Shown piece after piece: positions 1 to 64,000 of a stretch of 64,000 bases of DNA (positions are counted from its first letter, which is position 1; every line of letters starts with the position of its first letter). Under the pieces are notes generated by a model. The model was not told the DNA's origin, ran no database searches, and saw nothing but the letters and a program-made list of their open reading frames with translations. The DNA lies in NCBI RefSeq assembly GCF_036345915.1, contig NZ_CP107785.1:372001-436000 (forward strand), read 5' to 3'. Made by a program: the position numbers and the translations under genes. This stretch comes from Nocardia sp. NBC_00565. Lineage in GTDB: Bacteria > Actinomycetota > Actinomycetes > Mycobacteriales > Mycobacteriaceae.

Positions 1-18
1 GGAGGGCAGGCGGATCAC

Positions 19-1752
19 ATGCACCGTGAAGGCGTGTACGGCGACGATCTGTCCGACACCGTGGTGCACCGCAGGGTTCTGCAATGGTCCACTCGCACAC
101 CGGATTCGGTGGCAATCGAGTTCGGCGACCGCCGCTTCGGTTACGCGGAACTCGGCACCGCCGCATGCCGGATCGCGGCGGGCCTGCGCCGTCAGGGTGT
201 CGGGCCCGACGTCCCGGTCGGCGTTCACCTTCCGCGTAGCGAAAGGCTCGTCATGGCGCACCTGGCCGTCCTGGCCGCCGGCGGCGCCTACCTGACCTTG
301 GATCCCTCGACACCCGACAAGGCACTCGCCGATCAGATCGCGATCGCCTCGGTGCCCGTCGTGATCACCGACCGCGCCATCCGCGACCGGCTGCCCGGCA
401 CTGTCCGAACATTGCTATTCGACGACCTTGTCGACCATCCGGCCGAGCCGCTCGCCGACTCCGTCGGCCCAGATCACTTCGCGTGCATCATGTTCACCTC
501 CGGCTCCACCGGAAAACCCAAGGCGGTCGCGATTCCGCACCGTGCGGTGGTCAATCTCGTCACCGCCCAGAACTACATGACAGTGGGACCGGAGCAGTGC
601 TACCTGCTGCACACCGCGCCCACTTTCGATCCGTCGATATTCGAGACCTGGGGCGCCTTGCTCAACGGCGGCAGGCTCGCGATCGCGCCGCCCGGACCGC
701 CTTCGGTGGGCGAATTCGCCCGCCTGGTTCGCGAGCACGGCGCGACCGCGACGTTCCTCACGCCCACCATGTTCCGGCTGATCCTGGAGGAGCAGCCGGA
801 TGCGTTGCGTCCCCTGCGCGATCTGCTGCTCGGCGGCGAGGCCATCTTCCCCGCCCACCTCGAGCTGGCTGGGCGCCACCTTCCCGACACCTCGATAATC
901 GTGGGCTACGGCCCCACCGAATCGACCGTGCTCGTCACCGCGCACGTCCAGACGAGCGCTGATCCGCTGCCTTCGGTCGTGGTCATCGGTCACGACATCA
1001 CCGGCGTCCGCACCTACATCCTCGACGAGGACCTGAACCCGGTACCCGACGGCGAGCCGGGCGAATTGTGCATCGCCGGAGCCGGACTCGCCTGTGGATA
1101 CCTCGGTGCCCCCGACCTCACCGCGGAACGGTTCGCCCCGGATCCGCACGCGACCCGACCTGGCGACCGGCTCTACCGAACCGGCGACCGCGTGCGAGCG
1201 ATCGGCTATGGCGGGATGGAGTTCCTGGGTCGTCTCGACAACCAACTCAAGATCCGGGGTCGCCGAATCGAACCCGGCGAAGTCGAGCAGGCGCTGCTGA
1301 ACCACCCCGACGTCGTCACCGCCTACGTGACCGCGGAACAGAACGACCGACGCGGCAAATACCTTGCCGCGTATGTGACGCTGCGCACCGAGTCCGCCTC
1401 CGACGACTCCGACCTGCGCAAGCACATGGCATCCACTGTCCCCGACCACCTTCGGCCCGACGTCTATGTCCTGCGCGCCGAGGCATCCGTCACCGCCCAC
1501 GGCAAACTCGACCGACGCCGCCTGCTCGATGGCGCCGCGCCGCCGAAGACACCGGGCGCCGGCCCGGCCCTGCGCACAATCGTGGTCAACGAGGACGACC
1601 AATACGCGATCTGGCCCGCCGCTCGCCCCGCGCCCGCCGGCTGGACGTCGGTCGGCCTCCCCGCGACCATCGACGAGTGCCGGGCACTTGTCCGCCGGCT
1701 CTGGTCCGATATCCGCCCTGCCCTGCGACGGCACGCCGTTCAGTCGTCGTAG
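19..1752 (+). CDS. stand-alone NRPS adenylation domain fused to a C-terminal MbtH-like domain
   Basis: This 577-residue protein should activate an amino or aryl acid as an acyl-adenylate. Visible cores are A3 (FTSGSTGKPKAV, near residue 160), A5 (GYGPTEST), A7 (YRTGDR), A8 (GRLDNQLKIRGRRIEPGEVE) and A10 (GKLDRRRL). No condensation domain and no carrier domain follow. Instead residues ~521-570 carry an MbtH-like signature: N524-E-D-D-Q-Y, W532-P, PAGW, an EC pair and W-SDIRP. MbtH-like proteins are normally separate chaperones of adenylation domains; a fusion at the C-terminus, directly after A10, is unusual. GGAGG at 1-5 precedes the ATG by 13 nt. A flavin amine oxidase gene follows 196 nt downstream. 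The substrate cannot be read with confidence, and the carrier partner is not adjacent. Confidence 0.85.
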   Translation: MHREGVYGDDLSDTVVHRRVLQWSTRTPDSVAIEFGDRRFGYAELGTAACRIAAGLRRQGVGPDVPVGVHLPRSERLVMAHLAVLAAGGAYLTLDPSTPDKALADQIAIASVPVVITDRAIRDRLPGTVRTLLFDDLVDHPAEPLADSVGPDHFACIMFTSGSTGKPKAVAIPHRAVVNLVTAQNYMTVGPEQCYLLHTAPTFDPSIFETWGALLNGGRLAIAPPGPPSVGEFARLVREHGATATFLTPTMFRLILEEQPDALRPLRDLLLGGEAIFPAHLELAGRHLPDTSIIVGYGPTESTVLVTAHVQTSADPLPSVVVIGHDITGVRTYILDEDLNPVPDGEPGELCIAGAGLACGYLGAPDLTAERFAPDPHATRPGDRLYRTGDRVRAIGYGGMEFLGRLDNQLKIRGRRIEPGEVEQALLNHPDVVTAYVTAEQNDRRGKYLAAYVTLRTESASDDSDLRKHMASTVPDHLRPDVYVLRAEASVTAHGKLDRRRLLDGAAPPKTPGAGPALRTIVVNEDDQYAIWPAARPAPAGWTSVGLPATIDECRALVRRLWSDIRPALRRHAVQSS

Positions 1753-1948
1753 CGGCAGAGTTCGATCAGTGTGCCTGGGAACAGCGCCGGGCAGGCTCGC
1801 CGCCAGGATTGCTATAGAATTGCTGGATAATTGGACGGTCGAGCCTGATCGAGGGCGATTTTGCACCCGTTGTGTCGAGGGTGCGGTAAGCAGTGCGCGC
1901 GACCGCACGGCGGCCTTGCGCGGAACTTCAACACGAGGGCGGCGCGCC

Positions 1949-3334
1949 ATGACAGACGTCGACTATTGCGTAGTTGGTGGGGGATTTGCCGGATTGACGG
2001 CCGCGCTGCGGCTGAAACAGGCGGGTCGATCGGTGGCGCTGCTGGAAGCTCGCGACCGGCTCGGCGGGCGCACGTTCACCGAAGTGCGCGCGGACGGGTC
2101 CTGGATCGATCGTGGTGGCGCCTGGATAGGGCCGGGGCAGGACCGGATCTATGCATTGATGAACGAGTTCGGGGTAGCGAGTTACCAGCAGTACACCGAC
2201 GGCGAGGCCATGATGGTGGTCGACGGCAAGCAACACCGCTACACGGGCACGATCCCGTGGACGATGAGCCCCTGGGCGGCGATGAACCTCGGTGCGGTGT
2301 TTCTCGAGCTGGGACATATGTGCAAGTCGATTCCCCTCGAAGCTCCGTGGACAGCGAAGAATGCCGACAAGTGGGATCGGATCAGCCTGGCGCATTGGCT
2401 GGATGGCAATACCCTGTCCAAGCCCGCCCATGAGCTCCTCGAGACCGCGATCGCCGGCTGCTACACCTCCGACGCCTCGGAGGTGTCATTGCTTTTTGTG
2501 CTGTACCAGATGGCGTCGGGGGGCGGGCCCGGCTTCGTCTTGGGAGTCAAGGACAGCGCCCAGGATGCTCGACCGGTCGGGGGCATGGGTGCCATCTCGC
2601 GCCCGATGGCCGCCGAGATCGGTGATTCGATCCACCTGTCGCAGCCGGTCCGGCACATCCAGCAGGACGCCGACGGAGTGGCGGTACGCTCCGACGAGTT
2701 GATCGTGCGCGCACGCCGGGTGATCGTGGCGGTTCCCCTGGCGATTGCAAGCCAGATTCTTTACGAACCGATGCTGCCGGTCGATCGATCGTTCCTGCAT
2801 CAACGGATGCCGAGCGGCTCGATCGTCAAGATCGCCGTCGTGTATGACGAACCGTTCTGGCGTAGCGACGGGTTGTCGGGGCAATCGGCCGCACCGGGAT
2901 CGCCCGCAACCATCACCATCGATGCCTGCACCGACACCGGGCGACCCGGGGTCATGTGCGTCATCACCGAGGGGCCCATCGCGCGGCAGATCGGACAACT
3001 CGATGCGGCCGAACGGAGGACGGCGATCCTCGGTGCACTCGTCGAGCGGTTCGGCGATAAGGCCGGCTCTCCCATCGACTACATCGAGCAGAACTGGAGT
3101 GTTGAGCGCTATTCCGGTGGCGGGATGCTCAGTCACGCACCAACCGGTGTGCTGACACAGTTCGGTCATGCCCTGCGCAAACCTTGTGGCCGCGTCCACT
3201 GGGCCGGAACCGAGAGCTCTGCCGTCATGTGTGGTTGGGTCGATGGAGCCATTCGCTCGGGCGAGCGGGCAGCCAGCGAAGTAATGGAATACGAAACCGT
3301 GACCATGGCCGGCGGAAGGTCAGCTGATCGTTGA
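1949..3334 (+). CDS. flavin-dependent amine oxidase (monoamine oxidase family)
   Basis: Predicted 461-residue FAD enzyme that would oxidise an amine to an imine/aldehyde with oxygen. It has an N-terminal dinucleotide-binding motif (VVGGGFAG), the adenosine-binding acidic strand followed by ARDRLGGRT, and a C-terminal flavin block (GRVHWAGTES, then DGAIRSGERAA). In mammalian MAO a cysteine in the SGGC motif binds FAD covalently; here the matching motif is YSGGGM near residue 390, so FAD should be bound non-covalently. The chosen ATG has GAGGG at 1935-1939, 9 nt upstream. The frame is open further upstream, but it runs through the preceding gene and that extension has no homology. It may work with the upstream adenylation protein, but only proximity supports that. 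Confidence 0.85.
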   Translation: MTDVDYCVVGGGFAGLTAALRLKQAGRSVALLEARDRLGGRTFTEVRADGSWIDRGGAWIGPGQDRIYALMNEFGVASYQQYTDGEAMMVVDGKQHRYTGTIPWTMSPWAAMNLGAVFLELGHMCKSIPLEAPWTAKNADKWDRISLAHWLDGNTLSKPAHELLETAIAGCYTSDASEVSLLFVLYQMASGGGPGFVLGVKDSAQDARPVGGMGAISRPMAAEIGDSIHLSQPVRHIQQDADGVAVRSDELIVRARRVIVAVPLAIASQILYEPMLPVDRSFLHQRMPSGSIVKIAVVYDEPFWRSDGLSGQSAAPGSPATITIDACTDTGRPGVMCVITEGPIARQIGQLDAAERRTAILGALVERFGDKAGSPIDYIEQNWSVERYSGGGMLSHAPTGVLTQFGHALRKPCGRVHWAGTESSAVMCGWVDGAIRSGERAASEVMEYETVTMAGGRSADR

Positions 3335-3384
3335 AGCCCTTCTGCGACGGGACTATTCGGTTTTGCGGCAGATCGAGGGCGCAG

Positions 3385-3969
3385 TTAGTGGGTCAGCCCG
3401 CGGAGCAGGGTGTCGACCATCCGTTCGGCGTGGTCGTCGTCGAGGGGCTGGCGGGTGAGTAGGGCGCGGAAGTGAAGGGGCGCGATCAGCAGTTCCAGGG
3501 TCAGCGTCGGGTCGGTGTCGCGGGGGAGGTCGCCGCGGTCGACGGCGCGGTCGATCATGACGCGGGCCAGCTCGAGGCGGGATTCCCAGAACTGCGCACG
3601 GCTGGCGGCCAGGGTTTCGTCGTCGTCGGAAGTGGCCATCGCGCGCGCGAGGGCTTTACCCAGCGGGCTGTCGAGGTATGTCGATACCGACCGCAAGAAG
3701 GTGCGGAGGTCTTCGCGCAGGGTCCCGGTGTCGGGGACCGGTAGCTCGCGCTGGCTGTAGGCGAGCAGGGCGTCCATGACCAGCTGCTCGCGAGTGCCCC
3801 ACCGTCGGTAGATCGAGGTTTCGTGCACTCCGGCCTGTCGGGCGACCTCGGCGACGCTGACCCCGTCGGGGCCGTGCTCGGCGAGTGCTTGCAACGCCGC
3901 GTCGAGCACGGCTTGGCGAACGCGGGCGGATCGGCCCCCGGTGCGGCGTCGCACTGCTTGCTCGGTCAT
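3385..3969 (-). CDS. TetR/AcrR family transcriptional regulator
   Basis: A 194-residue repressor-type protein. The N-terminal helix-turn-helix reads GVSVAEVARQAGVHETSIYRRWGTREQLV (quoted in part: VAEVARQAGV, SIYRRW), the usual TetR pattern around residues 38-62, followed by an all-helical ligand-binding domain. It is divergent from the hydrolase/cyclase pair at 4096-6119, and the 126-nt gap between them holds two copies of a palindrome built on CTTGCGTT (see separate entries). Classic TetR logic would be repression of itself and of the neighbouring pair, relieved by a substrate or product of those enzymes. The regulator assignment is strong; the ligand is unknown. Confidence 0.9.
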   Translation of the reverse strand: MTEQAVRRRTGGRSARVRQAVLDAALQALAEHGPDGVSVAEVARQAGVHETSIYRRWGTREQLVMDALLAYSQRELPVPDTGTLREDLRTFLRSVSTYLDSPLGKALARAMATSDDDETLAASRAQFWESRLELARVMIDRAVDRGDLPRDTDPTLTLELLIAPLHFRALLTRQPLDDDHAERMVDTLLRGLTH

Positions 3970-3999
3970 CGGACCACCCTCTCACGCACCCTCCACATT

Positions 4000-4022
4000 T
4001 TAATGCAGAAACCTTGCGTTAA
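4000..4022. promoter_or_regulatory. putative TetR operator, imperfect copy (O1)
   Basis: Left arm TTAATGCAGA (4000-4009), 3-nt spacer, right arm CTTGCGTTAA (4013-4022). The right arm is identical to the core of the downstream operator; the left arm has three mismatches to TTAACGCAAG. It lies just upstream of the tetR start and would allow autoregulation. Confidence 0.55.
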
Positions 4023-4045
4023 GTGAGGCGGCTGCCGTAGGCTCC

Positions 4046-4070
4046 ATAAACGCAAGCAACTTGCGTTAAT
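4046..4070. promoter_or_regulatory. putative TetR operator, near-perfect palindrome (O2)
   Basis: Arms ATAAACGCAAG and CTTGCGTTAAT (one mismatch in 11) separated by CAA. Spacing equals that of O1. It ends 25 nt before the hydrolase start, so a bound repressor would block that promoter or early transcription. Arm length and symmetry are typical of TetR-family sites. Confidence 0.7.
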
Positions 4071-4095
4071 TGTATGGGGCGTCAAAGGAGTCGCG

Positions 4096-5169
4096 ATGTC
4101 GTATCAATGGCCACTGGATCCCGCCGATCTGTTCGGTGAGCGGTATCCGCAAATGGTCAACACCGGTCTGCCCGCCGCCGATGTGGACGGTGTTCGCGCG
4201 GCTATTACCGATATGTGGCCCGACGCCCCCGGTGGTTGGGTCCGCGAATGGTCGGAGTTGGCGACCCGCTACGCGGGGTCGGGGCAACACGATCTGGCGG
4301 CGCTGGCCTACGGGTGGGCGAAGTTCCCGACCCTGGTCGATGCGGCCAAACGCGCCGCGCTGGCCAACCAGCTCACCCAATATCAGCTCGCCGCACCCAC
4401 TTTCGGCGTGGACTTCGACCGCCGTGTGCTGGAGCTGCCCTATCGGGACACCACCACCGCGGTGCCGGTGCACCTGTTCACTCCCGCCGACCTGCCCGCG
4501 AATTCGCCGGTGCTTCTCGCCAGCGGTGGGGTCGATTCCTGGAAGATGGACATGCACGCGATGTTCGTGGCGGCCGCAATGCGGCTGCGGGTGCGGGTGC
4601 TGGCCTTCGACATCGCAGGCACCGGCGAGTCGGCGATCCCGATGACCTCCGACGGCGGCGCTCATATGGTGCGCGAACTCGTCGGCTACGCCCGCACTCT
4701 CGGCAACGGCGTCGTGGCCCACCTCGGTGTCTCGATGGGCGGACACTACTCGGCGCGCTCCGGCCTCGCCGGGGAGGTCGACGCCGCCATCGTGTTGGGT
4801 GGGCCCGTCGAAGAAGCCTTCACAGGTGCGGGGCCGAGTCATTTCGGTATGGACGGCATCATCGGCAACGCGTTGGGTTTCGACCACCGCCCCACCCGCG
4901 ACGAACTGTCCGCGCGTTTCGCCGCATTCTCCCTTCGCCCTCTGCTCGACCAAGACACCAACGCCCCGATGTTGATCGTCAACGGTGCCGAGGACGTCCA
5001 TGTCCCTCAACACGACACCCTCGTGTTCCAGGGGCGTCGTGACACCGATGTCCATTTGATCCCTGACACCGGGCACTGTGCGATCACCAAACTGCCCGAG
5101 GTTGTTCCGATGATGCTCGGCTGGCTCGAACACACCCTCAACACCGTTGCACCGAAGGCACATTCGTGA
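4096..5169 (+). CDS. alpha/beta hydrolase (FrsA/dihydropseudooxynicotine hydrolase-like)
   Basis: A 357-residue hydrolase with a helical N-terminal cap (about residues 1-105) before the alpha/beta core, as in the FrsA, Ayg1 and 2,6-dihydropseudooxynicotine hydrolase group, some of which cleave C-C bonds. The triad can be read as S213 in GVSMGG, D300 in NGAEDVHVP and H327 in DTGHCA. No signal peptide is visible, so it should be cytoplasmic. AAAGGAG precedes the ATG. Its stop overlaps the GTG start of the next gene by 4 nt, so both are probably translated together under control of the divergent TetR. The pair suggests catabolism of an aromatic or cyclic ketone-type compound; the substrate is not deducible. 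Confidence 0.8.
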   Translation: MSYQWPLDPADLFGERYPQMVNTGLPAADVDGVRAAITDMWPDAPGGWVREWSELATRYAGSGQHDLAALAYGWAKFPTLVDAAKRAALANQLTQYQLAAPTFGVDFDRRVLELPYRDTTTAVPVHLFTPADLPANSPVLLASGGVDSWKMDMHAMFVAAAMRLRVRVLAFDIAGTGESAIPMTSDGGAHMVRELVGYARTLGNGVVAHLGVSMGGHYSARSGLAGEVDAAIVLGGPVEEAFTGAGPSHFGMDGIIGNALGFDHRPTRDELSARFAAFSLRPLLDQDTNAPMLIVNGAEDVHVPQHDTLVFQGRRDTDVHLIPDTGHCAITKLPEVVPMMLGWLEHTLNTVAPKAHS

Positions 5170-6119
5170 CCGATACCGACACCCTGACCGACTACATCGC
5201 CCGCTACAGCCGCTGGGGCCGCTGGGGTGAGGACGATCAGCTGGGCGCGATGAACCTCGTCGGGCGCGAACAGGTGCGCGCTGCAGCAGCGCTGATCCGC
5301 GACGGCCAGATCATTTCGCTGACCCTGCCCTACGACCAGGCCGGACCGCAGCCCGGTGGTTTGCGCTCCAACCCGCAACTGGTCACCACTGCCACCGGCA
5401 CCGATCATCTGGCCGGAGCCCAGGAGAAGGTCCTGTCGGCGTTCGGCCCCACCGGCGGGTTCGGGTTCTCCGACGACATGATCGTCATGGGTACTCAATG
5501 CGGCACCCAATGGGATGCGCTGTCGCACATCTTCTACCAGGGCAAGATGTGGAACGGCTACAGCGCCGCCGAACACACCTCCCACGGCGCGGCCCGCAAC
5601 GGCATCCAGCACTGGACCGACCGCATGGTCTTACGCGCGGTACTGGTCGACCTGCCGGTACGTCGCGGGCTCGCCAGCCTGGAGCCCGGCTACGCGATCA
5701 CCGTCGAAGACCTCGACGACACGCTGACCGCTCAGGGTGTCTCCGTGCAGCCGGGGGACGCGCTGATCGTGCGGACCGGACAGCTCGGCGTGCGCCGCGG
5801 AAACTGGGATGACTACGCTGGCGGCGCCGCACCCGGCCTGTCTCTGCATACCGTGCCCTGGCTCTACGAGCACGAGGTCGCCGCCGTCGCCACCGACACC
5901 TGGGGTGTGGAGGTGCGTCCCAATGAGATCGAAGCCTTCCAGCCCTGGCATCAAGTCGCGCTGGTGCACATGGGGCTCGCGGTCGGGGAAATGTTCGACC
6001 TGGACGCGTTGTCGGTGGCGTGCGCCGCCGATCGCCGCTATGAATTCATGCTCGCCGCCGCCCCGCTGCCGATCACCGGTGCGGTCGGCTCTCCGGTCGC
6101 GGCGGTTGCGATCCGATGA
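5166..6119 (+). CDS. cyclase-family (kynurenine formamidase-like) metal hydrolase
   Basis: A 317-residue member of the Cyclase family (kynurenine formamidase, isatin hydrolase). The usual metal motif HxGTHxDxPxH appears as QCGTQWDALSH around residues 110-120, a variant in which the first two histidines are glutamines; similar Q forms are common in one actinobacterial and fungal branch. Further family-like stretches are VLVDLP and GDALIVRTG. It starts at a GTG inside the stop of the preceding hydrolase gene. With the hydrolase it probably forms a two-step ring-opening or lactone/amide cleavage route regulated by the TetR upstream. Its exact reaction is unknown. Confidence 0.8.
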   Translation: MTDTDTLTDYIARYSRWGRWGEDDQLGAMNLVGREQVRAAAALIRDGQIISLTLPYDQAGPQPGGLRSNPQLVTTATGTDHLAGAQEKVLSAFGPTGGFGFSDDMIVMGTQCGTQWDALSHIFYQGKMWNGYSAAEHTSHGAARNGIQHWTDRMVLRAVLVDLPVRRGLASLEPGYAITVEDLDDTLTAQGVSVQPGDALIVRTGQLGVRRGNWDDYAGGAAPGLSLHTVPWLYEHEVAAVATDTWGVEVRPNEIEAFQPWHQVALVHMGLAVGEMFDLDALSVACAADRRYEFMLAAAPLPITGAVGSPVAAVAIR

Positions 6120-6428
6120 CCCCATCCCTGCTGGCCCAGTGCGGCCCCGTTGGGTGGTGTGCCAATGTTCGTGGTGTCCCGCGATGCCGAGATCCAGATC
6201 GGCCGTTCCGGCGACGCGGCCAGCCCCAGCTTCAAGGCGCGCGTCTGCCTCGAAGTGTCGACGCGCACGCGCTGGCCGGCAAGTATGGCCCGCACTTCGC
6301 CGGCAACGTCGCGCACCTTCTGTAGCGGCCGCTCGAAGGTTGTCGTGCACTCGCGACAACCGGAGGGTGGGCGAAGTCAAGCCCTGAGTGTGCTGGTAGA
6401 CGCTCTGGTGCGCCGAGAAGATAATGCC
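6120..6428. other. gene-free stretch with a perfect inverted repeat
   Basis: No convincing gene is visible here. Short open frames exist on both strands but lack family resemblance. The one structured element is the 24-bp inverted repeat at 6338-6361. The stretch may be decayed coding DNA or the leader of the small membrane protein that follows. Confidence 0.4.
6338..6361. promoter_or_regulatory. inverted repeat, possible operator or stem-loop
   Basis: Perfect arms GGTTGTCG and CGACAACC separated by 8 nt. It sits 219 nt after the cyclase stop and 67 nt before the small membrane protein gene. There is no T-tract, so an operator is as likely as a terminator. Confidence 0.4.
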
Positions 6429-6992
6429 GTGAATATTGTTCTGCGGAATGCGCCCTGGTGGGCTCTGTCGATTTATTTCGGTGTCGTATTCGCCGTCTGG
6501 ATGGCGATCCTATGGCCGATCATGAGCCACGAAAATTCGAGCGGTGGGGCCGGCGGCGCCACCGTCGCGGCGATAGTCGGCGGGATCCTGTTCGGGGCAA
6601 TCATGGGACCGATCACCGCACGCCAGTTTCGGGAATTGAACTCTGTCATCGGCCCGCTTTCGAACAGCGCCTATCGGTCGGCCAGGCGCGCAGCGGTACG
6701 TGGACCTGTACCGTCCGACCCCGAGATCCGGCGCGCGGCAATGGCGCTCGCCATCCGCGGATCGGATCGACTGAGACGCCGCGGCAGATGGACATATGGA
6801 ACGCTAGCGATCATCGAAGCGATCATCGCCGTTTCGTACGCATACCGAGCCGTCACGTCGTCAGCGTGGTATTGGGGTCAGGCAACACTTTTCGCCCTTT
6901 TGACGGCCGCAATGCTGTATCCGCTGTGGTTGCGCGGACAGCTCGAGCGTCGGATCGAGCTGTTGAGGTCGAGCCGGGCTCCGGTCGTGTAG
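6429..6992 (+). CDS. hypothetical membrane protein with about four TM segments
   Basis: A 187-residue protein of unknown function. Hydrophobic segments are visible near the N-terminus (WWALSIYFGVVFAVWMAILW), after a Gly-rich turn (VAAIVGGILFGAIMGPI), and as two C-terminal helices (LAIIEAIIAVSYAYRAV; LFALLTAAMLYPLWL). A basic cytoplasmic loop (RSARRAAVRG, RRRGRW) separates the two pairs. The GTG start is chosen because GAGAAG lies about 8 nt upstream and the hydrophobic protein begins there; the upstream in-frame stretch looks non-coding. No partner is evident. Confidence 0.55.
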   Translation: MNIVLRNAPWWALSIYFGVVFAVWMAILWPIMSHENSSGGAGGATVAAIVGGILFGAIMGPITARQFRELNSVIGPLSNSAYRSARRAAVRGPVPSDPEIRRAAMALAIRGSDRLRRRGRWTYGTLAIIEAIIAVSYAYRAVTSSAWYWGQATLFALLTAAMLYPLWLRGQLERRIELLRSSRAPVV

Positions 6993-7181
6993 CTGACCGT
7001 GCGGCGGGCGGCGGCGGTGGACTCCCCGCCAACACGACACGCGACGGCCGGCCGCAGCCATGCACGTCGAGTCGCACGCGGTTGGGACAGATACCGCCAC
7101 AACAAGTTCCGCCGATCCGGATCGCTTTGGCGTGCACCAGCGGGCGGTACGCCGAGCCTGTCTCTGTGGCACGACGCGTGG

Positions 7182-8048
7182 TCACCGCCCCGACTGCGCC
7201 GCGGCCGCGCGGCTGTCGAGCTGTGCCAGCGTCAGTGGATGGCGCGGTGCGGAATCCAGGACCGTGCTCGATCGGATGCGCAGACGGTCGTCGACATGCA
7301 GTAGCTCGCCCGGTGCCAGTGCCCGCCAGCCCGGGTCTTCGTCGGTGCGCTCGCTGGCCACGACGACCGCCGGGAATTCGCTCAGGTGTCCGCTGCGCGT
7401 TCGGATCCCGGCCCGCCCGGCCTGGTCCAGATGCCGAGCGCCTTGCGGGCCGCCTGCCGCGCGTTCGAGGACGTAAAGGCTGTGCGTGTCGGGGTATCGG
7501 AGTGCCCATAGGTTCGTTGCCGTGATGAGCACCAGGTTGAGGGCGTAGACCGGCAGCCGGTCCGCGATCCACCGGACCGCGTCGGTGATCCCGGCGGTGA
7601 CGTCGCCGGCGTGCCGGTCGGTGCGTTGGGTGATCAGGGCGAAGAACCGTTCGGAATCGGTATCGCCGTGCACCAGATCGAGGTAGTCACCGAGTTCGGA
7701 GTCCAATTCGTCGAGGTCCTGCAGCACACCGTTGTGCGCGAACAGGCGGCCACGTTGTTCGAACGGGTGCGTGTTACGAGGTTGCAGCCCGCCTGTGGTG
7801 GCATAGCGGATGTGCGCGACGAACGTCATCGATTCTCGTTCGCGCGCCTCCCGAGCGAATTGAACGTCCTCGTACGCGGCGATCGGTTGTTTCTCCACCA
7901 GCGGGGCCCCATCGGCGGTGAAGGTGCCCAACCCGACGCCGTCGGGTTCGCGTCTGCTCTGTATCGCCAGACTGTCCGGTGCGTCCAGCAACCAGAATGT
8001 GGCCCGCACTCGCTGCGGTGCGGCCGACAAACCGAACAAGCGACACAT
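7182..8048 (-). CDS. class II glutamine amidotransferase (YafJ/EgtC-like)
   Basis: A 288-residue Ntn-type glutaminase. The nucleophile Cys2 is exposed after Met removal (MCRLFGLSA). Family features are VAHIRYATTGG, the NTHPF stretch and FAHNGVL. It would hydrolyse glutamine to supply ammonia, but no synthase domain is attached, so the acceptor is unknown. YafJ-like proteins are common stand-alone enzymes; EgtC of ergothioneine synthesis is a relative, but no egt genes are near. It is convergent with nothing in particular and has a DadA remnant upstream on the other strand. Confidence 0.85.
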   Translation of the reverse strand: MCRLFGLSAAPQRVRATFWLLDAPDSLAIQSRREPDGVGLGTFTADGAPLVEKQPIAAYEDVQFAREARERESMTFVAHIRYATTGGLQPRNTHPFEQRGRLFAHNGVLQDLDELDSELGDYLDLVHGDTDSERFFALITQRTDRHAGDVTAGITDAVRWIADRLPVYALNLVLITATNLWALRYPDTHSLYVLERAAGGPQGARHLDQAGRAGIRTRSGHLSEFPAVVVASERTDEDPGWRALAPGELLHVDDRLRIRSSTVLDSAPRHPLTLAQLDSRAAAAQSGR

Positions 8049-8111
8049 GGGACTCCTGCCTGGGCGTTGTCCGCGTGTGATGAGTGTCCTGCGATCGTAG
8101 TCCCCGGCGTG

Positions 8112-8306
8112 ATGGCAGGTCGGTTCCCCCGGGCGGGCAATGGCCTGGCCGACACCGAGTGCGGTCAGGAACTCGCGCGCGGCACGCTCGGCAGCGGCCA
8201 GGTCGAGGTGTTCCCCGGAGCAATCGAATGGGACACCGCGCGATACCGGACCGGGCTACGCCCGATGACACCTGACGGGCCGCCGCTGATCGGGCTGGGC
8301 AGCTAG
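8112..8306 (+). pseudogene. remnant of D-amino-acid dehydrogenase (DadA) C-terminal region
   Basis: A 64-codon open stretch ending in YRTGLRPMTPDGPPLIG. This matches the highly conserved GLRPMTPDG(x)PxIG block of DadA/glycine oxidase-type flavoenzymes. The preceding residues (ELARGTLGSG, VEVFPGAIEWD) also fit. The reading stops two residues after the block, and the conserved C-terminal NTGHGxxGW region and the whole FAD-binding half are missing, so this is a gene relic. Confidence 0.6.
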
Positions 8307-8347
8307 GCGGAGGTATGCCTATCGCTGATCTGCCGGCCAGCGGGCGA

Positions 8348-8611
8348 TCACGAACTGGGTTGGGGCACATCGACGTGGCAGTTGTCGACTTTCGGGTTCA
8401 TGCCGAGGTAGTTGAGCGGTCCGGCGAGGATGGTGACCGCGATGGTTCCGGTGCTCGCGCAGTTGGTCGGTTGGCTGTCGTAGTAGTGCCGTTGCCCAGC
8501 GGCGATGGCGCCGATGATCAGCCACACGAACACCAGCACCATGAGGAGGCTGGTCTTTCTCGAGCGGCTTCCTCGGTACATTCGCCTGCTGTTGTTGGCG
8601 TACGTTCTCAT
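8348..8611 (-). CDS. small conserved actinobacterial membrane/secreted protein
   Basis: An 87-residue protein with one hydrophobic segment (LLMVLVFVWLIIGAIAAGQ, around residues 22-40) after a basic N-terminus, then an exterior part with two cysteines (TNCASTGT and DNCHVDVPQPS). The pattern GAIAAGQRHYY ... TIAVTILAGPLNYLGMNPKV is one I recognise from small actinobacterial proteins without known function. GGAG lies 8 nt before the chosen ATG. The two cysteines could form a disulfide outside the membrane. Confidence 0.7.
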   Translation of the reverse strand: MRTYANNSRRMYRGSRSRKTSLLMVLVFVWLIIGAIAAGQRHYYDSQPTNCASTGTIAVTILAGPLNYLGMNPKVDNCHVDVPQPSS

Positions 8612-8755
8612 TCTCTTGTCTCCGGTTGGTCGAATATCTCACTGCTGGTACATGTTTCGGTTTCGGGATCACTGTTCGTCGCAGACTCTGGACTCTGCGG
8701 TATCCCGATGCGGACAGGGGCCGCGTTTCGAACGCGTCGCCGAGGGGTTGTCCGA

Positions 8756-8986
8756 TTACTCGAGTCGGTCGCGCCAACTCGGATTGGTACGGATATGCCG
8801 TGAACCGCCGGCGTGTTCGTTGAGGTCGCGACTCAGCGCGGTGTCCCCAGGATGGCGCCGGCGCAGCAGGCTTCCTACGGTTCCGCCGAGGGCGCGGCGC
8901 CGGCCATGCGCCGATGGGCGGTTGAGTACCGCCATTGCGATAGCGCCGATGGCGATGCCGACGATAAGGGTGATGATGATGAGCAT
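8756..8986 (-). CDS. small single-pass membrane protein, unknown
   Basis: 76 residues. An N-terminal transmembrane helix (MLIIITLIVGIAIGAIAMAV) is followed by a short basic cytoplasmic tail rich in Arg. The start is chosen because GGAG sits 5 nt upstream of this ATG and the hydrophobic helix begins at once. It lies in a row of small leftward membrane-protein genes (8348-9537). No family recognised. Confidence 0.5.
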   Translation of the reverse strand: MLIIITLIVGIAIGAIAMAVLNRPSAHGRRRALGGTVGSLLRRRHPGDTALSRDLNEHAGGSRHIRTNPSWRDRLE

Positions 8987-9132
8987 GGCGGCTCCGTAGG
9001 TAGTGCTCGGGTTGTGCATCCGCGGTGAGGACTCGCTACGGGCTGGGTTGCCGCTTGGGGGAGTTGTTCACTGTGGGGTTCGGCCTCGGCGGGTTGCGGC
9101 GCAGTCGCTGTCGGCGGGCTGCGCCGGGCCGG

Positions 9133-9288
9133 TCAGTAGTAGTGGCGTCGGCCACCGATGGCGTGGCCGGTGCGGCCCGCGACCATCAGCACCAAACCGA
9201 TGACCAGCACGATGATTCCGACGGTGACCAGCAGGTGGATGCCGAGCAGGAATCCGGCGACGAGCAGGACTGCTCCGAGAACGATCAT
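9133..9288 (-). CDS. DUF6131-type small membrane protein
   Basis: 51 residues: MIVLGAVLLVAGFLLG, a second hydrophobic stretch (TVGIIVLVIGLVLMVAG), then a basic tail ending GGRRHYY. This two-helix hairpin with a C-terminal RRHYY is characteristic of DUF6131 proteins of actinobacteria, whose role is unknown. The frame stays open upstream to 9537, so a longer protein cannot be excluded. The 51-residue form matches the size I expect for the family. Confidence 0.65.
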   Translation of the reverse strand: MIVLGAVLLVAGFLLGIHLLVTVGIIVLVIGLVLMVAGRTGHAIGGRRHYY

Positions 9289-9537
9289 GACGGGATACCT
9301 GATTTCACAAATAGTTGAGATGTCATGCAATGCGGGTGCATCGGCCACAACGTCGGTGGTGCCGTGTGGCTGTAGTAGGTGGGGTTCGCGGCGGGCATTT
9401 GCCCCGCGGCGCGCTGTGCGGCGGGCGCCGGCCAACAGCATGCCCAGCCCCGCGATTCCGATGCCGACGACCACGATGATGACGATCCTCCAAGCCTTTG
9501 CTCGGATCTGTTGTTCCTCCCAGTACACGCCGCCCAT
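9289..9537 (-). other. in-frame upstream extension of the DUF6131 gene, possibly coding
   Basis: The frame remains open for 83 codons before the DUF6131 start and includes a hydrophobic stretch (IVIIVVVGIGIAGLGMLLAG) with GGAGG just before a potential GTG. Either the full protein has about 134 residues with three helices, or this is a leader without stop codons. The rest (residues ~40-83) looks unlike a conserved domain. Confidence 0.3.
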
Positions 9538-9553
9538 AGGCTAATGTCAACGA

Positions 9554-9579
9554 TGTAGGTCTACACTCTCTGTCTACAG
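9554..9579. promoter_or_regulatory. putative TetR-type operator in divergent promoter region
   Basis: Two adjacent small palindromes: TGTAG-GT-CTACA (9554-9565) and CTGT-CT-ACAG (9570-9579). They share the TCTACA half-site. They lie 30-55 nt upstream of the TetR-like gene and just upstream of the leftward small membrane genes. Similar TCTACA-based sites are typical for TetR-class repressors, so this looks like an old autoregulatory operator. Confidence 0.4.
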
Positions 9580-9609
9580 TGGTTCTTCCGGCGAAGGGAG
9601 CTTCCCGCG

Positions 9610-10305
9610 ATGACCGAACCCCCGATCAACCGCAACAATTCCGGTCCCGCTACCGACGGTCGCGGCCCTGCCACCGATGGTCGCGGTGAGGGGCCGATTA
9701 CGCGGGCGGCAGTGGTGATCTACCGGCACGTATCGAACAAGGCCGCGGTGCTCGACGGTGTCGCCGAGATGGTGTTCGCGCAACTGTCGGTCGATGCCGC
9801 CGATCCGGATTGGGCCACCCAGTTACGTGTGGTTGCCCGTGACTTCCGCCGGTTGGCGCTGGCGCATCCACGGGTGGTGCCGCTGCTGGTGACCCGGCCG
9901 TTGGCGACACCGCTCGGGCAACGTCCGACCGCCGTGCTGCGGCCGTTGGAGGACGTCCTCGCGCTACTGACCCGCGCCGGGTTCGGCGGCGCCGACGCTC
10001 TGCACATCTACCGGGCAGTGTTCGGATTCCTCTACGGCCACATCCTCAACGAGTTGCAAGAACTCGTGGAACGCCCCGAGGAAACCGACGAAGTGCTGCG
10101 GCTCGGGCTGCATCGGTTGCCGATCGCGCAGTCCCCACTGCTACGCGAACTGGCACCGGTCCTGGCCGCCTACGACGGCGCCGCCGAACTCGAACGCGGC
10201 CTAGACATCCTGCTCACCGGCTTGGCCACCACACTGACAGACCCCGGCGGCGACTCACCGGGTTCTGCACCAGATAACCGAACACAACCACACAATCGGA
10301 GCTGA
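9610..10305 (+). CDS. TetR-family regulator with a truncated DNA-binding domain
   Basis: 231 residues. The part from IYRHVSNKAAVLDGVAEMV onward is a regular TetR_C-type regulator: YRHVSNKAAVLDG is the end of the helix-turn-helix, followed by the long ligand-binding domain (RPLEDVLALLTRAGF, VFGFLYGHI). But only about 10 residues (GPITRAAVV) stand where some 45 residues of helices 1-3 should be. The missing stretch covers most of the helix-turn-helix, apparently through an in-frame deletion. The N-terminus instead has a short tandem repeat (GPATDGRGPATDGRG). GAAGGGAG precedes the ATG by 9 nt, so it may still be translated, but normal operator binding is unlikely. Confidence 0.7.
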   Translation: MTEPPINRNNSGPATDGRGPATDGRGEGPITRAAVVIYRHVSNKAAVLDGVAEMVFAQLSVDAADPDWATQLRVVARDFRRLALAHPRVVPLLVTRPLATPLGQRPTAVLRPLEDVLALLTRAGFGGADALHIYRAVFGFLYGHILNELQELVERPEETDEVLRLGLHRLPIAQSPLLRELAPVLAAYDGAAELERGLDILLTGLATTLTDPGGDSPGSAPDNRTQPHNRS

Positions 10306-10312
10306 ACCCACC

Positions 10313-10627
10313 GTGAATACCTATCTCGACTCTCCCGACCTGCCCTTCCGCCTGCAGTTCTCCGCCACTGAACCCGCGGCGGTGGCCACCGCCGCCCGCG
10401 CCTGGGTCTCACACGGGCAGATCTTCACTGTCGCCCTCACCAGCGAATCGGGTGCGGTCGAAAACCGGTATCTGCTGGTGAATTTCGGCGCCGTCTCCTG
10501 CCTGACCGTGCACGACCAGGACAAGCTCGACGACCCCGGCCAACGGCTCATCACCTACACCGCGTCGCTGACCGAGGGCGGTGACCTCGATATCGAAACC
10601 CGATCACTGTCCGCCCACGCCAGTTGA
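10313..10627 (+). CDS. hypothetical protein, unknown function
   Basis: 104 residues starting at a GTG 7 nt after the stop of the truncated TetR gene, so probably cotranscribed. The sequence looks globular, with alternating beta-like segments (FTVALTSESGAVENRYLLVNFGAV) and no membrane helix, cysteine pattern or known motif. I do not recognise the family. Confidence 0.5.
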   Translation: MNTYLDSPDLPFRLQFSATEPAAVATAARAWVSHGQIFTVALTSESGAVENRYLLVNFGAVSCLTVHDQDKLDDPGQRLITYTASLTEGGDLDIETRSLSAHAS

Positions 10628-10761
10628 GAGCAATCGAATCCCCGCTCCGCCAACCCAACTCGGTTCAGCGGCTGACCGCCACCGTCTGCGCCGACTCGGA
10701 TTCACGACGACGATGACACTGCCCGCGAAACATCAACACCAACCACGGAAACAGCATCCTC

Positions 10762-11589
10762 GTGAACATCATCGATGACCGCGCCGAAGAGGCTGCACCG
10801 GGATCGACAGCACCGGACCCGCCGCACCCCAGCACCGACCGATCTCGAACACACGAGGTCGCATGGATGGGGGCGCGACACCTGCGACACACCATCGCGG
10901 CAATTGCGTGGACGTTGGCGTTCGCATATCTGGTCGTCGAATTCGTGACCGCTATCGCCTGGAAATCGGACTACAGCTTCCGTCATGACACGATCAGCGA
11001 TCTCGGTATCACCACCTGCACACCAAATCTGTGCTCACCACTGCATCTGCTGATGAACGCGACATTCGTCGTGCTCGGCCTGCTCACAATCGTCGGCGCC
11101 ATCGGATTCCGCGACTACATTCCCCACGGACCCCGACAGTGGTCGATCGTCGCACTGGCTGTCATCATCGGCCTGAGCACCGCCGCGACCGGCGTGTTCC
11201 CCTCCAACGACGGAATCGTCGTGCACGGGCTCGCGGTGATGCCCGCGTTGGTGTCGCGGCACATCGTGCTGACCCTGCTGTCGATCTGGTTGTGGAAACA
11301 ACGCCGCCTCGCCGCGATCTGGTCCGGGGTCTGCGCATCGACCGGACTCACCGGCACAGTTCTGCTGACCATCGGCCTGCAGGTCGGAATCGCCGAACGA
11401 CTCGTCTTCTACCCGCTACCGACCTGGATGGCCATCACCGGCGCCGCCATCATGCTCAAACCCTTCTGGAACGCAGTACCGCGCCGGACGCGATCGCCGC
11501 TGGGCAACCAGGAACTCCGCGGCATCGCTTTCGGTAGCAATTGGGCGACTCAGACCGCTCAGTCCGATGATCATCGGGGATTACGGTGA
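10762..11589 (+). CDS. DUF998-type membrane protein
   Basis: 275 residues with about six hydrophobic helices (IAAIAWTLAFAYLVVEFV, MNATFVVLGLLTIVGAIGF, IVALAVIIGLSTAATGVF, IVLTLLSIWLW, TGTVLLTIGLQVGI, WMAITGAAIML). The segment HDTISDLG after the first helix and FPSNDGIVVHG in the middle are the recurring DUF998 features. The function of this family is not known. It begins at a GTG and has an acidic, Pro-rich N-terminal tail. The C-terminal ~30 residues are polar. Confidence 0.75.
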   Translation: MNIIDDRAEEAAPGSTAPDPPHPSTDRSRTHEVAWMGARHLRHTIAAIAWTLAFAYLVVEFVTAIAWKSDYSFRHDTISDLGITTCTPNLCSPLHLLMNATFVVLGLLTIVGAIGFRDYIPHGPRQWSIVALAVIIGLSTAATGVFPSNDGIVVHGLAVMPALVSRHIVLTLLSIWLWKQRRLAAIWSGVCASTGLTGTVLLTIGLQVGIAERLVFYPLPTWMAITGAAIMLKPFWNAVPRRTRSPLGNQELRGIAFGSNWATQTAQSDDHRGLR

Positions 11590-11680
11590 GTATCGCGGTA
11601 AAGGCGGAGCAGGTAACGGCGGCGGAGTCGACTATGAACACATCCCGCCTCCGTCCGAGTAACAGTTGCCACCTACTGGA

Positions 11681-12043
11681 ATGGATACGCACATGCAGAT
11701 TCAGATCAATACCGACAGCAACATCGACAGCGGCGAAAAGCTGATCCGGCACGTCGAGGAGGAGATCGCTTCGACGCTCGAGCACTTCAGCGACCAGATC
11801 ACCAGCGTCGAAGCCCATCTCAGTGACCAGAACGCGGGCAAAGGCGGACCGGACGACAAGCGATGCGTGCTGGAGGCTCGTCCAACCGGTCAGCATCCGG
11901 TCGCGGTGACCCACAATGCGGCGACGATCGATGACGCCTGCCGGGGCGCGGCCGAGAGCATGGCACGTCTGCTCGCCAGCCGGTTCGGCCGACTGCACGA
12001 GACAAAGGGTGGCGACTCCATCAGGCACCCGCACACGAACTGA
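11681..12043 (+). CDS. HPF/RaiA-like ribosome-associated protein
   Basis: 120 residues resembling the N-terminal domain of hibernation-promoting factor/YfiA: MQIQINTDSNI, then a long helix (LIRHVEEEIASTLEHFSDQI), a beta strand (SVEAHLSDQN), CVLEARPTGQHPVAVTH, and a second helix (IDDACRGAAESMARLLASR). It lacks the C-terminal dimerisation domain of long HPF. Such single-domain forms often bind 30S subunits or act as stress proteins. Two Met codons (11681 and 11693) are possible starts; neither has a strong ribosome binding site. Confidence 0.7.
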   Translation: MDTHMQIQINTDSNIDSGEKLIRHVEEEIASTLEHFSDQITSVEAHLSDQNAGKGGPDDKRCVLEARPTGQHPVAVTHNAATIDDACRGAAESMARLLASRFGRLHETKGGDSIRHPHTN

Positions 12044-12133
12044 GTCAGATCGGCAGGCCAGCACCGGGTTATTCGGTATTCGGGCCCGGATGTTCCCTCG
12101 CAGAGGCGAGAAGAGCGGGGCGAAGTCGGCGGC

Positions 12134-13678
12134 CTATCGCGTCGGGTAAAGGGCGCGCAATTGGTGTTTGTAGATCTTGCCCGAGTCGTCGCGTGGTAGC
12201 TGGGCGACGATTCGTATGACGGTTGGGATTTTGTAGTCGGCCAGTTGGCCGTTCAGGCCGGAGCGGATGTTCTGGTCGGTGAGGTGTGCGCTGGGGCGAG
12301 CGACGATGTGGGCGGCTACGGCTTCGCCGAGATCGGTGGGGTCGGGGATGCCGAATACCGCGACATCTTCTACGCCGGGGATGGCGGCTATCGCGGCTTC
12401 GATTTCGGCGGGGTAGATATTTACACCGCCCTTGATGATTACGTCGCTGATGCGGCCGGTCAGATAGAGGTAGCCGTCATTGTCGAGGTAGCCGAGGTCG
12501 CCGACGGTGATCATGTCCTGGACCGGGCTCGGCTCGGCTGTGTGGTTGAGGTAGCGGAAGTGGGGCCAGTAGTCGGCGCCGCGGATGAATACCCGACCGA
12601 TCTGTCCCGGCGGCAGGGCTGTGCCGTCCTCGGCGAGGATGGTGACCGCCGAGCCGTCAACCGGTAGCCCGACGCTGCCGGGGTGGTTCGTCCATTCGGC
12701 GGCGCTGATCCAGGTGATCGCACCGGCCTCGCTGCAGCCGTAGAACTCCCAGAGCGCATCGCCGAACCAGTCGATGGCGGCGCGCTTCACCGCGGGTGGG
12801 CAGGGTGCTGCGGAGTGGATGAGATGGGTCAGGCTGGAGGTGTCGTAGCGGGCCCGGATCTCCGGTGGCAGGGACACCAGCCTGGACAGCATGGTGGGTA
12901 CGACCTTGGCCTGCTGGATGCGGTGTCCATGCACGTGGTGCAGGAATCGTTCGGCGTTCCACCGCGGCATGATCGTGATGTTGGTGCCCATGCGCAGCGC
13001 GAGCGTCGCGACCGCGTTCGGGCTGGTGTGATACAGCGGACCGGTGACCAGCATCTGGCCGCCCGAGGACAAGCCCATTCGTTGGGCCGTGGCACCGGCG
13101 ATCGACAGCAGCTGGTGTGGTGTCATACGTTGGCGTAGAACGCCTTTCGGCCTTCCCGTGGTGCCCGAGGTGTAGACCAGGCCCATGGAATCGGCGATGG
13201 CGCCGTCGATGTGTCCGAGGGGCTGAGATCGGTCGTCGATCCAGTCCTCGAACAGCGGATGGCGGCCCGTTGCCGCTACCAGTCCAGGATCGAGACCGGC
13301 CTCATGCAACAGCTCTTCCGGCATAGCGACCTCGACCACGATCGGATCCGTCGCGGCCGACTCGATGGCCTTCTCGACTACCGGGATGAACTCGGTGTGT
13401 GCGATGACGATGCCGACGTTGGCGTCGGCGAGCACATGCGCGACTTCTGGGGCCTGCCAGCGAGTGTTGATGGGAACGGGATTGCCGCCGCACGCCGCCG
13501 TGGCGAGCGAGGCCTCGAGGAATTCGATGTCGTTGCGCGCCATGATGGCCACCCGGCTGCCGGATCCGACTCCGGCACCTGCCAATGCGGCCGCGAGTTG
13601 CCCGGCCCGCCGATGCGAATCCGATTGGAGCCGAACACGGGTGCCGCAGGTGATGGTTGGCACGCTGGTGTCGCTCAT
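12134..13678 (-). CDS. fatty-acid/aryl acyl-CoA ligase (AMP-binding, FadD-like)
   Basis: 514-residue ANL-superfamily ligase that would make an acyl-CoA from a carboxylic acid, ATP and CoA. Motifs: P-loop VYTSGTTGRPKGV, A5-like FYGCSEAG, VGDLGYLDNDGYLYLTGR, IIKGGVNIYPAEIEAAI, and the C-terminal DSGKIYK lysine. The start (MSDTSVP) is preferred because upstream in-frame residues overlap the next gene's leader and look unrelated. It is convergent with the HPF-like gene and divergent from the ABC lipoprotein operon. It has no close genomic partner indicating a substrate. Confidence 0.85.
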   Translation of the reverse strand: MSDTSVPTITCGTRVRLQSDSHRRAGQLAAALAGAGVGSGSRVAIMARNDIEFLEASLATAACGGNPVPINTRWQAPEVAHVLADANVGIVIAHTEFIPVVEKAIESAATDPIVVEVAMPEELLHEAGLDPGLVAATGRHPLFEDWIDDRSQPLGHIDGAIADSMGLVYTSGTTGRPKGVLRQRMTPHQLLSIAGATAQRMGLSSGGQMLVTGPLYHTSPNAVATLALRMGTNITIMPRWNAERFLHHVHGHRIQQAKVVPTMLSRLVSLPPEIRARYDTSSLTHLIHSAAPCPPAVKRAAIDWFGDALWEFYGCSEAGAITWISAAEWTNHPGSVGLPVDGSAVTILAEDGTALPPGQIGRVFIRGADYWPHFRYLNHTAEPSPVQDMITVGDLGYLDNDGYLYLTGRISDVIIKGGVNIYPAEIEAAIAAIPGVEDVAVFGIPDPTDLGEAVAAHIVARPSAHLTDQNIRSGLNGQLADYKIPTVIRIVAQLPRDDSGKIYKHQLRALYPTR

Positions 13679-13793
13679 AGTCGGCAGTGTGCCATGCGCG
13701 CCGATCGGGTTCTGGTGGCAACGGGTTTCGGCCCATTCGGGCGGGGTTGGTGGAATAATCGGCCGGACTGCCAGGAAGGGTTGTCGGGGGAGC

Positions 13794-15083
13794 ATGGGGA
13801 CCAGGAGAGCACTGCTGCAAGCGGGGTTGGTTCTGCCGCTGGCTGCTTGTGCGCCGCAATTGCTGTGGGGGGATTCGGGGCGGGTTCGGATCGGGGTGTC
13901 GTGGAGCGGTGCGGAGTTGGCGGCATTTCGGGCGGTGCTGGCGCGGTTGGCCATTGCGGAATCGGTGGATGTGATTCCGATGGGCGACGATGTCGGGACC
14001 GCGTTCACCGCGGGCGGTAAATCGGCGCCGGATATCGTCATGCTGCCGCAGGCGGGACAGGTCCGTGATCTCGTCGATGACGATCGACTGCGACCGATCG
14101 CCGATGGGCTGTGGACCGACGATGCCGGGTTGCGCTATTCGGAGCCGTGGCGACAGTTGTTGCACCAGAAGGGAAAACCGTACGGGGTGCCGTTCAAAGC
14201 GGCGGATAAATCGCTGGTCTGGTACGACCGGCAGGCGATCGAGCGCTATCGCCTCGGCGACCCGGCCAATTGGACGATCCCTGATTGGATTGATCGGATG
14301 GAGGTGCTCGCCGGTACGCCGATCCGGCTGCTCGCCCTCGCGGCCGGGGACGGGTGGGTGTTGACCGACTTCTTCGAGAATGTGCTGCGCGCCGAATCAC
14401 CGCGCACTTACGACGATTTGGCGGTTGGGCAGGACAACCGAACCTGGGACCGTCCGGCCGTGCGTGCCGCGTTCGGACATCTCGCGCGGTTGTGGGGACA
14501 GCGGCACGCCTTCGCAGGTGGTGTCGCAGTAGCCTTGACCAGGCAGTTTCCGGACGCGATCCGGGATGTGTTCGAGCACGGGCGCGCCGCCATGGTGATC
14601 GCCCCCGATTTCGCCGAACCCATTGTGCGCGCGAGTCTTCGGGCCGCCGGGCGGCAGGAGGACGCGGTCGGTATCGCGCAGTTCCCGACCGTCGGCCTCG
14701 GCGGGGAGCGCCCGCGAATTGTCGGCGGTGATGTCGTGGTGGTGACCAAATACGCCGAACAGCGCGCCGACGAGGTGGTCGCGGCGCTGGCCGCACCCGA
14801 GGCGCCCCTGCCCTGGATCGAGGGCGACGGCGGCTTCATCGGCCCGAATCTTCGGACCTCCGCGCGGTATTCGACGTTGATCGAGCCGATCGCGCGATCG
14901 CAGACCTCGTGGAGTGCCTTCGACCTCTCCGATCAGCTCGGGGCCGTCGGCGCCCGAAATGGGCTGTGGCGCATCCTGACTGCCTTCCTCACTACGATCG
15001 GTGACGGGATGAACGCACATCCGGAGCGCGCGATCGATACCGCGATCACCGCACTCGATACCTTCGAGCGGGGCCGCCGATGA
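13794..15083 (+). CDS. ABC-type solute-binding lipoprotein (family 1 sugar-binding-like)
   Basis: 429 residues. The N-terminus RRALLQAGLVLPLAACAPQ has a lipobox ending at C19, so the mature protein should be anchored outside the membrane. The body looks like an extracellular sugar-type binding protein (GKPYGVPFKAADKSLVWYDRQAIERY, GGDVVVVT). GGGGGAG precedes the ATG. Its stop overlaps the start of the fused permease by 4 nt (ATGA), making one operon with the TPR protein. No ATPase gene is present, so uptake would depend on a shared ATPase, or the set has another role. Confidence 0.8.
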   Translation: MGTRRALLQAGLVLPLAACAPQLLWGDSGRVRIGVSWSGAELAAFRAVLARLAIAESVDVIPMGDDVGTAFTAGGKSAPDIVMLPQAGQVRDLVDDDRLRPIADGLWTDDAGLRYSEPWRQLLHQKGKPYGVPFKAADKSLVWYDRQAIERYRLGDPANWTIPDWIDRMEVLAGTPIRLLALAAGDGWVLTDFFENVLRAESPRTYDDLAVGQDNRTWDRPAVRAAFGHLARLWGQRHAFAGGVAVALTRQFPDAIRDVFEHGRAAMVIAPDFAEPIVRASLRAAGRQEDAVGIAQFPTVGLGGERPRIVGGDVVVVTKYAEQRADEVVAALAAPEAPLPWIEGDGGFIGPNLRTSARYSTLIEPIARSQTSWSAFDLSDQLGAVGARNGLWRILTAFLTTIGDGMNAHPERAIDTAITALDTFERGRR

Positions 15084-16909
15084 CGGGTGTCGCCGATTTC
15101 CGGGCCAATGGCCTGCGCCTCGAGCTCGCGACCAGACGGATGCGCGGTCCGCTCGTGCCCGGTGGCCGCCCGCGCCGCTGGCTCGGCCGGGCGGGTCTGC
15201 TCGCGGTCGGGCTGATCGTGCTGCTGCTGGTGGCTCCGACGGTGTGGACGCTGGCGATCGCGGTGCATACGCGTCCGCGAATCGCGGTGTCCTGCACAGT
15301 TGTTGCCGGTGCGGCCGTCGCGTTCACGCTGATTTCCCGGCGTCGGCGGCCCGGCCGCGTCCGCCTCGTGCTGCGGTCGATATTCGCTGGGATCGCCGCA
15401 CTCGGACTGTGGTTTCTCGGCGCCGCGCTGACCGGTGACGGGGTGTGGGCGTACCTGCGCACGCTGCTCTGGGTTGTCTTCGGATTGACGCTGCTGCTCG
15501 CCGCGCTGGTGATCGCGTGGTGGTCGCGCAATGCGCGCTGGCTCTCGGCGCCGCTGATCATTCCCTTCGGCATCTCGGCATTTGTCTCGGGCGTCGCTTT
15601 CCGGTTGATCTTCGAAAATCTCGCCGACCGGTTCGGCATCGATACCGTTGGCTGGTACCGGGTTTGGTACGCGGTGATGCTCGGTTCGGCATTCCTGTGG
15701 ACCTGGCTCGGCTTCCTCACCGGACTGTTCCGCGCCGATATCCGCGCCATCGAGGCCGATCCGGTGCGGTCGGGTTATCTGCACGGCGAGCGGAAGCGGC
15801 TGCCGGTGGCGCGGCTGCTGGAACTCGTGCGTCCGGTATTGCTGATCCTCGGCCTGGTGGTCGGCGTCGCGGCGGCGAGGGTCTTCGATGTGGTGTTGAT
15901 CGGGGTGCCGGGCTCGATGCAATATCAGGTCGACAGCGCGACAGTGCAGTGGTGGCGGCTGGCCACCGATCCCGATCCCGATCTCGGCGCCGGTGTGGCG
16001 GCCGCGTACGCCCTGCCGCTGGCGGTGCTGGTCGGTTTCGTGGCCTGGCTGCTGCAGACCGGCGTGCGCAGGCATCAGGTCGGGTGGTCGGCGTCGGCGA
16101 TACCGACCCGGGTAGACCACGCCAGGCCGCGGATCGGTCCGGTCCGCGCGACGGGTATCGCACTGGTGTCGGTGTTCGCGTTGATTCCGATCCTGGTGCT
16201 GATCGCCGTCTGTCTGGACAGTCCTACCGGATCCGGCCTATCCGCGATTACCGGCATGTGGCATGACCAGGTGTTTCAACATGCTTGGCAGACAACGTTC
16301 CTGGTCGCCGGCCTGGCCACGATCGTCGTGGTGGCCGCGGCGCTGCCGGTTGCCCATCGACTGGCCTCGATCCGCCCGGATCGAATGGTGGCGCGGATCG
16401 CGGTGGTGTCATTGGTCGTCTTATCGGTGCTGCCCGCACAGAGCTATCTGGGTTCGCTCGACGCTTTCATCGATGCGTTCGGCCTGTCCGGGACCAGAAT
16501 TCCGTTGATCTTCGTACACGCGGCCGCCGGATTGCCCATCGCGATCCTGATTCTGCGCGGTGCGATGCTGGCCCCGCCGAATAGTCCGGCTGCCGACGTA
16601 CTGCACGGACTGGCGAGTCCGGGCACCATCATGCGGCGGCTACTGGAATCGGCGGGCCCGGCCGTGGTCGCGGTGGCGGTGCTGGAATTCATCCAGGTGT
16701 GGAACGACTTCTTCATCGGGCTGATGATGAACGGCGCGGGTGCGAGCCCGTGGTCGCTGCTGTTGTGGGGCGAGGCACGGCAATTCAATGAGAATGCCGC
16801 GCGGTTGGCGGCGGGATCGCTGCTGTCGGCGGTGCTGCCGGTCCTGCTGTTGCTCGCGACGTGGCGGCGCTGGTTGGTGCCGGGACTGACCGGAAGAGCA
16901 TTGCGATGA
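15080..16909 (+). CDS. double ABC permease: two MalF/MalG-like halves fused in one polypeptide
   Basis: 609 residues. Residues ~35-330 and ~350-605 each look like a binding-protein-dependent permease with about six helices, so MalF-like and MalG-like subunits are fused. The cytoplasmic EAA loops, which dock on the ATPase, are recognisable by place but poor in sequence: around EADPVRSGYLHGERKRLPVAR in the first half and PAADVLHGLASPGTIMRRLL in the second; neither has the usual EAA---G nine residues before a Pro. Overlaps are 4 nt at both ends (ATGA with the lipoprotein and with the TPR gene). No ATPase lies in this operon. Confidence 0.75.
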   Translation: MTGVADFRANGLRLELATRRMRGPLVPGGRPRRWLGRAGLLAVGLIVLLLVAPTVWTLAIAVHTRPRIAVSCTVVAGAAVAFTLISRRRRPGRVRLVLRSIFAGIAALGLWFLGAALTGDGVWAYLRTLLWVVFGLTLLLAALVIAWWSRNARWLSAPLIIPFGISAFVSGVAFRLIFENLADRFGIDTVGWYRVWYAVMLGSAFLWTWLGFLTGLFRADIRAIEADPVRSGYLHGERKRLPVARLLELVRPVLLILGLVVGVAAARVFDVVLIGVPGSMQYQVDSATVQWWRLATDPDPDLGAGVAAAYALPLAVLVGFVAWLLQTGVRRHQVGWSASAIPTRVDHARPRIGPVRATGIALVSVFALIPILVLIAVCLDSPTGSGLSAITGMWHDQVFQHAWQTTFLVAGLATIVVVAAALPVAHRLASIRPDRMVARIAVVSLVVLSVLPAQSYLGSLDAFIDAFGLSGTRIPLIFVHAAAGLPIAILILRGAMLAPPNSPAADVLHGLASPGTIMRRLLESAGPAVVAVAVLEFIQVWNDFFIGLMMNGAGASPWSLLLWGEARQFNENAARLAAGSLLSAVLPVLLLLATWRRWLVPGLTGRALR

Positions 16910-18543
16910 CACAGCCGCGCGGGCACGAATCGGCACCGCAGACCACACCGCGATCCTCGATCTGGGAGGGCGTGCTCGGCACCGCGGAGGTGGTCGCGTG
17001 GGCGCTGGTACTGGAACTGGGCCGCAATATCGTGGTGAATTCGCTCGGCGACAACAGTGCGGTCAAGGTGATCGGTGGTCTGCTGCGTGGGCTGGCCGTC
17101 GTCGTTGTGCTGGCCGCTGGGACGTATGTGGTGTACCGGCGCGTCGAGAAGTTTCGCGAAAGACTGCGCACCGAACGGGAACTCGCGCTGATCGCGGAAC
17201 TGGTCGAGCCGGGAGAACCGGTCCGATTCGTCGGTGCCAGAGACTGTCCCGATCCGCCGCAAGAGGTTCTGGATCACGACCCCACGCTGGCGGCCTTGCG
17301 GGACCTGCCGGTCCACGAATTCGAAACGGCCGCATTGCTGGCCGTGTTGTCGGCGATTCTCGATGCGCCCACGCGACTGCCGTCGGATTCGCCACCGCAG
17401 CAGCGCAACGCGGCGCTACTGCTGGAGGACCTCGCGGTGCGGGGCATCGTGGCATATCTCGGGGCCGACCGCTACTGCCTGCGCAAGACGCCTCGGCTGC
17501 CGGTGCTGGCCGAGGTCGTTACCGGTCCGCGCTGGCAGGCGGCGCTGCCAGCGCTACTGCACCACTATGCCGACCGCGCGACCCGCTGGGCGATCGCGTT
17601 GGAATCGGTTCGTTTCGCCAAGGGGGCACGGCGGTGGTTCGAGGCGGAGGAACCGTACCTGCGCAAGCTCTTCCCGGCGCCTTCGGTGCGCCTACCGGCC
17701 GCCGCGATACACGAGCTCGCCCGTATCGTCGACGCCCTGGATGTCTGGTATGCCCGGAAAGGACTGTCGGAGAATACCTCCGGTGTGGCCGATGCACTCC
17801 GTCGGCTGACGGATCCGGATGAATTCCCGCTGCGTGCCGACCTGGCTGAGTTGCGGGCGGGCAGACTCCAACGGCGGCCGCCGAAGTATCGTCCGCGCGG
17901 CTTGTCGACCAGTCTGTCCGCGCGTTGGGCGCACTACACCGCGTTGGATCGACTCGCCGTCGCATCGCCGAGCCCGCTCGTGCTGGTCGATGCGGAGAAT
18001 CAGCTGGAGGCCGCCTGGTGGCTGCTGCCGCGAGCAGATGTGGCGGGGGAGGTCTGCGCGTTGATCAACCTGGCCGTCGTACATCTGCATCAGGGCCGGC
18101 TCGACGCTGCACAGGACCGTCTGGAACTCGCCGAAGCTCTCACCCGCGCGGGCCGTTACCCGGCGGGTCGCGCGCACGTATTCGAAACGCTCGGCATCCT
18201 CTGGTGGACGCGTGGCGAACCCCGTCGGGCCCTGCGGCACTGGCAGCGGGCGCTCACCGGCTACCGCGAACTCGATGACGACCTCGGCACCGGCCGCTGC
18301 CTGCAGCACCTCGGCTCGGCCGTGGTCGTCGCCCCGGAATACGGCGGCCTATTGCTCGGTACCGATCCACCCCTGACCCGCGCGGAAGTGCTCCGTCAGG
18401 CCGGTGGCTGGCTCGCCGAGGCAAGCAGGCTCCACCCGGATGCCCTGCATGCCCAACACTATGCCCGGCAGGCCGGTTCCACTCTCGGTGCCGTGGGCGA
18501 CTGGCCGCTGCCCGCCCCGGAACCGCACTGGACTGGCCGCTGA
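16906..18543 (+). CDS. membrane-anchored TPR-like protein of the ABC operon
   Basis: 545 residues. An N-terminal region with two hydrophobic stretches (VLGTAEVVAWALVLELG; VIGGLLRGLAVVVVLAAGTYVVY) is followed by a long soluble, helical domain. Residues ~380-480 show tetratricopeptide character (EVCALINLAVVHLHQGRLDAAQDRLELAEAL, then VFETLGILWWTRGEPRRALRHWQRAL). It starts inside the stop of the fused permease gene and has no enzyme motif. A scaffolding role for the transporter is a reasonable guess only. Confidence 0.6.
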   Translation: MTQPRGHESAPQTTPRSSIWEGVLGTAEVVAWALVLELGRNIVVNSLGDNSAVKVIGGLLRGLAVVVVLAAGTYVVYRRVEKFRERLRTERELALIAELVEPGEPVRFVGARDCPDPPQEVLDHDPTLAALRDLPVHEFETAALLAVLSAILDAPTRLPSDSPPQQRNAALLLEDLAVRGIVAYLGADRYCLRKTPRLPVLAEVVTGPRWQAALPALLHHYADRATRWAIALESVRFAKGARRWFEAEEPYLRKLFPAPSVRLPAAAIHELARIVDALDVWYARKGLSENTSGVADALRRLTDPDEFPLRADLAELRAGRLQRRPPKYRPRGLSTSLSARWAHYTALDRLAVASPSPLVLVDAENQLEAAWWLLPRADVAGEVCALINLAVVHLHQGRLDAAQDRLELAEALTRAGRYPAGRAHVFETLGILWWTRGEPRRALRHWQRALTGYRELDDDLGTGRCLQHLGSAVVVAPEYGGLLLGTDPPLTRAEVLRQAGGWLAEASRLHPDALHAQHYARQAGSTLGAVGDWPLPAPEPHWTGR

Positions 18544-18591
18544 CGATATCGTCTTCCCTTCCTCTGACGAGGGGAAATGATCTGCAGATCA
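18542..18591. promoter_or_regulatory. palindromes upstream of the P450 gene
   Basis: Two perfect palindromes in the 133-nt gap: GACGATATCGTC (18542-18553, overlapping the stop of the TPR gene) and TGATCTGCAGATCA (18578-18591). Between them an imperfect stem (TTCCC..CCTC / GAGGGGAA) could act as a terminator. The second palindrome, 86 nt before the P450 start, is a candidate operator. Confidence 0.4.
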
Positions 18592-18676
18592 GGGGTTTTC
18601 GCGTTCCGGATGCGCGGGGTGGGCCGGGTGCTTAGGCTCACGGGGCTTATTTGTTCGAATGCCTGGAGTTTTTTCG

Positions 18677-19927
18677 ATGACGATTCCGTCAGCGCAGGGC
18701 CGGTCCGGTCGCGCACCGCTCAGTTCGCCGATTGATACGGACGGTCCGCGGGTTTCGTTGTATTCGCCGGAGTTCGCGGCGGATCCACACGCGGCGTATC
18801 GGGCGATGCGGGAGCGATACGGGGCGCTGGTGCCGGTGGAGTTGGCGGCGGGCGTGCCCGCGACATTGGTGATCGGGTATTACACGGCGTTGCAGATCAT
18901 GAATGATCCGGATCACTTTCCGGCGGATCCGCGGGTCTGGCAGCGCGATGTGCCCGACGACTGCCCGGTGCTGCCGATGATGCAGTGGCGGCCGAACGCG
19001 TTGCGCAATGCCGGCAAGGAGCATGCGCGCTATCGACAGGTCAATACCGCGGGTCTGGACAAGGTCGATCAGTACCGCCTGCACGACACCATAGCGAAAC
19101 TCGCGATACCGCTGATCAATTCGTTCTGCGGGGACGGATCGGCGGATCTGGTGCGCCAGTACGCGTTTCCGCTCGCCTTCGCGGTGCTCAACGCCATGCT
19201 CGGGTGTCCGGCCGAACTCGCGCAGCAGGCCGCGACGGGGATGGCCGCGATCTTCGAGGGCGTCGACGCGGACCGCGGGAACCAGCTGCTCATCGGCGCC
19301 ATGGCGGAGTTGATCCAGCTCAAGCGCGTCGAGCCCGGCGACGATATCACCTCGCGGATGCTGCTGCACCCGGCCGGGCTCAGCGATACCGAGATGGTGC
19401 ACCAGTTGGGCACGTTGTACGGCGCCGGCATCGAACCGCAACAGAATCTGATCGTGAACACGCTGCTGCTGATCCTCACCGACGAGCGGTTCGGCGGCAG
19501 TGTGCTGGGCGGTAGCCTCGTGACGCGCGACGCGCTCGATGAGGTGTTGTTCAACGATCCGCCGATGGCCAACTTCTGCCTCAGCTATCCGCGCCAGCCG
19601 ATCCTCATCGACAACGTGTGGTTGCCCGCGCACCAGCCGGTCGTCATCAGTATGGCCGCCTGCAACGCCGATCCGCAGATTGCCGCGAATCAATACGCGG
19701 GCAACAGATCCCATTTGTCCTGGGGCGCCGGACCGCACGTCTGCCCGGCCAGTTCGATGGCATACCTGATCGCCCAGGACGCCATCGACCAACTACTCGA
19801 CGCACTCCCCGAAATCCGTCTTGCCTGCACACCCGACGACCTGACCTGGCGGCCGGGCCCGTTCCACCGGGCCCTCACCGCACTGCCGATCACCTTCCCG
19901 GCCTCCCCGCCCCTACCTCAGCTGTAA
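18677..19927 (+). CDS. cytochrome P450, CYP157-like, lacking the ExxR arginine
   Basis: 416 residues. The heme-ligand region is LSWGAGPHVCPAS with C356. The K-helix, normally ExxR, reads DEVLFNDPPMANF: the Arg is replaced by Phe. The I-helix lacks the usual acid-alcohol pair (GAGIEPQQN). Both features, and the DPP-ANF stretch, recall CYP157 enzymes of Streptomyces, which also break ExxR and often sit in conservons beside small GTPase genes. No such genes are visible here. The ATG with GGAG 9 nt upstream is used. A redox partner is not encoded nearby. Activity as a monooxygenase is uncertain. Confidence 0.8.
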   Translation: MTIPSAQGRSGRAPLSSPIDTDGPRVSLYSPEFAADPHAAYRAMRERYGALVPVELAAGVPATLVIGYYTALQIMNDPDHFPADPRVWQRDVPDDCPVLPMMQWRPNALRNAGKEHARYRQVNTAGLDKVDQYRLHDTIAKLAIPLINSFCGDGSADLVRQYAFPLAFAVLNAMLGCPAELAQQAATGMAAIFEGVDADRGNQLLIGAMAELIQLKRVEPGDDITSRMLLHPAGLSDTEMVHQLGTLYGAGIEPQQNLIVNTLLLILTDERFGGSVLGGSLVTRDALDEVLFNDPPMANFCLSYPRQPILIDNVWLPAHQPVVISMAACNADPQIAANQYAGNRSHLSWGAGPHVCPASSMAYLIAQDAIDQLLDALPEIRLACTPDDLTWRPGPFHRALTALPITFPASPPLPQL

Positions 19928-20014
19928 GCCCAGCCAGAAGGCTCCCGAGTAGGCGCGGCGTCCTAGGACTGGCGGAGCCTCCCCGATGGGTGGGGGCCGT
20001 GCCAGGCTCGGCAT

Positions 20015-20875
20015 ATGCGATTGAGTATTTCTCTTGCCGACTTCACCTGGCCGGATTCGCCGGATGGGATCGGAGTGCGGGTCGATCGGATCGTGCGTGC
20101 GGCCGATCAGGCCGGGCTCGACTCGGTGTTCGTCATGGACCATCTGTTCCAGATCGGGTCGAACGGTCCGCCGGAGCACGACATGCTCGAGGCCTACGCC
20201 GCGCTGGGGTATATCGCTGGGCGGACCGAGCGAATTCGGCTGGGCGCGTTGGTGACTGCGGTGAGCTACCGGGATCCCGGGCTGCTGGTCAAGAGTGTCA
20301 CGACCCTCGATGTGCTCTCCGGCGGCCGCGCCTGGCTCGGTATCGGTGCGGCCTGGAATGCCGATGAATCCGCGGGGCTCGGGCTGTTCTTTCCGCCGAC
20401 ATCGCAGCGGTACGAACGACTCGAGGAGACCCTGCGGATCGCGCGGCAGATGTGGGAAGGGTCCGAAAAGCCGTTCCACGGTAAGCATTACACGCTTACG
20501 CGGCCGCTGAACGTACCCAACTCACTGACCCGCCCGCATCCGCCGATCATGATCGGCGGCCAGGGTGAGCGCAAGACGCTCAGACTGGTCGCGCAATATG
20601 CGGACGCCTGCAACCTCTTCGGCCCATCCGTCGATATTGTGGCCGCCAAACTCGCTGTCCTGCGAGGACACTGCGAGGCGGTCGCCCGACCCTACGATGA
20701 GATCGAGAAGACCATGGTCGCGTACTTCTATCCGGATAAATCGGTTGCGGAGCAAGTCGATTCGTTCGGCCGTTTCGCCGAGGTCGGGATCGAGCACATC
20801 GTGCTGGGGCGGCCGGGTCCGTTCGTGGTGGAGGACTTCGAGAAGCTCGCCGAATTGGTGCTCGCGGTCAGGTGA
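20015..20875 (+). CDS. LLM-class F420-dependent oxidoreductase
   Basis: 286 residues with the luciferase-like TIM-barrel pattern: an early beta strand (LSISLADFTW), DSVFVMDHLFQ, ERIRLGALVTAVSYRDPGLLVK, TLDVLSGGRAWLGIGAAWN, YERLEETLRIARQMW, and PPIMIGGQGERKTLRLVAQYADACNL. This last block is typical of F420-dependent family members (TIGR03560-like). It would use reduced F420 or oxidised F420 as hydride carrier. It lies between the P450 and the RiPP locus in the same direction, but its link to either is unproven. Confidence 0.85.
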   Translation: MRLSISLADFTWPDSPDGIGVRVDRIVRAADQAGLDSVFVMDHLFQIGSNGPPEHDMLEAYAALGYIAGRTERIRLGALVTAVSYRDPGLLVKSVTTLDVLSGGRAWLGIGAAWNADESAGLGLFFPPTSQRYERLEETLRIARQMWEGSEKPFHGKHYTLTRPLNVPNSLTRPHPPIMIGGQGERKTLRLVAQYADACNLFGPSVDIVAAKLAVLRGHCEAVARPYDEIEKTMVAYFYPDKSVAEQVDSFGRFAEVGIEHIVLGRPGPFVVEDFEKLAELVLAVR

Positions 20876-21013
20876 CCCTGCGGCGTTCCGGTCGCGATTG
20901 GCGGATCGATTCGGTCGAATTCATCTGAACTGCAACGAAGTTCATGCTGGCTGCGGTTTCGCCGAATTCCACCGCCCGAGACCGAGTACGCGGCGTTCCG
21001 CTCGGACCGATTC

Positions 21014-21025
21014 CCCAAACTTGGG
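21014..21025. promoter_or_regulatory. short palindrome upstream of the RiPP precursor
   Basis: CCCAA-AC-TTGGG, flanked by A/T-rich TT and AA, 74 nt before the precursor start. It could be an operator for the RiPP transcription unit. Short, so weak evidence. Confidence 0.3.
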
Positions 21026-21098
21026 AAAGAAGTGTGGGGCCTCGCGCGTAGCATTTACCAAGAGCGTCAAAGGGTTTCGCTCGTTAGGAGGACTAATC

Positions 21099-21251
21099 AT
21101 GAAATCGTCCAATCGCACTGTTGTGTCCGCTGTCCCCAACCTGCGGGGCGCTCCGCTCGGGCAGCTTTCGGGTCAGAGCCTGACCGATCTGCTTGCGAAC
21201 CTGGCCAACTCCTCGACCACCGGTATCTCGTTCAGTTCCGCTCTCATCTGA
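21099..21251 (+). CDS. fxsA: FxsA-like RiPP precursor peptide (FxSxx C-terminal motif)
   Basis: 50-residue peptide with a strong AGGAGG ribosome binding site. The N-terminal ~35 residues resemble a leader (PNLRGAPLGQL, then the amphipathic LTDLLANLAN). The C-terminus reads SSTTGISFSSALI, where F45-S-S47 matches the FxS core of FXSXX-COOH precursors, here with one extra residue after the motif. FxsB-type radical SAM enzymes are known to form three-residue cyclophanes on such F-x-S segments. The next gene, 29 nt downstream, is an FxsB-type enzyme, which supports the call strongly. Confidence 0.8.
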   Translation: MKSSNRTVVSAVPNLRGAPLGQLSGQSLTDLLANLANSSTTGISFSSALI

Positions 21252-21280
21252 TCCGAATATCTCGGCGTACCGGCTATCCC

Positions 21281-23707
21281 GTGAACCGTAAACCGCTTCC
21301 TTTTCGTCAGTTTGTGATCAAGGTGCATAGCCGGTGCGATTTGGCGTGCAATCACTGCTATATGTATGAGCACGTCGACCAATCCTGGCGTGGTCGCCCG
21401 ATGGGGCTGGCTCCGGAGACGGCCACCCGGATTGCGTTCCGCATCGCCGAACATGCGTCGGCGCATGCGCTGCCGGAGGTCGCCATCGTGCTGCACGGCG
21501 GCGAACCGCTGCTGCTCGGTGTGGACCGCACCAGGGAATTCCTGGCCGCTCTGCACGCGGCCATCGCCCCGGTGGCCCGCCTGAATCTGCATATCCATAC
21601 CAACGCGATCCTGCTCAGCGCGGCTTACCTCGACATGTTCGCCGAATACAATGTGCGGGTAGGTGTTTCGCTGGACGGCGACCGCGCCGCCAACGACCGG
21701 CATCGGCTGTACCGCAACGGACGCAGCAGTTATGACCAGGTGATCGCGAGCCTCGACCTGTTGCGCAAGCCGCAGTATCGCGCACTGTATTCCGGCCTGC
21801 TGTGCACGGTGGATATCGCCAACGATCCGATCGCCGTCTATCGCGGGTTGCTGGAGCAGCAGCCGCCGCGCATGGATCTGCTACTGCCGCATTCGAATTG
21901 GGAACATCAGCCACCGGGATTGCGGATACCGCGCGACCCGAACCAGCCGCAGCGGGGTGGCGGCGAGTACGCGCAATGGCTCATCGCCATGTTCGACGCA
22001 TGGAATGCTGACGGTCGACCGGTACCGCTGCGTACCTTCGAATCGGTGGTGGCGGCCATGTACGGCCGTCCGAGCACCGCCGAGGCCATCGGACTCGATC
22101 CGGTGGATCTGCTGGTGATCGAAACCGATGGCACGCTCGAGCAGGTCGATTCGCTCAAGACCGCCTTCGAAGGTGCGGCGGCGACCGGACTGAACGTGTG
22201 GGACAACTGCTTCGACGAGGCTGCCGTGCTCCCCGGAATCACCGTGCGTCGCGACGGTATCGACGGCGTCAGCGCCACCTGCCGGTCCTGTGACGTGGTT
22301 CAGGTCTGCGGTGGTGGGTTCTATCCGCACCGATACCGACCGGGCACCGGATTCGACAATCCCTCTGTCTACTGCTCCGATTTGAAGGAGATGATCGATC
22401 ATGTGGCCGAGTCGGAAGCCGCGGCAGGAAGAGGCGGCGCGCAGACCTCCGCACATGACACCATCGCTGAGTTGCACAGCTTGTCCGATGACGAATTCGA
22501 CCAACTGGCAGCCGGTTTCGGTGATGCCGCCACGGTGAGTTGGCTGGCACAGGCCCAGTCTTCGCTGCAGCGCGAATTATTGTCTGCCGTCGGCCGATTC
22601 GGTCCACAGGACGACGAAAGATTCACCGCCGCTTGGGATGTGCTCGTCTCCCTGGACGCATCCGCGCCCGACGCAGTGGCCACGGTGCTGGCGCATCCCT
22701 ACACCCGGGTATGGGCCACCACACTGCTGGAGGGGGTGAGCAAGGGTGAGATGGTGGCCGAGGATGTCCACCACTTGCAAGCGGTCGCCGCGAGTGCGGC
22801 GCTGCACGCGAGTAAGGATTTGCGGTTACCGGTGCCGGTGCGTGCGGGCGTTGCGCCGCTGCCCACCTTCGGGGCACTGAAAGCCATTGGGGACGAACAG
22901 GTCTGGATCGATACCGGCTCGGTCGAGGAGCTGGATCTGATACATCCATTGCGTCGGCTGACGGCGACCGACCTGAACGTCCCACTGGAGGACACCGACC
23001 CCTACCGCATCGGCCACAGCTATGCGGCCGATCGGCTCGGCGACGCCGAAGCGCATCGGTGGCAGCTCGCTTTCGCCGAGGGGATCGACTTCATCGACGA
23101 ACATCTCACCGTTTACGCGCCAGGGCTGCGCGCCGGCTTGCGCGCGGTCATGCCGATGGAGCCGGATGAGAACTACGACCGAAGCGCCTCTATGCGACTG
23201 GCTTTCGGCGCGGTCGGCATCGGGCTGCGACGGGCGCTGGTATCGGCCGCGCTGCCGCTGATCCACGAATTCCAACACGTGAAGATGGGTGCCATCCTCG
23301 ACATGTTCGAATTGTTCGACCGCTCCGATACAGCGCTGCGGTATTACGCACCGTGGCGACCGGATCCACGTCCGATCGAGGGGTTGTTGCAAGGCACCTA
23401 CGCCCATATCGGCGTGACCGATTTCTGGCGGGTGCATCGCACGCGCGCCGAGGGGGCACAGCGCCAGGAATCGGAGCGGGAGTTCGTGCGGTGGCGGATG
23501 ATGACCGCGGAAGCGATTCGTCAACTCCAGGCGTCCGGATCATTGACTGCGCTGGGGGAGCGGTTCGTCACGGGCATGAGTGCGACCGTGCGGCCGTGGC
23601 TCGCCGAATCGGTCGACCCCGCCGCGGAAAGTGCTGCGGTGCGCGCCGCCGAAACGCACCGCGCCACCTTCGACGAGCGCATGCAGGTGAGCCGTGCCGT
23701 CGATTGA
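21281..23707 (+). CDS. fxsB: FxsB-type radical SAM/SPASM peptide maturase fused to an HExxH hydroxylase domain
   Basis: 808 residues. The radical SAM CxxxCxxC motif is C19-x3-C23-x2-C26 (RCDLACNHCYMYEH). Auxiliary-cluster cysteines are seen at C334, C337, C343 and C365 (CRSCDVVQVC ... YC). From about residue 398 a second domain begins and contains HEFQH at H662-H666, the HExxH motif of the putative aKG-HExxH peptide beta-hydroxylase family. In the original FxsB definition this extension is called an inactivated metallohydrolase; here HExxH is intact. Expected role: cyclophane crosslinking of the precursor at 21099 and then, or instead, beta-hydroxylation. The GTG at 21281 is chosen; no strong ribosome binding site is visible, so translation may be coupled to the precursor. 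Confidence 0.85.
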   Translation: MNRKPLPFRQFVIKVHSRCDLACNHCYMYEHVDQSWRGRPMGLAPETATRIAFRIAEHASAHALPEVAIVLHGGEPLLLGVDRTREFLAALHAAIAPVARLNLHIHTNAILLSAAYLDMFAEYNVRVGVSLDGDRAANDRHRLYRNGRSSYDQVIASLDLLRKPQYRALYSGLLCTVDIANDPIAVYRGLLEQQPPRMDLLLPHSNWEHQPPGLRIPRDPNQPQRGGGEYAQWLIAMFDAWNADGRPVPLRTFESVVAAMYGRPSTAEAIGLDPVDLLVIETDGTLEQVDSLKTAFEGAAATGLNVWDNCFDEAAVLPGITVRRDGIDGVSATCRSCDVVQVCGGGFYPHRYRPGTGFDNPSVYCSDLKEMIDHVAESEAAAGRGGAQTSAHDTIAELHSLSDDEFDQLAAGFGDAATVSWLAQAQSSLQRELLSAVGRFGPQDDERFTAAWDVLVSLDASAPDAVATVLAHPYTRVWATTLLEGVSKGEMVAEDVHHLQAVAASAALHASKDLRLPVPVRAGVAPLPTFGALKAIGDEQVWIDTGSVEELDLIHPLRRLTATDLNVPLEDTDPYRIGHSYAADRLGDAEAHRWQLAFAEGIDFIDEHLTVYAPGLRAGLRAVMPMEPDENYDRSASMRLAFGAVGIGLRRALVSAALPLIHEFQHVKMGAILDMFELFDRSDTALRYYAPWRPDPRPIEGLLQGTYAHIGVTDFWRVHRTRAEGAQRQESEREFVRWRMMTAEAIRQLQASGSLTALGERFVTGMSATVRPWLAESVDPAAESAAVRAAETHRATFDERMQVSRAVD

Positions 23708-24848
23708 GTCCGTACACAGTCTGTCAGAGGATCAATTCGCCCAGCTGGCAGCGGGTTTCGGCGATGTGGTGACGGTGCGTTGGCTGGTGCAGGCGCAGGC
23801 CTCGGTGCAACGTGAATTGTTGGCGGCGGTAGGCAGATTCGGCCCGCACGACGATGCGCGCTTCGCCGCCGCATGGGATGTGCTGGTGGGCTTGGACGCA
23901 TCGGCACCGGACGCGGTCGCGGCGGTGCTCGCTCACCCCTACACTCGGGTGTGGGCGACCGCACTGCTCGAAAACATCAGTCGCGCTGAGTTCGTCGCCG
24001 CGGATGTCTACCACTTGGAGGCGGTTGCGGCGAGCGCCGCGCTGCTGGCAGGCGCGAAGCTGCGAATGCCGGTGCCCGCGCGCGACGGTGTGGCGCCTTT
24101 GCCGATGTTCGGCGCGTTGGGGGCTGCGGAGCGGGGATGGATCGATACCGGCGACGGGGACGTCGTACTGGCCGAGCCGGTGCGCAAGCTGACCTATGGC
24201 GATCTGACGGTCACGCTGGAGGACACCGATCCCTATCGGGCGCTGCCTTATCTCGGGAGCGAAATTCACCCGACCGGGAGGTTGAGTGATGTCGAGGCCG
24301 AGCGGTGGCAGCAGGCTTTCGTGGGCGCTGTCGGATTCATCGAAGAGCATCTGCCCGCGTATATGCCCGGCTTGCGTGCCGGTCTGCGGACGATATTGCC
24401 ACTGCGACCGGAGGGCCCGACGAACCGGAGCGCCTCGGCCAGACTGGCGTTCGGCGCCGTGGGCATCGCCGCCCGGCACCTGGATCCGGAACCACTCGCC
24501 GAACTGCTGGTGCACGAATTCCAGCACGTCAAGCTGGGTGCAATGATGGACGCCTTTGAACTCTACGACCGTGCCGATATCGAACCGCGTTACCACCCGC
24601 CATGTTTTTCGCATCCGCGCCCGATCGAAGGCCTGCTGCACAGCACCTACGCTCACCTCGCCATCACCGACTTCTGGCGAGTCCAGCGCACCGTGACGAC
24701 CGGAGCGGCAGCCGAGGTCGCCGAGCGTCGCTTCGCCGAAGTCCGTATGCTCACCGCCGAAGGTATTGCGCTACTGGCGGACGCCGGATCGCTCACCGCC
24801 CTGGGGGACACCATTGTCGAGGCAATGCGAAGCAGGATTACTGTCTAG
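23694..24848 (+). CDS. stand-alone HExxH putative peptide beta-hydroxylase, paralogue of the FxsB C-terminal domain
   Basis: 384 residues, overlapping the stop of the rSAM gene by 14 nt. It is collinear with residues ~398-808 of that protein: compare VHSLSEDQFAQLAAGFGD with LHSLSDDEFDQLAAGFGD, and AWDVLVGLDASAPDAV with AWDVLVSLDASAPDAV. HEFQHVKLGAMMDAFEL places the metal ligands at H274 and H278. Such proteins are thought to be Fe(II)/2-oxoglutarate-type peptide hydroxylases despite the protease-like motif. The close similarity and adjacency suggest a tandem duplication, possibly giving two hydroxylation sites or one active and one regulatory copy. Confidence 0.8.
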   Translation: MPSIESVHSLSEDQFAQLAAGFGDVVTVRWLVQAQASVQRELLAAVGRFGPHDDARFAAAWDVLVGLDASAPDAVAAVLAHPYTRVWATALLENISRAEFVAADVYHLEAVAASAALLAGAKLRMPVPARDGVAPLPMFGALGAAERGWIDTGDGDVVLAEPVRKLTYGDLTVTLEDTDPYRALPYLGSEIHPTGRLSDVEAERWQQAFVGAVGFIEEHLPAYMPGLRAGLRTILPLRPEGPTNRSASARLAFGAVGIAARHLDPEPLAELLVHEFQHVKLGAMMDAFELYDRADIEPRYHPPCFSHPRPIEGLLHSTYAHLAITDFWRVQRTVTTGAAAEVAERRFAEVRMLTAEGIALLADAGSLTALGDTIVEAMRSRITV

Positions 24849-25013
24849 CGTCAGGCGAATCTGAACCACCGATGATCATCATGCGGGATGGTCTCGCGCG
24901 GATGCCGCCACCAGCGCATAGTGATCGTCTGACCAGTCTGTCGGCGGTCGGGGGTCCGTCGGTGGCGCTCGCGACGGCGAGTTCGATCGCCGATAACACC
25001 AGTCGCTGAATGT

Positions 25014-25051
25014 AATCAGGCTCGGTCCGTCTTGTCGGATCGAGCCTGATT
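25014..25051. terminator. strong hairpin downstream of the RiPP operon
   Basis: Arms AATCAGGCTCGGTCCG and CGGATCGAGCCTGATT pair almost fully (one G-T wobble) around a 6-nt loop. There is no clear T-tract, as often in high-GC actinomycetes. The rest of the 335-nt gap 24849-25183 shows no gene. Confidence 0.7.
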
Positions 25052-25183
25052 CGTGTCGGAACTGATCGCCGCGCGGATTTCGATCACTCGATCGAAGGTC
25101 GGAATGTTATGGGCTGCGGCCAAGTGGAATTCACCGGCCGCTGGTCGAATGGGCTGGCATCGTTCGACAGCGAGGAAGAGGCC

Positions 25184-25651
25184 ATGACCAGCATCGACAC
25201 GCACAGTAATGGGACCGTCGCGGCACGCGTCAACGAACTGACCACGGTATTCGAGCGGGGGCTGCAGGAGAATCTGGGAGTCGGCGCGTCGCTGGGGATT
25301 CGGTTGCAGACCGCGGGGGACGGCTACACGCGGTACTACCTGGATCCCAATCCGGCCACCATCAATGCCATGTTCACGGTGCACGGCGGGGTGATCGCGA
25401 CGCTGATGGATACCGCGATGGGCAGCGCCGTCTTCACGAAACTCGGTGACGGCGTGGCCTATACGACCCTGGAGCTCAAGGTGAACTTCATCCGGTCGGT
25501 GACGCTGGACGGGTCGCGACTCACGTGTGAGGCCAACGCGATTCACGTCGGGCGACGCACCGCGACCGCGGAGGGGCGGATCACCGACGCGAACGGCAAA
25601 TTGATCGCACACGGTTCGACCACGATCCTGGTGTTGCCTTCGGAGCAGTGA
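25184..25651 (+). CDS. PaaI-like hotdog thioesterase
   Basis: 155 residues with the hotdog pattern of acyl-CoA thioesterases: a central helix after MFTVHGGVIATLMDTAMGSAV (HGG then the D of the active site region) and YTTLELKVNFIRSV strands. The family hydrolyses small aryl- or acyl-thioesters. GAGGAAGAG precedes the chosen ATG. It points toward the lipid cluster's leftward operon and shares a bidirectional hairpin with it. It may clear stalled thioesters for the cluster, or be unrelated. Confidence 0.8.
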   Translation: MTSIDTHSNGTVAARVNELTTVFERGLQENLGVGASLGIRLQTAGDGYTRYYLDPNPATINAMFTVHGGVIATLMDTAMGSAVFTKLGDGVAYTTLELKVNFIRSVTLDGSRLTCEANAIHVGRRTATAEGRITDANGKLIAHGSTTILVLPSEQ

Positions 25652-25659
25652 AAGGCCCG

Positions 25660-25699
25660 AATGGCCCTGCCTCCAAACGGTTTCAGCGGCAGGGCCATT
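25660..25699. terminator. bidirectional hairpin terminator between convergent genes
   Basis: Perfect 12-bp arms AATGGCCCTGCC and GGCAGGGCCATT around a 16-nt loop, located exactly between the stops of the thioesterase gene and the leftward desaturase gene. It should end transcription from both sides. Confidence 0.75.
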
Positions 25700-25700
25700 G

Positions 25701-26543
25701 TCACGCCAGCGAGTGGCATTCTTCGATGAATCGCACCAGTTCGTCGAGCCGATCGGATCTGGCGTCCACCGTCCGGTCGATCACCTTGACCAGATGATCG
25801 TACGCCTCGGTGTGGTCGTAGGCGGCCACATCGGCGATCTTCAGCGCCCACCGCCAATAGCCACGCATGGTGTCGGCCAACGGCATGCGGAAGTTGGCGA
25901 TCACATCGCGGATCGGCTCCACCGTGGCATCGCCCTGCACCCGCAGATAACGACCGACCACATCGGCCATGAAGCTGAAATGCCGTGCCTCGTCGCGCGC
26001 GAGCCGCCCGAGCACCGCCGCGAGAATTGGATCGTCGACCACATCGCGCAGGTGCTGGTAGTACATCTGGGTCGCCTTCTCCTGAACCAGCGCGTAGGCG
26101 AAGAACTGCACGGGGTGGTCGTAGGGCAGGTCGAACGGTTTCTGCCCTTCGATCGCCAATTCCGCACGCAGCGAGCCACGTTCGGCGATACCGGAAGCCT
26201 CTTGGTATCTGGTGAGGGCACGGGCGTGCGTGTCCTCCTCCAAGGCCCAGCGCACGGTGAAGTGGTAGAGCTCGCGGTTGTGGATGAAGGTGTCGCGATC
26301 CACGGTGTCGTCCACCGGGAAATGCCGGTGGTACACATCGAAATAGCCGGGCAGGTGATCCTCGATGAGGGTGACGAACTGCACCGCCGAGCGCTGGCCG
26401 TCGGTGAGCCGGTTGGCGTCGGCGTGTGACCAGTCGAAGGCGGTCTCCACATCCCAGGCCCGGGCGGCGGGCGAGGCGGCGAGGAAGCCGTCGACCGCCG
26501 CCGCCACCTCGTCGACGGGAATCAGTGCGGATTCGATATTCAT
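25701..26543 (-). CDS. acyl-ACP desaturase-type diiron oxygenase
   Basis: 280 residues with a full set of ferritin-like diiron ligands: E61, E103-x2-H106 (LEEDTHARAL), E155 (QEKATQMYYQH) and E185-x2-H188 (ARDEARHFSF). This is the six-ligand arrangement of soluble stearoyl-ACP desaturases (DesA). Its substrate is probably a fatty acyl chain on the ACP at 27383-27643 in the same operon, where it would insert a double bond or a related oxidation. It is the last gene of the leftward operon and starts 10 nt after the methyltransferase stop. Confidence 0.85.
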   Translation of the reverse strand: MNIESALIPVDEVAAAVDGFLAASPAARAWDVETAFDWSHADANRLTDGQRSAVQFVTLIEDHLPGYFDVYHRHFPVDDTVDRDTFIHNRELYHFTVRWALEEDTHARALTRYQEASGIAERGSLRAELAIEGQKPFDLPYDHPVQFFAYALVQEKATQMYYQHLRDVVDDPILAAVLGRLARDEARHFSFMADVVGRYLRVQGDATVEPIRDVIANFRMPLADTMRGYWRWALKIADVAAYDHTEAYDHLVKVIDRTVDARSDRLDELVRFIEECHSLA

Positions 26544-26552
26544 CTGTCTCTC

Positions 26553-27386
26553 CTACCGGACATTACGGCAGGTCAGCGCGTAATGCTTGGTCGTATAACC
26601 CCATCCGGCATTGGCGATCTCGAGGTAGTGCCGCAGCTTCGCGGCCAGCCCCGGCCCGTGCGCGTCGATGCGCTCGGCGGCCGCGTCGACATTGGCGATC
26701 CAGTCATCGATGGTGCGGCGGTAGTGCTCGGTGAGGTCGTCCACCGCGATGATCGAGAATCCGGCGTCCTCGGCGGCGCTCACCAGATCCGAGAGCGGAC
26801 GCAGATCGCCCCAGCCGAAGATGTCCTCGCGCACGAACTCGGTGCCGACCCGGGTGTCGAAGGCATTGCGGGCGGAGGCATTTCGGAAGCAGCTCTCCGA
26901 GACGTACAGTGCGCCGCCGCGGCGCAGCACGGCACGGGCGCGCCGGAAGATCTCGCCGAGGTCGGGCATGTGCACGATCGAGCCGAGCAGCGTCACCGCG
27001 TCGAAGCCGCGCACCGGGAAGTCGATTCGTTCGAAGTGCCCGACCTCGGTATGCACCCGCTCGGCGACACCACGTGCGACCGCCTGTTCGGCGATGTACT
27101 CGTGCTGGCGCGGCGCGGGGCTGATTCCCGTGGTATCGCAACCGAATTCCTCGGCCATGAACAGGATCAGCGAACCCCAGCCGCAGCCGACATCCAGCAG
27201 ACGCTCGCCGCCGTGCAAGCCGAGCCGATCGGCCACGAAGCGCAGTTTCTGCCGCTGCGCCTGCTCGAGGGTGTCAGTCGGCGAGTTGTACAGGGCGGAG
27301 CTGTATTTGCGCAGCGGGTCCAGGAACTGGCCGAAGATATCCGGGTCCAGGTCGTAGTGCTGGTTGGTGTCGGCGGTGGTGGTCAT
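26553..27386 (-). CDS. SAM-dependent methyltransferase, cyclopropane-fatty-acid-synthase-like
   Basis: 277 residues. The N-terminus (QHYDLDPDIFGQFLDPLRKYSSALY) matches the HYD-S-FF--FLDP--YSCAYF stretch of CFA/mycolic acid cyclopropane synthases, and LLDVGCGWGSL near residue 62 is the SAM-binding motif. Family members add a methyl or methylene group to lipid double bonds; shorter relatives act on other substrates. It overlaps the ACP gene by 4 nt, hinting at work on an ACP-bound acyl chain made unsaturated by the neighbouring desaturase. Methyl branching, cyclopropane formation or O-methylation cannot be told apart from sequence alone. Confidence 0.8.
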   Translation of the reverse strand: MTTTADTNQHYDLDPDIFGQFLDPLRKYSSALYNSPTDTLEQAQRQKLRFVADRLGLHGGERLLDVGCGWGSLILFMAEEFGCDTTGISPAPRQHEYIAEQAVARGVAERVHTEVGHFERIDFPVRGFDAVTLLGSIVHMPDLGEIFRRARAVLRRGGALYVSESCFRNASARNAFDTRVGTEFVREDIFGWGDLRPLSDLVSAAEDAGFSIIAVDDLTEHYRRTIDDWIANVDAAAERIDAHGPGLAAKLRHYLEIANAGWGYTTKHYALTCRNVR

Positions 27387-27643
27387 GCCGCTGCCTCACG
27401 CAGGGCCCGATCGACCACCTTGACGACATCGCTGAGGGTGGACAATCCGAAGACGTCCTGGTCTTCCAGCTCGATGTCATAGGTGCGTTCGATCTTGGCG
27501 ACCATGCGCAGCACGCGAACGGAGTCGACGCCGGCCATACCGCGCAGGTCCACGTCGGGCAGCAGGTCGGCCTGGGCGATGCCGGTCTCGGCGGCGGCGA
27601 TATCGGTGACGGTGCGCAGGATGTCGTCGGCGGTGTGGGGCAT
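27383..27643 (-). CDS. free-standing acyl carrier protein
   Basis: 86 residues with the phosphopantetheine site GVDSVRVL at S41. The protein is acidic and helical, as ACPs are. It overlaps the thioesterase gene (1 nt) and the methyltransferase gene (4 nt), so it is tightly built into the leftward operon. The FAAL of the same operon would load it with a fatty acid, and the two diiron proteins and the methyltransferase would act on the acyl-ACP. Confidence 0.9.
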   Translation of the reverse strand: MPHTADDILRTVTDIAAAETGIAQADLLPDVDLRGMAGVDSVRVLRMVAKIERTYDIELEDQDVFGLSTLSDVVKVVDRALREAAA

Positions 27644-28167
27644 TACTGAACTCCATTCGAAGAGAGGGCATTCGCAGTGGTCAATGCGTGCGTGAGCAGG
27701 GCGACCTCGTCGTCGCCGAGGGTGAGTTGGTGGCGGACCGCATCGAATTCGAAGGGCTGGTAGGCCGCGCTGGAGGTCGCGCAGACGGTGCCGTCGTCGT
27801 CCAGGATCTCGGCCGAGGCCAGGATCGGCAGCTTGGTCCCGGAAAGCGTCGCGACACAGTGGTATTCGTGGTCGACCAGCAGCGGTGTGATGAATCGGGT
27901 GCGCTGGGAGACGGTGAACGCGGGGTGATGGCGGGCCAGCACGATCAGATTGCCCATCACCTCGTCGCAGATCACGCCGATGAGCCCGCCGTGCACCACA
28001 CCCGGGTAGGACTCGAAGGATCGTCCGAGCCGGAACCGCGCCTGCAGGCCGTCCGCATGCGGTTCGAAGCTCAACCGCAGTCCGGACGCGTTATGCGGTG
28101 AGCAGCCGAAGCAGTGGTAGTCCGGAATCACCGACCACGGCACCTGAACCGGTCCATGTCGCTCCAT
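27643..28167 (-). CDS. hotdog-fold thioesterase (PaaI/THEM4-like)
   Basis: 174 residues. HCFGCSPHNASGLRLSF is the typical CFGC-x-N-xGL opening of this subfamily, and YPGVVHGGLIGVICDEVMG holds the active-site helix. It would release or edit acyl groups from the neighbouring ACP or from CoA. It lies between the second diiron gene (3 nt gap) and the ACP gene, consistent with an acyl-ACP substrate. Confidence 0.85.
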   Translation of the reverse strand: MERHGPVQVPWSVIPDYHCFGCSPHNASGLRLSFEPHADGLQARFRLGRSFESYPGVVHGGLIGVICDEVMGNLIVLARHHPAFTVSQRTRFITPLLVDHEYHCVATLSGTKLPILASAEILDDDGTVCATSSAAYQPFEFDAVRHQLTLGDDEVALLTHALTTANALSSNGVQ

Positions 28168-28170
28168 GGG

Positions 28171-28959
28171 TCAGGCGATCGCGTCGGCGAGGGCGCGGCG
28201 GACCTTCGCATTGGAGGACAGGTCGAGGCCGGTCATGTTGGCGAAGGTGCGACGCACCTTGTCGTGCAGCACATCCAGCTCACCCTCGGCGGCGACCTGC
28301 TCGAGGAACAGGTCGAATCCGGTGTCGATGGTCTCGTGCTCGCCGAGTTCGCTGATGCCCGCCTTGAAGGTGCTCACCGGATGCTTGATCTTGGCTTCGG
28401 AGCTGTAGACGTACAGGGTCTCCAGCACCGAGGGCAGCTCCTCGGGTCGCTGTTCGAGCCGCTTGGTGGTGTAGTGGATGAATTCGCGGGCGTGCCCGGC
28501 CTCGTCGCGACTCGCGTCGAGCAGCAGGCCCTTCAGCACCGGCTCCTGCACCCAGCTCGCGACCGCGCGGTAGATGTGGTTCACCGTGAGTTCGGAGATG
28601 ATATTGGTGGCCAGGGTGGCCGAGGGGGTGGTGCCCGGTGCGTACGGTTCGCGCATCGAGTCGACCGCCTTGTCGTCCACGCTCTCGCCGACCGCGTCGA
28701 GCCAGGAGCGGAAAGCGTAGTGGTGCTGCACTTCCTGGTAGCCCCATACCACCGCGAAGGTGGAGAAGTCGTAGTCGTCGACGAATTCGTTCATGAAGCC
28801 GTGGACCGCGGCGATGACATTGGATTCGCCCATGGTGGCGCTCTTGGCCAGCGTCACGTACTCGGGCCGGACCAGCGTCCGGTCGACGGCGTCGAGGTCC
28901 AGATCGGCCAGGCGCCAATGCAGGCGCTCGTAGTGGCGGAAGACTTCATAGCTGTGCAC
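28171..28959 (-). CDS. second diiron (ferritin-like) acyl-ACP desaturase-type protein
   Basis: 262 residues. Visible ligand pairs are E76-x2-H79 (YQEVQHHYAF) and E153-x2-H156 (RDEAGHAREF), with E123 (SELTVNHIY) and a likely N-terminal Glu (E45 or E58). It is only distantly similar to the desaturase at 25701-26543, so the two are not recent duplicates. Such enzymes can desaturate, hydroxylate or make terminal alkynes or alkenes. Cotranscribed with FAAL, thioesterase and ACP, so an acyl-ACP is the expected substrate. Confidence 0.75.
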   Translation of the reverse strand: MHSYEVFRHYERLHWRLADLDLDAVDRTLVRPEYVTLAKSATMGESNVIAAVHGFMNEFVDDYDFSTFAVVWGYQEVQHHYAFRSWLDAVGESVDDKAVDSMREPYAPGTTPSATLATNIISELTVNHIYRAVASWVQEPVLKGLLLDASRDEAGHAREFIHYTTKRLEQRPEELPSVLETLYVYSSEAKIKHPVSTFKAGISELGEHETIDTGFDLFLEQVAAEGELDVLHDKVRRTFANMTGLDLSSNAKVRRALADAIA

Positions 28960-28989
28960 AGGAGACTCCAGTTCGGTCGATGCGAGAGG

Positions 28990-30642
28990 TCATTGCCGTG
29001 GGGAGATGAGGTCGCGGGCGGCGAGGCGCTGCAATTTGCCGCTACTGGTGCGTGGAATACTGCGGGGCGCAACGAGATACACCTCGATCGCGGGCAGCCC
29101 GAGTTCGGTGGCGATGCGGGCGCGGATCCGAGTGGCGAGCGCGTCGGCGTCCGCCCCGGTGTATTCGGATTCGGCGATCAGCGCGATGACGTCGGCGCCG
29201 TCGGGATCGGTCGCGGCCGTGCACCGGCCCTTGTAGACGCCGTCGAGATCGCGCACCACCGCCTCGACGTCCTGGGCGTAATAATTGTCGCCGCGCACGG
29301 TGATCATGTCCTTGCATCGGCCGGTGACGAACAGTTCGCCGTCGCGCAGATATCCGAGATCGCCGGTGCGCAACCAGCCTTCGGTATGCAGACCCGCCAC
29401 ACTCGACGGATCCGCGGTCAGGTAGCCGTCGGTGACCGACGGGCCCTGGATGTGGATCTCGCCGACCGCGCCGTCCGGGAGTTCGTGGCCGGTGCCGAGA
29501 TCCACGATGCGCAGGCGCAGACCGGCGACCGCGGAACCGACACCGGCCACCGCCCGCGCGCCCGGCGCGTCCGGCGAAACATGCTGTGCCCGAGCATCAT
29601 CGGCCAGCCGCGCCCGATCGACCCACTCGAACAACGGTTCCCGGCCCAGCGGCGGGAAAGCGACGGCGAGGGTGGCCTCGGCCATGCCGTAGACCCCGAA
29701 CATCGTCGACGGTGCGAAACCCGCGGGGGCGAAACGCTCGCAGAAGGCGCGGACCACGTCGCGGGCGATCGGTTCGGAGCCGTTGAACGCGATGCGCCAG
29801 TGCCGCAGGTCGTAGTCGGCGACCTGGTCCGGTGCGATCGCGCTCAGCAGCGCCTCGTAGCCGAAATTCGGCATCGCGGTGATGGTGGTGCCGCTGGCCG
29901 CGAATTCGGCGAGCCAGCGGGCCGGATCCTTGACGAACGCCAGCGGTGACCAGACGTGCGCGGGAATGCCGCGCAGGATGGCCGATAACGTGCCGAACAG
30001 GCCCATATCGTGGAACAGCGGCAGCCAGAATCCGCCTTGGTCGTCCAGGTCGAGTGCGATGCCGGTGCGGATCGCGGCCAGCCCGCTGAGGGCGTTGTGG
30101 TGGGTCAGGCGCACGCCTTTGGGGGTGGCGGTGCTGCCGGAGGTGAACTGCACGATGGCCAGGTCGTCGGCCCCGAGTGTCGGCAGCTGACTGTCTTCGA
30201 TTTCGGCGAATAGCGTTGCGGTGTCGACTAATTCGACGTCAACGGCGGCGCCGAGCAGCGCGGCCAGATCGGCGAACCGGTGCGATATCAGGACGGTGCG
30301 CATCCCCGCGGACTGGACAATCGCGCGCAGCTTCTGCGGGTACCCGCTCATCTGCTGGGCCCCGGCGGGCAAGGGCAGGGGAGTGGCCGCACCGCCGGCC
30401 GCCGCGACGCCGAACAGGCCGATCAGGAATTCGGGCGCATTCGGGCACAGAATGCCCACCGGCTCGCCTCGCTGTACCCCACGCCGGACCAGTGCGGCGG
30501 CGGCCACCCGGGACAACCGGTCGAGCTCGGCGTAGGTGAGCGTTTCCGATACCGACCAGAATGTGGCGGTCACCTCGGGGTGCTCGGCCGCGATCTCGGC
30601 CAGGCGGCCCGGCAGCGTTTCGACCGATTCCGCAGAATTCAT
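28990..30642 (-). CDS. fatty acyl-AMP ligase (FAAL)
   Basis: 550 residues. P-loop QFTSGSTATPKGV, FNGSEPI and YGMAEATLAV are hallmarks of FAALs, which activate a fatty acid as acyl-AMP and pass it to an ACP rather than to CoA. TGDLGYLRDGELFVTGR and the C-terminal SSGKLQR are also present. It is the first gene of the leftward operon and shares a divergent promoter region (30643-30868) with the P450 operon. It should load the ACP at 27383-27643. The start at 30642 is chosen by family length; the frame is open further upstream. Confidence 0.9.
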   Translation of the reverse strand: MNSAESVETLPGRLAEIAAEHPEVTATFWSVSETLTYAELDRLSRVAAAALVRRGVQRGEPVGILCPNAPEFLIGLFGVAAAGGAATPLPLPAGAQQMSGYPQKLRAIVQSAGMRTVLISHRFADLAALLGAAVDVELVDTATLFAEIEDSQLPTLGADDLAIVQFTSGSTATPKGVRLTHHNALSGLAAIRTGIALDLDDQGGFWLPLFHDMGLFGTLSAILRGIPAHVWSPLAFVKDPARWLAEFAASGTTITAMPNFGYEALLSAIAPDQVADYDLRHWRIAFNGSEPIARDVVRAFCERFAPAGFAPSTMFGVYGMAEATLAVAFPPLGREPLFEWVDRARLADDARAQHVSPDAPGARAVAGVGSAVAGLRLRIVDLGTGHELPDGAVGEIHIQGPSVTDGYLTADPSSVAGLHTEGWLRTGDLGYLRDGELFVTGRCKDMITVRGDNYYAQDVEAVVRDLDGVYKGRCTAATDPDGADVIALIAESEYTGADADALATRIRARIATELGLPAIEVYLVAPRSIPRTSSGKLQRLAARDLISPRQ

Positions 30643-30868
30643 GTCTGCCACGACAACAGCGAATTGTGACGACGCCTTGAACGCATTGTGAATTACCGTC
30701 TGCGATAAACAACGGCGATCAACCAATCGCGTTGCCTGATACGGGATTCGGGCTATGGCGCGATAGGAACGGGCAATCGTCGCCGTATCGGTTGGTGCGC
30801 CGGGACCACGATGGACCGGAATTGTTTTCCCCGGGTGTCCATTTCGCATTCCATTTCAGGAGTTGCCG

Positions 30869-32107
30869 GTGAGTTCCGACCATTCCACGGTCGACGAGTC
30901 GACCCCGGTCCAGCTGGCGGTCGTCGAAAGCGTCGCACCCCATATGCGGCACAATCCGTACGGCAGTTACCAGGTTTTGCGCGGGGCGGGCCCATTCGTA
31001 CCGGGGCCGCACGATATGCAGCTGGTGACGCGCCACCACGAGGCGCAGACGATCATGCAGGACCCGCGCTGGAGCCATGCCGAGGAACCGCAGCTGCTGC
31101 ACGGCGACAGCGATGTCGAACTGCCCGGGTCGTTCCTGTGGATGGAGCCGCCGGAGCACACCCGGTTGCGTGGCCTGGTCAGCAAGGCATTCACCGCGCG
31201 GACGGTCAGCGGCATGCGAGCCAGGGCCGAACAGCTCGTCGACGATCTGCTGGCGAAAATGCTCGCCGTCGGCGATGTCGACCTGCTCGACGCACTGGCG
31301 TATCCGCTGCCGCTCACCATGGTGTGCGAGCTGCTCGGTGTGCCCGCCGAGGCGCACGAACATGTGCGCCAGATCTCGACCGGAATCGCTCGCGGTCTCG
31401 ATCCCGACCTACTGCTCTCGGCCGAAGAATTGGCCGCGCGCACCGCGGCGGTGCACTCCTTCCTGGAATTCTTCGGCGATCTGGTGGAACAGCGACGCAA
31501 GGCGCCGCGTGCGGATCTGATCACGGCGCTGGTGCAGGCCGACGACGCCGGCGCCCGGCTGACCCGCACCGAATTGCTCGGCACGCTGCTGATTCTCGTC
31601 GTCGCCGGGCACGAGACGACGGTGAACCTGATCGGCAACGGTGTACTCGCGCTGATCCGCCATCCCGAGGAGTTCGAGCGGCTGCGCGAGTTCCCCGAAC
31701 TGTGCGAGCCCGCCGTCGACGAGGTGCTGCGCTACGACGCGCCCGTGCACCTCACCACCCGCACCGCGCACGACGAAATCACCGTCTCCGGAAGAACTTT
31801 CGGACCGGGCGACGCGGTGATCGTGCTGCTCGCCTCGGCCAATCGCGATCCGCTCGCCTTCCCCGACGCCGACAGGTTCGACGTCGCACGCTATGCCGGG
31901 GGCCGAAAGCCGGAGCGGCACTTGTCCTTCGGGCTCGGGCTGCACTACTGCCTCGGCGCGCCGCTGGCCCGGCTGGAGATGCAGGTGGTGCTGCGCGCGA
32001 TTACCGAGCGCGTCGGATCCATGACTCTGCTCGCGGAACCGCCCTACCGGCCGAATGTGGTGGTGCGTGGCATGTCCCAACTGCACGTCCGGCTGGAGGC
32101 CAGATGA
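30869..32107 (+). CDS. cytochrome P450 (CYP107-like), first of the cluster
   Basis: 412 residues with canonical motifs: I-helix AGHETTV, K-helix DEVLR, and heme region FGLGLHYCLGAPLARLE with C361. A GTG start is chosen because CAGGAG lies 6 nt upstream. It is the first gene of the rightward oxidation operon and overlaps the next P450 gene by 4 nt. Soluble class I bacterial P450s of this type hydroxylate or epoxidise secondary metabolites; the likely substrate is the cluster's lipid product or an ACP-bound intermediate. No ferredoxin gene is nearby. Confidence 0.9.
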   Translation: MSSDHSTVDESTPVQLAVVESVAPHMRHNPYGSYQVLRGAGPFVPGPHDMQLVTRHHEAQTIMQDPRWSHAEEPQLLHGDSDVELPGSFLWMEPPEHTRLRGLVSKAFTARTVSGMRARAEQLVDDLLAKMLAVGDVDLLDALAYPLPLTMVCELLGVPAEAHEHVRQISTGIARGLDPDLLLSAEELAARTAAVHSFLEFFGDLVEQRRKAPRADLITALVQADDAGARLTRTELLGTLLILVVAGHETTVNLIGNGVLALIRHPEEFERLREFPELCEPAVDEVLRYDAPVHLTTRTAHDEITVSGRTFGPGDAVIVLLASANRDPLAFPDADRFDVARYAGGRKPERHLSFGLGLHYCLGAPLARLEMQVVLRAITERVGSMTLLAEPPYRPNVVVRGMSQLHVRLEAR

Positions 32108-33375
32108 ATACAATATCGCGCAGCGATTCCACCAGGGGTGGTAGTCGGGCGACGGGTGAGCCTACCGCCATTCCGATTACTTTCGACGCGTTCGACCCGA
32201 GCGAGCGCGCGGATCCTTATCCGGCCTACCGCCGGGTGCGTGACGCCGCCGCATTGTTCCCGTACGAATTCGGCGATGTGCCGGTCACTTTGATCACCCG
32301 CTACGAGGAATGTGCCGCCATCCTGACCGGCTCGGACTGGGGTCACGGCTATGCCGCCGGAATCAGCCCGTTCCGGGATACCACCGCCGCGATTCCGGGG
32401 TCGTTCGTCCGGATGGATCCGCCCGAACACGGTCGCTACCGCAAGCTGGTGGCGAAGGCGTTCACGCCCAAGATGATGACGGAGATGGTGCCGCTCGCCG
32501 GTCGGGTCGTCGGCGATCTGGTCGAATCCGCGCTGCGGCGTGGCGAACTCGATGTGCTGAACGATCTCGCGGTGCCGCTGGCGGTGGCGATGGTGCCGGT
32601 CCGGCTGCTCGGCGCCGATCCGGCCGATGGCGCGCTGTTCCGCGAGTGGCAGTTGGCGATCGCGCGCGGTAGCGACCCGGATTCGCTGCTCGGCGCGCAC
32701 GAGGTGGCCGCGCGCGGCACCGCGGCGATGGAGTGCATGGGGTACTTCGCCCGGCTGATTCAGCAGAAGAAGGCGGATCCAACACCGGATCTGTTGAGCG
32801 CCTTGGTCGCCGCGAGCGCGGACGGTGAGCAGTTGTCCGAGCCCGAGGTGATCGGGATCGCCTTGCTGACGCTGGTCGCCGGCATGGAGACCTCGATCAA
32901 CCTGATCGGCAACGGCATGCTCGCACTGCTGCGCAATCCGGCGCAGCTGCAACGACTTCGGGACAATCCGGAGCTGATCGCGCCGTCGCTGGAAGAGATG
33001 CTGCGCTACGACGCACCGACCCAGTTCACTATCCGGGTCGCTCTGGCCGACACCACCGTCGGCGAGCATCGGTTCCGTCGCGGCGACGGCGTGGTGGTGC
33101 TCACCGCATCGGCCAGCCGGGACGACCGGGTCTACCCGGATGCGGACACCTTCGACGTCACCCGCTACGCCGGAAACCGTCCGGCCCGCAAGCATCTCGG
33201 TTTCAGTCTCGGCATCCACTACTGCGTCGGCGCACCGCTGGCACGCATCGAGGCCGAGGCCGCCCTCGGCACCCTGCTCGAACGCGCCCCGAAACTCGAG
33301 CTGGCCACCGAGGCCGTCGAATACCGACCCAGTCTGATCCACCGCGGCATCGTGTCGTTGCCGGTGACGTTATGA
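32104..33375 (+). CDS. cytochrome P450, second of the cluster, with a repeat-encoded N-terminus
   Basis: 423 residues with AGMETS in the I-helix (His of AGHETT replaced by Met), EEMLR in the K-helix and heme region FSLGIHYCVGAPLARIE (C374). Residues 1-20 (MNTISRSDSTRGGSRATGE) are encoded by a repeat also seen at the start of the BCCP gene; the normal P450 fold begins after about residue 25. It overlaps the previous P450 by 4 nt. Downstream, a 71-nt mini-ORF unit leads to the flavin monooxygenase gene. Confidence 0.88.
   Translation: MNTISRSDSTRGGSRATGEPTAIPITFDAFDPSERADPYPAYRRVRDAAALFPYEFGDVPVTLITRYEECAAILTGSDWGHGYAAGISPFRDTTAAIPGSFVRMDPPEHGRYRKLVAKAFTPKMMTEMVPLAGRVVGDLVESALRRGELDVLNDLAVPLAVAMVPVRLLGADPADGALFREWQLAIARGSDPDSLLGAHEVAARGTAAMECMGYFARLIQQKKADPTPDLLSALVAASADGEQLSEPEVIGIALLTLVAGMETSINLIGNGMLALLRNPAQLQRLRDNPELIAPSLEEMLRYDAPTQFTIRVALADTTVGEHRFRRGDGVVVLTASASRDDRVYPDADTFDVTRYAGNRPARKHLGFSLGIHYCVGAPLARIEAEAALGTLLERAPKLELATEAVEYRPSLIHRGIVSLPVTL
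32113..32155 (+). repeat. dispersed repeat copy A, translated
   Basis: About 40 nt, including AGGGGTGG and GGCGACGGGTG, that match copy B at 52745-52785 in about 30 of 40 positions. It encodes SDSTRGG in the same frame as copy B and so adds a short, probably disordered N-terminus to the P450. Confidence 0.5.
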
Positions 33376-33446
33376 GCGAGCGAATAATCAACACAGCCGA
33401 CATCTCGGTCATGACGGAGCTGAGCGCCGGCGAGGCGGAGTCATGA
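33372..33446 (+). CDS. MIRU-like mini-ORF overlapping both neighbours
   Basis: 24 codons (MSERIINTADISVMTELSAGEAES). Its ATG overlaps the stop of the P450 gene (ATGA), and its TGA overlaps the start of the flavin monooxygenase gene (ATGA). This is the arrangement of mycobacterial interspersed repetitive units (MIRUs), small units inserted at operon junctions that keep translational coupling. The segment also begins ATGAGCGA like the units at 53271-53535. Whether the peptide is stable is unknown. Confidence 0.5.
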   Translation: MSERIINTADISVMTELSAGEAES

Positions 33447-34792
33447 ACGAGGGTCGGCACGCGGTAGTGCTGGGCGCGGGCATCGCCGGATTGCTCGCCG
33501 CCCGGGTGCTCTCCGAGCACTTCTCCCGGGTCACCATCGTCGAGCGCGACGTGGTGACCGGGGCGGCCGTGCGGCGCGGCGTACCGCAGGCGCGGCACCT
33601 GCACGGCCTGCTGGATCGCGGCCGCACGATCATCGAACAGCTCTACCCGGGCTTCACCTCCGAGATGGCCGACCGTGGCGCGACCACCGCGGAGGCTTTG
33701 GTCGGAACCCGCTGGTACGTAGGCGGATTGCGGGTTGCGCCGACCTCGACCGGACTCACCTCCGTCATGGCGACCAGACCGCTGCTGGAATCGGTGCTGC
33801 GGCAACGCACCCTGGCCACGCCGGGAGTGCGGCTGTGTGAGGGCATCGCGCGCGGGCTGATCGGCGATGCGGATCGGGTGCGCGCGGTCTCGATCTCCGG
33901 CGGGTACGGCGCGGAGGCGCACGCCACGGATCTGGTCGTGGACGCGACCGGGCGCGGATCGCGGGCGAGCGTATGGCTGGCCGCACTCGGCGCGCGGATA
34001 CCGGAGGAGGAGCGCCTCGAGGTCGATCTCGGCTACGCCTCCCGGTTGTTCCGGTGGACGCCGGGGCAATTGGGCGGGCATTCGTCGGTGATCATCTCCA
34101 CGGGCGCGAACGGCCGCGGTGGCGGCGCGATTCGGGTCGAGGGCGACCGCTGGCATATCACCCTGGCCGGGATGCTCGGCGATCATCCGCCGACCGACCC
34201 CGAAGAGTTCGCGGACTTCGCGACCACTATCGCCGCACCCGATATCCATGAGCTCATCACCACATCCGAACCGCTCGACGAGGCGGTGCCGCACCGGTTC
34301 AAGTCCCCGGTGCGCCGCCGATTCGAGCGGCTCTCGGCGGTGCCGCAGGGCTTTCTGGTCCTCGGTGACGCACTGTGCAGCTTCAATCCGCTGTACGCGC
34401 AGGGTATGGCGGTGGCCGCGCAGCAGGCCCTCGCCTTACGCGACTGCCTGGCAGCCGACTCCACTGATCTGCCCGCCCAGTTCTATGCGGCCGCGGGAAA
34501 AGTGGTCGATGTCGCCTGGCAACTCGCCGCGGGCGCCGATCTCGGTCATCCCGGCGTCATCGGCCCGCGCACCACCCGCACTCGCCTCACCAACGCCTAC
34601 GTCGCCCGAGCGCACCGTGCCGCACATGTCGATCCGCGGGTGGCGCGCACCTTCCTGCGGGTCGCCAACCTGGTCGAACCCCCGACGGCACTACTGCATC
34701 CGCAGATCGCGGGCCGCATCCTGCTGCGCGGCAATGGCAGAACCGCCGCGCCCATCGAACCCACACCGATCCTCAGCCAACCGACGAGGTGA
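33443..34792 (+). CDS. FAD-dependent monooxygenase
   Basis: 449 residues of the PHBH-like flavoprotein fold: N-terminal VVLGAGIAGLLAARVL, VDATGRGSRASVW (the DG-type motif), and LGDALCSFNPLYAQGM (GD motif binding the FAD ribityl chain). Such enzymes hydroxylate or epoxidise with NAD(P)H. GGCGGAG precedes the ATG, and a mini-ORF couples it to the P450 upstream. It probably oxidises the lipid product along with the three P450s. It lacks the Baeyer-Villiger or halogenase signatures that I know. Confidence 0.85.
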   Translation: MNEGRHAVVLGAGIAGLLAARVLSEHFSRVTIVERDVVTGAAVRRGVPQARHLHGLLDRGRTIIEQLYPGFTSEMADRGATTAEALVGTRWYVGGLRVAPTSTGLTSVMATRPLLESVLRQRTLATPGVRLCEGIARGLIGDADRVRAVSISGGYGAEAHATDLVVDATGRGSRASVWLAALGARIPEEERLEVDLGYASRLFRWTPGQLGGHSSVIISTGANGRGGGAIRVEGDRWHITLAGMLGDHPPTDPEEFADFATTIAAPDIHELITTSEPLDEAVPHRFKSPVRRRFERLSAVPQGFLVLGDALCSFNPLYAQGMAVAAQQALALRDCLAADSTDLPAQFYAAAGKVVDVAWQLAAGADLGHPGVIGPRTTRTRLTNAYVARAHRAAHVDPRVARTFLRVANLVEPPTALLHPQIAGRILLRGNGRTAAPIEPTPILSQPTR

Positions 34793-34883
34793 CGGGAACC
34801 GCAGCGCCGCGGCCCGCACCGTCACATTCCGACCGGCCGCACCGCCAGTTCGGCGGCGCGGCGCACCGAAGGGACCACCCGAT

Positions 34884-36152
34884 ATGGACTCGTCGCACGC
34901 GAGCACGGCTGTCGCGGAACAGGATTCCGCAGTGCAGACCGCCATCGCCCACTTATTCGGCCCGGAAGGCAGATCCGACCCATATACCCCCGCGCGCGTG
35001 CTGCGCGAGGCGGGCCCACTGCACCAGACCCCGCTCGGCCATCGTCTACTGACCCGCTACGACGACTGCGTCGCCGTGCTGTCGACCACCGCGTGGAGTC
35101 ACGCGGAAGAGGCCGCGATGATGCACCCCACCGTGTCGCCGGAGGACGCACCGGAGGAACTGCCCACCTCGTTCCTGTGGATGGAGCCGCCGGACCACAC
35201 CCGGTTGCGCAATCTGGTGACCAAGGGCTTCACCCCGCGCATGGTGACCCGGCTGCGCCCCCGCATCGAGGAACTCACCGAAGAGTTGGTCGACAATGCC
35301 TTGGCCGCGGGCGAATTCGATCTCGTCGAGAAGATCGCCTACCCGCTGCCGCTGATCATCGCCTGCGAGCTGATCGGCGTACCGCCGGAGGCCTACGCGC
35401 AGGTGCACCAGTGGTCCCAGGATCTGGCTCGCGGTTTCGACCACGACTACACACTGCCCGAGGAAGCGCTGCGGGCCCGCAGCGCCGGTTCGCGCGGCTT
35501 CATGTCCTACTTCCGTGAACTGCTCAATGAGCGGCGTCGCGATCCGAAGGACGACCTGTTGAGTGTGCTGTCGCAGGTCGAGGACCGCGGCGATGTGCTC
35601 ACCGAACAGGAATTGCTCGCCACCTGCATCACCACCTTCGTCGCCGGGCACGAGACCACCGCCAACCTGATCGGCACCGGCATGCTGCAGCTGATGCGCA
35701 ATCCGGGCGAAATCGCCGCGCTGCGCGCACGTCCCGAGCTGACCGCGACCGCGCCCGACGAACTGTTGCGGCTGGAGCCGTCGGTGCAGATCACCACGCG
35801 CGCCGCGACCCGCCCGATCACCGTCGCCGGTCATGATTTCGAGCAGGGCGAAGGTGTTGTGGTGCTGATCAATTCGGCCAACCGCGACGACGACGTCTTC
35901 CCGGATTCCGATCGTGTGGACGTCGCCAGGTACTCCGATCCGAAGCATCCGGCCAAGAAGCACCTCGGCTTCAGCCTGGGCATCCACTACTGCCTCGGCG
36001 CGCCGCTGGCGCTGCTCGAGATGGAGGTGCTGCTCGACGTGCTGTTGCGCAAAGTGCGTGATATCGAGCTGCTTTCGGATACACCGCGATACAAGCCCAA
36101 TGTGGTGATCCGCGGGCTGGAGTCCTTGCCGACGAGTTTCACGGCCAAGTGA
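34884..36152 (+). CDS. cytochrome P450, third of the cluster
   Basis: 422 residues with AGHETTAN in the I-helix, DELLR in the K-helix and heme region FSLGIHYCLGAPLALLE (C370). It resembles the P450 at 30869-32107 (FLWMEPPEHTRLR versus FLWMEPPDHTRLR and WSHAEE in both), so the two are probably paralogues. It is the last gene of the rightward operon before a strong hairpin. An AGGGA sits about 9 nt before the ATG. Confidence 0.9.
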   Translation: MDSSHASTAVAEQDSAVQTAIAHLFGPEGRSDPYTPARVLREAGPLHQTPLGHRLLTRYDDCVAVLSTTAWSHAEEAAMMHPTVSPEDAPEELPTSFLWMEPPDHTRLRNLVTKGFTPRMVTRLRPRIEELTEELVDNALAAGEFDLVEKIAYPLPLIIACELIGVPPEAYAQVHQWSQDLARGFDHDYTLPEEALRARSAGSRGFMSYFRELLNERRRDPKDDLLSVLSQVEDRGDVLTEQELLATCITTFVAGHETTANLIGTGMLQLMRNPGEIAALRARPELTATAPDELLRLEPSVQITTRAATRPITVAGHDFEQGEGVVVLINSANRDDDVFPDSDRVDVARYSDPKHPAKKHLGFSLGIHYCLGAPLALLEMEVLLDVLLRKVRDIELLSDTPRYKPNVVIRGLESLPTSFTAK

Positions 36153-36158
36153 GTACCG

Positions 36159-36194
36159 CTTCGGACCCGGTGTCATAGCGCGCCGGGTCCGAAG
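36159..36194. terminator. hairpin terminator after the P450/FMO operon
   Basis: Perfect 12-bp arms CTTCGGACCCGG and CCGGGTCCGAAG around a 12-nt loop, beginning 6 nt after the P450 stop. The remaining 200 nt before the LysR gene shows no other gene. Confidence 0.8.
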
Positions 36195-36398
36195 GTGATC
36201 TCTTGCGGTAGCTGTTGCGTCACAACGCGGTTTCGGGGATGCTGAATGGTCACGGCTCCGCTCAGGACATTCGTGCAGGCCACCCGGGGTCAGTTCACCC
36301 GGCCGCAATGGTCTCGGCAATATCCGTCCGATCGCGGTTCATCCTCGGTTATCTGGCTCCGCTAACGTTTCGGGTACGCGGAATAAGGAGCCGGTCGT

Positions 36399-37331
36399 AT
36401 GGAGTTCCGACATCTGGTTTCATTCATCACTATTGCCGAAGAGTTGCATTTCGGCCGCGCAGCGCAGCGCTTGCATCTCACGCAGCCCAGTCTCAGTGCC
36501 CAGCTGCAGAAACTGGAGAAATCGCTCGGCGTGCAACTGGTCGCACGCAACTCCCACGAGGTCAAGCTGACCCCGGCGGGCCGGGAGTTCGAGAGTCAAG
36601 CCCGGATCATCGTGGCCCAGATGGACCGAGCCGCCGCGGTCGCCAAGGCGACCGCGGAGGGACGGGCGGGCGCCCTCAATATCGGCTACAACCTCCCGGC
36701 CAGCAGACATGTGCTGCCGGAGGCGCTCACCAGGATGACCGACCGGCACCCCGATATCGTGGTGTCGCTGTGGGAGAAGCGCACCGGCCCGCAGATGGCG
36801 GCGCTCTCCGACGGCTCGCTCGATCTGGCGCTGGTGTACGGCCATCCGAGCACCACGGATTTCCGGTATCGGCGGCTGCTGCACCGGGTTCCGCTGGTGG
36901 CGGTGGTCGGACGAAGACACCGGTGGGCCGACCGCCCGGGTGTGCCCTTCGCCGAACTGGAGGGCCAGGAGTGTGTGCTGTTCGCCCGCGAGCAGTGTCC
37001 GGCCATGTACGACTCCATCTTCCGGGCCGCAGCGGATACCAAGATCACCCTGGCCGTCGCGCAGAGCGCAGATGATCCGGGCGCGACCGCGCATATGGTT
37101 TCGGTGCGTCCGCTCGTCGGATTCGCCTCGCTGCCGCGCGCGATCTCGATGGGTATGGGCGCGACGGGCAGCAGTTCGGTGGCGGTCAAACTCTTCGATC
37201 CGGTACCGACGTTGGATTTGTACGCGGTGTGGCGTGCGGACGAGACGAATCCGGCGGTGTCGCTTTTCCTGGATTGCGTGGATTCCCCCGAACCGGCACG
37301 TCTAGATATTGCCCGCGCGCTGTCGGCTTGA
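36399..37331 (+). CDS. LysR-family transcriptional regulator
   Basis: 310 residues with the LysR helix-turn-helix at the N-terminus (LHFGRAAQRLHLTQPSLSAQLQKLEKSLG) and a C-terminal periplasmic-binding-like effector domain. It sits between the oxidation operon and the long synthase operon, in the same direction as both, and is the only regulator inside the cluster, so it is the prime candidate for pathway control. The effector is not known. Confidence 0.9.
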   Translation: MEFRHLVSFITIAEELHFGRAAQRLHLTQPSLSAQLQKLEKSLGVQLVARNSHEVKLTPAGREFESQARIIVAQMDRAAAVAKATAEGRAGALNIGYNLPASRHVLPEALTRMTDRHPDIVVSLWEKRTGPQMAALSDGSLDLALVYGHPSTTDFRYRRLLHRVPLVAVVGRRHRWADRPGVPFAELEGQECVLFAREQCPAMYDSIFRAAADTKITLAVAQSADDPGATAHMVSVRPLVGFASLPRAISMGMGATGSSSVAVKLFDPVPTLDLYAVWRADETNPAVSLFLDCVDSPEPARLDIARALSA

Positions 37332-37419
37332 GTCCTTCGATAGGCCATGACATTCGCGCGGTAGGAAACGCCGTATCGGCGGGGACGTAATTCATTGTCG
37401 CCGACCAGAATTCGACATT

Positions 37420-39150
37420 GTGAATACAGTGTCTGTCACCGAGAACGGAATCGAGCTACCGGACGACGCGAGTTTGTACTCGGTGATTTCCGGTGCGGCC
37501 GCCGAACATCCGCAACGGCATTCGCTGTGCGGTGCGGACGGCACGCAACTCAGCTGTGCCGACGTGGACCGGCGCGCGCGGGCGCTGGCTTCGGCCCTCG
37601 CCGCGCGCGGTGTCGCGGCGGGGGACCGGGTCGCGATCCTGGGCCGTACCAGCTTGGAGTGGGCGCTGCTGGATTGCGCGCTGCTCGCCCTCGGCGCGGT
37701 GGTGGTTCCGGTGTATCCGACCTCCTCGCCGTCGCAGATCGAGCACATCCTGCGCGATAGCGGCAGCACCTATTTCGCGGCCGAGGACGAAGCCGATGCC
37801 GCGCGCCTGCTGGACGCCGGCGCGACCGAGGTCTGGACCTTCGCGCTGATCGCGGACTGGTCGGTCACCGAGATCGATCCCGGTCTCGACGCGCGCATCA
37901 ATGCGGTGCACGCCGATGACCTGGCCATGATCGTCTACACCAGCGGCACCACCGGCGTCTCCAAAGGCTGCATGATCACGCACCGCAATATGTTCGTCTC
38001 CTCGGCCAATACGGTGCGTCAGACCGGCGACCTGTTCGACGGCACGACCGTGCTGGCACTGCCGCTCTCACACGTCTTCGGCCAGACCATCCTGTTCGCC
38101 TGCCTGTTCGGCGGCAGCCGCACCCACCTGCTGCCCGGCATTCCCGACCTGGTCCCGGTGCTGCCGAAGCTGCGCCCGACCTTCCTGGCGCTGATTCCCT
38201 TCGGACTGGAGAAGATTCGCAAGTACTGCCGCACGCTGCTGTCGGGCACCGAGGAGCAGGAGGCGGTGGCGCGGGGGCTGGACACGCTGCGTGCGGGGGC
38301 CACTCCGGAGCCGAGCGACCATCCGGTGGCGGCCGCGTTCGGCGGCGAGCTGCGCAATGTCATCTCCGGCGGCGCCTCGCTCGACGAGTCGACCGTCGGC
38401 TTCTACGCGGGTTTCGGTGTGGTGCTGCTGAACTGCTACGGGCTCACCGAGGCGGCGACCGCCGTGACGGTCAGCGCGCCGGAGACCAACCGGCTCGGCA
38501 CCGTGGGCCGGCCGATTCCGGGCACCTCGGTCGCCATCGCGGCCGTCGACAATGAGGTGCTGGTCGGCGGCCCGCACGTCTCGCCGGGCTACTGGGGCAC
38601 GGCGGCCGATCAGGCCCACCCGTCGCCCGACCACCGCCCCTCATCGAGTCGCTCCGCGACGCTGCATTCCATGGTCGATGACGAGGGCTGGTTGCACACC
38701 GGTGATCTCGGCGAACTCGACGCCGACGGGTACCTGCGCATCACCGGCCGCAAGAAGGAGATCCTGGTGACCTCCGGCGGCAAGAATGTGGCGCCCGCGC
38801 CGCTGGAGGACCGGGTGCGGCTGCATCCGCTGATCAGCAACTGCATGGTGGTCGGGGACGGGCGCGATTACGTCACCGCGCTGGTGACCCTGGACCCGGT
38901 GCAGGTCCAGCGCTGGCGCGACGCGCAGCCGGACGGTGACATCGAGGCCGCCGTCCAGTCCGCGGTCGACGATGCGAATTCCCTTGTCTCCCGGCCGGAA
39001 TCGATTCGAGCATTTCGAATCGTGGACGGTGATTTCACCGTCGAGGACGGATTGCTGACTTCCTCGCGCAAGCTGCGCAGGGCCGCCATCGCGACGGCTT
39101 ATGCCGCCGATATCGATCACCTCTATCCCGCGCGTCAGAGCGTTCCATAG
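37420..39150 (+). CDS. long-chain acyl-CoA ligase (FadD15-like)
   Basis: 576 residues. P-loop VYTSGTTGVSKGC, YGLTEAATA, TGDLGELDADGYLRITGRKKEILVTSGGKNVAPAPLE and the C-terminal SSRKLRR lysine region fit long-chain acyl-CoA synthetases that form acyl-CoA via acyl-AMP. A short polar insert (PSPDHRPSSSRSATLH) sits just before the TGDLG motif and is not typical. It begins 88 nt after LysR and heads the synthase operon. With FAAL in the same cluster there are two different fatty-acid activation routes, one to ACP and one to CoA. Confidence 0.85.
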   Translation: MNTVSVTENGIELPDDASLYSVISGAAAEHPQRHSLCGADGTQLSCADVDRRARALASALAARGVAAGDRVAILGRTSLEWALLDCALLALGAVVVPVYPTSSPSQIEHILRDSGSTYFAAEDEADAARLLDAGATEVWTFALIADWSVTEIDPGLDARINAVHADDLAMIVYTSGTTGVSKGCMITHRNMFVSSANTVRQTGDLFDGTTVLALPLSHVFGQTILFACLFGGSRTHLLPGIPDLVPVLPKLRPTFLALIPFGLEKIRKYCRTLLSGTEEQEAVARGLDTLRAGATPEPSDHPVAAAFGGELRNVISGGASLDESTVGFYAGFGVVLLNCYGLTEAATAVTVSAPETNRLGTVGRPIPGTSVAIAAVDNEVLVGGPHVSPGYWGTAADQAHPSPDHRPSSSRSATLHSMVDDEGWLHTGDLGELDADGYLRITGRKKEILVTSGGKNVAPAPLEDRVRLHPLISNCMVVGDGRDYVTALVTLDPVQVQRWRDAQPDGDIEAAVQSAVDDANSLVSRPESIRAFRIVDGDFTVEDGLLTSSRKLRRAAIATAYAADIDHLYPARQSVP

Positions 39151-39254
39151 GCGCGGCCGATCGACCGATGAATTACCACTGGCCGCGGTGGTTTTCATCG
39201 CGCACCGACCACAGACTCGAAATCGGAATTCGACTACCGGAAAGTGATGCGAAC

Positions 39255-40505
39255 ATGTACGACGTCATCGTTGTCGGAACTCGGGTGGCGGGTTCCCCGC
39301 TGGCCATGCTGCTCGCCAGGAAGGGCTACCGGGTCCTCGCCGTGGACCGGGCCACCTTCCCCAGTGATACGCCATCGACCCATTACATCCACCAGGCCGG
39401 GCTCGGGATGTTGAAGTCCTGGGGTCTGCTGGACGAAGTGGTCGCCTCCGGCTGCCCGCCGATCCGGCACCTGAACTTCTCCTACACCGACATCGTCATC
39501 AAGGGCTTCGCCGATGTGGCGGCCGACGGCATCGACGTCGTGTACTGCCCGCGCCGCACGGTGCTGGACAAGATCCTGGTCGACGCCGCGGGTAATGCGG
39601 GCGTCGAGGTGATCCACGGATTCTCGGTCACCGAGCTGGTGTTCGACGAGGATCGCGTGGTCGGCATTCGCGGGCGCGTCGGCGACGGAGCCGAACAGGA
39701 GTTCCGCGCCGGACTGGTGATCGGCGCCGACGGTTCGAACTCGACCGTCGCGAAGGCGGTCGGGACCGAGGTGTACGAGGGCTCGCCCGCGGCGTGCTTC
39801 ATCTACTACTCCTACTACGACGGCGTGGACTGGGGTATGCAGCACCGCACCGGATTCGGTGAGCAGCAGTTCGCGGCCTGGCCGACCAATGACGGGCTCT
39901 CGCTGGTCGCGGTCATGCGCAAGCGCGACCGGTTCCGCGACTTCCGCACCGATCCGGATGCGGGTGTGCAGGAGATCGTCGAACAGATCGACCCGGAACT
40001 CGGCGCTCGACTGCGCGATACCGGCAAGCGGGTGGAGCAGTTCCGGCCCATGCTCTACCCGGACAACTACCGGCGCCACTCCTATGGACCCGGTTGGGCG
40101 CTGGTGGGTGACGCCGGCTACCACAAGGATCCGTTCACCGGCTGGGGCATCACCGACGCGTTCAAGTACGCCCAGCTGCTGGCCGATCTGGTCGACGCCG
40201 GACTGTCGGGCGCGCGTCCGCTCGACGAAGCGCTGGCCGAGTATCAGGTCGAGCGCGACGCGCAGAGTGCGAGCACTTATGAACTGACACAGAACATTTC
40301 GGAGCTGTCGCTGACCCCTTACTACGATTCGGTGTTCCGCGCCACCAGCTACGACGCGGACTACTCGAAGAAGTTCTTCGGTCTGATCGCCGGAATCTAC
40401 TCGCCGGACAAGTACTTCGGTGAGCAGGAGCTGGGCGAGCTGTACGAGAAGGTCGACTTCCCGGTCGACGCGCGCCATGTCACCAAGGACGGGGTGACGG
40501 CGTGA
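39255..40505 (+). CDS. FAD-dependent oxidoreductase, geranylgeranyl-reductase-like
   Basis: 416 residues: VIVVGTRVAGSPLAMLLARKG (FAD fold), VIGADGSNS and VGDAGYHKDPFTGWGITDAFKYAQLLADLV, a pattern common to the geranylgeranyl reductase/lycopene-type flavoproteins and some flavin hydroxylases. It may reduce double bonds or hydroxylate an aliphatic chain. GGAAAG lies about 10 nt before the ATG. The stop overlaps the start of the SGNH gene by 4 nt. Confidence 0.85.
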   Translation: MYDVIVVGTRVAGSPLAMLLARKGYRVLAVDRATFPSDTPSTHYIHQAGLGMLKSWGLLDEVVASGCPPIRHLNFSYTDIVIKGFADVAADGIDVVYCPRRTVLDKILVDAAGNAGVEVIHGFSVTELVFDEDRVVGIRGRVGDGAEQEFRAGLVIGADGSNSTVAKAVGTEVYEGSPAACFIYYSYYDGVDWGMQHRTGFGEQQFAAWPTNDGLSLVAVMRKRDRFRDFRTDPDAGVQEIVEQIDPELGARLRDTGKRVEQFRPMLYPDNYRRHSYGPGWALVGDAGYHKDPFTGWGITDAFKYAQLLADLVDAGLSGARPLDEALAEYQVERDAQSASTYELTQNISELSLTPYYDSVFRATSYDADYSKKFFGLIAGIYSPDKYFGEQELGELYEKVDFPVDARHVTKDGVTA

Positions 40506-41101
40506 TCGGGCTGACCGCGATCGGGGACAGCTTCGTCGAGGGCCGCGGTGACGCCGCGGCCGGTGGCGGCTACCGCGGCTGGGTGCCTCGCCTCGGCGGC
40601 CAGCTCGGCTTGCGGCCCGCCGCGCTGCGCAACCTGGGCGAGCACGGCGCGACGACGGGTGTAGTGCTCGAACAGCAACTGCGCCGTGCGGTTTCGGCGC
40701 GCTGCGGCCTCTATGGCGTGGTCGTCGGTGTGAACGATCTGGTCAGCGAATTCGACGCGGACCGGTTCGAGCGCAACCTCGGCATGCTCTTCGGCGCGTT
40801 GCGCGACACCGGCGCAACGGTTTTCACCGCCAGCTATCCGGATATCCCGGCCCGGCTGCCGGTGCCGGACGGATTCCGCGGGCTGCTGCGGGAGCGGTTC
40901 GCTTTCGCGAATATCGTGCTGGCCACCGTCACCGCCGAAACCGGCGCGCTGCTGCTGGATATCGCGGCTCAGCCGGAGTGGGAGCGGCCGGAGGTGTGGA
41001 CCGCCGACGGTCTGCACCCGAGCTCCCTCGGCCACCACATGTTCGCCGCGGGCGCGGCCGAACTCATCGCGTCGCGTACCGCGACCACCGTCGCCGCCTG
41101 A
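40502..41101 (+). CDS. SGNH/GDSL-family hydrolase
   Basis: 199 residues with GDS block at residues 8-10 (AIGDSFVEG; S10 nucleophile), GVND (block III) and DGLHPSS with the catalytic Asp/His pair. Such enzymes cleave or transfer acyl esters and thioesters. It starts at a GTG within the stop of the flavoenzyme gene and is just upstream of the synthase, so product release or off-loading is a plausible role. No signal peptide, so cytoplasmic. Confidence 0.85.
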   Translation: MIGLTAIGDSFVEGRGDAAAGGGYRGWVPRLGGQLGLRPAALRNLGEHGATTGVVLEQQLRRAVSARCGLYGVVVGVNDLVSEFDADRFERNLGMLFGALRDTGATVFTASYPDIPARLPVPDGFRGLLRERFAFANIVLATVTAETGALLLDIAAQPEWERPEVWTADGLHPSSLGHHMFAAGAAELIASRTATTVAA

Positions 41102-41130
41102 TCTTTCCATCCGGTTCGAGAGGAACTTTC

Positions 41131-44100
41131 GTGACAGACGACAGACGCCTGGCGCGCAACCCGATCGCCATCGTCGGGATGTCCGGGCTGCTGCCCAACG
41201 CGCACCACCACCGAGAGTATTGGCAGAACATCGTCGACGGCGTGGACTGCACCACCGAGGTGCCCACGTCACGCTGGAGCCTCGACGATTACTTCGACGC
41301 GGACCCGGACGCACCGGATAAGACCTATTCGCGTCGCGGCGCATTCCTGCCCGATATCGATTTCGACCCACTGGAATTCGGACTGCCGCCCAACCAGCTC
41401 GAAGTGACCAGCACCATGCAGACACTGAGCCTCGGGGTGGCGCGCGATCTGCTGATCGACGCGGGCGCGGTCGATTCCACCTGGTACGACGCGGGTCGGA
41501 CCGGCGTCGTACTCGGGACCACCGGACCCGTTCCGCTGATGCACCCACTGGCGGCGCGACTATCGACGCCGGTGTTGAAGGAGGCGGCGCGATCGGTCGG
41601 CCTGTCCGATGACGACGCCGATGCGATCGCCGATAAGTTCGTCGCCGCTTTCGCACCATGGGAAGCGAATTCGTTCCCCGGCCTGCTGGCCAATATCACC
41701 GCCGGACGGGTGGCCAACCGGCTCGGCCTCGGCGGTATCAACTGCACCGTCGACGCGGCCTGCGCGGCCTCGCTGGCCGCGCTGCGGACCGCGATCGCCG
41801 AATTGCAGGACGGCCGGGCCGATATGATGATCACCGGCGGCGTCGACACCGAGAACACCATCTTCATCTACATGTGCTTCAGCAAGGTCGGGGCGCTGTC
41901 GTCGAGCGGACAGATCAGTCCGTTCGCCGCCGACGCGAACGGCACCCTGCTCGGCGAGGGCATCACCATGCTCGCCCTGCGGCGACTGGAAGACGCACGC
42001 CGCGACGGCAATCGGATCTACGCGGTCATCCGCGGACTGGGTTCCTCCAGTGATGGCCGGGCCAAGAGCATCTACGCGCCGCGCGCGGGTGGACAGCGGG
42101 TCGCCCTCGATCGGGCCTACGCCGACGCGGAATGCTCACCCGCCGATGTCGCGCTCATCGAGGCGCACGCCACCGGCACACCCGTGGGCGATAAGACCGA
42201 GCTCACCGCGCTGAAAGGGCTGCTCGCCGACGCGACTTCGGAGACCCGCTTCGCGGCGCTGGGCAGTGTGAAGTCGCAGATCGGGCATACCAAGGGCGCC
42301 GCGGGGACGGCCTCGGTCATGAAGTTGGCGCTGGCGCTGCACCAGAAGGTGTTGCCGGGCACGATCAATGTGGCCGCGCCCAATGCGGAGATCGCGTCGG
42401 ATGACGCGCCGTATTACGTGAATACTCGGACGCGGCCGTGGATCCGGGATCCGCAGCGTCCGGTGCGCCGGGCCGCGGCCTCGGCATTCGGATTCGGCGG
42501 GACCAACTTCCACGTCGTGCTGGAGGAAGCCGATTCCGGTCGCGACCAGCCGGTGCTGCACCGCACCGCGCGGGCGCACCTGTGGCATGCGCCCGATGTG
42601 GCCGGCCTGGTGGATGCGGTTCGTAGCGTGGACGCCGTTGACGGCGGCGATATTCCGGAGGCGCACGCGCGCATCGGGTTCGTCTCGGTGGACGACGAGA
42701 ATGCCGAGCATCTGCGCGCGCTCGCGGTGGATGAGCTGGTGCGCAATCCCGATGCGGCGGCGTGGGATCACCCGGAGGGCGTGTACTTCCGGGCCGCGGC
42801 GCTGCCGGAGCGCAAGATCGGCGCGCTGTTCGCCGGACAGGGCAGCCAGTACGTCGATATGGGAGCGGATGCGGCGCTGAACAATCCGGTGGTCGGTGCG
42901 GCCTTCGACGCGGCCAATATCGCATTCGACGGTGCGCCGGTGCGGTTGTCCGCGGTGGTGTTCCCGCCGCCCGCCTTCGATGAGGAGACGGCGGCCGAGC
43001 AGGAAATCGCCCTGCGCCGTACCGAATTCGCGCAGCCCGCGATCGGTGCGCTGGCGGCGGGGCAGTTCCGGACGCTGGCCGAATGCGGGTTGCGTGCCGA
43101 TGGATATCTCGGGCACAGCTTCGGTGAACTCACCGCGCTGTGGGCCGCCGGTGCGCTCGGCACCGACGACTTCTTCGGCCTGGCCCGGGCGCGTGGTGCG
43201 GCGATGACGCCGGCCGCGGGTGTCGAGGCGGGGACGATGGTGGCGCTCGGTGCGTCGCGGGAGACCGCCGAGGAATTGCTCGCCGATGTCGATGACGTGT
43301 GGATCTGCAATCACAACGCACCCGATCAGGTGGTTGTCGGCGGTGGGCCCGAGGGGATCGCCGCTGTGGTCGCGCGGGCGGGTGAACGTGGGGTGGCGAC
43401 CAGGGCGCTGCCGGTGTCCGGCGCGTTCCACACCCCGTATGTCGCACATGCGGTGGATGCGTTCGCGAAGGCGACCGCCGAGGTGTCGATCGGAGCACCC
43501 GACGCACCGGTGTACGCGAATACACCCGATGCCCGCTACGGCGGCGATATCGCGGCCAATCGCGCCCTGCTCACCGGACAGCTCAGTAAGCCGGTCGAAT
43601 TCGTCGCTGCGCTGACCGCAATGCGCGCGGACGGCTGCACGGTGTTCGTGGAGTTCGGGCCCAAGCAGGTGCTGACCTCATTGGTGCGGCGCACCCTCGG
43701 TGACGAAGTCATCGCCATTCCAACGGATTCCGGCCCTATCGGCAACAGCGACCTCGCACTGGTGCGGGCCGCCGTGCGGCTGGCCGTGCTCGGCTTCGGT
43801 TTGCACGGGATCAATCGCCACGCTGCGCCTGTGCCGGTCGCGCGCACTTCGGGTCGCGCGATGACCGTGCGGATCTCGGCGCCGGAGTATGTGCCCGAGA
43901 GTCGGCGGGCAGCCTATGCCGCCACGCTCGATGACGGCTACCGCGTCGCCGTTTCCACCCCTGTCGACACCGTCGTCGATCGTCAGCCCGAAATACCGGC
44001 CGTGGCCGCAACTTTCGCCGAACCGACGGAGACCACCGTGTATCAGCCCGCCCAGTCCTACGACCCGGGAGCCGACGCACTGGACAGTGCGCTGGTGCAG

Positions 44101-47100
44101 CATCTACAGACCCACCGCCAGTTCCTCGACGGCCAGCTAGATATGGCCCGTGGCCTCGCCGGCGTACTCGGCAACGGATCGCTCGACGAGGCGACCGTGC
44201 GGGCGATCGAGGCCGTCAAGGATCACGGCGTGGCGATCAGCGAAAGCCATTCGCGGGCGAGTGAAGTGCTCGCGCAACTGGCGGAATTGGAAGGTGGGTT
44301 CGGGCCGGTCGCGCGGACGGCGCCGGTCGCGCGTCGGGTGGAGTCGACGCGGCAGTCGGCGATCGAGCCCGCGCCCGAACGTCGGCCGCTGACTCCCGCT
44401 GTCTCTGAACCGCCCGTGGAAACCGTTGTGGTAAAGGCTGTTCCGGAGTTCCACGCCACGGCTGCACCTGTTGTCGCGGAGTCGAACGGGCACCCGGCGG
44501 TATCGAACGACCAGGCATCCGCTGATGATCTGCGGCGTGCGCTGCGGGAGGTCGTCGCGGAGAAGACCGGGTATCCGGTGGAGATGGTGGATCCGTCGAT
44601 GGATCTGGAGGCCGATCTCGGGGTGGATTCGATCAAGCGGGTGCAGGTGATCGGCGCGCTGCAGGAGCTGTTCCCCCAGTTGCCGAATCTCGGGCCGGAG
44701 CAGCTCGGGACGCTGCGTACGCTCGACCAGATCGCGAGTCTGCTGGGCCAGGTCGCGGTGACGGCAGCGCCGGTGGCAGTGGACGCGGCTGCCAGCGCGG
44801 GCGCTCCCGCCGCGGCTGCCAGTGACACGGGCGCACCCGAGGGTGCGGATCTGCGACGCGCATTGCTGGAGGTCGTGGCCGAGAAGACCGGGTATCCGGT
44901 GGAGATGGTGGATCCGTCGATGGATCTGGAGGCCGATCTCGGGGTGGATTCGATCAAGCGGGTGCAGGTGATCGGCGCGCTGCAGGAACGGTTTCCGGAG
45001 TTACCCAATCTCGGTCCGGAACAACTGGGCACGCTGCGCACGGTGGATCAGATCGTCGATGAGCTCGCTGGTGCGATGGGTGGTGATGTTCACCCAAAAG
45101 TTGAGGCCGCGGCCGAAACGCCGCGGTATGCCGTTGAACTGATCACGCTGCCGTCGCCCGACCGGGCGGTTGCTCCCTTCCGCGCGGACGCCGATGTCGC
45201 GCTGGTGGATATCACCGGCTCAGCGGAAACCGACTGCGCTGCCATCGAATCCGCGCTCACAGCGCGCGGTTGGTCGGTGCACCGGGTCAGCGGGACGACG
45301 GGTCCGGTGGACCTCGACTCTGTCGATGTGTGTCTGGCCGTGCTCAGCGGAGGTGTGGCCGAATGGGACTCCGCGCAGCGTTGGCTCAATGCGGCCATTC
45401 TGACCGCCGGTGAGATGGTGCCGCGGCTGGCGAAGGCCGAGGGCCGGGCGGCGTTCGTCACGGTGACTCGGATCGACGGTCACCTCGGCTTCCTCGGAAC
45501 GGCGGAACCCACTGCCGCGCTGCTCGGCGGCGTCGGCGGAGTGGTGAAAACCCTTGCGACCGAACAGCCTGCGCTCTTCGTGCGAGCCCTCGACATCGAC
45601 CCAGCGGCCGGCCCGGACCGGCTTGCCGAACTGGTCGCCGCCGAACTCGATGACGCGGCGCGGGACACACTCGAGGTCGGCATTGATGCGGCGGGTCAGC
45701 GTCGAACGCTGGTGCCGAGTGCGCATGCGCCGGCCCGGTCGTTCACGATCGTGCGGCCGGGTGACGAGCAGCAGCCGAGTCTGCTGACGGCACAGGATGT
45801 TCTGCTGGTCACCGGTGGTGCGCGCGGTGTCACCGCGACTTGCGTGCGGGCGCTGGCCCAGCGGTGCGAGGCGCGGTTCGTGCTCCTCGGCCGGTCTGAG
45901 CTGACAGCCGAACCGGACTGGGCCGCAGGGGTTTCCGATGCGGATCTCAAGCCTGCGGCGGTGCGGGCCCTGGTCGGCACCGGAGCCAAGCCGCGCGATA
46001 TCGAGCGTGCGTGCTCGCAGGTGCGGGCCGCCCGGGAGATCAGCGTCACTTTGAAAGAATTGGGGTCGCGGGCAGAGTATCTGGTCGTAGACGCCACCGA
46101 CGAGGCGGCGGTACGCACCGCGCTCGCGCCGTGGCGCGACACCATCACCGGTGTCGTGCACGGAGCCGGTGTGCTAGCCGACTCGATGATCACCGACAAG
46201 ACGGCCGAATCCATCGAGCGGGTCATGGATCCCAAACTCGCGGGTCTCGCGGCCGTGCTCGCCGTGGTCGGCGAACTGCGGCACCTGGTGCTGTTCACCT
46301 CGGTCGCCGGACTGTTCGGCAACGCAGGCCAAGCCGACTATGCCGCCGCGAACGAGGCGCTGTCCCGGTTCGCGATGAGCTGGCGGCGGCGCCATCCCGA
46401 CTGCCACGTCACCGCGATCGACTGGGGCGCGTGGGACGGCGGGATGGTGACACCCGAACTTCGGGAGCACTTCCAGGCCCGCGGCATCGCCCTGCTGGAT
46501 CCGGTGATCGGTGCGGCGGCATTCACCGAGCAGTTCACCGAAGAACATCGTGACGACACCGTGGTCCTCATCGGGCCCGCCGAAGGTCTCTCGGGTGAGG
46601 TGACGGTCGATCCGCCAGCAATGCGGGCGCGGCGGAATGTCAGCCGGATTACCGAGGAACCGATCATCCAGGCCCACCGCATCGGCGAACATATCGTGCT
46701 ACCAGCCACTTTCGGCCTCGGCGCGATGGTAAATCTGGCCGAGCGCAGTCTGCCGGGCCGGATCGTGGTCGGCGCCAGGGACTTCCAAGTCCTCAAGGGA
46801 ATCGTCTTCGACCAGCCGGTGGACGAGCTCGAGCTCGAACTCGTCCCCGGCGCGGACCGAACACTGGTCGAAGCGACTGTCCGTGGTGGCGATGTCCTGC
46901 ACTTCCGGGCAACGCTGCTGCTGGCCGCCGCACCCGATCAATCGCCGCACAAGGCGATCCCGCGCGGATCGGCCAGCGACGCGAACATCTACCGCGATGC
47001 CATCCAATTCCATGCGCCCGCCCTCCAGGGCTTGCGCACGTTGCTCGCGGCCTCGGACGACGCGATCGTCTTCGAATGCGCACTGCCTGCCGCGAGAGTG

Positions 47101-47430
47101 GCGGACGGCGGCTACGCGGGCCACCTGCACGATCCGGTCCTCGCTGACCTGCTCCTGCAGGGTCCGCCGGTGCTGGGCTACCGGCTCCTCGGCGCGGCGT
47201 GCTTGCCACTCGGTATCGGCCGCGCGGAGTACTACCGGAGGTTGCCCGCGGACGAGCCGTTCCTGCTCACCGTGGACAACCCACGACAGGGCAGTTTCGA
47301 CGTCCGCATCGACGCCACCGCCACCACAGCGGATGGCACTGTACTGCAACGTTTCTCGGACGTCACGGTGGTGACGACGCCGGATCTGACCGCGAAATTC
47401 CAGACTTCGGTGCGGGGGTGGATGGCATGA
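41131..47430 (+). CDS. PfaA-like multidomain synthase: KS-AT-ACP-ACP-KR-DH
   Basis: 2099 residues. KS (about 9-465) has C211 in VDAACAASL and H346, H386 (EAHATGT, GHTKGA). AT (about 560-870) has S663 in GHSFGEL. Two ACPs carry S1167 and S1274, both in GVDSIKRVQVIGALQE. KR (about 1370-1775) has TGGARGVTA and catalytic Y1737. A C-terminal DH-like double hotdog starts near HRIGEHIVLPA. This order is that of PfaA in bacterial PUFA synthases, which normally have 5-9 ACPs. No enoyl reductase is within; a PfaD-like one is encoded downstream. GTG start with AGAGGAA 7 nt upstream. It should build a polyunsaturated or reduced chain iteratively from malonyl-CoA. Confidence 0.9.
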   Translation: MTDDRRLARNPIAIVGMSGLLPNAHHHREYWQNIVDGVDCTTEVPTSRWSLDDYFDADPDAPDKTYSRRGAFLPDIDFDPLEFGLPPNQLEVTSTMQTLSLGVARDLLIDAGAVDSTWYDAGRTGVVLGTTGPVPLMHPLAARLSTPVLKEAARSVGLSDDDADAIADKFVAAFAPWEANSFPGLLANITAGRVANRLGLGGINCTVDAACAASLAALRTAIAELQDGRADMMITGGVDTENTIFIYMCFSKVGALSSSGQISPFAADANGTLLGEGITMLALRRLEDARRDGNRIYAVIRGLGSSSDGRAKSIYAPRAGGQRVALDRAYADAECSPADVALIEAHATGTPVGDKTELTALKGLLADATSETRFAALGSVKSQIGHTKGAAGTASVMKLALALHQKVLPGTINVAAPNAEIASDDAPYYVNTRTRPWIRDPQRPVRRAAASAFGFGGTNFHVVLEEADSGRDQPVLHRTARAHLWHAPDVAGLVDAVRSVDAVDGGDIPEAHARIGFVSVDDENAEHLRALAVDELVRNPDAAAWDHPEGVYFRAAALPERKIGALFAGQGSQYVDMGADAALNNPVVGAAFDAANIAFDGAPVRLSAVVFPPPAFDEETAAEQEIALRRTEFAQPAIGALAAGQFRTLAECGLRADGYLGHSFGELTALWAAGALGTDDFFGLARARGAAMTPAAGVEAGTMVALGASRETAEELLADVDDVWICNHNAPDQVVVGGGPEGIAAVVARAGERGVATRALPVSGAFHTPYVAHAVDAFAKATAEVSIGAPDAPVYANTPDARYGGDIAANRALLTGQLSKPVEFVAALTAMRADGCTVFVEFGPKQVLTSLVRRTLGDEVIAIPTDSGPIGNSDLALVRAAVRLAVLGFGLHGINRHAAPVPVARTSGRAMTVRISAPEYVPESRRAAYAATLDDGYRVAVSTPVDTVVDRQPEIPAVAATFAEPTETTVYQPAQSYDPGADALDSALVQHLQTHRQFLDGQLDMARGLAGVLGNGSLDEATVRAIEAVKDHGVAISESHSRASEVLAQLAELEGGFGPVARTAPVARRVESTRQSAIEPAPERRPLTPAVSEPPVETVVVKAVPEFHATAAPVVAESNGHPAVSNDQASADDLRRALREVVAEKTGYPVEMVDPSMDLEADLGVDSIKRVQVIGALQELFPQLPNLGPEQLGTLRTLDQIASLLGQVAVTAAPVAVDAAASAGAPAAAASDTGAPEGADLRRALLEVVAEKTGYPVEMVDPSMDLEADLGVDSIKRVQVIGALQERFPELPNLGPEQLGTLRTVDQIVDELAGAMGGDVHPKVEAAAETPRYAVELITLPSPDRAVAPFRADADVALVDITGSAETDCAAIESALTARGWSVHRVSGTTGPVDLDSVDVCLAVLSGGVAEWDSAQRWLNAAILTAGEMVPRLAKAEGRAAFVTVTRIDGHLGFLGTAEPTAALLGGVGGVVKTLATEQPALFVRALDIDPAAGPDRLAELVAAELDDAARDTLEVGIDAAGQRRTLVPSAHAPARSFTIVRPGDEQQPSLLTAQDVLLVTGGARGVTATCVRALAQRCEARFVLLGRSELTAEPDWAAGVSDADLKPAAVRALVGTGAKPRDIERACSQVRAAREISVTLKELGSRAEYLVVDATDEAAVRTALAPWRDTITGVVHGAGVLADSMITDKTAESIERVMDPKLAGLAAVLAVVGELRHLVLFTSVAGLFGNAGQADYAAANEALSRFAMSWRRRHPDCHVTAIDWGAWDGGMVTPELREHFQARGIALLDPVIGAAAFTEQFTEEHRDDTVVLIGPAEGLSGEVTVDPPAMRARRNVSRITEEPIIQAHRIGEHIVLPATFGLGAMVNLAERSLPGRIVVGARDFQVLKGIVFDQPVDELELELVPGADRTLVEATVRGGDVLHFRATLLLAAAPDQSPHKAIPRGSASDANIYRDAIQFHAPALQGLRTLLAASDDAIVFECALPAARVADGGYAGHLHDPVLADLLLQGPPVLGYRLLGAACLPLGIGRAEYYRRLPADEPFLLTVDNPRQGSFDVRIDATATTADGTVLQRFSDVTVVTTPDLTAKFQTSVRGWMA
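44560..44987 (+). repeat. direct repeat: nearly identical tandem ACP domains
   Basis: A 107-nt stretch at 44560-44666 is repeated without a change at 44881-44987, 321 nt (107 codons) away. It covers the phosphopantetheine serine. Outside the identical run the linkers and ends diverge. This suggests gene conversion or recent duplication. Confidence 0.85.
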
Positions 47431-49490
47431 CGGTCCTCGAGTTCGACGGGGTTCCCTTCGATCCGATCGGTACTGCTTCCGCCGCGCCGCCGGTGGTACG
47501 TCCAACGCACGACGCGACGACTGCGACGGCTGCCGTGCAGGCGGTCGCCGACCAAGCCGCGGACGCTGCTGTCGCGGCACCGGGGGAGTCGGTTGGCCAT
47601 GGAGTGGCGACTGGTGTGGCCGCGGCGCCAGCGCAGTCGGTTGGCCGCGGAGTGACGACTGGTGCGGTCGCGGTGCCAGCAGCTCAGCGGGTGCCGGGAC
47701 CACTCACCGAGATCCGTTCGGGCGTCGTGGCGGCGCACCGTGCGGCGTTGACCGCGCAGGTGGCACTGCAACGGGCGGTCTGGCAGCGGATGCTGCGCGT
47801 ACAGGCGCCGGTGGCGGCTGAACCCACTATCGCGGCGGTTGCACCCGGCATCGCGGCCTGTGCGCCGGAATGGGCACTCAAGCCGCTGGCTCGTACCGCG
47901 CGCACCAGCCTCGACGGGGCCGCGTTGCGCCGCCTCGCCGAGGGAGACGTCACCGGCGTGTTCGGCTATCGGCGCTCCGGTATCGACTCGGCGGCGCGAC
48001 TCGCGGCCACAGGACCATTGGTGCTCACCGAGGTCGCAGCCATCGAATTGCGCGGTGGCACCGGAAGCGGCCGGGTGGTCGCGCATTTCGACGGCGATAT
48101 GCGTGCGGCGGCAGTGCAGGCCGCGGAAGTGTTCGCACTGTTCACCGGTCTGCAGCTGTGCCTGTCGGGGAGCACCTTCGTCTCCGAGCCGGAAATTTCC
48201 GAAAGTGCGTCCGGCACTGTCGAGTTCGTTGTCACCGAGATCGACCTGGTCCCGCGACCGCACGTCACCGGCACTGCGACCGTCACGGGAGTAGCTCGGC
48301 CACAGCAGGTCACCGTGACGGTTGTCGAACCCGCAGGTACCGGAGTGGGCCCGGGCGCGGCGGTATCGGACATGCTGCTCAACGAATTCCACATGACCCA
48401 CCTCGCGCGTGGTGATCAGGGCATCGCGATGGGACCCGAATTCGCCGGGTACACCGGTGTTCGCGCCACCCGCTTGCCCACCGGCGGCCTGCTACTGGTC
48501 GACCGGGTAGTCGAATTCGACGGCGCGCGTGGCCGATTGGACGGCGCGTCCTACCGCACCGAATACGACGCACCCGCCGATTCCTGGTACTACGGCGATA
48601 CCGCCAACGAATCCATGCCGCATTTCGTGTACATGGAGACCTCACTACAGGCAGCGCTGTTGATGGGCTACTACGCCGGACCCACCCTCACCCAGCCGGG
48701 CGTCACCCTGAGCCTGCGCAATCTCGGCGGCACGGCGACTGTCCTGCGCCGAGTCGATCTGCGGGACAAGACGATCGAGCAGACCTCACGTCTGCTGTCG
48801 ACGACCATCCTGCCCGGCTCGTCCCTGCAGAACTTCGACTACACGCTGAGCGTGGACGGCGAACCGTTCTACACCGGCGAGACCATGTTCGGTTACTTCA
48901 GCGACGAAGCGCTGGCGAATCAGACCGGCCTCGATGCCGGGCGCGACGCACCCACGTGGCTGGATGAGCATCCGGCTGCCACCGTCCGCACCATCGATGT
49001 CGCCGCTCGCCGCGCCGATCCCGACGCGCAGCTGTGCGCCCGCCGGACGCTGGCGCTGATCGACCGTATCGATGTGGTCGACGGCGGCGGGAAATACTCG
49101 GCGGGATACCTGCATTCGTTGCGCGAGATCGACCCGTCGGATTGGTATTTCGCCCGCCACTTCCACCTGGATCCGGTAATTCCGGGATCGCTGGGTGTGG
49201 AATCGGTCATCCACGCGGTCCAGGAGTGGATGCTCGATGCCGGATTCGCCGACACGATCAGCGATCCGGTCTTCCGCATCCCCAGCGATATCGCCTTCAG
49301 TTGGCGCTACCGCGGCCAGTTCCTGCCGACGGACGCGACGGTGCGTCTGGAGGCCCACATCAAGGAGATCCGCCGGGGTGCGCACGGCGTCACCGTCATC
49401 GCCGACGGCTCGCTGTGGAAGCCCGGACTGCGCATCTACGAAGTCATCGACCTGGCAATCGAACTCGGCGAGCGGGAGGACCGGCCATGA
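47427..49490 (+). CDS. PfaC-like tandem FabA-type dehydratase protein without KS-CLF
   Basis: 687 residues. After a long Ala-rich N-terminal part with imperfect repeats (ESVGHGVATGVA, QSVGRGVTTGAV; about residues 40-90), two FabA-like hotdog domains follow. The first shows MPHFVYMETSLQAALLMGYY, the form of PfaC DH1; the second ARHFHLDPVIPGSLGVESVIHAVQEW with H578, the form of DH2. PfaC proteins normally begin with KS and chain-length-factor domains, which are absent here. It overlaps the synthase gene and the PfaD-like gene by 4 nt each. It should dehydrate or isomerise beta-hydroxyacyl intermediates. Confidence 0.85.
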   Translation: MTVLEFDGVPFDPIGTASAAPPVVRPTHDATTATAAVQAVADQAADAAVAAPGESVGHGVATGVAAAPAQSVGRGVTTGAVAVPAAQRVPGPLTEIRSGVVAAHRAALTAQVALQRAVWQRMLRVQAPVAAEPTIAAVAPGIAACAPEWALKPLARTARTSLDGAALRRLAEGDVTGVFGYRRSGIDSAARLAATGPLVLTEVAAIELRGGTGSGRVVAHFDGDMRAAAVQAAEVFALFTGLQLCLSGSTFVSEPEISESASGTVEFVVTEIDLVPRPHVTGTATVTGVARPQQVTVTVVEPAGTGVGPGAAVSDMLLNEFHMTHLARGDQGIAMGPEFAGYTGVRATRLPTGGLLLVDRVVEFDGARGRLDGASYRTEYDAPADSWYYGDTANESMPHFVYMETSLQAALLMGYYAGPTLTQPGVTLSLRNLGGTATVLRRVDLRDKTIEQTSRLLSTTILPGSSLQNFDYTLSVDGEPFYTGETMFGYFSDEALANQTGLDAGRDAPTWLDEHPAATVRTIDVAARRADPDAQLCARRTLALIDRIDVVDGGGKYSAGYLHSLREIDPSDWYFARHFHLDPVIPGSLGVESVIHAVQEWMLDAGFADTISDPVFRIPSDIAFSWRYRGQFLPTDATVRLEAHIKEIRRGAHGVTVIADGSLWKPGLRIYEVIDLAIELGEREDRP

Positions 49491-51055
49491 CCACATTCCC
49501 GACCACGGTCGTCGCGGAGACCGCCGATGACATCACCGCCGTACTGCTCGATGTGCGGCGACCGTGCTGGATCGTGCGCCACGACGGCCGGGTGGGCGCA
49601 ACCTCCGATGCGACTGTCGCCGCTCGAGCACAGGTCCTCACTGCGGTCGCGCCGCTGCCGCCGGAGTTGCTCGGCGACAAACAGTTTCACGCGACCCATG
49701 GGGTGCGCGCCGCGTACGTCGCCGGGGCGATGGCCAACGGGATCGCCTCGCCCGCAATGGTTTCGGCGATGGCACGAGCGGGCTACCTCGCGTCCTACGG
49801 TGCCGCGGGCGTGACACCCGCGGCGGTGGACGCGGCGCTGGCCGAACTCAGCCGGACCACCGGTGGAAAGCCGTTCGCCTGCAACCTGATCCACAGCCCG
49901 TCCGAACCGGCGCTGGAACGGTCGATCGTCGATGCCTGCCTGCGCCACCAGGTGCGCTGCGTCGAGGCGTCGGCCTTCATGGGCTTGACCGCCGAGGTCG
50001 TGCGGTACCGGGCGGCGGGGCTCGGCGTGGACCGGCACGGTCAGGTGGAGGTGCGTAATCGCCTGATAGCCAAGGTGTCCCGGGTCGAGGTCGCGGAACC
50101 GTTCCTGCGTCCGGCGCCCGCGAACTTGCTGCGGCAGCTGGTCGAATCCGGCGATCTGACACCCGTACAGGCCAGCTTGGCCGAGCGGGTGCCGATGGCC
50201 GACGACATCACCGCGGAGGCCGATTCCGGCGGGCACACCGACCGCAGGCCGCTGCTCGTACTGCTCCCGGAGCTCATCGCCGCTCGCGACCGGATCGCCC
50301 GCACGGTGCCCGCCGCCGCGGCGGTACGCATCGGCGCGGCAGGCGGTATCGGCACACCGGCCGCCGCGGCGGCGGCATTCGCATTGGGAGCCGCGTACGT
50401 GGTGACCGGCTCGATCAACCAGGCCACCCGCGAGGCCGCGCAGTGCGACACCACCAAACAGCTATTGGCCCGGGCGGATTTCGCCGACTGCACCATGGCG
50501 CCGTCCTCCGATATGTTCGAACTCGGTGTGCAGGTGCAGGTCCTGCGGCGGGGCACCATGTTCGCGGCCCGTGCCCAGCGGTTGTACGACACCTACCGCG
50601 CCTACGCGGGAATGGACGATATCCCCGTCGAACTGCGCGGGGACCTCGAGGCCACGCTGTTCCGGCGGCCGCTTGCAACCGTTTGGCAGGACTGCGTCAC
50701 CTACTTCACCGAACGCGATCCCGGCCAGTTGGTCGGCGCGGCCGAGGATCCGAAACGCAAGATGGCCTTGGTGTTCCGGTGGTACCTGGGGCTGTCGTCG
50801 GGCTGGAGTATCCGCGGCGAAGCCGATCGAGTCGCTGACTATCAGGTGTGGTGTGGACCCGCGATGGGCGGGTTCAACAACTGGGCTGCCGGGTCCTATC
50901 TGGCCGCCCTGAGCAACCGGCATATCGCCGATATCGCCGACCAGATGATGCTGGGCGCCGCGTATCTCACCCGAATCGCCCAGCTGCGTACCGCGGGCAC
51001 CCGGCTACCCGCCGAATGCGCCCGATTCGTTCCGCGACCAATGGAGCATCGATGA
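49487..51055 (+). CDS. PfaD-like enoyl reductase (FMN, nitronate monooxygenase-like fold)
   Basis: 522 residues. Family-type stretches include [89 protein letters not shown] and [20 protein letters not shown](T)MFAARAQ. These follow PfaD closely. PfaD supplies the trans-acting enoyl-ACP reductase for PUFA synthases, using NAD(P)H and FMN. Overlaps of 4 nt at both ends place it inside the synthase operon, between the DH-DH gene and the carboxylase genes. Confidence 0.9.
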
Positions 51056-52737
51056 CAACACTGGAAACCGATTCGGACACCAGGACCTCCTGGATGGTGT
51101 GCCCGTTCTGTGCCGCCATGATCTACGCCAAACGCTACGACCGTGGCGGCCGGGTGTGCCCGGACTGTGACGGTCACGGCGCACTGACCGCCGACCAGCG
51201 CATCGACTCGCTCATCGACAGCGGCTCGGCGCAACCCATCGAGCCGGCCGAGACACTCCGAGATCCACTGGGGTTCAGCGACTCTCGCAGCTACCTCGAG
51301 CGCCGCGGCGAGGCACAGCGCCGCACCGGAATGGACGATGCCATCCGCTGCGTGCGCGCGAGCATCGGCGGCGCTCCGGTTGTGCTGGCGGTCATGGACT
51401 TCCGCTTCCTCGGCGGCAGCCTCGGCAGTGCGGTGGGGGAGGCGGTGACGACGGCCGCCGAGGTGGCCTTGTCGGCGCGCGTTCCGCTGGTGCTGGTGAC
51501 CGCGTCCGGCGGTGCGCGCATGCAGGAGGGGATCTTGGCGCTGATGCAGATGGCCAAGACCAGCCAGGCGCTGCGCGACCTCGATGACGCGGGCGTACTG
51601 ACCATCTCGGTGATCACCGACCCGACCTATGGCGGTGTGGCGGCCTCCTATGCCACATCCACCGACATCATCATCGCCGAGCCCGGGGCACGGCTGGGCT
51701 TCGCGGGCCCGCGGGTGATCCAGCAGACCATCGGGGAGACCCTGCCCGCCGGTTTCCAGACGGCGGAGTTCCTGCTCGAACACGGCGTGGTGGATATGAT
51801 CTGCCACCGCTCCGCATTGCGTGACCGGCTCGCGCGGCTGCTGGCGCTGGCAGCGGACAGTTCGCGGCGGGTCGATTTCGTGGAATCCGTGCCGCCGGTG
51901 CGGCGGGATCCGGCGACGTTGCCAACCCGGGATGCCTGGCAGAGTGTCCGTGCGGCACGGGAATTGGGACGTCCGACCACGCTGGACTACCTTTCGTCGG
52001 CCTTCGACGAGTTCATCGAATTGCACGGCGATCGGCTCAGCGCCGACTGCCCGGCCATGATCACCGCGCTGGCCCGCCTCGCCGGTGCGCCGGTGCTGGT
52101 AATCGGCACCCAGAAGGGCCATACCGCGGGCGAACTCGCCCGACGAAACTACGGGATGCCGACTCCGTCCGGTTACCGCAAGTCCGCTCGCGCATTGCGG
52201 CTGGCCGCGAAACTGGGACTGCCCGTGATCACGCTGGTGGACACCGCGGGTGCCTATCCTGGCATCACCGCCGAGGAACAGGGTCAAGCCGTCGCGATCG
52301 CCGAATCGCTGAAACTGCTTGCCGGACTGCCCGTTCCGATCGTCTCGGTGATCACCGGCGAGGGTGGTAGCGGTGGCGCGCTTGCGCTCGCGCTGGCCGA
52401 CCGGGTGCTCGTCTTCGAGAACGCGGTGTATTCGGTGATCAGCCCCGAGGGCTGTGCATCGATCCTGTGGAAGGACGCCTCGGCCGCGCCGCGGGCCGCT
52501 GCCGCACTGCGGGTCGATTCGACGGCCCTGCTCGAACTCGGCGTCGCGGATGCGGTGGTGCCGGAGCCGCACGGCGGCGCGCATCGCGATCCGGCCGCGG
52601 CGGCCGCGCAGCTGCGTCGCGCCTTGCGGCACAGCCTCGCCGAACTCGGGCCGCTGCCGGTCACGGATCTACTCGATAGGCGCCACTACCGTTTTCGCGC
52701 CTTCGGCCTGCCCACGACGAACCACCAGGAGAAGTAG
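51052..52737 (+). CDS. accDA: acetyl-CoA carboxylase carboxyltransferase, fused AccD-AccA
   Basis: 561 residues. The N-terminal half is AccD-like with a zinc ribbon at C17, C20, C36 and C39, followed by the beta-subunit crotonase fold ([15 protein letters not shown] [22 protein letters not shown]). The C-terminal half is AccA-like ([70 protein letters not shown]). It transfers the carboxyl group from carboxybiotin to acetyl-CoA to give malonyl-CoA. Most actinobacterial housekeeping enzymes are AccA3/AccD5-like instead, so this bacterial-type set looks dedicated to the cluster. Confidence 0.9.
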
Positions 52738-53274
52738 ATGAATCACAGCGACTCGACGAGGGGTGGCGGCCAGGAGGCGGGTGGGCCCGAGTCCGTCACC
52801 ACCCAGCCGGGCCGGGCGATGAATCCGGCCGATGCCGATCGCGCGCTGACCGTACTGTCGCGGCATGCGTTGAGCGTGCGCGCGGAGACCGCGCCGACCT
52901 CGGTGACGGTGGCCAATGGTCCACTGCTGCTGCGGATCAGCTGGGACGGCGAATCCGGTGTGGTCGGGTCCAGCGCGGCGCCGACCGCTGTTATCGAGGA
53001 AGCGCCCGCCGAAACACCCACGGATACAAATACATTCACGATCGCCGCCGAAACAGTCGGGGTGTTCTACCGGTCGCCGGAACCCGGCGCTGCCCCGTTC
53101 GTCGCCGAGGGTGACCCGGTGCGGGCGGGCCAGCAGGTCGGCATCGTCGAGGCCATGAAACTGATGATCCCGGTCACCGCCACCCGCGAGGGCCGGGTGG
53201 CCGCACTCCTGGTCGAGAACGGCGAAGCGGTTGAGCACGGCACGGCACTGATAGTGCTCGAGGTCGTGCGATGA
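52738..53274 (+). CDS. accB: biotin carboxyl carrier protein (BCCP)
   Basis: 178 residues with a biotinyl lysine K141 in VEAMKLM and the usual C-terminal lipoyl/biotinyl fold preceded by a flexible Ala/Pro-rich linker. AGGAG just before the ATG supports this start. Residues 1-25 (SDSTRGGGQEAGG and neighbours) are encoded by a dispersed repeat also seen in the P450 at 32104; the conserved part starts near residue 28. It carries CO2 between AccC and the fused AccDA. Confidence 0.9.
   Translation: MNHSDSTRGGGQEAGGPESVTTQPGRAMNPADADRALTVLSRHALSVRAETAPTSVTVANGPLLLRISWDGESGVVGSSAAPTAVIEEAPAETPTDTNTFTIAAETVGVFYRSPEPGAAPFVAEGDPVRAGQQVGIVEAMKLMIPVTATREGRVAALLVENGEAVEHGTALIVLEVVR
52745..52785 (+). repeat. 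dispersed repeat copy B, translated
   Basis: Copy of the unit at 32113-32155, with about 75% identity over 40 nt and the same reading frame (SDSTRGG). Located at the 5' end of the BCCP gene. Confidence 0.5.
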
Positions 53275-53390
53275 GCGAACCCAGTGAGTACAGGGGCGCG
53301 GGGCGCTGGCCGGGCGACGGGTGGGCGCGAATCATGTGCCAGCGCGTCTCGCGCATGCCGGCGCCGAGCGTCAGCGGGGTGCGGGCATGA
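53271..53390 (+). CDS. MIRU-like mini-ORF 1 between BCCP and AccC genes
   Basis: 39 codons starting ATGAGCGAA inside the BCCP stop (ATGA) and ending in a TGA that overlaps the ATG of the next mini-ORF. It encodes an Arg/Gly/Pro-rich peptide of no known family. It contains GGGCGACGGGTG, also present in the repeat at 32113-32155. It may only serve to pass ribosomes to the next gene. Confidence 0.45.
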   Translation: MSEPSEYRGAGRWPGDGWARIMCQRVSRMPAPSVSGVRA

Positions 53391-53535
53391 GCGAGCGTGG
53401 CGAGGAAGCGTTGGTATTCGCTCGTGCCGGAGCGGAGGGGTGGCGGGGTGCGGGGATGAGCGAGCGTGGCGAGGGAACGATGGACACAGCCGCGTACTCG
53501 CTCGTGCTGGAGCCGAACGCTAGCGGGGTGCAGAC
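53271..53535 (+). repeat. tandem MIRU-like units at the BCCP-AccC junction
   Basis: Three units of 116, 69 and 80 nt, each beginning ATGAGCGA and ending with a variant of AGCGGGGTGCGGGC just before the next ATGAGCGA. The last copy runs into the AccC start codon, so AccC itself begins with MSE from the repeat. The unit at 33372-33442 has the same plan. Confidence 0.6.
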
Positions 53536-53539
53536 ATGA
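53387..53539 (+). CDS. MIRU-like mini-ORF 2 with internal duplication
   Basis: 50 codons. It starts ATGAGCGAG at 53387 overlapping the stop of mini-ORF 1, contains a second copy of the unit in frame (RGAGMSERGE, ATG at 53456), and ends in a TGA overlapping the AccC start (ATGA at 53536). Coupled start/stop overlaps at both ends point to translation in passing. The peptide has no known family. Confidence 0.45.
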   Translation: MSERGEEALVFARAGAEGWRGAGMSERGEGTMDTAAYSLVLEPNASGVQT

Positions 53540-54906
53540 GCGAGATTCGCAAGGTACTGATCGCCAACCGCGGTGAGATCGCCGTGCGGGTTATCCGCAC
53601 CTGCGCTGAACTCGGCATCGCTACGGTCGCGGTGTATTCCGAACCCGACGCCGATTCCGCGTGGGTCCGGTTGGCCGACCACGCGGTGCGGATCGGCCCG
53701 GGCCCCGCCAAGCGCAGCTACTCCTACATTCCGGCGATCATCGAGGCCGCCCGGGCGACCGGCGCGGACGCGATCCATCCCGGATACGGATTCCTGTCCG
53801 AAGACCCGGATTTCGCGGAGGTGTGCGAGGCCGAGGGCTTCGTCTTCGTCGGCACACCCGCCGCGGTGCTCGCCGAGCTCGGCGATAAATCCACCGCGCG
53901 CGCCTTGATGTCGGCGGCCGGTCTGCCCTTGCTACCGGGCAGCCGTGACACACTCGACACCGCCGAGGAGGCGCAGACCCTGGCCGACGGCATCGGCTAC
54001 CCGGTGATCATCAAAGCCGTTGCGGGCGGCGGCGGTCGCGGTATGCGGGTCGTGCGCGATCCGGCCGATTTCGCCGCCGACTGGCAGGAGACCCGCGCCA
54101 ACGCCACCGCCGTCTTCGGTGACGGTCGCCTCTACGTCGAGCGCTACCTCGACTCGGCCCGCCACATCGAGGTGCAGATCCTCGCCGACGTCCACGGCAC
54201 GGTAATCCATCTCGGCGCGCGGGATTGCTCCCTGCAACGCCGCCACCAGAAGCTCGTCGAGGAGTCGCCGGCCCCCGGCCTGCCCGATGAACTCGTCGCC
54301 CGCATCGGCGCGGCGGCGGTCCGCGGTGCCGAAGCCGTGGGTTACGTCGGCGCGGGCACCTTCGAATTCCTCCTCGACCCCGAAGGCCGCTTCTACTTCA
54401 TGGAAGTCAATTGCCGCCTCCAGGTAGAACATCCGGTCACCGAAATGGTCACCGGCATCGACCTGGTCGCCGAACAACTCCGCATCGCATCGGGCCAACC
54501 CCTGTCCATTTCCCCCGAAGCCGCCACACCCCGCGGCGTCGCCATCGAATGCCGCATCAATGCCGAAGATCCGAACCGCGAATTCGCCCCCGCCCCCGGC
54601 ACTCTCACCGAATGCGTACTCCCCGCTGGCCCCTTCGTCCGTGTCGACACCCACGTAGCCCCCGGCTACTCCATACCCCCGCACTACGATTCGCTACTCG
54701 CCAAGGTCATCGTCTGGGCCCCCGATCGCAACACCGCCATTGCCCGCATGCGCCGCGCCCTCTCCGCAACCTGCATCCGCGGCACCGGCATCGCCACCAC
54801 CACCGACTTCCTCCACGACATCCTCGACCACCCCCGCTTCCGCGCCGCAAACCACGACACGGCCCTAATCGGCACCCTCACCACCCAAATCCGCGCCGCT
54901 TCGTAG
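53536..54906 (+). CDS. accC: biotin carboxylase subunit (AccC)
   Basis: 456 residues, the usual AccC length. KVLIANRGEIAVRVIRTC opens the N-terminal domain, IHPGYGFLSE and the ATP-grasp loop KAVAGGGGRGMRVV follow, then the active-site strand MEVNCRLQVEHPVTEMVTGIDLV, where the common MEMN(T/P)R has become MEVNCR. It carboxylates biotin on BCCP using ATP and bicarbonate. It closes the synthase operon; together with AccDA and BCCP it makes a complete, separate acetyl-CoA carboxylase. Confidence 0.92.
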   Translation: MSEIRKVLIANRGEIAVRVIRTCAELGIATVAVYSEPDADSAWVRLADHAVRIGPGPAKRSYSYIPAIIEAARATGADAIHPGYGFLSEDPDFAEVCEAEGFVFVGTPAAVLAELGDKSTARALMSAAGLPLLPGSRDTLDTAEEAQTLADGIGYPVIIKAVAGGGGRGMRVVRDPADFAADWQETRANATAVFGDGRLYVERYLDSARHIEVQILADVHGTVIHLGARDCSLQRRHQKLVEESPAPGLPDELVARIGAAAVRGAEAVGYVGAGTFEFLLDPEGRFYFMEVNCRLQVEHPVTEMVTGIDLVAEQLRIASGQPLSISPEAATPRGVAIECRINAEDPNREFAPAPGTLTECVLPAGPFVRVDTHVAPGYSIPPHYDSLLAKVIVWAPDRNTAIARMRRALSATCIRGTGIATTTDFLHDILDHPRFRAANHDTALIGTLTTQIRAAS

Positions 54907-54956
54907 GTCGCGATCTTCTTTCTCGACCACACGCCTCGGCTCGTGGTAAGTGGCTT

Positions 54957-55223
54957 TCATCCATTGGACGGTGCCCGTTCCTGCGCGATGAGCACCAGGC
55001 CGATGAGCGGCTGGTGCGATTGGTTGCAACCACACCTTTGCCCTCCTGCGGCCGCCGTTTCGCCGAAATCCATGGCACCACCGGGCAGCGCCCATTGCCC
55101 GGTGTCGCGGCGACGTTGCATCAGGATTGCTCCGGACTCGTCAGTGACCAGCAGATTGCACGCCACGACAAGGGAATTGGGCTCGGGTGCCTTCGGGTCG
55201 TGGTAGTACTCGATTCTGCCCAT
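54957..55223 (-). pseudogene. truncated NUDIX hydrolase
   Basis: The first ~60 residues are good NUDIX sequence (MGRIEYYHDPKAPEPNSLVV, LMQRRRDTGQWALPGGAMDFGETAA). The Nudix box should go on with RE-x2-EE-x-G after GGAMDFGETAA, but here it reads GGQRCGCNQSHQPLIG and the frame stops soon after. The catalytic glutamates are lost. Probably inactivated by a deletion or frameshift within the box. Confidence 0.65.
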
Positions 55224-55236
55224 GGTCGGCCATTCG

Positions 55237-55350
55237 CTAGGGTGCCCAGGGCTGCGCATCAGCCCAGATCGCGTCGAAGCTTTCGGTGTAGTTGTCGAAC
55301 CAGCCAGTCTCACCGACACGTCCGACGCTGAAGACCGCTATTGACCAAAC
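55237..55350 (-). pseudogene. orphan C-terminal gene fragment
   Basis: Directly after the stop of the GNAT gene and in the same frame is an open stretch (VFSVGRVGETGWFDNYTESF, then DAIWADAQPWAP and stop) without a start codon. The composition is protein-like, as the end of a real gene, but the family is not recognised. With the NUDIX remnant it marks a decayed interval (54907-55353). Confidence 0.35.
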
Positions 55351-55353
55351 GCG

Positions 55354-55920
55354 CTACGGGTGTGGATCGGCAATCAGAACGTGGAATTGCGGCGCCCCCT
55401 GCCAGGCAGGCTGGAGGGTGCCGACGCGGCGTGCGCCCCAGTGTCTGTAGATCGCGTAGGCGTTCTGGTTGGCCGGGTTGACCAACCACGTCACCCGTTG
55501 TTCCGTTCGGTCGGCGAGCAGTCCGCGGTATAGAACGCCAGCGATGCCGTGGCCGGTGTGCTTCTTATCGACCATGAGCTCACTGAGCGCGTACGTCTTG
55601 GTTCCGTCCTCGACGGTGAAGTCCTCCGTGGATGGCTGTCCGGGGTCCAGTACGAGCCCGGTCCACCATGTGGTGTCGATACCCAGCGGCCAGCCGAACG
55701 CTTGGCCGACAGGTTCCCCGTCGATGGTTGCGAGCACCATCGAGAACCCTGGTACAGCCGAGTAGACCTCGAATCGCTCCATGAACGCTTCAGTGGATTC
55801 GAATGGGTTTCCGGTGGCGATGGCGTCAACATAGCTGCGTGCCTGCACGTCGGCGATCGTGTCGCGGACGGTACGCGCTAGATTACCGGAAAGTGACTGC
55901 AAGACAACAGTTTCCGCCAT
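55354..55920 (-). CDS. GNAT-type N-acetyltransferase
   Basis: 188 residues. ALSELMVDKKHTGHGIAGVLYRGLL has the acetyl-CoA-binding Q/RxxGxG/A-like loop (HTGHGIA), preceded by beta strands and followed by NPANQNAYAIYRHWGARRVG, the common GNAT end. GAGGATCAT precedes the chosen ATG. It lies 11 nt downstream of the XRE-TPR gene in the same direction, so probably cotranscribed. The acceptor is unknown. Confidence 0.75.
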   Translation of the reverse strand: MAETVVLQSLSGNLARTVRDTIADVQARSYVDAIATGNPFESTEAFMERFEVYSAVPGFSMVLATIDGEPVGQAFGWPLGIDTTWWTGLVLDPGQPSTEDFTVEDGTKTYALSELMVDKKHTGHGIAGVLYRGLLADRTEQRVTWLVNPANQNAYAIYRHWGARRVGTLQPAWQGAPQFHVLIADPHP

Positions 55921-55931
55921 ATGATCCTCGC

Positions 55932-57275
55932 CTAGTTGTGGGTTGTGAACCGATCGTATCGTTGCTGGAAGTCGTTGTGGCGGGGTTTGATTGCGGCTGC
56001 GCGTACAGGTTCCAGAACCCGCAGCGTCCGGCCGGACGACACTCCTCCACCCAGGTTCTCGAGAACATCCGCAGCCACAGCGATGGCGTCGTCGATGTTG
56101 CCGACCTCCGCCAGCGAGGATGCGAGCCAAGCGCGGTAGTTGGCGGAGTTGCGCTGCCCGGCGCGTTCGGCGGCCACCTGCTCGAACAGCTCCGCCGCTC
56201 TTGACGCCTCACCGAGGTATTTATATCCGCATGCCTCGTGATATCGGACTTCGTTGTGGCACATGAATTTCAGCCAATCGGCGCATTTATCGAACGGCTC
56301 GTGATCGTAGGCCAGGTCCATCTCCCGCCATGCCGTGGCAACAGCTCTGGTGAAGGCTGATCGGTCGCCGAGACATGCGTAGGCAGTAGCTTGCCTCGCT
56401 GCGATCAGCGCATGAATTCGGCCCGACGGCTGCCGCCGCGTCAGGTCTGCGGCCCTCAAGGTAGACCGCAATGCGGAGGTCGGGTGTGCCTCGCCGCGGC
56501 GGGCTTGGGTAACGGTCTGGAGGGCGACGTTCAGACAAGTGTGCGCGGCCAACTCGTCGTCGTCGGTTTCGTTGGCCAATGCCATTGCGTCGCGATAGCA
56601 GTCTCGGGCCGCTACTTGGTCGTCGTTGTCGTAGTGTAGCCATCCAGCAGTAACAGCCATGTTCCCCGCAGCGGAGATAAACAGTGGCGCGGCAGCACTG
56701 TCGATGTCGCAGGTCGCCAACACGGCCTTCGCGTCCTCGAGGTCGGTCCGCGCCAGCTGGGCAAGCGCGCCACCGCCGACCTTCTGTTCTGTGGTGACGA
56801 AACTGTCCACTCGCTTCGCTAGACGTTGGGCGTCGGACATTCCGATGTGGGCAGGTAAACGCGGGTGAGCGAGGACGGTGAGCCCGGCTGCGGTTCCAGC
56901 AACGAACAGTTGTCGCCGTTTCATGTCGTTGTCCTCTTCTGCTCCGTGTTCAGCGGCGTGGTGTGTGAATTCAGGCGTACCCGTGTCCAGCCGATCGAAC
57001 TCCGACAGGGACACTCCACCAACGCCATCAATCAGCCGTGCGCCGGTGACAGCGACCTCGAATCGCGCCAGCTGCACTTGGTCGAGCCGCGCCAGGGCGG
57101 TGTCCAGCGCTTGCGCGGATGCGCCTCGAACGGGCCGTTCCGGCGTGGCCCTTTCCCACTTCCGAATGGTGGGCTGCCTGAAGCCCAGATCCTCCGCGAA
57201 CTGCTCTTGCGTCAGGCGCAGCGCGTCTATACGCAGAGCCAAGACCTCGACCCGTGTCCACTTACTGAAGATCAT
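55932..57275 (-). CDS. XRE-family regulator with TPR-like C-terminal domain
   Basis: 447 residues. An N-terminal helix-turn-helix (LTQEQFAEDLGFRQPTIRKWER) is followed by a hydrophobic bridge (RRQLFVAGTAAGLTVLAH) and a long helical domain with tetratricopeptide character (AAGNMAVTAGWLHYDNDDQVAARDCYRDAMALA, AACGYKYLGEASRAAELFEQ in approximation). This layout is frequent in Streptomyces and Nocardia regulators of unknown ligand. It is divergent from the group of tiny genes at 57462-58494 and has a palindrome in between. Confidence 0.8.
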   Translation of the reverse strand: MIFSKWTRVEVLALRIDALRLTQEQFAEDLGFRQPTIRKWERATPERPVRGASAQALDTALARLDQVQLARFEVAVTGARLIDGVGGVSLSEFDRLDTGTPEFTHHAAEHGAEEDNDMKRRQLFVAGTAAGLTVLAHPRLPAHIGMSDAQRLAKRVDSFVTTEQKVGGGALAQLARTDLEDAKAVLATCDIDSAAAPLFISAAGNMAVTAGWLHYDNDDQVAARDCYRDAMALANETDDDELAAHTCLNVALQTVTQARRGEAHPTSALRSTLRAADLTRRQPSGRIHALIAARQATAYACLGDRSAFTRAVATAWREMDLAYDHEPFDKCADWLKFMCHNEVRYHEACGYKYLGEASRAAELFEQVAAERAGQRNSANYRAWLASSLAEVGNIDDAIAVAADVLENLGGGVSSGRTLRVLEPVRAAAIKPRHNDFQQRYDRFTTHN

Positions 57276-57309
57276 GGCCGCCCCTGTTCGTGCCCGCAAT
57301 GCACCGTGT

Positions 57310-57328
57310 CGCAAGCGTATTACTTGCG
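57310..57328. promoter_or_regulatory. inverted repeat in the XRE/tiny-gene divergent region
   Basis: CGCAAG-N7-CTTGCG, 35 nt upstream of the XRE start and 134 nt upstream of the first tiny gene. A candidate operator for the XRE regulator. Confidence 0.4.
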
Positions 57329-57461
57329 TGCGGTTTCAGGGCTGGGAACGAACTAGCTGGTCGGCGACGCTCGATATAGCCCCGGCGCCGGGTCGATGAG
57401 CCCCTCATCCCCGGCGCTGGGTGCCCGCCAACACCCCAACACGCCCTGAGGGATGCCACCC

Positions 57462-57803
57462 ATGCCCGTAGGAACCATCGCCCTGATCGTCACGGCCGCC
57501 GCGATACTCGCCCTCTGGTGCGGCATCCGATTCGGGCTGCCCTATCTGATCGACCGCGACGACGCCATACCGGACGGCGCGGTGTCGAGCGCCGATATCC
57601 TCGACCGCGTCACCGCCGAGGGCGGCCTGAGAACCGATTCGTGGCAGCTCGAACCGTCCCATCGAGCACCGTCGCAGCCATCCAACGCCGAGATCCGGCG
57701 GCACCGCGAATGCGGCACCGACATCTGCTCGGCGAAATACGCCGCATTCTGGACGCTGGCTGATTCCGGACAGATCGTGCCCGATGCGAGGGTCCTCCGA
57801 TGA
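57462..57803 (+). CDS. small membrane-anchored protein, unknown
   Basis: 113 residues: an N-terminal transmembrane helix (TIALIVTAAAILALWCGI) and a cytoplasmic part ending in HRECGTDICSAKYAAFWTLADSGQIVPD, with a C-x4-C pair that could bind metal or react. GAGGG is 9 nt before the chosen ATG; another ATG 9 nt earlier is possible. First of four small genes that overlap or nearly touch. No family recognised. Confidence 0.55.
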   Translation: MPVGTIALIVTAAAILALWCGIRFGLPYLIDRDDAIPDGAVSSADILDRVTAEGGLRTDSWQLEPSHRAPSQPSNAEIRRHRECGTDICSAKYAAFWTLADSGQIVPDARVLR

Positions 57804-57952
57804 GCAACGGCGAACTGCCGAAACGATCCGCATTCGTCGGGCCACAACGCTCGCTCTACTGCGATGTGCCGACCGTACTGATGGAGCATTACCTCGAGGC
57901 CCTGCACGCCCACCAGTGGACAGACACAGAACATTCCGAGGGGACGCGGTGA
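57800..57952 (+). CDS. very small protein, unknown
   Basis: 50 residues (begins MSNGELPKRSAFVGPQ, contains YLEALHAHQW). The ATG overlaps the stop of the previous gene (ATGA), and its TGA overlaps the GTG of the next gene. These overlaps make translation likely, but nothing indicates function. Confidence 0.45.
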   Translation: MSNGELPKRSAFVGPQRSLYCDVPTVLMEHYLEALHAHQWTDTEHSEGTR

Positions 57953-58257
57953 ACCGAAATCCGTTGCACACCACCGTAATACTGGGAAAAATCGCCGTGT
58001 GGCAGCTCGTCAACCGCGCCCCCCGGGTACTGCGCGTGCAGCTCACCACCGAGGCATTCACCGCCTACCGCCTGCCATCACGCACGAAACTGCTCGACGC
58101 CCAGCCCGGCACGATCATGTTCGACACATACCCGGATCTGGTCGACGCCCGCGAGCTGCTTTCCGAGCATGGCGACTTGTGGGATGCGGTCCGCGAGGAC
58201 TACTGGGCCGCCCTACTCAATACGGCGGATCTCCCTTCGCCAGGAATAGGCGGGTAG
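57949..58257 (+). CDS. small hypothetical protein
   Basis: 102 residues from a GTG that overlaps the stop of the tiny gene before it. Globular in appearance (RVLRVQLTTEAFTAYRLPSRT, FDTYPDLVDARELL). No motif recognised. Part of the four-gene unit. Confidence 0.55.
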   Translation: MNRNPLHTTVILGKIAVWQLVNRAPRVLRVQLTTEAFTAYRLPSRTKLLDAQPGTIMFDTYPDLVDARELLSEHGDLWDAVREDYWAALLNTADLPSPGIGG

Positions 58258-58260
58258 CGG

Positions 58261-58494
58261 ATGGCTGAATTACCTTCCGCACGAAGGGATAGCGCTGCAT
58301 CGGTGCGGGCACTGCTCGCGGTCTTCCATGAGGACACTCGCCAGAAACTCGACCGCGCCCCCGTCGATAGTCGACCGATATTCGAGGGCGCGGACGGCTC
58401 GATGATGTGGGTTGATGAGGACGGTTGGGTCTCCGACTCGGACGCCGACCTGGACAAATCCGACCCACCCGACAACCGATCCGCTCGGCAGTGA
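58261..58494 (+). CDS. small acidic hypothetical protein
   Basis: 77 residues, 3 nt after the previous stop. Central hydrophilic part (WVDEDGWVSDSDADLDKSD) strongly acidic, resembling a disordered tail or a DNA-mimic-like composition. No family recognised. Last gene before the convergent ABC operon. Confidence 0.5.
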   Translation: MAELPSARRDSAASVRALLAVFHEDTRQKLDRAPVDSRPIFEGADGSMMWVDEDGWVSDSDADLDKSDPPDNRSARQ

Positions 58495-58716
58495 TGCCAT
58501 GAACCCAAGTGTGTGGGCCGCTGATGTCTGGTTGTCGTACCCACCTCATCCGAGGCAGAGGCCTCTCACCCAACGAACACGAAACGACTAAAGCCGTACT
58601 ACCCGTTAGCTGCTGCGCGGACCAGTACCGTCTCTGGCCATGACCTTCAATCCAGATCTGTGGAAACCCATTGACGGGCTTGGGGATTCGAGCGGTATCA
58701 GCGGCACCGTGCCCCG

Positions 58717-59529
58717 CTACTTCAATCCAGACCGCACGAACGCGTTCACGATATGCCGTTGCAGCAGCAGATACATCACCAAAACCGGCAAGCAGGCGAG
58801 GCTCGCCAGCGCCATCATCGGCCCCCACTGATCCCCTTCGGTGCCCATGAAACTGCGCAGGCCTAGCTGCAGCACGCTATTGGACTGGCGCAGAACGACT
58901 GCGGGCCAGAAGTATTCGTTCCAGGCGTTGATGAACAGCAGGATGCCGAGGGCGGCGAGGGCGGGGCGGAGATTGGGGACGACGACGGTCCACAGGATGG
59001 ACCAGGAGGAGCGTCCGTCGATCTTGGCGGCGGCGACGAGCTCCTTGGGGAAACTGGCCATGTGCTGGCGTAGTAGCAGTACCGCGAGCGCCGAGCACAG
59101 CGTCGGTAGTACCACCCCGATCAGGGAGTTGATCAGGCCGAGCTTGGTGAGCAGCACGTAGTTCGGCAGCATCGTCACCTGGAACGGGACCAGCCAGGTG
59201 CCGACGAACGCGAGGTACAGGATCCGCTGGAACGGAAACGTGTACATCGCGAAGGCGTAGGAGGCCAGCAGCGCGACCAGCAGCTGCCCGGCCGCGGACA
59301 ATGCCGCCACGAAGAAGGTATTGCCGATCAACCCGACCACGTCGACTTTCTCGGCGGCATCGGTGTAGTTGGCGAACGAGATCGGCCACGGGAACGGCGA
59401 CAGCGAGGTGACGTCCTCGGGCCGGCGCAGTGAAGTGGCGAACAGCCAATAGATCGGGAATATGCACACCACGGCGGTGACTGCGAGCAGCAGATGGCTG
59501 CCCGCGGTCCGCAGACGGTCAATCATCAT
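58717..59529 (-). CDS. ABC sugar-type permease, MalG/UgpE-like
   Basis: 270 residues with about six helices and a well-preserved EAA loop (ELVAAAKIDGRSSWSILWTVVVPNLRPAL). It forms the membrane channel with the MalF-like permease, whose gene it overlaps by 11 nt. Two Met codons (59529, 59526) are possible starts. Last gene of the leftward importer operon. Confidence 0.88.
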   Translation of the reverse strand: MMIDRLRTAGSHLLLAVTAVVCIFPIYWLFATSLRRPEDVTSLSPFPWPISFANYTDAAEKVDVVGLIGNTFFVAALSAAGQLLVALLASYAFAMYTFPFQRILYLAFVGTWLVPFQVTMLPNYVLLTKLGLINSLIGVVLPTLCSALAVLLLRQHMASFPKELVAAAKIDGRSSWSILWTVVVPNLRPALAALGILLFINAWNEYFWPAVVLRQSNSVLQLGLRSFMGTEGDQWGPMMALASLACLPVLVMYLLLQRHIVNAFVRSGLK

Positions 59530-60466
59530 GGAAGGCAACCTTTTCCGAGATCCACACCAGGATCCCCGCGAGCACACCGAATCCGGCGAACAGCAGCACT
59601 CCGGCCGCGGCGCTCAGCCCAGCGTCGAAGCTGTGGAAGGCGTAGTCCCACAACAAGTAATAGATATTGGTGGTGGCCTGGGCCGGCCCGCCCTGGGTCA
59701 TCGAATCGATGAGCGGGAAGGTCAGTGTGGGGCTGAGCAGGACGGTGGTCAGCACCAGGAACAGCAGGGTGGGGGACAGCAGCGGCAGGGTGATCCACCG
59801 CCGGATCTGGCCCGGGCTCGCGCCGTCCACCTGGGCCGCCTCGTCGTAATCGACACTGATACCGGCCAATCCGGCCCACACCACCAGCACCGCGAAGCCG
59901 AGCAGCTGCCAGCCGGTGATCCCGATGATGACGGCGTGTGCGGTGCCCGCGTCGTAGACCCAGTTCCGGTTCGAGCCGAGGATCTGGTCGACGAAGCCGC
60001 TGCCGGGATGCAAAAGCCAACGCCAAACCGCCGCCGCCGCAACGGGAGCCACGAGGAACGGCACGAAAATCAATGCCTGATAGATCGTCCGTGCCCGCCC
60101 GTGCACCCGTCGGCTGGCCAACGCGATGAGCAAGGGCAGCACGACAGTGAACGGCAGCATGCCCACGATCAGCACCCCGGTTCGCCCGACCGAATCCCAG
60201 AAGGCCGGAAGGTCGACCAGCCGTTCGTAATTACCGGTGCCGACCGGCTTCATCGGCGAGGTCGGCAGCAGATTCCACGAGTAGGTGGACAGTTCGAACG
60301 CCTGGACCAGCGGCCGATAGATCCACACCACCAACAGGAACAGGGCAGGGGCCAGATAGAGGTAGGGCACCACGAACCGCCCCGCCCGGCGGAACCGGGC
60401 GAGGCGGCGGGTCTGTGGCACTGGAGCGATATCCGCTGCCGCAGTGGGTACTTCGACGACGAACAT
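59519..60466 (-). CDS. ABC sugar-type permease, MalF/UgpA-like
   Basis: 315 residues: N-terminal cytoplasmic part, then helices (PYLYLAPALFLLVVWIY first) and the EAA loop DYDEAAQVDGASPGQIRRWITLPLLSPTLLF. It pairs with the MalG-like permease. It begins 3 nt after the phosphoesterase stop. Confidence 0.88.
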   Translation of the reverse strand: MFVVEVPTAAADIAPVPQTRRLARFRRAGRFVVPYLYLAPALFLLVVWIYRPLVQAFELSTYSWNLLPTSPMKPVGTGNYERLVDLPAFWDSVGRTGVLIVGMLPFTVVLPLLIALASRRVHGRARTIYQALIFVPFLVAPVAAAAVWRWLLHPGSGFVDQILGSNRNWVYDAGTAHAVIIGITGWQLLGFAVLVVWAGLAGISVDYDEAAQVDGASPGQIRRWITLPLLSPTLLFLVLTTVLLSPTLTFPLIDSMTQGGPAQATTNIYYLLWDYAFHSFDAGLSAAAGVLLFAGFGVLAGILVWISEKVAFHDD

Positions 60467-60469
60467 GCC

Positions 60470-61321
60470 CTACCGGGCCTCGGCGGCGAGTGCGGCCAGC
60501 TGTTCGAGCACGTCCTCTTCGGCTCTGTCGTAGACGGTTTCGGCGGGCGTCGCCTCGATCGCGGTGGCAACCAACGTCGAGCCGAGCAGATCGATTCGGC
60601 TGTAACCGAATCCGGCGAGCCCGCGGTGACGACCCGCGGGTGCGATCGTGTCGATCCGATACGCCAGCGCGGGCCCGATCCATACCGGGATCCCGTTCAG
60701 CGCAGCGGCGCCCGTCAGGTGGTTGTGTCCGCAGATGATCAGTCGCACATCCGATTCCGCCAGCACCTGACCCAACAGCTCCGGCTGCTCGAGCCGCAGA
60801 TATTCGGTCGTCGCGATCGGCGAGGGGATCGGCGGATGGTGCAGCACGAGCAGCGTGCCGTGCGGCGCGGGTTCGCGCAGCTGATCGGCCAGCCAGTCCA
60901 GCTGTTCGGGTTCGAGCCGCCCGTCGTGCCGGCCCGGTGTGCTGCTGTCCAACGTGATGATGCGCAACCCGGCGACCTCGACCACCTGGTCGTGGGTGGT
61001 ATCCGGGTCGACCGAGTCCAGGCCGAGCAACTCGATCCCGAAGGCCTCGCGCTCGTCGTGATTGCCCATCGCGTACACCGTGCGCGCGCCGAGTTCGGCG
61101 GCCACCGGCTCGACCGCGTCGCGCAGCCGCCGATACGCCTCCGGTGACCCGTTATCGCTCAGATCTCCCGACAGCACCAGCGCGTCGATGCGTTGCCCCG
61201 ACGCCCGTAGCTGCTGCAGCACCTGGGTGAGATTCGCATAGGTGTCGATCATGCCGTGTACCCGTTCACCGGCGGGCCGGATATGGGTATCGGTCAGCTG
61301 AACGACAGTTACCTCACTCAT
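60470..61321 (-). CDS. metallophosphoesterase, GpdQ/CpdA-like phosphodiesterase
   Basis: 283 residues with all five metallophosphoesterase blocks: DTHI, GDLSDNG, GNHDE, HHPP and GHNH. GpdQ (glycerophosphodiesterase) and CpdA (cyclic nucleotide phosphodiesterase) have this arrangement. Being inside an importer operon (overlapping the binding-protein gene by 4 nt and the MalF-like gene within 3 nt), it more likely hydrolyses the imported compound, for example a glycerophosphodiester, than signals by cAMP. No signal peptide is visible, so cytoplasmic. Confidence 0.85.
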   Translation of the reverse strand: MSEVTVVQLTDTHIRPAGERVHGMIDTYANLTQVLQQLRASGQRIDALVLSGDLSDNGSPEAYRRLRDAVEPVAAELGARTVYAMGNHDEREAFGIELLGLDSVDPDTTHDQVVEVAGLRIITLDSSTPGRHDGRLEPEQLDWLADQLREPAPHGTLLVLHHPPIPSPIATTEYLRLEQPELLGQVLAESDVRLIICGHNHLTGAAALNGIPVWIGPALAYRIDTIAPAGRHRGLAGFGYSRIDLLGSTLVATAIEATPAETVYDRAEEDVLEQLAALAAEAR

Positions 61322-62691
61322 GACGCGGGCAGGAGTTTGGCGCCCTGCTCACGGGCGGTGGTCAAGGTGGACTGGGGATCCTTGCCCTGGAACACGATGG
61401 ACTCGACCGCGTCCATCATGCCGTCGCGGATCTGCAGATAGTTGGTGCCCGGCATGGAGATCCACGGCTCCATATTCGCCAGCTGCGCGACATTCGGTGC
61501 CAGCAAAGGATTCTGCGCCGACCAGGTCTTCAGCCCGTTCGGGTCGTCCATCAAACCGGTACGCAGCGGCAGATAGCCGATGCCCTGCGAGATCTTGGTG
61601 TAGGCATCCTCGCTGGTGAGGAATTTGATGAGCTCCCACGACGCCCGCTGCTTGGCCGGGTCGTTGGACAGAATATGCAGCGACGCGCCGGAATTCGTCG
61701 GCACGGTGGGCTTGCCTGCGAAACTCGGCATCGGCGCGGCCCGCAGGTCCCACTTGTCCTTGGCGCCGGTGACGAAGGTGCCCTGGATCGCACTGGTCTC
61801 CAGGATCATGCCGATCTCACCGCGCGCGAAGGCCTCATAACCCTGCTTCTGGTTCAGCTTCGGCATACTGCCCGAGTCGACCAGTTGCTTGCTCATCTGC
61901 GTGACCTCGACCGCGGCCGCGTCGGCGAAGGTCAGCGTCTTGCGATCCTCGGAGATGACCCGGCCGCCGTTGGAGCGGACCAGCGACTGGAAGCACCAGT
62001 CCTTGGCGGTCTTGGTCAGGCAGTCGATGTATACGCCGCCCTTACCGGTCTTTCCGGTGATCGCGGCGGATGCGTCGGAGACCTGCTGCCAGGTGGCGGG
62101 CGGCTTGGCCGGATCGAGTCCGGCTTCGGTGAACAACGAGGCGTTGACGTACAGCACGGGCGTGGAGAAGACGAACGGGACGCCGTAGGTGTGGCCGTCC
62201 CAATCCGCCAGGGTCCGCGCCTTCGGTGCGTACGGGTACTTGGCCCCGTCGAAGTTGTGCTGGACCTCCTGCTTGGAGACCAGCGTATCCAGCGGCTTCG
62301 CGCCGAGCTGGTGGATGGTGTAGTCGAGATCGCTGAAGCCGAGCTGCGCCACATCCGGTGGGGTGCCCGCGACCATCTGGTTCTGGATGCTGGAGATGGT
62401 GTCGGTGGCCGGATTCGGGCTGTTGCCCTGCGGTTTCTGCGCGGTGACCTTGATATTCGGGAACTTCTTGCCGAAATCGGAGATCAGCGAGTTGAAGGTG
62501 TCGGTCCACGCCCCGGCGAGTCCGTAGTTATAGGACTCGAACACGATCGACACCTGCTGATCCGGCTTCAGTTCCGGGATCTGGGCAGTATCGACGTTCG
62601 AGTCGGTGGTGGTGCTCCCGAGTCCGCCGCAAGCGCTGAGCGCTACGGTGGTTGCGAACACCAGGCCCAGCACGGGCACGGTGCGTTTCAC
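61318..62691 (-). CDS. ABC solute-binding lipoprotein (sugar/glycerol-3-phosphate type)
   Basis: 457 residues. The N-terminus (VKRTVPVLGLVFATTVALSACGG) has a lipobox ending in C. GVPFVFSTPVLYVNASLF, TWQQVSDASAAITGKTGKGGVY and SGASLHILSNDPAKQRASWELIKFLTS fit family 1 binding proteins of the UgpB/MalE kind. The GTG start is preferred to an ATG 15 nt upstream because AGGAG lies 7 nt before it. It delivers the substrate to the permeases encoded downstream. Confidence 0.88.
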   Translation of the reverse strand: MKRTVPVLGLVFATTVALSACGGLGSTTTDSNVDTAQIPELKPDQQVSIVFESYNYGLAGAWTDTFNSLISDFGKKFPNIKVTAQKPQGNSPNPATDTISSIQNQMVAGTPPDVAQLGFSDLDYTIHQLGAKPLDTLVSKQEVQHNFDGAKYPYAPKARTLADWDGHTYGVPFVFSTPVLYVNASLFTEAGLDPAKPPATWQQVSDASAAITGKTGKGGVYIDCLTKTAKDWCFQSLVRSNGGRVISEDRKTLTFADAAAVEVTQMSKQLVDSGSMPKLNQKQGYEAFARGEIGMILETSAIQGTFVTGAKDKWDLRAAPMPSFAGKPTVPTNSGASLHILSNDPAKQRASWELIKFLTSEDAYTKISQGIGYLPLRTGLMDDPNGLKTWSAQNPLLAPNVAQLANMEPWISMPGTNYLQIRDGMMDAVESIVFQGKDPQSTLTTAREQGAKLLPAS

Positions 62692-62729
62692 GGTGGTTCT
62701 CCTCATCGATAAAGGGTGGGTGTGACGAA

Positions 62730-63857
62730 TCAGGCGACGGCCACAATTGCGCTGTCGTGGGTCGAATCCCGGTGCGGCTCTCGCCAAGTCAGGCGCAATC
62801 CGGATTCGGGGTGGAACAGATGCAGGTGGGCGGGATCGACGCGCAGTCCGATGGCGTCCTCGGCGCTCACTCCGGCCGGTCGCGGCGCGCGGGCGCACAG
62901 GGTGTGCTCGCCCATGGTGAAGTGGATCAGTTCCTCACTGCCCAGGTTCTCGACCATCGTCACCTGTCCGCGAATGGCGGCTTCGATCGGATCGAGACGC
63001 AGTTGCTCGGGGCGGATTCCGGCGACGACATCGATGGGATCGCCGAAATCCGTTGCCGTGATGGCCAATTCGATATCGATACCCTCGGCCACCAGGAACA
63101 GCCGGTCGTCGCGCTGGGTGACGACCGCGGGGAACAGGTTCATCGGTGGGGCGCCGAGGAATCCGGCGACGAAGGTCGAGCGGGGGTGGTCGTAGAGCTC
63201 GGTCGGGGTACCGACCTGCTCCACCTGACCGTCGTTGAGCAGTGCGATCCGGTCCGCCATGGTCATCGCCTCCACCTGGTCGTGGGTGACGTACAGGAAC
63301 GTCGCCCCCAACCCGCGGTGCAGCGAGATCAGTTCGGCGCGGGTGGCGCTGCGCAGTTTCGCGTCCAGGTTCGACAACGGTTCGTCCATCAGGAACGCGC
63401 CGGGATCGCGAACCATCGCGCGGGCCAAGGCAACTCGCTGTCGTTGACCGCCGGACAGCGCGGCGGGCTTGCGGCGTAACAGCTCATCCAATCCGAGCGC
63501 CGCCGCCACCTCCGCGACCCGCTCGGCGATCTTGGCCCGTGGTGTGCGGCGGGCGCGCAGCGGAAAGCCGATATTCTTCGCGACCGTCAGATGCGGATAC
63601 AGCGCGTAACTCTGGAACACCATGGCCAGATCCCGCTGTTGCGGGGCCAGGTGGGTAATGTCGGTGTCGTCCAACAGGATTCGGCCACCGGTCGGGTCCT
63701 CCAGCCCGGCGATCATCCGCAGTAGCGTGGATTTGCCGCAGCCGCTCGGTCCGAGCAACACCATGAACTCGCCATCGGCGATGTCCAGGCTGACCTCCCG
63801 TACCGCATACGTCGCACCGAAGTGTTTGGACACCTGCTCGATTCGCAGTCTCGCCAC
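62730..63857 (-). CDS. ABC importer ATPase, MalK/UgpC-like
   Basis: 375 residues. Walker A GPSGCGKST, Q-loop FQSYALYPH, signature LSGGQRQRVALARA, Walker B AFLMDEPLSNLDAKLR, and the C-terminal MalK-type OB domain (PPMNLFPAVV, GIRPEQLRLDP). It powers the MalF/MalG-like channel. It stands 5' of the binding-protein gene with a 38-nt gap and 9 nt after the gene that runs off the window. Confidence 0.9.
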   Translation of the reverse strand: MARLRIEQVSKHFGATYAVREVSLDIADGEFMVLLGPSGCGKSTLLRMIAGLEDPTGGRILLDDTDITHLAPQQRDLAMVFQSYALYPHLTVAKNIGFPLRARRTPRAKIAERVAEVAAALGLDELLRRKPAALSGGQRQRVALARAMVRDPGAFLMDEPLSNLDAKLRSATRAELISLHRGLGATFLYVTHDQVEAMTMADRIALLNDGQVEQVGTPTELYDHPRSTFVAGFLGAPPMNLFPAVVTQRDDRLFLVAEGIDIELAITATDFGDPIDVVAGIRPEQLRLDPIEAAIRGQVTMVENLGSEELIHFTMGEHTLCARAPRPAGVSAEDAIGLRVDPAHLHLFHPESGLRLTWREPHRDSTHDSAIVAVA

Positions 63858-63866
63858 CAGATCTCC

Positions 63867-64000
63867 TCAGACCGGCAGCTCGCCGGCGACGACCCAGGTC
63901 GCCACCCGGGCCGCGATCGCCGGTGCGTCCTTGACCCACTGAAAGTGGTCGCGGTGCGCGACGGGCGCGGATTCGTCGATATGCCACTGGGTGACCCGTG
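63867..64000 (-). CDS. C-terminal part of an unidentified gene (partial)
   Basis: 43 codons visible, ending ...ARVATWVVAGELPV. The stretch QWHIDESAPVAHRDHFQWV is protein-like and the stop is 9 nt before the ATPase gene, so it is probably the previous gene of the importer operon. Too short to name; a hydrolase is possible. Confidence 0.5.
   Translation of the reverse strand, partial: RVTQWHIDESAPVAHRDHFQWVKDAPAIAARVATWVVAGELPV

Follow-up and report, generated by a model that had tools for sequence, protein, structure and literature searches.

A conserved Nocardia gene cluster, built around a Pfa-type synthase without a KS-CLF, with a probable role in synthesis of a specialised lipid

Analysis of a 64,000-nucleotide stretch of the Nocardia sp. 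NBC_00565 genome (hereafter, the window) suggests, with a probability of roughly 0.6, that about 42 kb represent one biosynthetic cluster for a specialised lipid. The cluster is an intact set of about thirty genes that stay close together in related soil bacteria (Table 1). Two separate blocks are recognised, i.e., module A (FAAL, desaturase, CMAS, ACP, second diiron protein, thioesterases, P450s and an Lsd18/MonCI-like flavoprotein) and module B (LysR, acyl-CoA ligase, flavoprotein, GDSL, PfaA, dehydratase, PfaD and an optional acetyl-CoA carboxylase [ACC]). The parts listed in a first-pass annotation are present where it placed them, and every reading frame of the cluster is intact; its estimate of approx. 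30 kb was too small, as the importer and phosphoesterase, along with genes beyond the window, recur with these parts. Genes to the left of position 25109 were rejected as members, since the segment 18758-24848 adjoins module A in G155 and partly in G114, and not in the other genomes compared.

Table 1. Features of the cluster within the window.
Feature	Position	Strand	Basis and remarks
Hotdog thioesterase (TE4HBT), edge of module A	25109..25651	+	PF03061; adjoins cassette in relatives
Soluble acyl-ACP-desaturase-like diiron protein	25701..26543	-	PF03405; DesA2 match
CMAS-family SAM methyltransferase	26553..27386	-	PF02353, E 1.1e-45
Free acyl carrier protein (ACP)	27383..27643	-	PF00550; DSV site
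Probable hotdog thioesterase	27643..28167	-	No Pfam match; kept within cassette in relatives
Second diiron protein, desaturase/R2-like fold	28171..28959	-	EXXH motifs and structure
Fatty acyl-AMP ligase (FAAL type)	28990..30651	-	PF00501; FAAL models top-ranked, under cutoff
Cytochrome P450 a	30863..32107	+	PF00067
Cytochrome P450 b	32104..33375	+	PF00067; start chosen from 4-base overlap
Lsd18/MonCI-like flavin monooxygenase	33443..34792	+	Homology; fused to reductase in L053
Cytochrome P450 c	34884..36152	+	PF00067
LysR regulator, start of module B	36399..37331	+	
Acyl-CoA ligase	37420..39150	+	PF00501, PF23562
Second flavoprotein	39168..40505	+	PF01494
GDSL esterase	40502..41101	+	PF13472
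PfaA-like synthase: KS, MAT, two ACPs, KR, C-terminal DH-like part	41131..47430	+	
PfaC-type dehydratase without KS-CLF	47427..49490	+	
PfaD enoyl reductase	49487..51055	+	TIGR02814
Fused AccD-AccA carboxyltransferase	51052..52737	+	TIGR00515 331, cutoff 317; TIGR00513 323, cutoff 319
Biotin carboxyl carrier protein (BCCP)	52738..53274	+	EAMKL present
Biotin carboxylase (BC)	53536..54906	+	BC domains
ABC permease 1	58717..59538	-	PF00528; linked to synthase in relatives
ABC permease 2	59519..60466	-	PF00528
Calcineurin-type phosphoesterase	60470..61321	-	PF00149
Solute-binding protein	61318..62706	-	PF13416
UgpC/MalK-type ATPase	62730..63857	-	
Alpha/beta hydrolase, interrupted by window end	63867..64000	-	

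Counts for Nocardia refer to 148 genomes sampled from a larger group, and the scan of relatives' contigs kept 80 of 326 relatives. Module A was counted by its FAAL alone and the second cassette described below by its desaturase alone; PfaD was assigned to the clade of the cluster at an identity of at least 62%, plus three contig-edge pieces (n = 64 genomes), and gene counts per clade locus come from 55 loci in which three species are entered twice. ORFs of relatives were called by a codon-score script (Rhodococcus G020 was read by tblastn instead), and Pfam domains were scanned in 40 ORFs of the window. An Rfam search gave no match, and promoter and terminator scans gave signals that were not above those in shuffled sequence.

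The FAAL of module A ranks best against FAAL family models, yet scores 384 against a cutoff of 600 (272 bits against a cutoff of 975 for the FadD32 model). In mycolic acid synthesis (FadD32, Pks13), long chains are likewise handled by a FAAL, a desaturase and enzymes of the CMAS family, whereas the Nocardia cluster uses a PfaA-like iterative synthase and a free ACP. The second diiron protein combines the soluble acyl-ACP desaturase fold with two EXXH motifs; the two diiron proteins, initially described as unrelated oxygenases, have a common fold. As R2-like oxidases score within about 1 Z of desaturases in structure comparisons, the fold does not fix the reaction of the second protein. The thioesterase without a Pfam match carries a motif that we take to be that of a hotdog thioesterase. 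The flavin monooxygenase is homologous to MonCI/Lsd18 across the FAD monooxygenase (E 4.1e-57 and 2.5e-51), and in L053 this flavoprotein and the 2Fe-2S reductase form a single ORF (44% and 52% identity). Homology to the polyether epoxidases Lsd18/LasC and MonCI spans its residues 3-384; two conserved epoxidase stretches (PMC10560226) are only partly kept, being altered to RRGVPQARHLHGLL and FNPLYAQGMAVAA. A polyether pathway proper was rejected, as these signature stretches are not kept and no cyclase was recognised.

Based on these enzyme families, we propose a route of which each reaction, their order and the product are predicted. The FAAL would activate a fatty acid and load it onto the free ACP, where the soluble desaturase and the second diiron protein may add unsaturation or oxygen and the CMAS-type enzyme may methylate or cyclopropanate the double bond. 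The acyl group of the cassette would then act as starter for, or partner of, the single-KS iterative synthase, in which PfaA, the separate dehydratase and PfaD would convert malonyl-CoA (supplied by the private ACC in some strains) into a partly unsaturated chain. The Lsd18/MonCI-like flavoprotein, receiving electrons via the 2Fe-2S reductase, could carry out epoxidation or hydroxylation, and the P450s further oxidation; the conserved GDSL esterase and the thioesterases would release the chain, replacing PfaB, and the importer and phosphoesterase may import a polar partner and trim it, or recover the product. Activation and modification of an acid on ACP, which had been suggested previously, fits this cassette, and a second cassette of similar make-up (see below) recurs with the same synthase. 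In its most specific form, which is tentative and may well be wrong, the proposal is that the PUFA-type synthase works without a KS-CLF and is primed by a methyl-branched or cyclopropyl acyl unit bound to ACP. The polyene that it makes would be epoxidised by the MonCI-like flavoprotein, the result being a lipid with epoxide or ether groups that differs from known actinobacterial products and has an importer dedicated to its head group.

The same cluster could also be joined differently, with the FAAL cassette providing not a starter but another acyl chain, to be attached to the Pfa chain by esterification or condensation. The separate activating ligase in each module, the occurrence of module A without Pfa in some genomes and the presence of two thioesterases in addition to the GDSL enzyme would agree with such an arrangement; however, no condensation or acyltransferase gene for joining chains was recognised in the window, and we consider it unlikely, if a serious alternative.

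The earlier proposition of a single route for these parts has good support from their co-occurrence, from linkage that persists despite rearrangement and from contiguous arrays in another family. The module A FAAL was found in 54 of 148 Nocardia genomes, all of which (54/54) also carry PfaD; 39 of the 54 pairs are on the same contig, 15-83 kb apart, and 15 on different contigs. Modules A and B adjoin in the window and in G155 and are ~16-28 kb apart in five other genomes examined. Five genomes of family f20 (G412, G218, G341, G455 and G301) carry the array FAAL-diiron-TE-ACP-CMAS-desaturase-P450-LysR-ligase-FAD2-GDSL in one direction; PfaA comes next in all three whose stretch extends far enough, and in G412 and G218 every part lies inside 42-44 kb. 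The diiron gene occurs in 28 f20 genomes. Of these, 22 carry PfaD (nine of the ten pairs that share a contig lie 19-39 kb apart) and six have no PfaD match, two of the six (G403 and G439) being very fragmented. A second cassette with the same enzyme kinds (FAAL-P450-CMAS-ACP-desaturase, the desaturase being of the membrane type) replaces module A in some genomes and recurs with the same synthase; its desaturase was found in 40 of 148 genomes, 39 of them with in-clade PfaD. Overall, 62 of the 64 genomes with in-clade PfaD carry one or both cassettes by marker; Nocardia G134 has neither by marker and G059 part of module A only. In Rhodococcus G020, modules B and C are present and neither cassette lies within 80 kb.

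Two independent pathways at a common chromosomal hot spot would be consistent with the distance between modules (up to 83 kb in Nocardia and, from diiron gene to PfaD, 1.19 Mb in the single contig of G268), with module A without PfaD in the 6/28 f20 genomes and with the importer without Pfa in 15/79 genomes. Nevertheless, the lack of any FAAL without PfaD among the 148 Nocardia genomes, the head-to-tail arrays in five f20 genomes and the linkage of a second cassette of like kind to the same synthase make this reading improbable. Module A can serve other routes, as its neighbours in G280 are an AMP-ligase-carrier-reductase protein, an aminotransferase and a sulfotransferase.

Characterisation of module B as a PUFA-synthase-like machine holds in that PfaA (TIGR02813, 1533 bits, cutoff 1010; active-site motifs and two DSIK sites, i.e., tandem ACPs, present) and PfaD (610 bits, cutoff 449) score above family cutoffs. 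However, the PfaC counterpart is the DH part only, and no KS-CLF was found in the cluster or genome (a Shewanella KS-CLF query gave 25 matches in the genome, none extending beyond residue 482 of 900). The window and six relatives have one KS each, compared to a PfaC-side KS in 11 of 11 outside loci tried. With one KS and no KS-CLF, the enzyme thus departs from the standard PUFA synthase. In the 40 ORFs of the window that were scanned, the PF00698 acyltransferase domain occurs only in PfaA and no PfaE phosphopantetheinyl transferase was found; tblastn with the PfaA acyltransferase gave no match to a PfaB, but gave none in marine controls either and hence carries no force. The GDSL esterase was found in 41/41 and the second flavoprotein in 37/41 clade loci, as compared to 0/23 outside the clade for both. 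The second flavoprotein was rejected as a true halogenase, since halogenase matches are weak and WxWxIP, the halogenase motif, is absent. An E. coli-type carboxylase set (AccD, AccA, BCCP, BC) follows in the window, with BCCP scoring 87.5, below its family cutoff of 115; of the 51 clade loci whose flank is long enough, 28 have AccDA, and the ACC, previously taken as a private part of the cluster, is therefore optional.

Marine PUFA synthases (PfaABCDE; types A/B, Shulse and Allen 2011) likewise have a KS-MAT-tandem ACP-KR protein, a PfaC-type dehydratase and PfaD; the Nocardia cluster differs in its single KS without KS-CLF, in its separate PfaD clade, in the lack of a second acyltransferase domain from the scanned ORFs of the window and in its fixed FAD, GDSL, LysR, ligase and importer partners. 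Komaki et al. (2014) had reported a Nocardia pfaA (cluster #11) with the same KS/AT/ACP/ACP/KR order, predicted to yield PUFAs; the passages on this cluster treat the PKS and say nothing of a FAAL cassette, flavoprotein or importer (PMC4035055). Passages on Rhodococcus describe the genes there as possible remnants (PMC4882568). Along with the PfaA and PfaD scores, these accounts would favour a PUFA synthase of the ordinary kind that serves membrane lipids, or what remains of one, with incidental neighbours; the absence of KS-CLF from cluster and genome, the intact ORFs, the separate PfaD clade and the fixed partner genes argue against this, leaving it little likelihood.

The importer and phosphoesterase (58717-63857) recur with the cluster in relatives, as do the hydrolase and the thioesterase, acyl-CoA dehydrogenase and 2Fe-2S reductase that follow it beyond the window (to G000:C1:439581). 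The binding protein was found in all 64 genomes with in-clade PfaD; it occurs in 79 genomes, 15 of them without in-clade PfaD. A Ugp glycerol-phosphate importer proper was rejected, as only the ATPase passes (445, cutoff 432; binding protein 75, cutoff 411). While the importer, phosphoesterase, hydrolase, acyl-CoA ligase and dehydrogenase recur as a group, it is highly unlikely that the cluster is mainly an uptake and remodelling system in which the remaining enzymes modify an imported lipid, given that the malonyl-using synthase is complete and has its own ACC in many strains.

The type Q secondary lipid synthase of Rhodococcus erythropolis PR4 (PMC3098273) probably belongs to the same lineage, because the R. 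qingshengii locus L033, which was the one compared, falls in the PfaD clade. Dioxanopeptin-type PUFA-synthase/NRPS clusters likewise use a pfa-type synthase for a specialised lipid (PMC12964715); they differ in host group and from the conserved Nocardia set, which has no NRPS. Our literature search, which included PMC13291983, PMC7413640 and PMC5550956, found no characterised pathway or product with this gene set; the initial statement to this effect stands, except that the Nocardia pfaA gene itself was already published in 2014.

Actinobacterial pfa genes have so far been read as PUFA makers or remnants; here, they belong to an intact cluster that is widely retained and has a constant set of partners. 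This partner set makes the product findable, and the linkage data show which genes belong in a joint deletion. That the two cassettes can stand in for each other suggests in what way the lipid varies. If the proposed route is true, the cluster would represent an iterative synthase that works without a KS-CLF and accepts a tailored acyl unit.

The window covers G000:C1:372001-436000 of a genome that is a single contig of 9.7 Mb. In the window module A (the FAAL, ACP, CMAS and diiron cassette with its thioesterases, P450s and flavoprotein) directly adjoins module B (the PfaA and PfaD genes and their neighbors), as it also does in one relative (G155). Internal stops are absent from all 26 ORFs between 25109 and 63857, and 4-base overlaps join FAD2 (the second flavoprotein) to GDSL, PfaA through dehydratase and PfaD to AccDA, and the first two P450s. 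The first-pass annotation had placed the cluster between 25184 and 54906; the gene set is present at 25109-54906, but the cluster is larger, as the importer-to-reductase genes recur with the modules.

Features of the cluster and its flanks (window positions)
Feature	Position	Strand
Adenylation-MbtH protein (left window edge)	19-1752	
Luciferase-like and radical SAM gene pair	20015-24848	
Module A thioesterase	start 25109	
Module A operon: FAAL (28990-30651), second diiron protein (28171-28959), probable thioesterase, ACP, CMAS, soluble desaturase (25701-26543)		-
Module A divergent group, in order: P450, P450, flavoprotein (33443-34792), P450		+
Module B, in order: LysR, acyl-CoA ligase, second flavoprotein (39168-40505), GDSL esterase, PfaA, dehydratase, PfaD, AccDA, BCCP, BC		+
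GNAT-like and helix-turn-helix ORFs (ACC-importer gap)	55354-57314	
ABC importer genes	58717-63857	

The luciferase-like/radical SAM pair adjoins module A in G155 too, and the two ORFs of the ACC-importer gap occur in none of the other neighborhoods read. The adenylation-MbtH protein and a KS domain 11 kb to its left (G000:C1:360911-361771) probably represent a separate peptide/polyketide cluster.

Across 15 genome neighborhoods, modules A and B were each kept as a block; the gap between them is approx. 16-28 kb in G114, G107, G129, G045 and G175, while in the remaining neighborhoods module A lies wholly or partly beyond the stretch read. PfaD matches were found in 77 of 148 Nocardia genomes and a FAAL orthologue in 54, all of them among the 77; 39 FAAL-PfaD pairs are on the same contig (15.5-83.5 kb apart) and 15 on separate contigs. 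When the 13 PfaD matches with ≤57% identity were set aside, FAAL was still limited to the remaining 64 genomes, i.e., those of the window's own PfaD clade (in-clade). Among named genomes with a PfaD locus, 21/34 carry the FAAL orthologue. One genome, assigned to Nocardia seriolae by matching coordinates, has a broken module A (L247, G059:C4:44400-48600), with FAAL, the diiron gene and two P450s unmatched and the other genes present.

A second cassette, which combines a membrane desaturase with ACP, CMAS, P450 and FAAL, is located near module B in six Nocardia neighborhoods. In loci from Williamsia, Amycolatopsis and Saccharopolyspora it adjoins Pfa genes, and its first genes appear at the locus ends in Tsukamurella and Gordonia. 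Counted by its desaturase, it occurs in 40/148 Nocardia genomes, of which 39 are in-clade. A copy is also present in the genome that contains the window, at a distance of 2.8 Mb (L242, G000:C1:3199500-3205330; FAAL-P450-CMAS-ACP-membrane desaturase). By marker, 31 of the 64 in-clade genomes have both cassettes, 23 module A alone, 8 the second alone and 2 neither.

Within the class, the diiron gene was present in 30/394 genomes, 28 of which belong to one family (f20, probably Pseudonocardiaceae). At least one further cassette gene adjoins it in 27 of these 28 loci, usually in the order FAAL-diiron-TE-ACP-CMAS. PfaD was found in 22 of the 28 genomes, with no match in the other 6; where both genes share a contig (n = 10), they are 19-39 kb apart in nine cases and 1.19 Mb apart in one (G268). 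Five f20 genomes carry cassette and module B head to tail, and in G412 and G218 all thirty parts lie inside 42-44 kb. One module A-like cassette, in G280 (L206-L207), has no Pfa genes; next to it are an importer as well as aminotransferase, sulfotransferase and AMP-ligase-carrier-reductase genes, and it is perhaps another lipid route. Overall, the linkage of the modules through rearrangements, the restriction of FAAL in Nocardia to genomes with in-clade PfaD and the head-to-tail arrays in f20 give good support to the earlier proposal that the parts fit one route; we put the probability that the modules form one pathway at about 0.85.

PfaA comprises KS, MAT, two ACPs, KR and a DH-like C-terminus, and the protein that follows corresponds to the dehydratase part of PfaC, with DH2 complete and part of a DH1 that has diverged. 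The structure model of this protein (mean pLDDT 83) matches the mammalian FAS dehydratase model and FabA. No KS-CLF was found beside the dehydratase in the window or six relatives, nor by a search elsewhere in the window's genome; a further KS was present in 11/11 outside loci tried. In a midpoint-rooted PfaD tree, the window's group (56/81 rows, support 100/97) is separate from Streptomyces, cyanobacterial and marine sequences; the window's PfaD clusters with N. vinacea, N. colli and N. altamirensis, and shares 90% identity with that of Nocardia suismassiliense. Among loci with enough flank, this group differs from those outside it in GDSL (41/41 vs. 0/23), FAD2 (37/41 vs. 0/23) and AccDA (28/51 vs. 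2/22). In marine synthases PfaB is described as a terminal acyltransferase (PMC12895367, in part). For the present cluster, we propose the GDSL enzyme as a putative substitute for PfaB.

The module A flavoprotein is a homologue of Lsd18/LasC and MonCI, enzymes that epoxidize polyenes in polyether pathways; MonCI was studied on a carrier-bound substrate, according to the available part of PMC10560226. The MonCI/Lsd18 signature stretches have related forms in the flavoprotein but are not kept, and we thus take it as a relative only, with putative epoxidation or hydroxylation activity. The second diiron protein has a desaturase/R2 fold, and FAD2 shows weak likeness to several flavin monooxygenases.

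ORF calling placed the permease and binding-protein families of the importer and the families c8 (hydrolase), c9 (thioesterase) and c10 (reductase) in the same stretch in 14/14 Nocardia neighborhoods. Acyl-CoA dehydrogenase, thioesterase and hydrolase lie inside module B, between FAD2 and GDSL, in G236, G252 and G463; in G412 and G218 the flavoprotein comes after the reductase, and in L053 both form a single ORF. This fusion of flavin monooxygenase and 2Fe-2S reductase (L053:6481-8802) lies next to the second Pfa locus of N. arizonensis, which is diverged. The window's phosphoesterase is calcineurin-type; an MBL-fold protein is close to the importer in G280, G377, G236 and G106. As the binding protein occurs in 64/64 in-clade genomes and in 15 others, the importer constantly accompanies the cluster, and its role may be a wider one; of three such other genomes examined, LysR adjoins the importer in two and the hydrolase-to-reductase genes are kept in one.

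Type Q was named in R. erythropolis PR4 (Shulse and Allen 2011; PMC3098273), and a pfaA-like cluster was described in some Nocardia, with PUFAs predicted and none found (Komaki et al. 2014; PMC4035055), as far as the available parts of both sources go. A 2016 review, in the portion available, regards the Rhodococcus genes as possible remnants (PMC4882568), a reading disfavored by the intact and conserved gene set. Rhodococcus is reported to accumulate PUFAs under stress (PMC7502451), the accessible part of that source stating no link to cluster genes. The overall explanation, including the detailed mechanism, is favored by a modest margin, since the mechanism is much less certain than the one-pathway reading. 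The cluster is real and conserved, is probably functional, and belongs to the secondary-lipid-synthase kind, as a variant not previously described.
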